This document shows, piece after piece, positions 1 through 28,882 of a stretch of 28,882 bases of DNA (position 1 is the first letter of the stretch; each line of letters starts with the position of its first letter). The DNA is taken from positions 1 to 28,882 of the IMG/VR virus record IMGVR_UViG_3300020437_000518. One strand, written 5' to 3'. Source of the stretch: a virus. A program made the position numbers and the translations under genes. A model generated the notes under the pieces. The model was not told the DNA's origin, made no database searches, and saw nothing but the letters and a program-made list of their open reading frames with translations.

Positions 1-872
1 TCAAAACCACTTCTATCTTCATAACCACTAGGAACTTTTACCGTACCTGTGCCGTGAGGAGATAAATTAATATCTTTGTTTGAAGCACCAGTTGACATTG
101 TTTGACCATTGATTGTAATGTCATCAATAACTAGTGAAGTTAAACCTGCTATATCTGTTGTTGTAGCACCTAAAGTTAATGTAGATGAACCTAAAGTTGT
201 TTCACCATTTGTTGATAACTTAGCATTGGTTACTGCGTCATCAGCTATTTGGTTTGTATCTACACCAGAATTTGTTATGTTAAAGGTTACTACGTTGTTT
301 GTAATTGCTGAATCTAAACCAGTACCACCTGTAAATGTCAAAGTCTCATTAGTGTTGTAAGTGTCTGTACCAGTATCGCCAGCTAAATCTATATTTGAAA
401 AGATTGTTTCAAAAGATAAATTACCTGAACCGTCAGTTTTCATAAACTGACCTGCTGTACCATCACCATTAGGTAATGTAAATGTTGTTGAAGCAGCTGC
501 GTTGTTAGGTGCTTTTAAGGCAACAAAGTTTGAACCGTTGTTTGTGCCTTCGTTAAATTTAATTGTACCACCTGCTGTAGCAGAATTACCTACAATTAAT
601 TCATCTATTGATTTATTTGAATCAACAATAATTGTTGAGTTAGCAGTTAAAGCACCGTGAGCGTGGTCATTTAAATCTGCAAAATATTTACCGCCAATAA
701 TATCAATACTTGTTGCGTCACCGTTTCCATCTACTGAACCAGTACCTATGAATAATCTATCACCTAGATTTGCTTGTGAACCTGTACCGAATGTTAATGC
801 TAATTCACCTTGTTTTAGTGTTGAAGGTGCTGAAGTTGCGGAACTTCTTTTTATCTGTATTATAGTTGCCAT
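1..872 (-). CDS. Tail-fibre-type structural protein, N-terminal 290 residues (cut by left edge)
   Basis: The reading frame opens at the ATG at 872 and stays open to the window edge, so only the N-terminal 290 residues are visible. It begins MATIIQIKRSSATSAPSTLK and goes on with 'GELALTFGTG', an opening typical of fibre and tail-decorating proteins of marine T4-like phages. The rest is rich in Gly, Thr, Asn and Ser and carries the 'ADDAVTNAKLS' type motif (near residue 225) that recurs in phage fibre shafts; no Cys is seen. An AGGGAT Shine-Dalgarno lies about 7 bases before the ATG, and the gene follows the 82-residue gene after 9 bases. Role (inference): outer virion protein, probably fibre or adhesin; the receptor-binding end is outside the window. 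Confidence 0.75.
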   Translation of the reverse strand, partial: MATIIQIKRSSATSAPSTLKQGELALTFGTGSQANLGDRLFIGTGSVDGNGDATSIDIIGGKYFADLNDHAHGALTANSTIIVDSNKSIDELIVGNSATAGGTIKFNEGTNNGSNFVALKAPNNAAASTTFTLPNGDGTAGQFMKTDGSGNLSFETIFSNIDLAGDTGTDTYNTNETLTFTGGTGLDSAITNNVVTFNITNSGVDTNQIADDAVTNAKLSTNGETTLGSSTLTLGATTTDIAGLTSLVIDDITINGQTMSTGASNKDINLSPHGTGTVKVPSGYEDRSGF

Positions 873-881
873 TTTTTATCC

Positions 882-1130
882 CTAAAAGTTACCACAATTA
901 AACAAGAGCGTTCCGGTTGTGGTTACTATCTCCGTTCTGGTTACAAATTTACCATCAGAAGCTCTATATTGTAATAATGCACCATCATTTAATTCCGTTG
1001 TGTCAACATCACCTAATAATTTTAATTGTAAAGTGCTGTTCCCAGCCGCCTGCGCTGAGGGTAAGGTTACTGAAACTTTTTGTGGACCGGCACTTGTATT
1101 TACATTAATTTTAGCTGTTATATCAGGCAT
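882..1130 (-). CDS. Small virion-associated protein with 'DVDTTELNDG' motif
   Basis: An 82-residue protein. Its central part (about residues 40-65, 'LLGDVDTTELNDGALLQYRASDG') resembles the linker motif 'DVD...L..G..L.Y....G.FV' found inside marine phage fibre proteins; a related version ('ITDVTVSSPVAGDTLVYNGS') occurs in the 530-residue fibre protein at 21491-23083. It has its own late promoter (1151-1158) and a GGGAAAG ribosome-binding site. It sits directly before the fibre-type gene at 1-872. Inference: a small structural or fibre-assembly protein. No enzymatic motif is visible, and its single Cys (residue 79) is close to the C-terminus. Confidence 0.7.
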   Translation of the reverse strand: MPDITAKINVNTSAGPQKVSVTLPSAQAAGNSTLQLKLLGDVDTTELNDGALLQYRASDGKFVTRTEIVTTTGTLLFNCGNF

Positions 1131-1150
1131 TAATCTTTCCCTCTTTTCTA

Positions 1151-1158
1151 TATTTATA
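1151..1158 (-). promoter_or_regulatory. T4-type late promoter (TATAAATA)
   Basis: A perfect TATAAATA octamer on the minus strand lies 20 bases before the ATG at 1130, with a GGGAAAG ribosome-binding site between. T4 late promoters consist essentially of this -10 octamer, read by the gp55 sigma factor. It would drive the 82-residue gene and the fibre-type gene beyond it. Confidence 0.7.
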
Positions 1159-1175
1159 ACGAAAAAGAGTTAGAA

Positions 1176-1511
1176 TTAAGTAGTAACCTGTGGTCTAACA
1201 GAAATTAATCCCTCAATAACTCTGGTAACAACATCACCGGTGACGATTTCTAAATCATAAACATATCTAGTATCTTCAAGAGCTGCTGTTTGAGTTGCTG
1301 TAAGAGATAAGGTAACGACACCAGTAGCTGCGTCTGAAGCTATGGTCGTTGTAAAATCTTGTCGGGTCTTCGTGGATTGATAGCCCTTTGCTAACTTCGC
1401 TCTGGCAGTATAACCTGTCAGGTCAAAAGCATTACCATTTGCGTCTTTTACGGTTACATCCGAAGTAAAAGTGGCGCCTTGGTCAATCTGTAAGTTAGCA
1501 ATTGCAGCCAT
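1176..1511 (-). CDS. Small structural protein, all-beta (BppU-N-like)
   Basis: A 111-residue protein with the pattern 'QGATFTSDVTVKDANGNAFDLTGYTARAKL...TGVVTLSLTATQTAAL...YVYDLEI..GDVVTRVIEG'. This resembles small beta-sandwich proteins of phage tails that begin by describing a polarised 'DLTGYTARAK' strand pair (the N-terminal domain of BppU-type baseplate proteins has a similar order). No catalytic residues are apparent. The ATG overlaps or abuts the stop of the upstream 72-residue gene (TAGATG), so it is probably translated by coupling. Function beyond 'virion-associated' is inference. Confidence 0.7.
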   Translation of the reverse strand: MAAIANLQIDQGATFTSDVTVKDANGNAFDLTGYTARAKLAKGYQSTKTRQDFTTTIASDAATGVVTLSLTATQTAALEDTRYVYDLEIVTGDVVTRVIEGLISVRPQVTT

Positions 1512-1730
1512 CTATTTTTTCTCTTCTTTTTTAATTTCTGTTTCTGGTGCTTCTTTTTTAATTAATTCTACTATTTTAGCGTTATAATGATTAGTCAAAA
1601 CTTCAATTTTTTCAAGCTCAAGTTTATGTCTCGTTGCGTTCACCTGAATTTCTTGTCTTACCACTAGGTAATTTTGTAATTCAGGACTGAATTTTGTCTC
1701 ATCATATTGTTTACCATCTATTGTAATCAT
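1512..1730 (-). CDS. Small charged coiled-coil protein (DUF6447-like)
   Basis: A 72-residue protein starting 'MITIDGKQYDETKFSPELQNYL', followed by a helix rich in Glu, Lys and Leu and a Lys/Glu tail. The 'TIDGKxYD' opening followed by one long helix matches my memory of the DUF6447 family of small marine phage proteins; function unknown. It is the first gene behind the minus-strand late promoter at 1755-1762, with AAGGAGA 7 bases before the ATG. It leads the leftward block of small structural genes. Confidence 0.7.
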   Translation of the reverse strand: MITIDGKQYDETKFSPELQNYLVVRQEIQVNATRHKLELEKIEVLTNHYNAKIVELIKKEAPETEIKKEEKK

Positions 1731-1754
1731 ACCAAATTCTCCTTTGTACTATAC

Positions 1755-1762
1755 TATTTATA
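1755..1762 (-). promoter_or_regulatory. T4-type late promoter (TATAAATA), leftward
   Basis: A perfect TATAAATA octamer on the minus strand lies 24 bases upstream of the ATG at 1730. It is separated by a single base from the rightward octamer at 1764-1771, making a compact back-to-back divergent pair. Confidence 0.75.
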
Positions 1763-1763
1763 T

Positions 1764-1771
1764 TATAAATA
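1764..1771 (+). promoter_or_regulatory. T4-type late promoter (TATAAATA), rightward
   Basis: A perfect TATAAATA octamer on the plus strand is followed by AGGAGA (1782-1787) and the ATG at 1794. It is the rightward half of the back-to-back pair and serves the isolated plus-strand gene. Confidence 0.75.
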
Positions 1772-1793
1772 AAGCTATAATAGGAGAAAAATT

Positions 1794-2129
1794 ATGGCTT
1801 TTTGGGCTCTAACGACATATACTAGACCGGACACATCAACTGAATTCTATATCAGAAAGAGTGTTTTAGAATTAAAAGGTAATACAGCAATAGGCGAAAA
1901 AATTGTTGAATTAGAAAATGCTGGTAAAATTACTCATTACTCTATTTCAGAGTCAGCAGATAATCTAAAACAATATATTAAGATAGGATTTGATAGTGAA
2001 GCGACTTATAATACTTTAAAATCATTTGTTGACGGTGACGCTGAAGGTTCAACTGAAAAAGCGACTTGGTTATCATCAACAGGAATAACAGCAGAAACAA
2101 CTACATCTACATCTGAACCTAGTGTATAG
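1794..2129 (+). CDS. Unknown late protein, isolated on the plus strand
   Basis: A 111-residue protein I do not recognise. The N-terminal part, 'MAFWALTTYTRPDTSTEFY', is followed by an alternating strand/helix pattern (residues 20-85) and a Thr/Ser/Glu-rich tail (residues 85-111) that is probably disordered. No Cys, signal peptide or membrane segment. It has an ideal AGGAGA ribosome-binding site and its own late promoter, and is the only rightward gene between two leftward blocks. Its 3' end overlaps the oppositely oriented 180-residue gene by 11 bases, tail to tail. Strong expression signals and late timing suggest a virion or assembly protein (inference). Confidence 0.75.
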   Translation: MAFWALTTYTRPDTSTEFYIRKSVLELKGNTAIGEKIVELENAGKITHYSISESADNLKQYIKIGFDSEATYNTLKSFVDGDAEGSTEKATWLSSTGITAETTTSTSEPSV

Positions 2130-2661
2130 GTTTATAAGGTAAGTTAATCTTATCAGTAGTAGCTGCAATATTCTGCCAACATAAATCATCATTAGGATTG
2201 CAAGTTGCATATAGACCAGGTAATACTTTATAACCTAAATCATCATCTAATAATCTAACAATACGTTTTATAGCATTTCTTTTTCTAGGTGTTTGAATAG
2301 AAAAGAAACAATCATAACCATTTTCTTTTGCCCATTTTGTTTGATATGGTATAAACCAATCTACAGCTGGTCTTAACTTTTCTTTTACATCTTTTGTCAT
2401 AGACCTTTGTCTAAAATCAGGATTTGTAAAATGTCTATCACATACTCTTACTAGATTATTACCATAGTCATATACACCTGAAAAACTAACAGGTGCATTT
2501 TTATATTCTAGTACGGTAAATAATTTATAATTAGACCATCTTTTTTGCATTTTTTCAATAGAGTAATTTTTAGCGTTCTCATCTTTCATAGAACTAGCTA
2601 ATAAAAATAAACCTGATAGTCTATTAAAATCTCTTATCTCTCGTACAATGCAATCTTCCAT
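2119..2661 (-). CDS. Possible GNAT-like acyltransferase, end of enzyme cassette
   Basis: A 180-residue protein. The order of predicted elements (helices at residues 10-45, then strand-turn-strand 'KLFTVLEYKNAPVSFSGVYD', then 'LVRVCDRHFTNP', a long helix with 'VDWFIPYQTKWAKENGYDCFFSI', then 'PRKRNAIKRIVRLLDDDLGYKV') resembles a GNAT acetyltransferase fold. A clear acetyl-CoA loop (Q/RxxGxG/A) is not visible, so the assignment is weak. The gene starts inside the 3' end of the TauD-like gene (28-base overlap), so it belongs to the same transcript, and it is last in the cassette. A related but inactive fold or a protein-binding role is equally possible. Confidence 0.7.
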   Translation of the reverse strand: MEDCIVREIRDFNRLSGLFLLASSMKDENAKNYSIEKMQKRWSNYKLFTVLEYKNAPVSFSGVYDYGNNLVRVCDRHFTNPDFRQRSMTKDVKEKLRPAVDWFIPYQTKWAKENGYDCFFSIQTPRKRNAIKRIVRLLDDDLGYKVLPGLYATCNPNDDLCWQNIAATTDKINLPYKPIH

Positions 2662-3359
2662 AAATGTCTCTTACTACCACCATTTTCTCTTTTGTGGTTT
2701 GTCGCCTTGTTATTATAAATTAAAAGTTGACCTTTTTGCCATTTGTGTCTGTGAATTCTTTTTGGGTCATATAATTTATTTTTAATCATTTGCATTTCTG
2801 GCAAATCATTATATGCCTCACAATAATATAAGTAAACACCCTCTTTGTCACCTTGTATTAATTCGTGTTCTACTTTTCTATACTTTCTTCTAAACCATCT
2901 TCTTTCTGCTTCACTTCTAAAATGATAACCATATTGTTTGTCGTGAATAAATCTATTCATATCAAATTGAACTTTATCGTCTTTATGTTTTCTATAATAA
3001 TCAGGTATATCATCAAGTATTCTACTTGATACAAATAAAGTATTACCAGCATTTTCATCTATGTCAACTGAATATAGAGCAACATACTCTGGTGGATTTT
3101 CTGAATAACCTTTATCTATATGCCATTCTAATTCAGTATTACCTTTTAGATTCTCTTTTGCTAATGCTCGTTCATCACTTACGATATTAACAAACATTTG
3201 GTCAAAAGGATCCTGTGGTGCCGGTCTAAATGCGTTTTCTAAAAAATTCCAAATTTCTACCTGGCTACAAGGTACGTTTTCTAGCACCGTCAAGTCCACC
3301 TCGTTTTGTAGCAATGGGTAAACGCTTCGGCTGTTCCAATCTAGGGTGTTGTGTTTCAT
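2634..3359 (-). CDS. TauD/TfdA-like Fe(II)/2-oxoglutarate dioxygenase
   Basis: A 241-residue protein with the iron-binding facial triad of the TauD-type family: 'ELEWHIDKG' gives His80 and Asp82, and 'NHKRENGGSKRHLWK' gives the distal His222. Arg231 is in the expected place for the 2-oxoglutarate carboxylate. 'IYNNKATNHKR' is the typical strand before the distal His. Such enzymes hydroxylate or desaturate small molecules or peptide-bound residues using O2 and 2-oxoglutarate. Its first 31 codons overlap the last 31 of the upstream radical SAM gene in another frame. The next internal Met is residue 55, which would still retain the catalytic core, so the exact start is not certain. Substrate unknown. 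Confidence 0.82.
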   Translation of the reverse strand: MKHNTLDWNSRSVYPLLQNEVDLTVLENVPCSQVEIWNFLENAFRPAPQDPFDQMFVNIVSDERALAKENLKGNTELEWHIDKGYSENPPEYVALYSVDIDENAGNTLFVSSRILDDIPDYYRKHKDDKVQFDMNRFIHDKQYGYHFRSEAERRWFRRKYRKVEHELIQGDKEGVYLYYCEAYNDLPEMQMIKNKLYDPKRIHRHKWQKGQLLIYNNKATNHKRENGGSKRHLWKIALYER

Positions 3360-4239
3360 CTATTTTTCCGTAATAATCAAAAAATGGTTCTATTTGATAA
3401 TCGTCTGTTATTATACCTCTTCTCTTACTATTTGTCAATGGTAGACCTTCATCATCTACTGACCAATCAGTTATCTTACCATACATCTTGCCCATAGAGG
3501 TTTTAAAATCAAAGGTACAAGTATTAGTTTCTTTAACACCATCAATAGTAAAATTAGGCACAATATCGCCTACTAAATTTCTCATAATACTAATCATTTC
3601 ATATATTGTAAAAGTATGACTATCTAAAAAATTTCCCATTTTACCTATTGATTTAACTCTTAACATTATAGGAAAATGAGGTCCTATTTTTCTATTATAC
3701 TTTTCACATAAACTAATTATATGCGATATTAAAGGTTGTAATATATGAATATTAGAGGGGTCTATAATAACATTTACGTGAGGAACTAAATTATTTTTAA
3801 TACAATTATCTAGGGCTCTCATTTTTAGTTTAGCATATTTACCATTATCAAATCTTTTATATACTTCATCATCTAAACCACCATTCATACTTAAACCAAT
3901 CCAGGTCATACCTGATTTTTTTAGACCTTTTACATAATCTTCCTGTGCTAATTTCAAACCATTAGTTAACATATTAGGTCTATGTTTATATTTTCTAGTT
4001 ATCTCAATTAACTTAAATAAGTCATTATTTAAAGTAGGTTCAGCACCGATAAATCTAATGTGAGTTTTATTAGGTAATCTTTTAATTACGTCTTCAAACT
4101 TTTTTACATCTACGTCTGGAAATTTTGGATTATTTAACATATCACCAAGATAACAATTAGCACAAGCCATATTGCATTGATAAGTTGTCTGAACAGACAA
4201 AATAGGAAATATATTATTTTCTGGTTTCATTACTTCCAT
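3265..4239 (-). CDS. Radical SAM protein (CX3CX2C)
   Basis: A 324-residue radical SAM enzyme. 'YQCNMACANCYLG' gives the [4Fe-4S]-binding cysteines 22, 26 and 29, and 'RFIGAEPTL' (residues 62-70) is the GGEP-type motif contacting SAM. 'MLTNGLKL' and 'WIGLSMNGG' match the later barrel strands. A C-terminal auxiliary-cluster (SPASM/twitch) Cys set is not seen. The basic C-terminal 31 residues are encoded within the overlap with the TauD-like gene. Start 4239 has GAGGA about 7 bases upstream; the ATG at 4230 (TAATG with the preceding stop) is an alternative. Position between two 2OG oxygenases suggests a shared pathway (inference). Confidence 0.85.
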   Translation of the reverse strand: MEVMKPENNIFPILSVQTTYQCNMACANCYLGDMLNNPKFPDVDVKKFEDVIKRLPNKTHIRFIGAEPTLNNDLFKLIEITRKYKHRPNMLTNGLKLAQEDYVKGLKKSGMTWIGLSMNGGLDDEVYKRFDNGKYAKLKMRALDNCIKNNLVPHVNVIIDPSNIHILQPLISHIISLCEKYNRKIGPHFPIMLRVKSIGKMGNFLDSHTFTIYEMISIMRNLVGDIVPNFTIDGVKETNTCTFDFKTSMGKMYGKITDWSVDDEGLPLTNSKRRGIITDDYQIEPFFDYYGKIDETQHPRLEQPKRLPIATKRGGLDGARKRTL

Positions 4240-4844
4240 AAAATATCCTCAAATATTTTATCAATAGCTTCTTTACAACATTTTATATTCATAACTAACA
4301 TAGTGCTATCATCTGAAAAAGAAAATATATGGTGTTGTTTATTTGTATTTAAAAAGTATGTATAACCTCTATTAAAATTTAGTATCTTATCTTCATACAT
4401 AAAATACAACCAACTAGGATTACATTTTTTAATAGGAACTATTAATCTCATAAACTTTTGTTCACCAAATTTATAACTATCTCTATGAGGTGGAAAATAA
4501 CCACCTTTTCTAAAGTTTAAAAAATGTGTTCTACACAACCAAGGTTTATAAGGGTCAACTAATTTTTGAACTTCTTTACTTTTATGATAAACAGGTGTTA
4601 ATGATGTAAAAGAATCTTCACTATAAACTTTACCTGTTTCTTTTGATAATTCATATAAACTATCTAAATCTTTTCCGTCTAACTCACCATTTTCGCTGGT
4701 GACACTTAAACCATATCTTTCTACATTTTTTCTAGGATTATATCTTTTCCATTCAAAGCCGTTTATCTCTTCTAATAACTTCTTTGAATTACAATTATTT
4801 TTTAATTGTATAAAGTCACCATATGATAATAAGTTATTATACAT
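4230..4844 (-). CDS. 2OG-Fe(II) oxygenase, aspartyl/asparaginyl-hydroxylase-like
   Basis: A 204-residue protein. 'GGYFPPHRDSYKF' gives the HxD pair (His120, Asp122), 'FMRLIVPIKK' (Arg133) matches the conserved strand after it, and 'NTNKQHHIFSFSDDS' holds the distal His (171 or 172). This order is that of the aspartyl/asparaginyl beta-hydroxylase and prolyl-4-hydroxylase-like 2OG oxygenases. The Arg usually found about ten residues after the distal His to hold 2-oxoglutarate is replaced by Ser/Thr, so cofactor binding may differ. The ATG overlaps the methyltransferase stop by one base (TAATG) with AGGAG 7 bases upstream, and the 3' end overlaps the radical SAM gene by 10 bases. A peptide or protein substrate is plausible. 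Confidence 0.8.
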   Translation of the reverse strand: MYNNLLSYGDFIQLKNNCNSKKLLEEINGFEWKRYNPRKNVERYGLSVTSENGELDGKDLDSLYELSKETGKVYSEDSFTSLTPVYHKSKEVQKLVDPYKPWLCRTHFLNFRKGGYFPPHRDSYKFGEQKFMRLIVPIKKCNPSWLYFMYEDKILNFNRGYTYFLNTNKQHHIFSFSDDSTMLVMNIKCCKEAIDKIFEDILWK

Positions 4845-5416
4845 TACTTTACTCCTATGACCATAAATCTATCGTACTTATCTAAATTTAAAGTACCACC
4901 AAACATAATCTTATCTAATTTTAAACTATCTTCAAACTCTTTTATATTATTATGACAATTAATATGGTCGTCAATTTTTTTATAATTGTTTGATTGCAAT
5001 ATTAACAATGTGCCATCTTTACATTGTTTTATCATATTGTCAATAGTTTCTTGTTTTAAATGTTCGCAAGAAGTACAAATTACAATATCATATTTTTTAT
5101 ATTTTTTAAAATCTTCTATTGATTCAATTTTAAATAATACATCATCATATAGTTTATTACCTATCAGTTTTGTATTAGGGTCTTTATCAAAAGATAAGAC
5201 TTGTTCATCTGTATAAATTTTTAGTTTGTTTGCTAAATTACCAAACCATCCAGCAGCTACACATATTTTTGGATTATCAAAATAGTCAAAATACTCTTTT
5301 GATTCAGAAATTAACCAGTCTTTACATTTTTCTTGATTGTCGTTTACTGAATTTATGATGGACTTTACTTGTTCATCATTGGTAATTTCGTCAATCACTT
5401 TTAAAATTCTATCCAT
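4844..5416 (-). CDS. Class I SAM-dependent methyltransferase-like protein
   Basis: 190 residues from the ATG at 5416. An upstream in-frame extension reaches 5518, but it would cross the late promoter and the opposite gene, so 5416 is preferred. Residues 50-62, 'KICVAAGWFGNLANKL', form the glycine-rich SAM loop; 'VLSFDKDPN' (residues 73-81) ends the second strand with the acidic ribose-binding residue; 'YDIVICTSCEHL' (residues 109-120) is motif IV, a signature of a methyltransferase-like group common in marine phages. It is the first gene behind the leftward late promoter at 5443-5450. Substrate unknown. Confidence 0.8.
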   Translation of the reverse strand: MDRILKVIDEITNDEQVKSIINSVNDNQEKCKDWLISESKEYFDYFDNPKICVAAGWFGNLANKLKIYTDEQVLSFDKDPNTKLIGNKLYDDVLFKIESIEDFKKYKKYDIVICTSCEHLKQETIDNMIKQCKDGTLLILQSNNYKKIDDHINCHNNIKEFEDSLKLDKIMFGGTLNLDKYDRFMVIGVK

Positions 5417-5423
5417 AATCTTA

Positions 5424-5431
5424 TATAAATA
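5424..5431 (+). promoter_or_regulatory. T4-type late promoter (TATAAATA) for the rightward enzyme cassette
   Basis: A perfect TATAAATA octamer lies 33 bases before the ATG at 5465. If the octamer spans -13 to -6 as in T4, transcription would start at about 5437, within the interval shared with the opposing promoter at 5443-5450. Confidence 0.7.
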
Positions 5432-5442
5432 TATACAATTAT

Positions 5443-5450
5443 TATTTATA
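5443..5450 (-). promoter_or_regulatory. T4-type late promoter (TATAAATA) for the leftward enzyme cassette
   Basis: A perfect TATAAATA octamer on the minus strand lies 26 bases before the methyltransferase ATG at 5416. It points toward the rightward promoter at 5424-5431, and both predicted start sites fall at about 5437. Confidence 0.7.
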
Positions 5451-5464
5451 AGAGATAATGAAGT

Positions 5465-6343
5465 ATGATGAATAGAGCTATTTTTAGTCTGTATATTGAT
5501 GTGCCTGAAAAAGAACATTATGGTAAGTCAAATTTTAAAGGCGATAGTATTGACAAAGGTTTAAAAACCAGAAATGCCTTTAAGAACAACTATCAGAAAC
5601 TAATTGATTGTAAAACAAAGTATGCCGAATCTATAGGTGCGTCTTTTCATATGTTTGAATATGATGAAGACTATAAAACATATTCTGATAACTTAAAAAA
5701 AGATTTTCCTTATTTAACAGGTTACGAAATAGTTAATTTTTATAAGATACATTTATTGTATATTTTAGCAAAAAAATATGATGAGATATTATACCTAGAT
5801 TTTGACGCTGTGCCTGTTACCAAAGATAATTTTTTTGAAGTATGGGATTTATCTAAAGGTATATGTGTTTATAATAATAACGCTATGGTAAATAAAATGA
5901 ATAGGACTATTGATAAGATGAAACACGGCACTAGAAGTCCTACAGCTAAATTCTTTAACGCTCAGGCAATGCTAATTGCTGGTAGTTATAATCCTAAAAA
6001 TGATGTTATTAATACAGGCATTATAGGTGCTAGAAAAGAAGATATATTAAAGTTAGATTTCTTTGGTAAATTTTATGATACTATGAACTTAATGACAAAA
6101 TTAAAAGATGACGGTCTTGACGGATTATATCCTGAAAATATAATTGATATTTTTAGATATGACAATGAAACAATATTTTCATATAAGGTTGAAGTTAATA
6201 AAGTAAATGTTCAATGGTTAGATAATATATGGCATTATTTTTATGATAATCAATTTTATATACCTAAAGAAACAAAAATAATACACACAATTAATAAAGA
6301 GTTTGAAAATGTTTGGAGGTTTTATGAAAAATATTGTATATAG
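5465..6343 (+). CDS. Glycosyltransferase, GT-A fold with DxD (first of two tandem paralogues)
   Basis: A 292-residue protein. 'YDEILYLDFDAVPVTKDNFF' contains the metal- and sugar-nucleotide-binding DxD (Asp112-x-Asp114) in the context typical of retaining GT-A glycosyltransferases resembling GT8/GT34. 'VINTGIIGARK' (about residues 180-190) and a C-terminal 'KIIHTINKEF' match acceptor-side and C-terminal family elements. No signal peptide or membrane segment, so it should act in the cytoplasm. It is first in the rightward cassette behind the late promoter at 5424-5431. ATG codons at 5465 and 5468 are both possible starts. The next gene is a paralogue. Donor and acceptor are unknown. Confidence 0.82.
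   Translation: MMNRAIFSLYIDVPEKEHYGKSNFKGDSIDKGLKTRNAFKNNYQKLIDCKTKYAESIGASFHMFEYDEDYKTYSDNLKKDFPYLTGYEIVNFYKIHLLYILAKKYDEILYLDFDAVPVTKDNFFEVWDLSKGICVYNNNAMVNKMNRTIDKMKHGTRSPTAKFFNAQAMLIAGSYNPKNDVINTGIIGARKEDILKLDFFGKFYDTMNLMTKLKDDGLDGLYPENIIDIFRYDNETIFSYKVEVNKVNVQWLDNIWHYFYDNQFYIPKETKIIHTINKEFENVWRFYEKYCI
6315..6320 (+). promoter_or_regulatory. Strong Shine-Dalgarno that fixes the start of the second glycosyltransferase
   Basis: GGAGGT, a full-strength ribosome-binding site, lies inside the end of the preceding gene 3 bases before the ATG at 6324. It favours that ATG over the one at 6303, which has no such site. Confidence 0.7.
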
Positions 6344-7184
6344 TATCTATATTATAAATGATGATGAAACTATTAGCGAAAAACATAAAAGAACTAAACA
6401 TCATTTAAAAGAAAATTTACTTAAATTAACTGAAGTAAAAAAACAATATGCTGAAAAATGTGGCGCTGAGTTTGTATTATTTTATGCCGATAAAGATTGG
6501 GAAAAATTTGAAGACAAATATAGAGAGTATAAGTTTGATACTATTAATTTATATAAGATACATTTATTTGAAAAATTAAGTAAAGAATATGATAATGTTT
6601 TGTATCTTGATTTAGATGTTATACCTAATACAGATGAGTCATTTTTTGACAAATTTGATATGAACAAGATTAATGTATATGCGCCAGAAGCTACAATAGA
6701 AAATACTTGGAAAGAAAAAGAAATTATTAACTATAATACAAATAGAGCAACTTTTGATGAAATAATATCTGTTAAAGACAAATATGATATGTATGTAAAA
6801 GCAGTCTGTAAGAGAGCTATGTTGGCGACTAATGACATATACAATACTAATTATTTTATAGCAAATACAGCAATTCTAGGTGCAAATAAAAAAGCAATAA
6901 AAAATTTAAAATTTACAGATAATTTAGATTATATGATTGAAGTATTAAACAAAGCAAAAAATGAAGAGTTTTATGGAGAAACAATATCTAAATTATTTTT
7001 TCCTAATAATGAGGTATTTTTTCACTACCTATTAGAAAAGAATAATATAGATTGGTATAATTTACCTAGAGAATGGCACACGTATTATTTAAAAAATGAC
7101 GTGGTAGGACCTGAAGTAAATGACGCAAAAATGATACACCTAATTAACAAAAAATTTAATGACCTATGGATGAATCTGAAGTAA
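6324..7184 (+). CDS. Glycosyltransferase, GT-A fold with DxD (second tandem paralogue)
   Basis: 286 residues from the ATG at 6324, chosen because of GGAGGT just upstream; it overlaps the previous gene by 20 bases. 'LYKIHLFEKLSKEYDNVLYL' (about residues 76-95) followed by DLD (Asp96-x-Asp98) aligns by eye with the first paralogue ('FYKIHLLYILAKKYDEILYL' plus DFD), as do 'ANTAILGANK' and the C-terminal 'KMIHLINKKFNDLW'. The pair arose by tandem duplication and has diverged strongly between these landmarks, so the two probably differ in donor or acceptor. Cytoplasmic; no membrane segment visible. Confidence 0.82.
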   Translation: MKNIVYSIYIINDDETISEKHKRTKHHLKENLLKLTEVKKQYAEKCGAEFVLFYADKDWEKFEDKYREYKFDTINLYKIHLFEKLSKEYDNVLYLDLDVIPNTDESFFDKFDMNKINVYAPEATIENTWKEKEIINYNTNRATFDEIISVKDKYDMYVKAVCKRAMLATNDIYNTNYFIANTAILGANKKAIKNLKFTDNLDYMIEVLNKAKNEEFYGETISKLFFPNNEVFFHYLLEKNNIDWYNLPREWHTYYLKNDVVGPEVNDAKMIHLINKKFNDLWMNLK

Positions 7185-8302
7185 AAAAATTTTATAATAA
7201 AAATAAATCTTATTGTGCTATGCCATTTAAAGAGATATATGGCGATAATGCTGGTAGATATAGATTTTGTTGCCACGCTACAGAATATGAACCTATAAAA
7301 AAATATACTACAACTAATACAACACCATTTGATTTTTTCTTTTCGTCTGAAATGGAAGAAGTTAGAAATAAGATGTTATCTGGAGAAAAAATAGACGCTT
7401 GTAAAGTGTGTTATGATTTAGAAAAAAATAATAATGAATCATATAGAACTGGTAAATATAAAAAGAAATATGGTGTTGATTTAGAACCAAAACGAATTGG
7501 TTTAAAGTTGAGAATACACGGCTCTTATTGTAATCTAGGTTGTTATATGTGCCACCCTTATAACTCATCTACTAGACGAAATGAACTAAAAAAAGTATTC
7601 GGTAATAAATCATTAACAAATTGGAACGCATACCAACCACTAAATCATAAACAATGGAATGATAGTGTTAATGATATAATTAATAATATTGATAAAGTTG
7701 CATATATGAATATTACAGGTGGTGAACCATTACAATTACCAGGCCATTGGAAATTATTAGATAGAATACCAGATGAACACGCAAAACATATAACTTTATC
7801 ATATGACACAAATTTAACAGAGTTAGAATGGAAAAACAAATCAATATTTGACTATGTTGATAAGTTTGAAAAAATTAATTTAGGTGTTTCGTGTGACCAT
7901 TATGGTAAGAAAGAAGAGTGGATTAGATACCCTATTGACATAAAAAAATTTGAAAACAATTTAAAAAGAGCTCATAATTTAATCAAACAATTAAATTGTA
8001 CGGTGTCTTTATTAAATGTATTTGACTTATCAGAAATATATGATTACTATATGAACAAATTTGGCATAAAAACAACTTTTGTTAATGTATGTAGAGGACC
8101 TGAATTTTTATCTGTTAGAAATTTAAAACAAAAAGATAAAGATATGTTGTTAGAAAAATATAAAAATTTTACTGACTTTTCATACTTTGAAAATGAAATT
8201 AGAAAACATCCTACACACGAATTTGATAAATTAAGAACGTATTGTGATTCATTATCTAAACATAGAAATTTTGACTGGAAGGAATTGTGGAATGAATTTT
8301 AG
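7166..8302 (+). CDS. Radical SAM protein with N-terminal twitch domain
   Basis: A 378-residue enzyme with two Cys sets. The N-terminal set (Cys17, Cys35-Cys36, Cys79, Cys82, the last in 'DACKVCYDLE') matches the auxiliary [4Fe-4S]-binding twitch domain. The radical SAM set is Cys122, Cys126 and Cys129 in 'GSYCNLGCYMCHP', followed by the GGEP motif at about residues 185-188 ('NITGGEPLQ'). A twitch domain placed ahead of the barrel is a known architecture (twitch domain-containing radical SAM proteins). Auxiliary clusters usually bind peptide substrates or carry electrons in such enzymes, so peptide or protein modification is plausible. It overlaps the glycosyltransferase gene by 19 bases and the next radical SAM gene by 11. 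Confidence 0.85.
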   Translation: MDESEVKKFYNKNKSYCAMPFKEIYGDNAGRYRFCCHATEYEPIKKYTTTNTTPFDFFFSSEMEEVRNKMLSGEKIDACKVCYDLEKNNNESYRTGKYKKKYGVDLEPKRIGLKLRIHGSYCNLGCYMCHPYNSSTRRNELKKVFGNKSLTNWNAYQPLNHKQWNDSVNDIINNIDKVAYMNITGGEPLQLPGHWKLLDRIPDEHAKHITLSYDTNLTELEWKNKSIFDYVDKFEKINLGVSCDHYGKKEEWIRYPIDIKKFENNLKRAHNLIKQLNCTVSLLNVFDLSEIYDYYMNKFGIKTTFVNVCRGPEFLSVRNLKQKDKDMLLEKYKNFTDFSYFENEIRKHPTHEFDKLRTYCDSLSKHRNFDWKELWNEF

Positions 8303-8927
8303 AAGTAGGTCAGTTAATATTGACTCAACAATTAGATGTACTTTAGAATGTCCAAAATGCCAACGTCAAGCATTGAGACGAAAAGGTAAAAAAATACCTG
8401 GTCAAGATATGATATTTGATGATTTAATTAAACTTACAAAATATTTTAAAAAAGGTGTAAACTTTTGTGGTCAAATGTCTGACCCTATATTTCATCCTGA
8501 ATTTATTAATATGTTAAAATATTGTTATGATAATAATATTAATACTAGAATTGCTACTGCGGCTTCACACAAAAAAACTAGTTGGTACAAAGAGGCATTT
8601 TTAGCAAATAAAAATGCTAAATGGGTTTTTGGCATAGATGGTTTACCTAAAGATAGTCATAAGTATAGAATTAATCAAGACGGAGAACATCTATTTAATA
8701 TGATGAAAATGGCAAATGATTTTGGATTATCTGTTATATGGCAATGCATTGTTTTTAGATATAATGAAAATGATATTGAAAAATGTAAACAATTAGCAAA
8801 AGAAAATAATATTAAGATTGATATTAATATGTCTGGTCGTTGGCGAAATGATGACAAATATAAACCTTTAAATCCAAAATATTATTTAAATAGTAATAGA
8901 GAAGAGTTTTACAAAAGTTTAAAATGA
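8292..8927 (+). CDS. Radical SAM core protein lacking its own twitch domain
   Basis: 211 residues from the ATG at 8292, supported by AAGGA at 8279-8283 with 8-base spacing (an ATG at 8244 exists but lacks this support). 'STIRCTLECPKCQRQAL' gives Cys16, Cys20 and Cys23. 'CGQMSDPIFHPEF' stands where GGEP normally lies, and 'WVFGIDGLPKDSH' matches a later barrel strand. The chain ends where a twitch domain would be expected; that domain is encoded at the start of the next gene, in the -1 frame. The last codons (AGT TTA AAA TGA) form a canonical slippery heptamer at the stop, so a fused product is possible. Confidence 0.85.
   Translation: MNFRSRSVNIDSTIRCTLECPKCQRQALRRKGKKIPGQDMIFDDLIKLTKYFKKGVNFCGQMSDPIFHPEFINMLKYCYDNNINTRIATAASHKKTSWYKEAFLANKNAKWVFGIDGLPKDSHKYRINQDGEHLFNMMKMANDFGLSVIWQCIVFRYNENDIEKCKQLAKENNIKIDINMSGRWRNDDKYKPLNPKYYLNSNREEFYKSLK
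8918..8924 (+). other. Candidate -1 ribosomal frameshift site (TTTAAAA)
   Basis: The heptamer T TTA AAA is in the correct register (codons TTA and AAA, preceded by the T of AGT) and is followed at once by TGA. A -1 slip would continue at ATG ATA AAA, precisely the frame of the downstream gene. The downstream ATG has no Shine-Dalgarno in the usual window; only AGAGAAGAG, about 17 or more bases away, resembles one. I did not find a convincing downstream stem-loop. In AT-rich DNA such a heptamer can arise by chance. Confidence 0.45.
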
Positions 8928-9982
8928 TAAAACCTAAATGTCTACCACCTGGTAAAAAAGAAATAGCTTACACTACAACAGGACATATTGTGCCTTGTTG
9001 TTGGCTTGATAACCCATTAGGTTGGGAAGAACCTCAAATTAAAAGGTTGTATCAAGATAAATTAAAAGTATCTAATAATAAAGATATAGAAAGTATTGTA
9101 GATAGTAAAGAGTGGAATGATTTTTTTAAAGAATTAAAAACTAATCCATCAGAAACTTGTACAAGATTTTGTTCAGGTCCTATTGACTCAAGTATTAATA
9201 GAGCAAGAGAAAATGAACACAAACCAGGTAAAATAAAAATATGCACATTATATTTTGAAGGCAAATATACGCCAGACTATGTAGAGAAACTATACAATAG
9301 TTTAAAAAGAAACTGCACTATTCCTTTTGAGTTTATTTGTTATAGTGATAACCCTAATGTGAAAGCTGATGTTGTAATACCTTTAGTTAAACATAGTGAT
9401 ATTAAATTACATTGGTATAAATTGTCTTACTTCTCGCCTTTATTTGCTAATCAAAATCCGAATGATGAAATAATAATTATGGATATTGACCAAATTATTG
9501 TAGGCAATGTAGATGATATGATTGGTTATCCTGTTGGCGATAATGAATTAGTATCTTATAATAAATGGTGGGGTGGCAAACCTACTTACAATTTAAAATT
9601 AAATGGTGGATTTTATAAGTTTAAATCTGGTCATTTAAAAAAAATATGGGACGATTTTATATTAGCACCTGAAGATTGGCAACTAGATTGGTATAATAGA
9701 GGTGTTGTTCATTACAAATATTATGGAGAACAAAATTATGTAAATCATAAGTGTAAAGAACATAATATAAAATTAACTTTAATGCCAGCAGAATGGGTAT
9801 GCAAACTTACAAATAATGAAAAAGAAGATATAGAAAACCAACTTAAATATATGAAAAAATTTAATAAAGATTATATGATATTAGATAAACCTATTGATGA
9901 TTTAAAAGTTGTTCACTTTGCAAATCCTCACGCTAACATACATAATAGTAAATATGATTGGATAAAAGATTACTGGAAATGA
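8924..9982 (+). CDS. Twitch-domain / glycosyltransferase fusion protein
   Basis: A 352-residue two-domain protein. Residues 1-90 carry Cys6, Cys25-Cys26 ('GHIVPCCWLDN') and Cys79-x3-Cys83 ('ETCTRFCSGP'), the same Cys order as the twitch domain of the radical SAM protein at 7166-8302. Residues 104-352 are a GT-A glycosyltransferase: 'KIKICTLYF' opens the fold, 'IIIMDIDQIIVGN' carries the DxD (Asp187, Asp189), 'KLNGGFYKF' the acceptor-side strand, and 'VVHFANPHAN' near the end resembles the HFxGxxKPW element of GT8-like enzymes. It begins with an ATGA overlap with the radical SAM core gene, to which the twitch half must once have belonged. Such a fusion suggests the same substrate is handled by a radical SAM and a glycosyl-transfer step (inference). 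Confidence 0.8.
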   Translation: MIKPKCLPPGKKEIAYTTTGHIVPCCWLDNPLGWEEPQIKRLYQDKLKVSNNKDIESIVDSKEWNDFFKELKTNPSETCTRFCSGPIDSSINRARENEHKPGKIKICTLYFEGKYTPDYVEKLYNSLKRNCTIPFEFICYSDNPNVKADVVIPLVKHSDIKLHWYKLSYFSPLFANQNPNDEIIIMDIDQIIVGNVDDMIGYPVGDNELVSYNKWWGGKPTYNLKLNGGFYKFKSGHLKKIWDDFILAPEDWQLDWYNRGVVHYKYYGEQNYVNHKCKEHNIKLTLMPAEWVCKLTNNEKEDIENQLKYMKKFNKDYMILDKPIDDLKVVHFANPHANIHNSKYDWIKDYWK

Positions 9983-10551
9983 GAATAATTTGTGTTAATA
10001 CTGGTAATAAATTTGGTCAATGGTATGTTGATAATCTAAAACATATGATTGATAATTATTCTGGTTTAAAATATGATAGCTTTGAAGTAATTGATGAAGA
10101 AAAGCATAAAGGTGTTTTTAATAAACTTCAAATGTTTGATAAGTTTAGAGACGGTGAAAATTTATATTTTGATTTAGATATTTGCATATACAATAAAGTA
10201 CCTAATTTAATTAGAAAAGATTTGACCGTTCTACACGCCTGGTGGCGAGACAGAGACCACACTTCCCTTAATTCGTCTGTAATATCTTGGACAGGTGACC
10301 AATCTCACATTTACGATACTTTTAAAAAAGATGTTAATATGTGGCAAGAAAAATATAACAAGGGTATGGACCAAATGTTAGAAGAAAATTTTAAAGTTGC
10401 AACCTATGACAAAGTATGCTATACTATAAAAGATAATGAATATAAAAATAAAAATGATAATTATAGTATAATGTTATTTAATCAGAGACAATATCTTATG
10501 ATGTCTGGTTGGTCTAGTTGGTGGACTGATTACTTTCTTCCCAAAGAGTAA
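9979..10551 (+). CDS. Short GT-A glycosyltransferase-like protein
   Basis: 190 residues from the ATG at 9979, chosen for the ATGA overlap with the previous stop rather than the in-frame ATG at 9958. 'NLYFDLDICIYNK' gives the DxD (Asp65, Asp67). 'HAWWRDRDHTSLNSSVISW' parallels 'YNKWWGGKPTYNLKLNGGFY' in the preceding fusion protein, so the two are related. It is short for the family and lacks an obvious C-terminal HxxGxxKPW-like element, so it may be a reduced paralogue or work with a partner. Last gene of the rightward cassette; its end overlaps the leftward gene at 10514-11023 by 38 bases, tail to tail. Confidence 0.78.
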   Translation: MRIICVNTGNKFGQWYVDNLKHMIDNYSGLKYDSFEVIDEEKHKGVFNKLQMFDKFRDGENLYFDLDICIYNKVPNLIRKDLTVLHAWWRDRDHTSLNSSVISWTGDQSHIYDTFKKDVNMWQEKYNKGMDQMLEENFKVATYDKVCYTIKDNEYKNKNDNYSIMLFNQRQYLMMSGWSSWWTDYFLPKE

Positions 10552-11023
10552 TAAAACCTTTAAAAGCTTCAATAGGTGTTTTAGATTTTCTAATAGCTGT
10601 TTTAACTGATTCATTTTTTGATTTCTTAACTAAATCTTGTTCAAATATAAAAATTTTAAAATTAAATAAACGGTCAATATGTTCTTTACTATCACTTAAT
10701 AAAAAATCAAATAATGATTTAAAAAAATCAGAGTTTACATTTTCAGCAATCTTTTTAATTAAACCTTCTTTTTCTGCAATTAGTTTAACTTCATTTTCAA
10801 AACTTTTTCTTTCATCTTTCTTTTTTTGCCAAGTCATTTCGTGTAGGTCATCTACACTTATAACTTTCATTAACGCTTGAAAATCTGGATGATTTGTGTC
10901 GTATTCTATGATAGCACTTTTAGCAGTATCTTCAGATGTAAATATTACTTCTATTATTGTTCTATCGTCATTTACAAAAGTAGCTTCAATTAAATTTTCT
11001 TTAAGATTTACTTCAGTTAACAT
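10514..11023 (-). CDS. Unknown protein of the tail-gene neighbourhood
   Basis: A 169-residue protein starting 'MLTEVNLKENLIEATFVNDD'. The first 55 residues look like a small beta domain ('TIIEVIFTSEDTAKSAIIEYD'); residues 60-169 are helical and strongly charged, with no Cys. I recall similar openings in marine T4-like phages but know no function. It overlaps the epimerase gene by 11 bases, so it is read from the same leftward transcript, and it is the last gene before the enzyme island. Confidence 0.72.
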   Translation of the reverse strand: MLTEVNLKENLIEATFVNDDRTIIEVIFTSEDTAKSAIIEYDTNHPDFQALMKVISVDDLHEMTWQKKKDERKSFENEVKLIAEKEGLIKKIAENVNSDFFKSLFDFLLSDSKEHIDRLFNFKIFIFEQDLVKKSKNESVKTAIRKSKTPIEAFKGFITLWEESNQSTN

Positions 11024-11741
11024 TTCGGTTTTCCTTTATATAGTCATATAAATTAATTTTAGGTTTCCACCCCAATCTATTTAGTGTAGTTGTATCAGCT
11101 TTGTTATCAAGTCTCTCATTCTCACTACCTATTCTATTTTCACAATCTATTTTAAAATAATTAACTATATCAACTAATTTATTTGTTTGTCCTGTGCCTA
11201 TATCTATTACACCATTAATATTTTCTGTCATTAAAATATCTATTGCACTCATTATATCACTAACGTGAATAAAATCTCTACTATGATTGGTGTTTATGTA
11301 AGGCACATCATTTCTTAAAATTCTAGGTATTAACATATTGGGTTTTGCGTTTGGTCCGTAAACGGTTGTAAACCTCATACCTAAACTATTTTCAGGTGCT
11401 ATTTGTTCAATACCATATTTACTCATAGCATAAGGATTACGCCAAGGTTCCCAGGCTGTAGATGAACTGGCATATAATATTCTTGTATCAGAAAAAAAAT
11501 CAAATAGTCTTTGACTTGCAATTACATTTTGTTTCCAGTAATCAGTAGGATTACTCATACTATCTCTAACGCCAGATAATCCTGCTAAATGTATAACTAG
11601 GTCTGCTTGAAAATGTAAATCACAGGACAATAGGTCATTGCCTGAAATTTTATCTATGTTTATTAATTTATATTTTTTAGTAAGATGATTATATAGATTT
11701 TGCCCTATAAAGCCATCACCACCTGTTAATAGTATATTCAT
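11013..11741 (-). CDS. NAD-dependent sugar-nucleotide epimerase/dehydratase (extended SDR)
   Basis: A 242-residue protein. 'MNILLTGGDGFIGQNL' holds the NAD(P)-binding GxxGxxG (Gly7, 10, 13). 'VIHLAGLSG' (about residues 49-57), 'YASSSTAWEP' with the catalytic Ser/Thr region (residues 90-99), and the catalytic YxxxK ('PYAMSKYG', Tyr104 and Lys108) follow in order, then 'RFTTVYGP' and 'RDFIHVSDI'. It should interconvert or dehydrate a nucleotide-linked sugar. At 242 residues it is short compared with the usual 310-330, mainly in the C-terminal substrate domain. It lies between virion genes and the glycosyltransferase cassette and may supply an activated sugar (inference). Confidence 0.85.
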   Translation of the reverse strand: MNILLTGGDGFIGQNLYNHLTKKYKLINIDKISGNDLLSCDLHFQADLVIHLAGLSGVRDSMSNPTDYWKQNVIASQRLFDFFSDTRILYASSSTAWEPWRNPYAMSKYGIEQIAPENSLGMRFTTVYGPNAKPNMLIPRILRNDVPYINTNHSRDFIHVSDIMSAIDILMTENINGVIDIGTGQTNKLVDIVNYFKIDCENRIGSENERLDNKADTTTLNRLGWKPKINLYDYIKENRNVN

Positions 11742-11750
11742 AATTCATAA

Positions 11751-12707
11751 TTAAGAAGTCTTTTGTATCTTCAAAAAATAAGTGTTTATAGTATTTAGTG
11801 TTCCGTCCGGAAACTCAACCGCTCTATAATCATTAGCGTTTACAAAACGAGTTTGATAATTACCAGAACCACCGGTTAGTCTAGTATCTGCCATACCAGA
11901 ACCTTTACTTGTTCCTGAACCACCGATATTATATCTAATTTTATATCCGCCTGTTGAAGATATTACCTCATTTCTAATTAATTCATTTGCCATATTTGTA
12001 ATATCTGTATGATTAAATTCTTGTAAATCGTTATCACTTCTAATTTTTATAGGAAAAGCACCTAGTGTAGGACTTGACATAGTATTTTTCTTCAAGTAAT
12101 AACTATTTGCATTTGTAGGGTTATCCATTGTGCCTGAACTAGGAATATTACTAGTTGAAAAAGCAGATAAGTTTGCTTTAGTATCTATAAAAACTGGTGT
12201 TGATGATACTAAAGTTTGATTTGCGCTTAATGATGTAGTAGTGTCAATAAAATAAGTACCTGCTTGGTTACTAGTATTTGAACCTGATACTAATTCATCA
12301 ATAACAGGTCTTACAAGTGTATCTAACATATCGCCATAATTCATAGCTTTAATATCATTATTATCATCAATGTAAGCAAAATATCTTTTACCATCATCAC
12401 TTGTAATTGAGGGTGCTGAACCTACACTTTGACTTATTCTTGAAAAATTTACCGAAACGGAAGTTGGTTCGCCTGTTTCTCCTTCATTAGGAAATCTTGA
12501 AGCATTATTTGTTGCCGTACCAGATATCATTCTAGTATCTGTTAAAGGTAAACCTGATAGGTTACCACCCGAACTAACTACTGATAAAGTTATTGGACTT
12601 GCTTGTTGAAACTCGTATCTAAATTTATTTTTTAGTGAATTAAACATAGTGTCATCCATTCTCTGGATGTTACCACTATTAAAGTAAACAGGACGAACTA
12701 CAGCCAT
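11751..12707 (-). CDS. Virion structural protein (marine T4-like type)
   Basis: A 318-residue protein opening 'MAVVRPVYFNSGNIQRMDDT', without enzymatic motifs or Cys. Residues 100-140 ('YFAYIDDNNDIKAMNYGDML') look globular; the remainder is Ser/Thr/Gly/Asn-rich. Two short related stretches, 'LTDTRMISGTATNNASRF' and 'MADTRLTGGSGNYQTRF', suggest an internal duplication. It lies between fibre-type genes and the epimerase and is presumably read with the structural genes. Its exact position in the particle cannot be told; a tail-fibre attachment or baseplate role is likely. Confidence 0.75.
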   Translation of the reverse strand: MAVVRPVYFNSGNIQRMDDTMFNSLKNKFRYEFQQASPITLSVVSSGGNLSGLPLTDTRMISGTATNNASRFPNEGETGEPTSVSVNFSRISQSVGSAPSITSDDGKRYFAYIDDNNDIKAMNYGDMLDTLVRPVIDELVSGSNTSNQAGTYFIDTTTSLSANQTLVSSTPVFIDTKANLSAFSTSNIPSSGTMDNPTNANSYYLKKNTMSSPTLGAFPIKIRSDNDLQEFNHTDITNMANELIRNEVISSTGGYKIRYNIGGSGTSKGSGMADTRLTGGSGNYQTRFVNANDYRAVEFPDGTLNTINTYFLKIQKTS

Positions 12708-12722
12708 AATCTATTACCATTT

Positions 12723-13619
12723 CTATGCACCTGCACCATACAATGTTTTTAATGCTACACCAGCACTATTGTATAATACTAAACTTACTACACTATTTAA
12801 TTTTGCTGAGGTTACAGCACCATCTGTTAACATTGCTGTACCAACTTGACCAGTTGAACCTGTAAGAAGAACGGTACCAGTTGCGTCTGGAAAAGTTATA
12901 ACTCTATCTGCTGTAGGGTCAGCGCAAGTTAATGCTACTTCGTTTGCGTCATCTGTTGCACCCTCAAAAATTACAAGTTTGTTTGGGTCTAATCTTAAAT
13001 CTGAACCAACATCTAAAGTGCCAGAGGCAGCAGATATTTTTGGTGTAGATAAAGTTTTACCTGTGTCTAAAGTTAAATTGTCGCCAATTGTAATTGTGTT
13101 TGAATTGTTTGATGTAATAGTATTACCTGATACATTTATTGAACCAAGAGTTGCGTCACCAGTTGTAATAATAGCAGCGTTAATGTTTATAACACCACCT
13201 GATACATCATCAAGATTATTTGTTTTTACAGCAGCTGAACCAGTTGTTGAGATATTTCCTGATGAACTAATACCAGTTGCGCCTACCGTTAATGAACTTG
13301 AAATGGTTACGTCTGACGGTAAACCTATAACTACCGTGTCAGTAGGTTGAACTGCTACCGTTGTTTCATTAGCAGTACCTCTAATTGTTAATTCTTGACC
13401 ACCACCAATCAATTGTCTTGTTGAAGATTCATCAACAACAAAAAAACCTTCAGCGGCAGAAACGAAAGTAATCAATTCGTTCATTGCACCGACAATACTA
13501 GTTGCCGATATTGAACTATCTAGTGTTGTTATATCACCAAAGTCATTAGCCGCTAATGCGTTAAACTCTGTTCTTAACGTTTCTAAACTATCTGTTTGTG
13601 ATATTTGTCTTACAGCCAT
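12723..13619 (-). CDS. Tail-fibre-type structural protein
   Basis: A 298-residue protein beginning 'MAVRQISQTDSLETLRTEFN', with repeated low-complexity beta segments ('ISSSLTVGATGISSSGNIST', 'GNTITSNNSNTITIGDNLTL'), 'ITFPDATGTVLLTGS' and 'GAVTSAKLN', all common in the shafts of marine phage fibres. No Cys apart from one near residue 233. It overlaps the 73-residue gene by one base and is followed 15 bases later by the 318-residue structural gene. Likely role: fibre or fibre-collar protein. Confidence 0.75.
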   Translation of the reverse strand: MAVRQISQTDSLETLRTEFNALAANDFGDITTLDSSISATSIVGAMNELITFVSAAEGFFVVDESSTRQLIGGGQELTIRGTANETTVAVQPTDTVVIGLPSDVTISSSLTVGATGISSSGNISTTGSAAVKTNNLDDVSGGVININAAIITTGDATLGSINVSGNTITSNNSNTITIGDNLTLDTGKTLSTPKISAASGTLDVGSDLRLDPNKLVIFEGATDDANEVALTCADPTADRVITFPDATGTVLLTGSTGQVGTAMLTDGAVTSAKLNSVVSLVLYNSAGVALKTLYGAGA

Positions 13620-13840
13620 TACTTAACTAAATCCTTAATTAAATTTTTTATTTCTCTTAATTCTTTTTTTAAATTATTTATTTCTCTACAAGCACCTTTA
13701 ATTTGGTCACTTTGACTTTTTCTATTCTGTCTTCTTTGCATATAAAGTTGATACTCGGTAACATTTGTATTGATAATGGCATTTGAACCACCATCTTTAA
13801 TTAAATGTTCGTGTCCTTCAATTTTATATTTAATACTCAT
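13619..13840 (-). CDS. Small coiled-coil protein between fibre genes
   Basis: A 73-residue protein. The N-terminal half includes 'MSIKYKIEGHEHLIKDGGSN' and a basic segment 'YMQRRQNRKSQSD'; the C-terminal 30 residues ('EINNLKKELREIKNLIKDLV') form a clear heptad pattern for a coiled coil. It is linked to both neighbours by one-base stop/start overlaps, so it is translated by coupling with the 2045-residue protein. A trimerising or fibre-attachment adaptor is plausible; no known name. Confidence 0.72.
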   Translation of the reverse strand: MSIKYKIEGHEHLIKDGGSNAIINTNVTEYQLYMQRRQNRKSQSDQIKGACREINNLKKELREIKNLIKDLVK

Positions 13841-16800
13841 TATACTGCCAATGCGATTGCTCTCATATCACTAATTCTTGGTGGATATGCTGAATTGCTT
13901 CCTTTCATTGCTATTTTAATTTGGAAAGTGTCAAACTCATTTAAATCTGCAACACTATATTTGTATTCTTTAAAAGTACCATCATTTTCTGCTGGTGCTA
14001 CCGTTGTGTCTTCGTTACCAGTTATATTAAATGGTACCCAATTTAAATCTGATAATTTTCTAGTTTCTTCACCACCAGATATTCTGTAATAAACTTCTAC
14101 TTTAGATGAACCTCTAACGTTTTGTGTCAATCTAACATCAAGAGAAGTAGATAAATTTTCTAGTGATATCGGTCTTGTACAATAGATAGCGGCTGTAGAA
14201 CTTCCTGATGGTTCTGTATCTGATACAAAATTAGGTGTATTACCTGAATTTGGATTATTTAATCTGTTTGAAACCGTAAATGCACTTGTTCTAGCTAAGT
14301 CAACTACTGGTGAAAGTTTTGTATTTGTTGAAGTTAAAGATAATTGTACCACTAAAGATTTATTACCTTGAATTTCATTTAATTCATTTATAGCAGACAT
14401 TACATAATTAGGTTGAGTAAAGTAAATATTATCACCTGCAATAACCGTTTGTTCATTTACGGAAGTTGTTCTAATAAATTCTTGTTGAGAGCCGTGAACT
14501 GAATTACCTGAAACAGGTCTTAATGCATATTTAATATTTGTATCAGGTAAAGTCATTGTTTGAATACTTAAATTCAATAAGTCATATGCTCTATTTTGCG
14601 TTGCTGTGATGGCAGAACCACCAACATCACCTGTCGCTGTTGCATTTGTGGCACTAGTTGATTCAATATCATAACTATCTAAAGTTATATTTGAAATACT
14701 TGTATATGTGCCGTTAATTTTATCGTGAGCAAGACCATTATATGAACCACTAGGCACACCTGCTATGGTCACATTGTTATTTGTGCCGTGCATACCGTGG
14801 TTTGGATGGAAAACTCTAATTGTTTTTGAACCATTTGTTGTTCTTAAAGAATTTGTTTTTAATGTTCTAGCTGGTAATGTATCATTTGCTAATGTAAATT
14901 TACCTGTGTTTGCAATATCAAACTCTGCACGTTTTAATTTAAATTTAATATCTTCATTTTGTTCAGCAGTCCAAGTAGAACCGTTTTGAGATTTAAACAT
15001 AACACCAGCATATGGTTGTTGTGATATTGTTCTATTTGAACCAACTTGATTTTCACCTATTCTAGCAACCCAAGCATTATAGTCTTGCGAGTTTGCCAAT
15101 ACTACAAAACAATATTCTACGTTTTGTTGAATGTAAACAGGACTAGGGAAAGTAAATGTAGTTGCCGTTGAACTATCAGCACTTGTATTTACTGAACTAG
15201 GATTTAAGGTTACTTCACCAAAAGGTAATATTGTAGTTGAAGGATAACCATTTACAACTTCTCTTAATTGCATTGTAATTGGTATTGTAGAATCTTTTGA
15301 TTGAAAGAATAAATCAACTGAAGTTAAGAAAACTCCACCTGGGTCATCAACCAAGAATGTTTGTGCCAAAGGATCCCACCAACCTACTTGTCTTTCAGTT
15401 GTTCTTGTACTTGTTCTTTGTATATTTCTTGTCTCTTCAACATTTTGTCTAACTCTTCTTGCTTCTCTTGTTGAGATAACGGTTTCTTGAACCGTATCTA
15501 AAGTACCTCTTGCTGTGTACTCAACTTCACCAGCTGTGGAAATTTGTGAATTTCTATCATCTGTGCTTGAAGCAGTTAATCTAAATGTTCTTGTACCTGT
15601 TCGCCATCTAGGATTTGAATTTATTTTAGGGTCAGGTATTGCAAAAGTACCTGATACTTCACCTTGAGCATTTGATATAATATTACCACCTAAAGAACCA
15701 CCTGTTGGTGTAATATATTGATTGATTGCTTGTTCATCAAAGAAAGCATATAACCTAGTATTAGGTTTAAATCTTTTACCTGTAAAGTTTACCGTTCTAC
15801 TTCTTATGAAAGGTATAAATGCAACATTAATAACTCTGTCGCCTAATGATTCTCTAACAACTTGAGGAACTATGGCACTTCTAATACCTGTTCTCGTTTG
15901 ATTAACTTCTTGCGTTGTTTCTATTTGTGTTCTTTCTAAAACTCTTCTTGGTACACCAAATCTAAATGTTTGTTCTCTGACTCTAGATACGTTTCTATTA
16001 CCAGTTTCTACTGGCGCACCTGTCCACATATCTTGCCATTCATTCCAAACCGTACCTAATTCTATTTCTTGTAAGTTAGGGTTACCTAAATTTTGAACCA
16101 TAGTATCAAAAGAGCCGTTTCTGTTTATAATTAAATCAGGTGCTCTTTCTGTTTCTTTCCACTCATCTCCTGGCGGGTCAAGGTCAATTGTTCCCATCCA
16201 AGTGAATACATTGAAAGGGTTTACGTTTATAAATTTACTTGCAAAAGGTTGGTCAACTAAAGTTGCCTCTGAATAAGGTAGTGTAATTAAATCACCAGTT
16301 TTTTGATAATTAGCGGTAACTCTATCTTGTTCAGTAATTAGAGCACCATCAGCAAAACCTTTATCATCTGTCTCAATTAATTTTACTGCGTCCTCTTTAA
16401 ATGTCGGTCTAACTTGACCTTGCGACATATCCATAGATACTTTGTAATCTAAATTACCAACGTCACCTGTTCCGTGACCTGTAAAGTTATCTACTACAAA
16501 TCCGTTTTTAAATCTATCAAAGCCATCTGCGTCTTGTATTTGTAAAGATTGTGCTTGTTGTTCTAATAAAGATAATTGAGTATAGTATTCAACATTTTCT
16601 AATCTCTTTTCAAGTTTACCAATGTCTCTCATTGTATATCTTCTATTGTCTTGATTTTCTACTTCAACTGCTTCTGGACTTAAAGTATAAGGCGCTAATG
16701 ATATTGTGTATAAATGCATTGCGCTATCTAAACCTTTTGGAATTTGTGGGTCTAAAGATGAAGCACCTTTAACAACTTTAAATTGGCCATCACTATCTAA

Positions 16801-19800
16801 AAATACTTTATCAATTCTTGATAAGTAATATTCAAAATCTGTTGCAACGTCTTCACCAAATTTTACAACATCAACAACTGAAGCGCCTGCACCATCATAA
16901 CTTCTATCTTGAACACCTGAACTTATTGTTGAAGCGTCATCAACTCTAGGTCTAAAATCTAATGAGTCTCTTAACTGATAAGTTTTACCTGAAGTATCTG
17001 AAGTGTATGCTGGAATATTTGTGTAATCTACAACACCTGCATAAGAGTCAACATCAAAATAATCTCCTGAACCGTGAGTAAAGAAATCAAAAGTTATTAA
17101 TAATTGTCCAGTAGGAGCTAATGCACCAGTTTTTAATTTAATTCTACCAATGTCATAGAAGTTATCTCTTTGACCATTATCTAATTCAAATCTATCTGTA
17201 ATATCTACATCTGAACTTGTAGCAGTCGTACTAAAATCAGCCGCCATTTTTACAGAATCTAAATTAAAGATATCTGCCTTACCTAGTGATATAATACCAC
17301 TTTGTATTTCTGATTGACTAGTCGCTTGTTTTGTAGAATTGTTTTGTAAAGTTTTTGTTTTTGAGTCTGCAATTGAACGATTTACCGTTGCAATAATTTT
17401 TAATTCTGCGTCTGCATATGCTGTACCAAAATCAAAGTCTAAAGTTTTACCTGTTGGCGAACCTGATAATGTAAATATTGGGTTACCATCTGCGTTATTA
17501 CCTGTTAAACTTAATACGTTACCATTTGCACCTGCTGAAGCAGCTTTAATATCTCTGATTGAAACTATATAATCACCCTCTGATAAACTTACAAAAGTTT
17601 CATTGTTACCTGCTGAAATTTGTCCTGTACCTGAAGATAAACTTATTGCAAATTGTCTTCTTACTTTAAAGTTTGTATCTGTTAATCCAGAGTTTGAAGA
17701 TGTTTTTAAAGTTTTAATTGCGTCATAAGGCATTTTAAATACAGAAATATTTTTACTTGATTCTTGTAATTTTGCTCTTCGTCTAATTGCAATTGAAGAT
17801 GATACTGCTGTACCACCTATTGCTGAATCTAATTCTAAACTTGTATCTGAAATTATTGCGTCAACCGTTTTAGTAATAGAAGTACCTGCTGTATCACCAA
17901 AAACTATTTCATCACCAACTTTTAATTCTGTTGTAAATCTAGTACCAGAACCTATAACAATTGAACCTGAAGCAATACTTAAATTACCTGTAAGTGTAAA
18001 GTTTTCACCATACGTTGATGATAATGCCGTGTCTGCTGTATATGTTGGTGTTCCTGGTTGACCTATTTGTTTAACACCTGCAAATTCAAAACTTCTAGCA
18101 CCTTTAAAACCTACCGTATCTGATTGAATAACTGCTGTATTGCCTGAAGTACCACCTGTTATTGTTGCACCTGCACTAAAAGCACCTTGAACATTTGAAA
18201 GAACAACAAGTCCGTGTTGAACCGTACCACCTGTACCTTGCGTGGTAACATTCATCTTTGTTGTACCGTCAGACGAATATAATTCAAAAGTAGCTGCACC
18301 AGGATTTCTTACCGTAAATACTCTCGCTGATGAGTCTTGAGCAACTGAATCAATTGCCATACCACCAACACTAGTTATTGTAACCTGTTGGCCTTCTTTA
18401 AAATTGTGATTTGAAGCAGTTGTGACCACACCAGGATTTGCAACTGATATATTTGTTATGTTTAATGATTCAACATTTGAAACACTTTCTACGGTACCTG
18501 TTGCACCGGTTGAACCATCTGTAATTTTTTCGCCTTGCGTAAATGCTTGTGCTGTTCTAATATTTAAATGAGTAAACATTTCTATATCAAATAAGAAATG
18601 TTTGAATATTGTATTTGTTATACCACTTGAAGCAAAAGTAAATGCCGTTGGCGAACCTGTTGTATATTCAAAACCTCTTGTTTTTGCACGACCAATTGTG
18701 TTTAAACCTGAAAGTAAACCATTGTTTTCTGTCCCTCTAACTGCTGATTTTTTAGAATAAAGATTTACAGCTTTAAAAGGTTCAACAATACCAGAAACAC
18801 TACCTACATCTGGCGAACCAAAAACATTATTTACAAATACATAATTACCTACATTAAATTTTGTACTAAAATTATTTTCAGTATCAAAGTCTCTTGCCTT
18901 ATCTACATCAACATAAGTTGTAGCTAGAGTTTCTATTTCATAACCTTTTACATATGCTTTACCTGGAGATAAACCTAATGCAAGTTTAGCTTCGTCACCA
19001 CCATTTGCACTTGCAAATATACCTCTGTTATTACCATTTTGTAAATGTTCTCTAATTTCTAAATCAAAATTTCTTACTGCGTAATCACCTGATTCATCAA
19101 AAGTACGTCTAGCAAAAGTATCCTCTATTACATTATATTCAGTTGTTCTAACTTGGTTTTGTATAATACCTGCTTTTAATCTTAACAATTCAACAAAGTT
19201 ATTATCACTAGCAGAAGCTAAAGATAATTTTGTTAAAGTTAAATCTATTTTAAATCTGTGAGCACCTGGAGCGTTTGTGTTTGATACGCCTTGAGCATTA
19301 TCATTTAAACTTGGGTCAGCGTTGGGGGTTACGAAAGATTCTGAAACTTGTAAACCAATTCTATAAGATGGTGTGTTTGAATACTTATCTAGTATTAAAG
19401 TTTGTTCGGCTACTGATACGTGAAAACCATTTATATAATAAACACCTGCACCGATATAGGCAGCTGAACCTGTAAAACAATCTTCTACAACGGCAGAAAC
19501 CGTGGTAACTTGTCCTTGTAAAGTTGTTGAAACTGAAATTGTTTCAGTTGCTGTAAATTTATCAGTAGAACTATCTGTTCCTGAATCTACATATTTTACA
19601 TATAAAGTATTAGGGTCTGTTCCGTCTGTAGCAGTAGTATTAACAACTATTGCTTTTACACCTGAAGTTTGACCTGTTAATGTAAGTCCAACAAAATCTG
19701 TTAAGGTAACACCAACGTTTTGTGAATCTGTAAATGAAGTTATTTTTACTGAATAGTAATTTAAGTCATAACCAATTTCACCTGGAATGACCATAGCACC

Positions 19801-19977
19801 CTTTTCAAATAGATGGTCAGAAACCCTTTCTATTTGGTTTTGTAAAATAGTTTGTGATTGTGTTAACTCTCTCGCTTGAACGGCAAATGCTGGTCTGAAA
19901 AGTATTCTATGAAACTTTTTAGTTTCAGCAAAGTCATCATAATAGGGCGATAAGTTAAAATCAGTTGGACTTGGCAT
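13840..19977 (-). CDS. Giant virion protein with N-terminal DUF4815-like domain (baseplate/tail fibre)
   Basis: A 2045-residue protein. 'MPSPTDFNLSPYYDDFAETK' followed by 'ILFRPAFAVQARELTQSQTI' (residues 1-45) is the hallmark of DUF4815 proteins of myophages. Three clear copies of an 'F..GE.I.G.TSGA.G.V' beta motif lie at about residues 95-112, 479-497 and 600-617. 'NHNFKEGQQVTITSVGG' with 'FELYSSDG' (about 524-572) resembles the FCCH-like beta domain. Around residues 1480-1650 a stretch rich in Arg/Thr/Glu precedes 'GWWDPLAQTFLVDDPGG', a well conserved segment of marine phage tail proteins. It lies directly after gp8, where T4 carries gp9-gp12. Likely part of the baseplate periphery or long fibre. 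Confidence 0.82.
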   Translation of the reverse strand: MPSPTDFNLSPYYDDFAETKKFHRILFRPAFAVQARELTQSQTILQNQIERVSDHLFEKGAMVIPGEIGYDLNYYSVKITSFTDSQNVGVTLTDFVGLTLTGQTSGVKAIVVNTTATDGTDPNTLYVKYVDSGTDSSTDKFTATETISVSTTLQGQVTTVSAVVEDCFTGSAAYIGAGVYYINGFHVSVAEQTLILDKYSNTPSYRIGLQVSESFVTPNADPSLNDNAQGVSNTNAPGAHRFKIDLTLTKLSLASASDNNFVELLRLKAGIIQNQVRTTEYNVIEDTFARRTFDESGDYAVRNFDLEIREHLQNGNNRGIFASANGGDEAKLALGLSPGKAYVKGYEIETLATTYVDVDKARDFDTENNFSTKFNVGNYVFVNNVFGSPDVGSVSGIVEPFKAVNLYSKKSAVRGTENNGLLSGLNTIGRAKTRGFEYTTGSPTAFTFASSGITNTIFKHFLFDIEMFTHLNIRTAQAFTQGEKITDGSTGATGTVESVSNVESLNITNISVANPGVVTTASNHNFKEGQQVTITSVGGMAIDSVAQDSSARVFTVRNPGAATFELYSSDGTTKMNVTTQGTGGTVQHGLVVLSNVQGAFSAGATITGGTSGNTAVIQSDTVGFKGARSFEFAGVKQIGQPGTPTYTADTALSSTYGENFTLTGNLSIASGSIVIGSGTRFTTELKVGDEIVFGDTAGTSITKTVDAIISDTSLELDSAIGGTAVSSSIAIRRRAKLQESSKNISVFKMPYDAIKTLKTSSNSGLTDTNFKVRRQFAISLSSGTGQISAGNNETFVSLSEGDYIVSIRDIKAASAGANGNVLSLTGNNADGNPIFTLSGSPTGKTLDFDFGTAYADAELKIIATVNRSIADSKTKTLQNNSTKQATSQSEIQSGIISLGKADIFNLDSVKMAADFSTTATSSDVDITDRFELDNGQRDNFYDIGRIKLKTGALAPTGQLLITFDFFTHGSGDYFDVDSYAGVVDYTNIPAYTSDTSGKTYQLRDSLDFRPRVDDASTISSGVQDRSYDGAGASVVDVVKFGEDVATDFEYYLSRIDKVFLDSDGQFKVVKGASSLDPQIPKGLDSAMHLYTISLAPYTLSPEAVEVENQDNRRYTMRDIGKLEKRLENVEYYTQLSLLEQQAQSLQIQDADGFDRFKNGFVVDNFTGHGTGDVGNLDYKVSMDMSQGQVRPTFKEDAVKLIETDDKGFADGALITEQDRVTANYQKTGDLITLPYSEATLVDQPFASKFINVNPFNVFTWMGTIDLDPPGDEWKETERAPDLIINRNGSFDTMVQNLGNPNLQEIELGTVWNEWQDMWTGAPVETGNRNVSRVREQTFRFGVPRRVLERTQIETTQEVNQTRTGIRSAIVPQVVRESLGDRVINVAFIPFIRSRTVNFTGKRFKPNTRLYAFFDEQAINQYITPTGGSLGGNIISNAQGEVSGTFAIPDPKINSNPRWRTGTRTFRLTASSTDDRNSQISTAGEVEYTARGTLDTVQETVISTREARRVRQNVEETRNIQRTSTRTTERQVGWWDPLAQTFLVDDPGGVFLTSVDLFFQSKDSTIPITMQLREVVNGYPSTTILPFGEVTLNPSSVNTSADSSTATTFTFPSPVYIQQNVEYCFVVLANSQDYNAWVARIGENQVGSNRTISQQPYAGVMFKSQNGSTWTAEQNEDIKFKLKRAEFDIANTGKFTLANDTLPARTLKTNSLRTTNGSKTIRVFHPNHGMHGTNNNVTIAGVPSGSYNGLAHDKINGTYTSISNITLDSYDIESTSATNATATGDVGGSAITATQNRAYDLLNLSIQTMTLPDTNIKYALRPVSGNSVHGSQQEFIRTTSVNEQTVIAGDNIYFTQPNYVMSAINELNEIQGNKSLVVQLSLTSTNTKLSPVVDLARTSAFTVSNRLNNPNSGNTPNFVSDTEPSGSSTAAIYCTRPISLENLSTSLDVRLTQNVRGSSKVEVYYRISGGEETRKLSDLNWVPFNITGNEDTTVAPAENDGTFKEYKYSVADLNEFDTFQIKIAMKGSNSAYPPRISDMRAIALAV

Positions 19978-19991
19978 AGTCTGTTATCCCC

Positions 19992-21452
19992 TTAAAATTC
20001 TATAATCAACTTGATATTCTCTGTCTGGTCTGCCGCTCTTGTTATTGGTGCTCTGTTTTCTACATATAAAACATCACCTGAATCGTGGTCAATTTCTGGT
20101 ACAGAATATCCTGAAGTTATTACAACATTGTTTACGGTTGAACTATTACCTGTGTCTGGTGTTCCGCTTCCACCACCTGTGCTTGAAACAACATTAGCAC
20201 CAGAAAAGGCAGTTTGATTACCGCTTGAATCAATTCCCTCATTAGTGTGTCTAGTTTGTACGTAATATAATAATGCGTTAGTAGAGTCCCACTCTACAAC
20301 TTTTCCTACTGCACCAGTTGAAGCTTGAGTAATTTTTTCATCTACTGCAAAAGTACCTGATACACCAGTTAATTTAATAACTCTTGTTGCTCTTAACGTT
20401 GTAGCAGTAGCAGCTGAACCACCCGATTTAGGGTCTCTAATTAAACATACTTTTCTAAAGTCGTTTGCAACTGAAACGTCACCAGAGTTTGCTGATTCTG
20501 TTCCTTCTAAACTTGTATTTGTCATTACAAAGAAAGCACCTAATTCTTGTACTGCATTTTTACCGTGTCCGCCTTTTGGTGGAATAATCACATCTAATTC
20601 TGCACCAACAAGGTTAGTAGCACCTGCAGCTACTATCTGAGCATTACTAATTGTTCCAAAAGTATAACCTGTTCCTGCTGTTGTAACCGTTACCGCTGTA
20701 ATCGCACCTGAAGTTACCGTTACCGAAACTTTTCCTCCAGTACCATCACCTTTGATATCAATATTAGTGTGAGTACCATCTGTACCACCTGAACCAGCAG
20801 TTTTAATTTTTACTACATCAATTGCGCCATCTACAGCATTTGAAGATACTGAACTATTTGTAGAAACTGCCATAAAGTCAGTTGATAAAAAGTTTGATTG
20901 TTCAGAAGCAGATAACGTGTACATAAATTTCCATTTGTAACCATCAGCAGTTGATAATACAATTGTGTCTGTACCAGTTGGTTCTACCGTTGAGGCAGAG
21001 TTGTTATTATTATCTAAACATTTGTAAACGTTTCTTGCTGAATTTATTACATAAAAGTTTGCGTCAAATAAATTAAATACACCACTATTAGCTGATTGTT
21101 GAGTTGTTGTGCCAGTAATTCTTTCGCCATAGTCGTGTCTGTAAATATCGTATGTTGTGCCAGTTATCCAGTTTCTTCTTGGTGCTACGAAAGCAACATC
21201 TGAACTGGTTACTCTTTTTACTGCTAATAAGTCATCATAAGTAAATGACTCTGCGTTTGCATTGTCGGCTGGTGTTATTGGTAAAACATCTGTACCTTGA
21301 TTATCTGTTCTACTATCACCTCTAGTAGCAGTTGAGAAAGGTATTGACCTTCCGATACCTAGGTAATATACATTACCTGAAGCTTCAGAGAAAGACTCTG
21401 AAAATTGTTCGGAATTGTGTATTCTAAACTTGTTTGTTATAATTGCTGGCAT
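19992..21452 (-). CDS. 8: Baseplate wedge protein gp8-like
   Basis: A 486-residue protein. 'MPAIITNKFRIHNSEQFSES' with 'NVYYLGIGR' opens gp8 proteins of marine T4-like phages, and the C-terminal 'PEIDHDSGDVLYVENRAPIT...ENIKLIIEF' is the matching end. In T4 gp8 is a dimeric wedge protein that holds gp10 and gp7. A variable Gly-rich insertion ('GTGGKVSVTVTSGAITAVTV', about residues 236-257) and one 'FAVDEKITQASTGAVGKVV' motif (368-386) lie inside. It has its own late promoter (21473-21480) and is followed after 14 bases by the giant structural gene. Confidence 0.85.
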   Translation of the reverse strand: MPAIITNKFRIHNSEQFSESFSEASGNVYYLGIGRSIPFSTATRGDSRTDNQGTDVLPITPADNANAESFTYDDLLAVKRVTSSDVAFVAPRRNWITGTTYDIYRHDYGERITGTTTQQSANSGVFNLFDANFYVINSARNVYKCLDNNNNSASTVEPTGTDTIVLSTADGYKWKFMYTLSASEQSNFLSTDFMAVSTNSSVSSNAVDGAIDVVKIKTAGSGGTDGTHTNIDIKGDGTGGKVSVTVTSGAITAVTVTTAGTGYTFGTISNAQIVAAGATNLVGAELDVIIPPKGGHGKNAVQELGAFFVMTNTSLEGTESANSGDVSVANDFRKVCLIRDPKSGGSAATATTLRATRVIKLTGVSGTFAVDEKITQASTGAVGKVVEWDSTNALLYYVQTRHTNEGIDSSGNQTAFSGANVVSSTGGGSGTPDTGNSSTVNNVVITSGYSVPEIDHDSGDVLYVENRAPITRAADQTENIKLIIEF

Positions 21453-21472
21453 ATTTCTTTTTCCTTAATCAA

Positions 21473-21480
21473 TATTTATA
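21473..21480 (-). promoter_or_regulatory. T4-type late promoter (TATAAATA) before gp8
   Basis: A perfect TATAAATA octamer on the minus strand is placed 20 bases upstream of the gp8 ATG at 21452, inside the 38-base gap after the fibre gene. An AAGGAAAAAG ribosome-binding site lies between. Confidence 0.7.
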
Positions 21481-21490
21481 ATACTTTTCA

Positions 21491-23083
21491 CTATGTTATA
21501 TTAATTGTTCCTTGCATTGCTCCGTGGTTTGTACATTGATAATATAAAGTTGCTGGTGTGTCCATAGATACGTGAAATATTATTGCACCAGAAGCGGCGT
21601 TATTGTTGGTAACTCCTGTATTATACGCTGTACCACCTGTACCGGTTGTTGATTGTATTCTGAATGGGTGTGAACCACCAGAATTATTAATAAAGTAATA
21701 AGTTTGACCTTTTTTTAAGTGTAAATCAGGATTATCGCCTGAAGTTGAAGGGAAACCTGCACCTGTAAATCTGTAAGCACTTGAACCATTTGCTGTAACC
21801 AATAATTGTGCTACTGGAGTTTGTGCTTGTACCCAACCAGAGCCGTTGTAAACTAAAGTATCACCAGCAACAGGTGATGAAACGGTAACATCTGTAATAT
21901 CGTTTAATGCACTTGAACCACCAGTTATTGTAATAGTTTTTGTTGTGCCTGTTCCTGTAGCGGTCACAGCAGAACCTACAAAGTTTAAAGTAGTTGCGCC
22001 TGTTGATAGAGAAGAACCTTCTTCTTGTACCGTTATTGCGCCAGCTGTTTCTGCTCCTGCTTCCCAACGAGCAGTTGATGAATTCCATTTTAATACGTTA
22101 CCATTGGCAACACCAGTTTGGAATACGTTTGAAATTTTTTCTAATAATGAGTTTTCTGATAATACTTCTACCCAAGCACCAGGTGTAGCAAATTTAAGTA
22201 TTTCATTTGTTTCATCTACTGCTAAAGAACCTGAATAAGTTGAGTTGCTAGGGAAACTAGGTTCGTTTGCAAAGTTAAATCTTACTTTTGAACCTTGTCC
22301 AGTCGTATCAATATTACCTGAACCAGATATTGATGATGTACCTGTTAGGTTTAAGTTACCTGCTGAACTAATTGTCCCACCTAAAGATACTGAAGTATTA
22401 CCAATCGTAATACTTGAATTAGCTAAGTTTGCATTTGTAATACCTGCCGTACCTGATAAGTCAGAGTTTGTTAAGTTTGATACGTTTAAGGTTACCGTAT
22501 TTCCAGTTACCGTTGATGATACAGAACCAGTACCTAAAATAGATAATGTCTCTCCTAAATTTACAACATCTGTTGTTGATGTATTATCTCTAATTGTAAT
22601 ACCAGAGTTAACTAGTGAGGAGTTAGCAATGTTTGATATTGAGTTTAGAGAAGAGTTAATTGTCTTATTAGTTATCGTTTGTGATTGGTCAGTTGATAAA
22701 AAGTCTGTACCACTTAATGCTGAACTAAATTCTGTTAATGTTCCTGAAAGTGTGTTATTAGTTAAACTAATAGTTTTATTTGTTAGAGTTGCCGAAGCAT
22801 TTGCTGTCAATACTGAAGCATTTACTTTTATTTGAAATTTACCTGAAGTAACCGCTGTATCAATACCTAGACCACCTTCAATAGTTATAGGATTACCTAT
22901 ATTAGCTCTTAATGTTGTAGATGAGTCATCTGCAAAATCAATGTATGGTTTTAAATTAGAACCATCACCTAGGTTTGTATATATTTCATTGAAGTTATTA
23001 TTGATAATAGTACCACCGGTTCGTAGGTTTGAACCTGTACCATCATTTGGTGAACTTCCTAAATTTAGTAAACTTTTTGGCAT
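21491..23083 (-). CDS. Tail-fibre-type protein with C-terminal cupredoxin-like domain
   Basis: A 530-residue protein. 'GSSPNDGTGSNLRTGG' followed by 'INNNFNEIY' (residues 8-36) is a standard N-terminal motif of marine phage structural proteins. Residues 60-400 are repetitive Asn/Ser/Thr-rich fibre sequence ('TLTNKTISLTNNTLSG', 'ITNKTINSSL'). Residues 400-425 hold a 'DVT...G.TLVYNGSGWV' linker. Residues 430-530 look like a cupredoxin: 'YFINNSGGSHPFRI' with His472 and 'LYYQCTNHGAMQGTI' with Cys517, His520 and Met523. The Cys-x2-His-x2-Met spacing equals that of the type-1 copper site of amicyanin. It sits between the gp7-position gene and gp8, with its own late promoter. Copper binding is inference. 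Confidence 0.8.
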   Translation of the reverse strand: MPKSLLNLGSSPNDGTGSNLRTGGTIINNNFNEIYTNLGDGSNLKPYIDFADDSSTTLRANIGNPITIEGGLGIDTAVTSGKFQIKVNASVLTANASATLTNKTISLTNNTLSGTLTEFSSALSGTDFLSTDQSQTITNKTINSSLNSISNIANSSLVNSGITIRDNTSTTDVVNLGETLSILGTGSVSSTVTGNTVTLNVSNLTNSDLSGTAGITNANLANSSITIGNTSVSLGGTISSAGNLNLTGTSSISGSGNIDTTGQGSKVRFNFANEPSFPSNSTYSGSLAVDETNEILKFATPGAWVEVLSENSLLEKISNVFQTGVANGNVLKWNSSTARWEAGAETAGAITVQEEGSSLSTGATTLNFVGSAVTATGTGTTKTITITGGSSALNDITDVTVSSPVAGDTLVYNGSGWVQAQTPVAQLLVTANGSSAYRFTGAGFPSTSGDNPDLHLKKGQTYYFINNSGGSHPFRIQSTTGTGGTAYNTGVTNNNAASGAIIFHVSMDTPATLYYQCTNHGAMQGTINIT

Positions 23084-23100
23084 ATCTTAAATCTCTCTAC

Positions 23101-23108
23101 TATTTATA
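23101..23108 (-). promoter_or_regulatory. T4-type late promoter (TATAAATA) before the cupredoxin-bearing fibre gene
   Basis: A perfect TATAAATA octamer on the minus strand lies 17 bases before the ATG at 23083, with GAGAGATTTAAGAT in between. Confidence 0.7.
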
Positions 23109-23115
23109 ATCATTT

Positions 23116-25695
23116 TTAAGGCGTTGTGTCGTCAAACGTAGCAGTTGTAGCGCTGAAGTTAGTAATTGTGTTTGAGAAGTCATTTTTATTGGTTGCTATA
23201 GAAGCTGGTATCGTAAAGTTTGTTTTTAAGTCTCTACCAAATTCGTTAGATGTTGCAATAAAAACTGCTGGTTGACCGTCTAATCCTGTTCTTGTTCCTA
23301 TAATTTTAATATCGTTAAATGTCTGTACATTGAAACCTGCACCTGTAAATATTGTTTGAATATTCTTATCTAAAAATCTATATCTTGGACCTGCGTATGC
23401 GTGACCTTGTTTTACATTATGATTGACATTACCTGGTCCTGGTATTACTCTTCTAACTCTACTTAAATAATCAATTTCTAAAGGCGCTCTTCTTAAAGTT
23501 AACTCTCTAGTGCCTGAACTAAAATGGTCGTGAGTTTGTGGGTCTTGGTCAATTGCACCACTTGATAATGGGTCTGTTCTTAATGTTGTGCCATCATCTG
23601 CTGTTCCTAATCTTCTACCAAATATTGTAGAGAATAGTGTATTGATTAATCTCATAAATGGACTATCAGAAACACCTGATACAGAACCAATTACTGGCGA
23701 TTGTGTTCTAGCATTTAATTGAGTTGCAATGTTAACTTGACCTGTAAAATAAAAACCAGCCGTATGCATAGTTTTTTTAAATGAGTCTCGCCAAGCATTA
23801 ATAGATTGACCAACTTTAATTACATAAGAAAAATCTTGATAGTATAAACTATCTTGTACTCTCATTGTACTTTCAGAAAGTTTACCATCTTCATTAATAA
23901 ATTCACCATCTGTGTCTGTAATAGGCACAACATCAACCGTTGCACTAGCAATATTAAATTTTTTAACTTTAGCAGTACCACCTGTTTGTGATGTAATTGT
24001 ATCATTTATATTAATAGTACCGACAACATCTTTTAATTTTAATATGTTTCTATCTGTATCTAAACTATCAATATTTCCTGAAGCAGAGCCTGAAGTTGTA
24101 AAAGTATCACCTGCTACAAATGCACCTGTAATATCTACTACTAAAAAGTTTTGAAAGAAACTTAATGTTGGTGCCGGCGAAGTTTCGTATCTTTTTCCGT
24201 GTTCAACGGTTTTTAAACCATTAACTTTTCCTATGCCATTACCGAACGCTCTAATTTTACCACCATTACCACTTGAACTAGTTATTGTTAAAACAGGAGT
24301 TGTTTTGTATCCGTTACCACCATTTGATAAAAATAAATCTGTAATATCACCTGTACCTGTTTGTGTTTCTTGAACAATAACATCACCAGCATATCTATCA
24401 CCTTCTTGCGTAAATTCTTCTAAAACAATTCTATCACCTGAACTATCTTCATTAGCAATACCGCCATTAACAACTCTAATAAAACCGGCTGCGTTTGCAC
24501 CTAATGTTCCTGTATTATTAAAATTAATTACATCACCAATTGCATAATTAGAACCTGCGTCATCTAAAATTAATTCATCTACACTACCTGTTCCAATATC
24601 TGATATTTGAAATAACGCACCTGTTCCACCACCGGTAACTTTTACCAAGTCATCTATTTTATATAACGCACCAGTATTTGTAAGTGTTTTAGTACCTGGT
24701 ATTCCTGTAATATCTGCCTTGATAAAGTAATCATCAATATCACTTGTTGTTCCTGATACTTCTTCGCCAACTTGAAAAGTACCATTTACACTTTCCTGAT
24801 TTAATATTAATTCTGTAACCGTTTCAGTACCAATTTGAAAACGAGATAAGTTTTCAATAATAGCAGTTGCCCTTGAATCTTTACCTGTAATTGTTCTACC
24901 AATTAAACCCTCTGTATTACCAACTCTTTCAATAATTCTTAAAATTTTTAAAGAGTCATATTGACCACTTGAAGTTTTTAGTAATTGTTCTCTAGGATAA
25001 ATTGTTTCTGAAGTTTCATTAAATAATAATCTAAAAAATAATTCGTGACCTGCAGCCGTACCTTTTGCTTTATATAATGATTTAACATTTTTAATTAAAT
25101 TTCTTTTGTCAACTTCATTATCTAATACTTCAGGTAAAGTTGCTAAAAATTCATTTCTAAAATTATTTAAAAATGATTCAATTGCTTTATCGGGGTCTCT
25201 AAAGTTTACAAGGTCAGATATGTTTTGAACTGGCTGTGGTCTGTAATTAACAATTGTAGCTGAAGCTTTTGAGTCTTGTCCTTCAACTATTTCATTTGTA
25301 ATAAATTTATCATTAGCAGATATTATTAATCTGCCATTATTTAAATCTTCAGTCAAAACATTTGCCGTTGCACCTGAAGTTAAACCTTTTACTATTTCAC
25401 CTACGGTAAATTTACCATAAGTTGTTTCTTCTAATAATATTTTATCGCCTTCATCAATTGGTGTTTTTGCACTACCAATTTTTGTAGAGTTATAAACTAG
25501 ATTATTTTCTTGACCTGTTTCAGTTTCAATTAAAACACCAACGGTATTTTGAACGTCTTTGACTTTTAATTCTGCTGACTCTAATAATTGATAATAGACT
25601 TTAAGAAACTCGGCAAACTTTGGGTGGTCTGAAACGACAAACTCTGGAATTTGACCGTTAAGTATCGTTGATAATTTTTCATTAAACTTTGCCAT
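23116..25695 (-). CDS. Large baseplate structural protein in the gp7 position
   Basis: An 859-residue protein. 'FNEKLSTILNGQIPEFVVSD' followed by 'FAEFLKVYYQLLE' is the usual opening of the large structural protein that follows gp6 in marine T4-like phages. About six copies of an 'FxVGExVxGxTSGAxAxV' motif occur (near residues 96, 131, 264, 307, 526 and 560). The C-terminal 180 residues ('PFMRLINTLFSTIFGRR', 'YAGPRYRFLDKNIQTIFTGA') are more globular. It lies 6 bases after gp6. In T4 this slot holds gp7, the wedge organiser; sequence identity with T4 gp7 is not evident to me, so the role rests on position. Confidence 0.78.
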   Translation of the reverse strand: MAKFNEKLSTILNGQIPEFVVSDHPKFAEFLKVYYQLLESAELKVKDVQNTVGVLIETETGQENNLVYNSTKIGSAKTPIDEGDKILLEETTYGKFTVGEIVKGLTSGATANVLTEDLNNGRLIISANDKFITNEIVEGQDSKASATIVNYRPQPVQNISDLVNFRDPDKAIESFLNNFRNEFLATLPEVLDNEVDKRNLIKNVKSLYKAKGTAAGHELFFRLLFNETSETIYPREQLLKTSSGQYDSLKILRIIERVGNTEGLIGRTITGKDSRATAIIENLSRFQIGTETVTELILNQESVNGTFQVGEEVSGTTSDIDDYFIKADITGIPGTKTLTNTGALYKIDDLVKVTGGGTGALFQISDIGTGSVDELILDDAGSNYAIGDVINFNNTGTLGANAAGFIRVVNGGIANEDSSGDRIVLEEFTQEGDRYAGDVIVQETQTGTGDITDLFLSNGGNGYKTTPVLTITSSSGNGGKIRAFGNGIGKVNGLKTVEHGKRYETSPAPTLSFFQNFLVVDITGAFVAGDTFTTSGSASGNIDSLDTDRNILKLKDVVGTININDTITSQTGGTAKVKKFNIASATVDVVPITDTDGEFINEDGKLSESTMRVQDSLYYQDFSYVIKVGQSINAWRDSFKKTMHTAGFYFTGQVNIATQLNARTQSPVIGSVSGVSDSPFMRLINTLFSTIFGRRLGTADDGTTLRTDPLSSGAIDQDPQTHDHFSSGTRELTLRRAPLEIDYLSRVRRVIPGPGNVNHNVKQGHAYAGPRYRFLDKNIQTIFTGAGFNVQTFNDIKIIGTRTGLDGQPAVFIATSNEFGRDLKTNFTIPASIATNKNDFSNTITNFSATTATFDDTTP

Positions 25696-25701
25696 TAATC
25701 A

Positions 25702-27549
25702 TTAATAACTTGATGATGTTGTGTAACCTACACCTGCCTCAGCAGAACCACCAACAAAACTATCCTCTTCTACACTAATTAAAGAATTTGCTACATCTAT
25801 TTCTACAATCTGGTCTCTTACTGGTACAACATCATTTGAAGCAGGCACCACGGTGATTTCAACAACCGTTGAAGCCGCACCTCTAATATTAGATATTGAA
25901 GCAATGTTAAGTGAATTTAAAGTTACCTGACCTGTATTATAATCAATTGTACCTTGCGTGTTGTTTGCATAAGTTTTAACACCACTTACTAGATAATATC
26001 TTCTTACGTTTCCTTGACCATCATCATCTAAAAACATTTCTTCGTTTGAACCAGTTACCTTAAAACCTGTTGAAGTTAAAATACCACCAGCAGCTGAGTT
26101 ATGTCCTGAATGAGGATTATATAATGCATTTCTAAAGTAAACATTGTAAGCAGCTGATGTTGCTAATGAAGGAGCAAAACTTTTTCTAACTTTTAATGTG
26201 GTAACATTTGATAAAATACTATTGTCTGTATCATCAATAAGACCTGTTAATTTTGAATGTCTAAAGACACTATCAAATTTTTGAAGTGTGCCAGTATTAT
26301 AATTTGTTATTGTAGATATTATATCTGCCTTTAAAGTATCTTTTGATTTTGTTGTTGCTTTAGCGTCATACTTAGCATTTGTAGTTAATAAAACTGAAGT
26401 TGTTTCCGGGTCAACAATTTCTGGTTTAACAGAGGCAACATTAAATGGTTTCAATCCATTTACTATATCTAATTTTGTTTGGTCAGTTAATGTAGAACCA
26501 GAACCTGGTTTAATTGCTATCTTAACAATACCATATCTTGGTGTTTCATCATCTTCACCACCCCAAGCACTTACTGATAATGCGTTAGGGTAAATATTTT
26601 TTACAAGTGTTTCATAATCTGTTGTTGTTACCGCTCTATCTTGAGCTGCAAAATTTAAAGGCGCATTGAATTTAACTGATTCATTATCTTCAGCTTCTGA
26701 ACCACCTTGAGAACTAGAATTAGTTGTAATGGTTACGTCTGTAAAACCACCAACACTACCTTGTAAACCAAAAACATTTGCGCCATTTGAATCTGTTTTG
26801 TTTGTAACCACATATTCTAAAATTACAACATTACCATTTTCTAATTTTTTACCGGTAACACCATCACCAAAATAAACTTCAAATTTACCGTCTCTTTGTT
26901 CTTGAATAAAATAAACTTTTGAACTAGCGTCAACGCCAGTATAACCACTTGATAAAGTGTATGCTGACAATGTTGTATCGTTAGCAGAATTTTGTACAGA
27001 TACTTTTAAAGTTGAAGTATCAGCGTTTGCATTTGGTATAACAAATTTTTGGTCAACATCTGTTTCATCAACCGTATATTTAAATTTAACTAAAGTACCT
27101 TCATAAATGGTTACGTTTGAAAAAGTAAATATACCATCAATAGGTGTTGTTGTAATATCTTCGTTGGTTACATATTGATAAGATACATCATTTACTTTAG
27201 AATCAAAAGTTGTACCTTTTGCCATTGTTATAGACGTTCCTGTTCCGTCATTAACAACAATATTAATAGAAGCTCTAGGTGCTCTTGGTGAGTTAGGTGT
27301 ATAACCCAACATTTTTGCTAGTGATACAATATTATTTCTAATATCGGCACTATCTAGGTATAATTCGTTTGTTGACATATTGGCCAAGTAGGCCATATAG
27401 TGAGTGTTGTAAGAAAGTATATCTAATAAGATTGAAAGACCTGAACCTTCAAAATCATAATCTTGAAATTGTGTTTGACTTTGTAAAAATGATTTTAAGT
27501 TTTGTTTTATATTAATAAAATCTAAATCTGATACCGTTAACTTTGCCAT
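25702..27549 (-). CDS. 6: Baseplate wedge protein gp6-like
   Basis: A 615-residue protein. 'LTVSDLDFINIKQNLKSFLQ' then 'FQDYDFEGSGLSILLDILSY', 'THYMAYLANMSTNELYLDSA' and 'NIVSLAKMLGYTPNSPRAPR' (residues 3-95) is the highly conserved N-terminal helical region of gp6/Baseplate_J-type proteins. 'AQDRAVTTTDYETLVKNIYP' (about residues 305-325) is the second diagnostic segment, and 'VYFGDGVTGKKL' lies before it. gp6 forms the inner ring that joins baseplate wedges and controls the dome-to-star change. One base separates it from the gp25 gene, as expected for the gp25-gp6 pair. Confidence 0.9.
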   Translation of the reverse strand: MAKLTVSDLDFINIKQNLKSFLQSQTQFQDYDFEGSGLSILLDILSYNTHYMAYLANMSTNELYLDSADIRNNIVSLAKMLGYTPNSPRAPRASINIVVNDGTGTSITMAKGTTFDSKVNDVSYQYVTNEDITTTPIDGIFTFSNVTIYEGTLVKFKYTVDETDVDQKFVIPNANADTSTLKVSVQNSANDTTLSAYTLSSGYTGVDASSKVYFIQEQRDGKFEVYFGDGVTGKKLENGNVVILEYVVTNKTDSNGANVFGLQGSVGGFTDVTITTNSSSQGGSEAEDNESVKFNAPLNFAAQDRAVTTTDYETLVKNIYPNALSVSAWGGEDDETPRYGIVKIAIKPGSGSTLTDQTKLDIVNGLKPFNVASVKPEIVDPETTSVLLTTNAKYDAKATTKSKDTLKADIISTITNYNTGTLQKFDSVFRHSKLTGLIDDTDNSILSNVTTLKVRKSFAPSLATSAAYNVYFRNALYNPHSGHNSAAGGILTSTGFKVTGSNEEMFLDDDGQGNVRRYYLVSGVKTYANNTQGTIDYNTGQVTLNSLNIASISNIRGAASTVVEITVVPASNDVVPVRDQIVEIDVANSLISVEEDSFVGGSAEAGVGYTTSSSY

Positions 27550-27550
27550 A

Positions 27551-27976
27551 TTATCTTAACCTTTGTAAAAACGTGCTGACCGTTTGTGGTCCTGGTACAC
27601 CAACAACATAAAAATTTATATCTACTATTAATCTATTATTATCTTGGTCATCATCAACATTTACACTTGTCAAATCAATTCTAGGTTCATAATTTTTTAA
27701 GACTTCAGATATCTTATTTTGTAAGAATACTTTAGTCATTGGTGTAAAGTTTTCAAATAATAACTCTCTTACACCACAACCTAATACTGGTTGAAATGGT
27801 CTCTCATAAAAATTAGTCTGCACTAGATTTTTTACTGCTCTTTTTATAGCAATTACATCTTCTACTGCAACGACATCACTAGTAACCAGATTTCTTTCAA
27901 AGTTTAAGTCTATGTCGCTAAACTTTCTAATATTTCTTTTAGAATTACTTTTAAATGCCGAGTCGTATTGTGCCAT
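27551..27976 (-). CDS. 25: Baseplate wedge protein gp25-like
   Basis: A 141-residue protein of the GPW/gp25 family. 'RKFSDIDLNFERNLVTSDV' and 'IAIKRAVKNLVQTNFYERPF' with 'GCGVRELLFENFTP' are the diagnostic segments. Length fits (T4 gp25 is 132 residues). gp25 lies at the wedge-sheath interface and seeds sheath polymerisation; despite the old 'lysozyme' label it is structural. It is preceded by PAAR and followed at one base by gp6. No other Met is available as start, and no Shine-Dalgarno is visible before it. A late-promoter octamer would leave only about a 3-base leader. Confidence 0.88.
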   Translation of the reverse strand: MAQYDSAFKSNSKRNIRKFSDIDLNFERNLVTSDVVAVEDVIAIKRAVKNLVQTNFYERPFQPVLGCGVRELLFENFTPMTKVFLQNKISEVLKNYEPRIDLTSVNVDDDQDNNRLIVDINFYVVGVPGPQTVSTFLQRLR

Positions 27977-27984
27977 AACGCTAA

Positions 27985-27992
27985 TATTTATA
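27985..27992 (-). promoter_or_regulatory. Late-promoter-like octamer very close to the gp25 start
   Basis: A perfect TATAAATA on the minus strand, in the 24-base gap between PAAR and gp25. By the T4 spacing the transcript would begin about 3 bases before the ATG, giving an almost leaderless message; it may be a coincidental match. Confidence 0.4.
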
Positions 27993-28000
27993 TACTTTTA

Positions 28001-28303
28001 CTAGCCGTTTGCAAAAACATTTGGTGACCCACTTGTCATTTGACCTGCGTCTGCACTATCACCAATTCTACCTACTTTAATACCAACAACATAAACGTTT
28101 GGCGAGCCTGCATTGATAAATGCTACGTGATTAGGGCAAGGTGGCGCTGGTGGATTAGGGTGTGATACCGTTGGGTCGCCTACTCTTGCAACTAATATGT
28201 TATTTGCAAAGACGGTACTTTGACCAGGCGTATCAAGTGTAGTTGTACTAGTACAGATATGACCAGTTGATAAAGTATCACCTTTTCTAACGATTGCTGG
28301 CAT
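28001..28303 (-). CDS. PAAR-domain tail-spike tip protein (gp5.4-like)
   Basis: A 100-residue protein of the PAAR family. 'MPAIVRKGDTLSTGHICTST' then 'VFANNILVARVGDPTVSH' and 'CPNHVAFINAGSPNVYVVGI' and 'VGRIGDSADAG' and 'SGSPNVFANG' are repeated turns of the PAAR cone. Candidate metal ligands are His15, Cys17, His48, Cys56 and His59. PAAR proteins sharpen the gp5 needle and touch the host membrane first; T4 gp5.4 is the counterpart. The gene overlaps the upstream 93-residue gene by 17 bases. Confidence 0.9.
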   Translation of the reverse strand: MPAIVRKGDTLSTGHICTSTTTLDTPGQSTVFANNILVARVGDPTVSHPNPPAPPCPNHVAFINAGSPNVYVVGIKVGRIGDSADAGQMTSGSPNVFANG

Positions 28304-28568
28304 ATCTACTTTTTTCTTTTGCTTCTCTAGCTGCTTTAAGTGCTAATCTTTTTTTCTCTAATATTGCAGCTTCTCTAATTTTTCTGCCAATTGGTATATT
28401 AATATAATGGCACATTTGTTTGCCTTTTTTACTAATATATTCAACTGCTATCTGTGATTCTTTAAAATCGCCTTGTACAGACATTGTTGCTTTTTTCAAG
28501 CTCATTGCTTCTTTTTCTTTTTCTTCACCTGCTTCATTCCAAAACTTAAATATTCTCATTTTTGCCAT
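28287..28568 (-). CDS. Unknown small basic protein preceding PAAR
   Basis: A 93-residue protein with 'MRIFKFWNEAGEEKEKEAMS' early on, a central strand pair 'MSVQGDFKESQIAVEYIS', and a highly charged helical C-terminus ('AAILEKKRLALKAAREAKEK'). Single Cys at residue 53. I recall similar proteins beside PAAR/gp25 in marine T4-like phages but know no function. Met1 (28568) is three bases after the stop of the Cys-rich gene; Met4 (28559) is an alternative start. It overlaps PAAR, so these genes are co-translated. Confidence 0.75.
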   Translation of the reverse strand: MAKMRIFKFWNEAGEEKEKEAMSLKKATMSVQGDFKESQIAVEYISKKGKQMCHYINIPIGRKIREAAILEKKRLALKAAREAKEKSRYASNR

Positions 28569-28571
28569 TTT

Positions 28572-28709
28572 TTACTCACTTTTACATTTTTCACATCTAC
28601 AAGAATTACAACATAACACTAAAATGTCTTTTCCGTCGCCATCTTTGTAATTTTGTGTACAAGTTTGTCCACAATGTTCTTTATGCCCACAATTATTGCA
28701 ATGTTTCAT
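28572..28709 (-). CDS. 45-residue Cys-rich mini-protein, probable zinc-binding
   Basis: A small reading frame from ATG 28709 to TAA at 28572. The 45 residues include nine Cys (4, 7, 13, 17, 33, 34, 37, 39, 42) and three His (3, 9, 12). They form two clusters: 'CNNCGHKEHCGQTC' and 'LCCNSCRCEKC', separated by a polar loop 'KDGDGKDI'. CxxC pairs in two knuckles suggest one or two zinc sites. AAAAGG lies about 9 bases before the ATG, and the stop is 3 bases before the next gene, so it fits the operon. The function is unknown; a small adaptor protein is possible. Confidence 0.7.
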   Translation of the reverse strand: MKHCNNCGHKEHCGQTCTQNYKDGDGKDILVLCCNSCRCEKCKSE

Positions 28710-28726
28710 TGATTTTTACCTTTTTT

Positions 28727-28882
28727 CTAAAAAACACAACGAAAATGAGCGTAAATTTTTTCGTCTTTCAACATTTTTAGCGCTGATTCGCTCTCATAAC
28801 TAAAGGAATCGCAATTTTCTTGTATTTTTGAACAGGAAACGCACAAAAAGAACGTAACCAGAACAAAAAAAGTCAAAAATCG
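28727..28882 (-). CDS. Probable small membrane or lipoprotein, N-terminus beyond right edge
   Basis: An open frame enters at the right edge and ends at TAG 28727-28729, giving 51 visible residues. The first 14 are hydrophobic ('RFLTFFVLVTFFLC'), followed by 'VSCSKIQENCDSFSYESE', a hydrophilic tail. A hydrophobic stretch ending near a Cys resembles a lipoprotein signal, although the -3 residue before 'VSC' is Cys rather than Leu/Val/Ile. The real start lies outside the window, or could be the TTG at the third visible codon. The stop lies 17 bases before the Cys-rich gene. Holin, spanin or superinfection-exclusion roles cannot be told apart. Confidence 0.5.
   Translation of the reverse strand, partial: RFLTFFVLVTFFLCVSCSKIQENCDSFSYESESALKMLKDEKIYAHFRCVF

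Follow-up and report, generated by a model that had tools for sequence, protein, structure and literature searches.

GATC, CATG and several other short words have been purged from a stretch of viral DNA of 28,882 nt (the window, meaning the whole stretch that was analysed), and some of them survive only in fixed sequence contexts. Our preferred reading, to which we give a probability of about 0.7 on the evidence of word counts, is that type II restriction in the hosts purged the unprotected sites and that the phage protects the remainder by modifying its DNA at GGA and GCY. The baseplate genes, which are closest to those of SAR11 myoviruses, identify the window as part of the genome of a pelagimyophage, a T4-like phage of the ocean bacterium SAR11; its gp6 is 74.7% identical to that of Pelagibacter phage Mosig, and its gp25 and PAAR gene order agrees with SAR11 myoviruses. 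We placed it among its relatives by a gp6 tree, where a 109-kb contig (gp6 84% identical) represents the same lineage. The features referred to below are:

1..28882, unstranded: GATC purged except as GGATCC; CATG, TCGA, CGCG, CASTG and HCTNAGD absent (Markov counts and codon shuffles)
219..224, unstranded: CTNAG retained as CTTAGC (GCTNAG on the opposite strand); further CTNAG starts at 1055, 5961, 6466, 12806, 14295, 20637, 22423, 25738, 26094 and 26371
2119..11741, unstranded: enzyme island, purged equally
3208..3213, unstranded: first surviving GATC, as GGATCC, an exempt context
7274..7277, + strand: example of His CAC before G (also at 7517, 7778, 8216 and 10234)
7895..7898, + strand: example of Asp GAC before C (also at 8481, 9488, 10255, 10297 and 10369)
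15371..15376, unstranded: second surviving GATC, as GGATCC, an exempt context
25702..27549, - strand: gp6 baseplate wedge gene (PHROG 219, E 2.8e-182), marker for the tree of relatives

Word loss and codon choice in the window

Word counts are given as observed/expected, the nulls being base composition, a maximal-order Markov model, and amino-acid-preserving codon shuffles (2000 runs). A first-pass annotation, made from the sequence of the window, had found GATC only twice, both times within GGATCC, and CATG not at all, where base composition would predict 80-90 copies of each. Exact counts agree (2 and 0, with 83 expected for each word), and both words also fall far below the Markov expectation (68 for GATC, 66 for CATG) and the codon shuffles (55.7 ± 5.0 with a minimum of 40, and 44.5 ± 4.7 with a minimum of 29). 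The palindromes that it had called common do occur at normal frequency: GTAC 91/96, CTAG 86/75 and AGCT 59/70. It had also noticed that TCGA was missing and suspected CpG scarcity as part of the cause, which is correct, yet a deficit remains (0 observed vs 83 by base composition, 15 by the Markov model and 27.7 ± 4.3 in codon shuffles). CGCG is absent too, with 17.5 expected by base composition and 12 by the Markov model; its shuffle expectation of 3.3 ± 1.8 makes the absence not significant under that null in so short a window. Depleted words beyond those of the first-pass annotation were CASTG (0 vs 19.0 in codon shuffles) and HCTNAGD (0 vs 31.3 in codon shuffles and 57 under the Markov model), and all 11 CTNAG sites that the window retains are GCTNAG on one strand, that is, with G as 5' flank. 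GANTC outside GGA showed no purge (51/50), and the gapped type I-like motifs that we examined gave only weak or compositional signals.

Synonymous codon switching, described earlier from eleven positions, all of which read as quoted, extends to all coding sequence. Before C, the codon for Asp is GAT once and GAC 42 times (elsewhere 401 and 128); before G, that for His is never CAT and 27 times CAC (elsewhere 64 and 28).

A compositional or mutational bias, whether CpG scarcity, codon usage or deamination of methylated cytosine, might deplete words in this way, and scarce CpG does account for some of the TCGA loss, but we regard it as barely credible as the general cause: the depletion goes far beyond both the codon-shuffled and the Markov nulls, and absolute zeros combined with context exemptions are not what mutation bias is expected to produce. 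Deamination in particular was rejected because, at the 24 positions that read CATG in Mosig, the window carries mainly CACG (10/24, a T-to-C change), with the deamination products TATG or CATA at only 6/24; the amino acids were kept in 15/24.

The enzyme island is as depleted as the remainder (GATC 1 vs 23 expected, CATG 0 vs 30), from which it had been concluded that the island is no recent arrival. The depletion does argue against recent capture from non-avoiding DNA, but the island could still be a recent gain from a different phage that faced this pressure as well.

Lineage-specific purges and their exempt contexts

Among the relatives, as judged from their genome sequences, the purge is absolute and differs from lineage to lineage. 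The 109-kb contig has CATG at 0/251 and GATC at 10/273, all ten as GGATCC; overall, surviving GATC is GGATCC in 16/16 cases in the window clade and in 19/19 in Mosig. The window's clade lacks CATG, whereas in sister clades it is ACGT or CCGG that is missing – in the Mosig sister clade, ACGT is found 0 times vs 188 expected in 141 kb – and CGCG is missing from the window's relatives throughout.

The contexts that spare a site recur across different words. In HTVC008M, sites without GGA are gone (GATC 0/311, GANTC 0/258, TCNNGA 0/281), while those with GGA persist (GATC 83/94, GANTC 43/78, TCNNGA 141/110); the TCNNGA outcome was forecast before counting. GCGC without GCY is likewise absent from the window clade (0/44), Mosig (0/23), the Mosig clade (0/56), HTVC008M (0/39) and Melnitz (0/38), and in all five GCGC with the adjoining pyrimidine (GCY) is normal. 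In contigs with a Melnitz-type C5-methyltransferase, CCNGG stands at 5/335 without GCC and at 137/101 with it; phages without that methyltransferase do not avoid CCNGG.

These patterns are consistent with two layers. In the first, which is well supported, a long history of type II restriction in the host community has removed recognition sites, mostly through synonymous change, the sites lost being GATC, CATG, CGCG, CTNAG, GCGC, YGCNGCR and others in sets that vary by phage clade. In the second, suggested by the footprints, the phage would modify a base in the short contexts GGA (TCC) and GCY (RGC), and a site holding the modified base would not be cut and hence would never be purged; if modified sites are uncut, GGATCC would be the one form in which GATC persists, and GCTNAG the one form of CTNAG. 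Two details constrain this model. GCNGC always contains one internal GCY, and YGCNGCR is nevertheless purged, so only an outer mark could protect it. In the window clade GATC survives if each strand has GGA, while in HTVC008M a single strand suffices, so the model has to suppose that the enzymes are unequally sensitive to half-modified sites.

The exemption might instead be a property of the enzymes, if host enzymes read HGATCD, HGANTCD, HCTNAGD and YGCNGCR and leave uncut any site that has G (or R) as its flank. Such enzymes would account for the flank rule with no need of modification, and every avoided class can indeed be written as a degenerate palindrome. We think this unlikely, since podoviruses that infect the same host have lost these cores with the spared contexts included: HTVC011P (GATC 0/64 and 0/22), HTVC019P (0/72 and 0/25) and HTVC010P (CTNAG 0/73 and 0/42) show no exemption, and the exemption therefore appears to be owned by the phage rather than by the enzyme. 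Further, the sparing G lies inside the TCNNGA site in HTVC008M, and a single trinucleotide accounts for three different sites in that phage, as another does for four in Melnitz.

Host restriction as the probable source of selection

The depletion is not shared with the host: in 592 kb of SAR11 DNA the observed/expected ratios were 0.96 for GATC, 1.20 for CATG and 1.16 for CGCG. We found a C5-methyltransferase above cut-off in 34 of 197 SAR11 genomes, several of these genes adjoining named endonuclease families, and the type II restriction-modification (R-M) families in SAR11 included Bsp6I (GCNGC), Eco47II, TdeIII and SinI. HNH pairs were also among the R-M enzymes of SAR11 genomes. The GATC- and CATG-specific enzymes for which a search had been proposed did not turn up, as the DpnII and ICEA/NlaIII Pfam families gave no above-cut-off match in 397 SAR11 genomes. 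A sole, weak NlaIII-like match was rejected, its locus having a gene that resembles a 16S rRNA dimethyltransferase but no partner methyltransferase.

Alternatively, the phages may themselves encode site-specific nucleases against host or rival DNA and so be obliged to clear the sites from their own DNA. In favour of this, the set of avoided words is constant within a phage clade, and R-M is reported to be nearly absent from SAR11 (PMC7029224, PMC9516812). Nonetheless we hold this origin to be quite improbable: each phage avoids too many different words, most of them known type II specificities, many are common to unrelated podoviruses, and SAR11 does have type II R-M, as counted above. Avoidance of regulatory methylation by the host (e.g. 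by CcrM at GANTC), rather than of cutting, is less probable still. GANTC is methylated in SAR11 and scarce in some pelagiphages (PMC9516812), and HTVC008M does lack HGANTCD; but GANTC is unpurged in the window, and GATC, CATG and CGCG are not among the SAR11 marks described in the accessible part of that paper.

Strong, long-standing selection by type II restriction, in keeping with the past selection by restriction systems that the first-pass annotation had proposed, is thus the best account of the purge and is well supported: the purge is absolute, exceeds the codon null, is absent from host DNA and affects words that match type II specificities. The proposal was incomplete in that the lineage-specific fingerprint takes in more words than GATC and CATG, and in that the exemptions of GGATCC and GCTNAG, which are not due to chance, suggest a second layer, putatively phage DNA modification.

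Candidate modification genes and known systems

The marks might be made by two DruA-family GNAT-like proteins, by an adjoining MT-A70 adenine methyltransferase or, in Melnitz-like phages, by a C5-cytosine methyltransferase encoded at that locus. Two DruA-family genes occur in most pelagimyophages that we examined, one of them next to the DNA polymerase, and the 109-kb contig carries both together with MT-A70. The DruA profile PF14236 was present in HTVC008M, in Mosig and in five contigs from the clades of the window and of Mosig, with no match in Melnitz or the podoviruses examined. As a check of the GNAT fold, an AlphaFold model of a DruA-family candidate (pLDDT 71) had GNAT acetyltransferases as its best PDB matches (probability at most 0.97, E 0.013 or worse); DUF4338 has been described as a GNAT domain (PMC10853773), and Mom-family GNAT enzymes modify adenine (PMC7824862). 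The methyltransferase families PF00145, PF02086 and PF01555 were found in neither HTVC008M nor Mosig, and PF05063 was not found in HTVC008M. MT-A70 was rejected as the source of the GGA mark, being present in some contigs where GATC is hardly purged and absent from HTVC008M, where the mark is clearest. Tentatively, the DruA-family GNAT proteins by the DNA polymerase might be new sequence-specific DNA modifiers of GGA and/or GCY, with the missing words reading out their specificity.

That the purge is complete shows restriction to be a major force acting on SAR11 phages, though the literature says that the host lacks restriction systems. If the exemptions are footprints of modification, the modification specificities of uncultured phages, and the enzymes that they have met, would become inferable from genomes alone, and conserved DruA-family phage genes would gain a function; the DNA-protection chemistry of this virus may be readable from its sequence.

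We found no description in the literature consulted of the GGA and GCY contexts, or of the DruA-family candidates, for phage DNA. Both phage paralogs match PF14236 above cut-off, which is their likeness to Druantia DruA (DUF4338); unlike Druantia DruA, the phage gene adjoins a phage DNA polymerase. As with the GNAT protein Mom of phage Mu and the C5- and N6-methyltransferases of phages, a phage enzyme is proposed to shield sites in a short context, but here the modification is read from missing words only. Seong et al. 2022 (PMC9516812) likewise report lineage-specific loss of a methylation/restriction word in SAR11 phages, a single word and mainly in podoviruses, with no context exemption or wider set described in the accessible part of that paper. 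Rusinov et al. 2018 (PMC6286503) found site avoidance in about one tenth of viral genomes, and the resemblance to our phages is that non-temperate dsDNA phages have lost all or almost all of their orthodox type II sites; our phages differ in that many words are lost together, in sets that vary between sister clades and under strict context rules. Restriction-site avoidance itself is therefore known, and what appears to be new, as far as the genome sequences tell, is a multi-word, clade-specific purge with context exemptions.

Word loss in the window and its relatives

The near-absence of GATC and CATG noticed in the first-pass annotation held under both nulls: observed counts against Markov expectation (observed/expected) were 2/68 for GATC, 0/66 for CATG, 0/15 for TCGA and 0/12 for CGCG, and protein-preserving synonymous-codon shuffles gave 55.7, 44.5, 27.7 and 3.3, respectively. 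The codon switching described there was borne out as well, with Asp encoded by GAC in 42 of 43 cases before C and His by CAC in 27 of 27 before G, and the enzyme island is indeed purged equally with the tail genes. The SAR11 host contigs examined showed no comparable depletion of these words. Further words avoided in the window and relatives, several of them non-palindromic, were CASTG, CAGGG, CATCG, GATGC, CCCATC, AGTACT, TCTAGA, CTTAAG and GTGCAC.

T4-like baseplate genes occupy the right half of this IMG/VR virus record, and its gp6 protein has its nearest match in Pelagibacter phage Mosig EXVC030M (74.7% identity), followed by HTVC008M and the OM43 phage Melnitz, which identifies the window as part of a pelagimyophage genome. 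At 2119-10551, tail genes flank an island of radical SAM, glycosyltransferase-like and 2OG-Fe oxygenase-like genes, and Mosig has a similar island at 54701-71305.

Among 80 contigs with related gp6, first grouped by missing words and then placed on a gp6 protein tree, different words were missing in different groups: CATG in the window clade (with GATC confined to GGATCC), ACGT in the Mosig clade (0/462 on contigs, 0/188 in the 141-kb Mosig genome), and both CATG and CCGG in a third clade, with CGCG absent throughout. The window clade had 100/100 support on the tree, as did the clade lacking ACGT and a GATC-only clade; ACGT absence required two changes and CATG absence five. On a 109-kb contig sharing 84% gp6 identity with the window, CATG was at 0/251 and GATC at 10/273, all 10 within GGATCC. 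Contigs found via DNA polymerase were typed by CATG, ACGT and GATC, so that, of their counts, only those for CTNAG and GCGC do not depend on that selection.

Context of the surviving sites

Survival of the remaining sites is non-random. GATC survived only as GGATCC in the window clade (all 16 sites) and Mosig (all 19), and in HTVC008M each surviving GATC was flanked by G on one or both sides, GGA being required for survival of both GATC and GANTC. CTNAG in the window clade was purged without GCY (5/443) and survived with it, as GCTNAG (153/174); GCGC without GCY was at zero in all T4-like pelagiphage groups tested and in Melnitz. A prediction recorded before the test, that TCNNGA in HTVC008M would survive only when containing GGA, agreed with the counts (TCAAGA 0/144, TCATGA 0/44 and TCTAGA 0/59 without; TCAGGA 62/44 and TCCAGA 78/61 with). 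Melnitz has purged CCGG, CCNGG, GGNCC and GGNNCC except when containing GCC, as have some 80 contigs with a Melnitz-type C5-methyltransferase, and CCNGG was not avoided in phages without that enzyme. In two of the contig groups set by missing words, A and B, GGATCC stood several-fold above expectation (16 vs 6 and 82 vs 11), which would fit an escape of GATC sites through acquired G and C flanks. Opposite to the GCC exemption, GGGCC/GGCCC was nearly missing and GGWCC normal in groups A, B and C, Mosig and HTVC008M, a pattern that Melnitz reverses.

Such exemptions could reflect flank preference of the restriction enzymes or modification of the phage DNA. Podoviruses that infect the same host offer a natural control, and three were compared: HTVC011P and HTVC019P had zero GATC, GGATCC included, HTVC010P had zero CTNAG, GCTNAG included, and HTVC019P had zero GCGC. 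Thus host-community pressure also removes the spared contexts, provided that the same enzymes act, and sparing is peculiar to the T4-like phages. These sequence patterns support phage DNA modification as the probable shield over enzyme flank preference. Modification would need extra assumptions to explain why GATC requires GGA on both strands in the window clade vs one in HTVC008M, and why YGCNGCR is purged though it contains an internal GCY; the window itself carries no modification gene. HTVC011P (L478), which has a gene annotated as antirestriction peptidase, lacked GATC, GANTC, CCNGG and TCGA entirely, along with most GCNGC, and no context was exempt.

Restriction enzymes and candidate modifiers

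Restriction-modification (R-M) is described as nearly absent from SAR11 in two papers (PMC7029224, PMC9516812), contrary to which we found type II R-M loci in SAR11-family genomes:

SAR11-family type II R-M loci (stretches of those genomes)
L450, L455, L461, L470, L474, L464-L466, L477

A C5-methyltransferase scored above cut-off in 34 of 197 SAR11-family genomes, neighbouring endonuclease families included Bsp6I, Eco47II, TdeIII, SinI and NgoFVII, and HNH proteins adjoin paired C5-methyltransferases. Bsp6I is known to cut GCNGC, which is among the purged words. The proposed search for GATC- and CATG-specific enzymes turned up other type II families, and scanning SAR11 genomes with Pfam families gave no DpnII- or NlaIII-type enzyme; restriction enzymes diverge fast, so this absence is weak evidence.

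On the phage side, a C5-methyltransferase gene adjoins DNA polymerase in Melnitz, whose authors considered it possible protection. A window-clade contig carries an MT-A70 gene adjoined by a PHROG 19197 protein matching DruA/DUF4338, and in HTVC008M a PHROG 19197 gene lies beside the polymerase, with a second DruA paralog elsewhere. The Mosig MT-A70 gene is severed by the record ends (L082:1-232, L084:41033-41461) and its frame is not restored on joining, so the deposited record may be incomplete.

DruA/DUF4338-family genes in phage stretches
L438:13953-15050; L445:3535-4659: PHROG 19197 gene, kept beside DNA polymerase in pelagimyophages
L480, L481, L483, L484: second, more distant paralog

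DruA genes numbered two in HTVC008M, two on the window-clade contig and one in Mosig; none were found in Melnitz, the podoviruses or cyanophage P-HM1. A predicted structure model of moderate confidence weakly matched GNAT enzymes, and we regard DruA-family proteins as candidate GNAT-like DNA modifiers, as a lead and not a demonstration. Published work describes DUF4338 as belonging to the GNAT domains (PMC10853773), and the adenine modifier Mom of phage Mu is a GNAT (PMC7824862).

Follow-up and report, generated by a model that had tools for sequence, protein, structure and literature searches.

Two overlapping genes in a marine phage genome encode a radical SAM core and, on a second chain, an auxiliary-cluster (twitch) domain. 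We consider it probable that the two chains are translationally coupled and form a split SPASM/twitch radical SAM enzyme, in which the twitch domain, here borne by a glycosyltransferase (GT), docks on the core. The window, the whole stretch of DNA that was analysed, is IMG/VR virus record IMGVR_UViG_3300020437_000518 (28,882 bases). The split core/twitch enzyme is widespread in phages and has apparently not been described before; we found no report of a split or stand-alone twitch or SPASM protein in the open-licence literature.

Genes and domains of the operon

The features discussed here are all on the plus strand:

5465..6343, +, putative glycosyltransferase-like gene with an LDFDAV motif (judged from sequence only; no family match)
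6324..7184, +, putative glycosyltransferase-like gene with an LDLDVI motif (judged likewise; no convincing family match)
7166..8302, +, upstream radical SAM gene, one chain, in the twitch domain-containing family NF033640 (E 3.3e-79, above cut-off)
8292..8927, +, radical SAM core subunit, 211 aa, CxxxCxxC, start ATG; a chain without an auxiliary-cluster domain
8918..8924, +, in-register T TTA AAA heptamer at the stop of the core gene; regarded as coincidental
8924..8927, +, ATGA start/stop overlap of core and twitch-GT; likely translational coupling
8924..9982, +, twitch-GT open reading frame, 352 aa, in the -1 frame relative to the core
8924..9232, +, predicted twitch/SPASM auxiliary Fe-S domain (Cys6, 25, 26, 79 and 83)
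9233..9982, +, glycosyltransferase-like domain with a DxD motif (MDIDQ), fused to twitch (phrog_1962, E 1.7e-12)
9979..10551, +, downstream 190-aa gene with an ATGA overlap with twitch-GT; conserved in the related loci L003 and L005

The core has the CxxxCxxC motif that the radical SAM superfamily carries in a partial TIM barrel, and its Cys16, Cys20 and Cys23 are invariant in the core alignment (A1). It matches phrog_21308 (E 6e-21) and, below cut-off, Pfam Radical_SAM (E 3.5e-5), and would hold the SAM-cleaving [4Fe-4S] cluster. The twitch domain that opens the next gene would dock onto the core, bringing one auxiliary cluster. Pfam SPASM is matched by 10 of 10 twitch homologues (best E 1.8e-6) and, below cut-off, by the window's own twitch (0.018); an NCBIfam search with the twitch gave weak matches only. 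The spacing of its cysteines, C-x13-G-x4-C and C-x3-C, we take to resemble the SPASM/twitch motif, a likeness of pattern and not a residue-by-residue alignment. An earlier note made from the DNA alone had described the separation of the 211-aa core from its twitch domain, the twitch cysteines and the fusion to a DxD glycosyltransferase. All three descriptions hold: the open reading frames are distinct (8292-8927 and 8924-9982), Cys6, 25-26, 79 and 83 are invariant in 10 homologues, and the fused domain combines GT family similarity (phrog_1962) with a DxD motif, as expected of a GT-A-like enzyme.

The known SPASM/twitch enzymes SuiB, BlsE, MoaA, BtrN and anSMEcpe are similar in that they pair a core with one auxiliary-cluster domain in the same predicted joint fold. 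They differ from the window's enzyme, whose auxiliary domain, with its conserved cysteines, is supplied in trans on a separate, GT-fused chain, the core polypeptide having none. The role of the auxiliary clusters is still debated for many members of the group. These clusters are described as belonging to extensions at the C-terminal end of the core chain (PMC10470005). The next gene upstream in the window, which overlaps the start of the core gene by 11 nt, also combines radical SAM and twitch domains (NF033640, N_Twi_rSAM), but in one chain of ~380 aa and in a family distinct from the split core. The two genes before it (5465-6343 and 6324-7184) carry LDxD-type motifs and are probably divergent glycosyltransferases.

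The junction between core and twitch

The junction reads AGT TTA AAA TGA, and a -1 slip would read on into ATG ATA AAA. The earlier note, which correctly placed T TTA AAA in register with the slip entering the downstream frame, proposed programmed -1 frameshifting that would produce a core-twitch-GT chain of ~560 aa alongside the free core, and added the caveat that simple ATGA coupling would give the same layout. Of the two, coupling of separate chains explains the layout better; we regard programmed frameshifting as very unlikely, even though a canonical X XXY YYZ heptamer stands immediately ahead of the stop and exactly in register. Because the -1 frame opens only at 8900, a slip would have to fall within ~25 nt. 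The last codon before an ATGA overlap must end in A, and AAA makes up 28% of such codons (operon codon usage); a canonical heptamer of any kind is expected by chance at 1.6 to 2.5% of ATGA-overlap stops. Across the window, heptamers occur at chance frequency (107 in frame versus 113.6, sd 10.4, after codon shuffling of 23 genes and 8,800 codons), with 20 in-frame T TTA AAA versus 11.4 after shuffling, and the core is the only listed window gene with T TTA AAA exactly at its stop.

The heptamer is retained in L098, an independent assembly with an arrangement identical to that of the window, and at the L007 ATGA junction there is another canonical one, A AAA AAA. The L098 and window heptamers share descent (the cores are 90% identical), and the retention says little because 7 of 10 TTA and 17 of 24 AAA codons are unchanged between the two in any case. 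Heptamers are thus found at 3 of 33 ATGA junctions (window, L098 and L007) versus about 0.5 to 0.8 expected, an excess that is small and non-decisive. Against slippage, 30 of the 32 ATGA junctions tabulated among homologues have no canonical heptamer at the stop, and even clade-mates of the window (L008 and L009) have an ATGA overlap that reads G TTA AAA. Nor is downstream RNA structure notable, as nested folds were no better than shuffles (z 0.64, -0.17 and -0.86). The window therefore shares the heptamer with programmed -1 frameshifting but differs from it in having no stimulatory structure among the nested folds and no conservation of frame.

Initiation at the twitch start gives a similar picture. 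The earlier note had remarked that the 8924 ATG has no close Shine-Dalgarno (SD) sequence, which would favour slippage; the site is indeed absent, but so are those of the neighbouring starts at 7166 and 9979. Among homologues, an SD-like site is found 3-12 nt 5' of the twitch start in 41 of 75 cases versus 22% at random positions in cores, and sites of four bases or longer in 22 of 75 versus a background of 8%; L098 has AGGA 7 nt before its twitch start. This pattern of enrichment is explained by independent, coupled initiation, and the core and twitch-GT would accordingly be made as two chains, by translational coupling at the ATGA.

Split, one-chain and GT-fused forms

Scans of viral contigs with core and twitch alignments provided two sets of loci (the best 80 of 272 and the best 80 of 240 candidates), and three more came from scanning the genomes of bacteria and archaea. 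Profile searches of these best-matching loci, with profiles built from split members only, recovered 90 pairs with core and twitch on separate genes, 25 genes with both in one chain, and 45 cores near which no twitch was recognised (many of these cores belong to other families or lie at contig ends); the loci were picked by similarity, so the proportions of split and fused forms are no census. The twitch directly follows the core in all 90 split pairs. Its frame is +1 in 45 pairs and -1 in 44, and in one (L012) it is in the same frame with a TAA between. When 100 cores were placed in a tree, those with a GT-fused twitch grouped in one seven-row clade that includes the window (support 98), and all three relations occur within it (three -1, three +1 and one in-frame stop). 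The frame relation changed at least 20 times among the split rows of the tree, and fused and split states about five times. No single-chain core-twitch-GT was found among the best-matching loci examined. The earlier note had proposed checking whether the heptamer and the -1 relation are conserved in homologues; they are not, and the observation that it had named as contrary to a slip, an ATGA overlap lacking the heptamer, was made in L008/L009 and about 30 relatives. On the basis of homologue junctions, chance counts and RNA folding, we rejected frameshifting.

The same comparison bears on whether a once continuous gene only looks split through a sequencing error, or is decaying after a frameshift mutation. 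A single base in an A run separates the two frames and one-chain relatives do occur, but L098 and about 90 further loci are split likewise, with varied junctions, and all motifs are kept in both products. We consider this explanation extremely improbable, and sequencing error was rejected given the identical arrangement in the independent L098 assembly.

Two further loci extend the range of arrangements. L013 carries two split core/twitch pairs in tandem on one contig (4705-6630). The split pair in L099 (3462-4414) precedes an SDR gene on a contig of 174 kb from a Hyphomicrobiales metagenome-assembled genome (MAG), which suggests that the split form may also exist in a bacterial chromosome.

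To model the two parts together, we used the L012 core and twitch as one chain, reading the TAA as one residue, with a 119-row alignment. The first 320 residues are mostly confident, weaker at ~201-230 and beyond 311; most of core and twitch has a pLDDT above 85, and the core exceeds 90 over most of its length. End to end, the model matches SuiB (Z 18.3), BlsE (17.4), MoaA (16.9), anSMEcpe (16.8) and BtrN (15.1), and core and twitch are therefore predicted to share a joint fold. The artificial one-residue link favours docking, so the model supports a heterodimer and does not prove it. The GT domain was modelled poorly (pLDDT about 56, with twitch-GT modelled alone), and its PDB matches were weak (best E 0.01; GT6 and GT8-like enzymes) and we based no family assignment on them. 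Searching the sequences of solved structures with alignments A1 and A7 returned nothing useful.

That the genes are split is in itself no proof that their products bind, and the gene upstream of the core encodes another radical SAM protein; the core might therefore stand alone, with the twitch-derived cluster domain of the GT serving another partner such as the NF033640 protein. We think such independence unlikely, given that in 90 split pairs the twitch comes directly after the core, that 25 relatives have the two in one chain, and that the joint L012 model matches one-chain enzymes. Docking of the twitch on the core, with each chain binding its cluster, would best fit these observations.

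The origin of the GT fusion can be traced in three neighbouring loci. In L003, L004 and L005, an NF033640-like radical SAM gene is followed directly by a GT gene and the core-twitch cassette is absent. This stand-alone GT, which also has a counterpart in Pelagibacter phage Mosig, is 80-84% identical to the window's GT domain in L003-L005, and its start overlaps the upstream gene by 11 nt, as the core start does in the window. When the window flanks are joined, DNA identity across the junction is 85% (L003) and 79% (L004), which indicates that a core+twitch cassette of ~0.94 kb lies exactly between these genes in the window, and the second gene of the window's cassette runs on into the GT. From these sequences, gain of the cassette in the window's lineage appears a simpler reading than its loss in L003-L005.

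Phage context and possible role

The closest annotated phage found to the window is Pelagibacter phage Mosig, a T4-like pelagiphage filed under Kyanoviridae. Its genes 00084 and 00085 lie side by side and encode a core of 211 aa and a twitch of 112 aa; they differ from the window's pair in their +1 frame, 8-nt overlap and unfused twitch, with the GT homologue about 6 kb off. A 2,045-aa protein is encoded close to the window's operon, in the position of Mosig's VrlC-annotated gene, which likewise lies close to the pair in Mosig. In pelagimyophages, host recognition clusters that are thought to change the surface of the host carry GTs, VrlC and radical SAM cassettes (PMC7029224). The window resembles them in that its GT genes and its radical SAM cassettes are grouped about a VrlC gene; our search of that paper turned up no description of a split core/twitch pair or twitch-GT fusion (PMC7029224). 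A T4-like marine phage genome with 12 radical SAM genes has been reported (PMC5332604).

Many marine T4-like phage contigs carry the core-twitch cassette, and we lean towards regarding it as a modular two-subunit marine-phage family, in which the auxiliary subunit may be free, core-fused or GT-borne, the last of which would couple radical chemistry to sugar transfer. With core and auxiliary domain separate, each could be omitted, mixed or mutated independently. The GT-A-like domain fused to twitch in the window's clade is a substrate hint for that one clade: docking would unite radical chemistry with sugar transfer, and a nucleotide-sugar epimerase gene is located near the operon. A possible target during infection is the modification of a glycan or nucleotide sugar, and glycan modification is our best, tentative guess of the role in this clade. 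A sugar might conceivably be the substrate there; related cassettes are found away from glycan genes, which leaves room for a substrate other than a sugar.

In other phages, related core-twitch cassettes have a tail sheath stabiliser gene on one side and a terminase small subunit gene on the other, both T4-like (L110, 2088-6737; also L026 and L048), which speaks against a general sugar role; in L110 a one-chain core+twitch gene flanks the small terminase gene on each side. Cultured Campylobacter phage CP220 (L017) has a comparable cluster, with at least five annotated radical SAM genes in about 7 kb, adjoining a possible glycine amidinotransferase gene and two genes with nucleotide-diphospho-sugar transferase domains.
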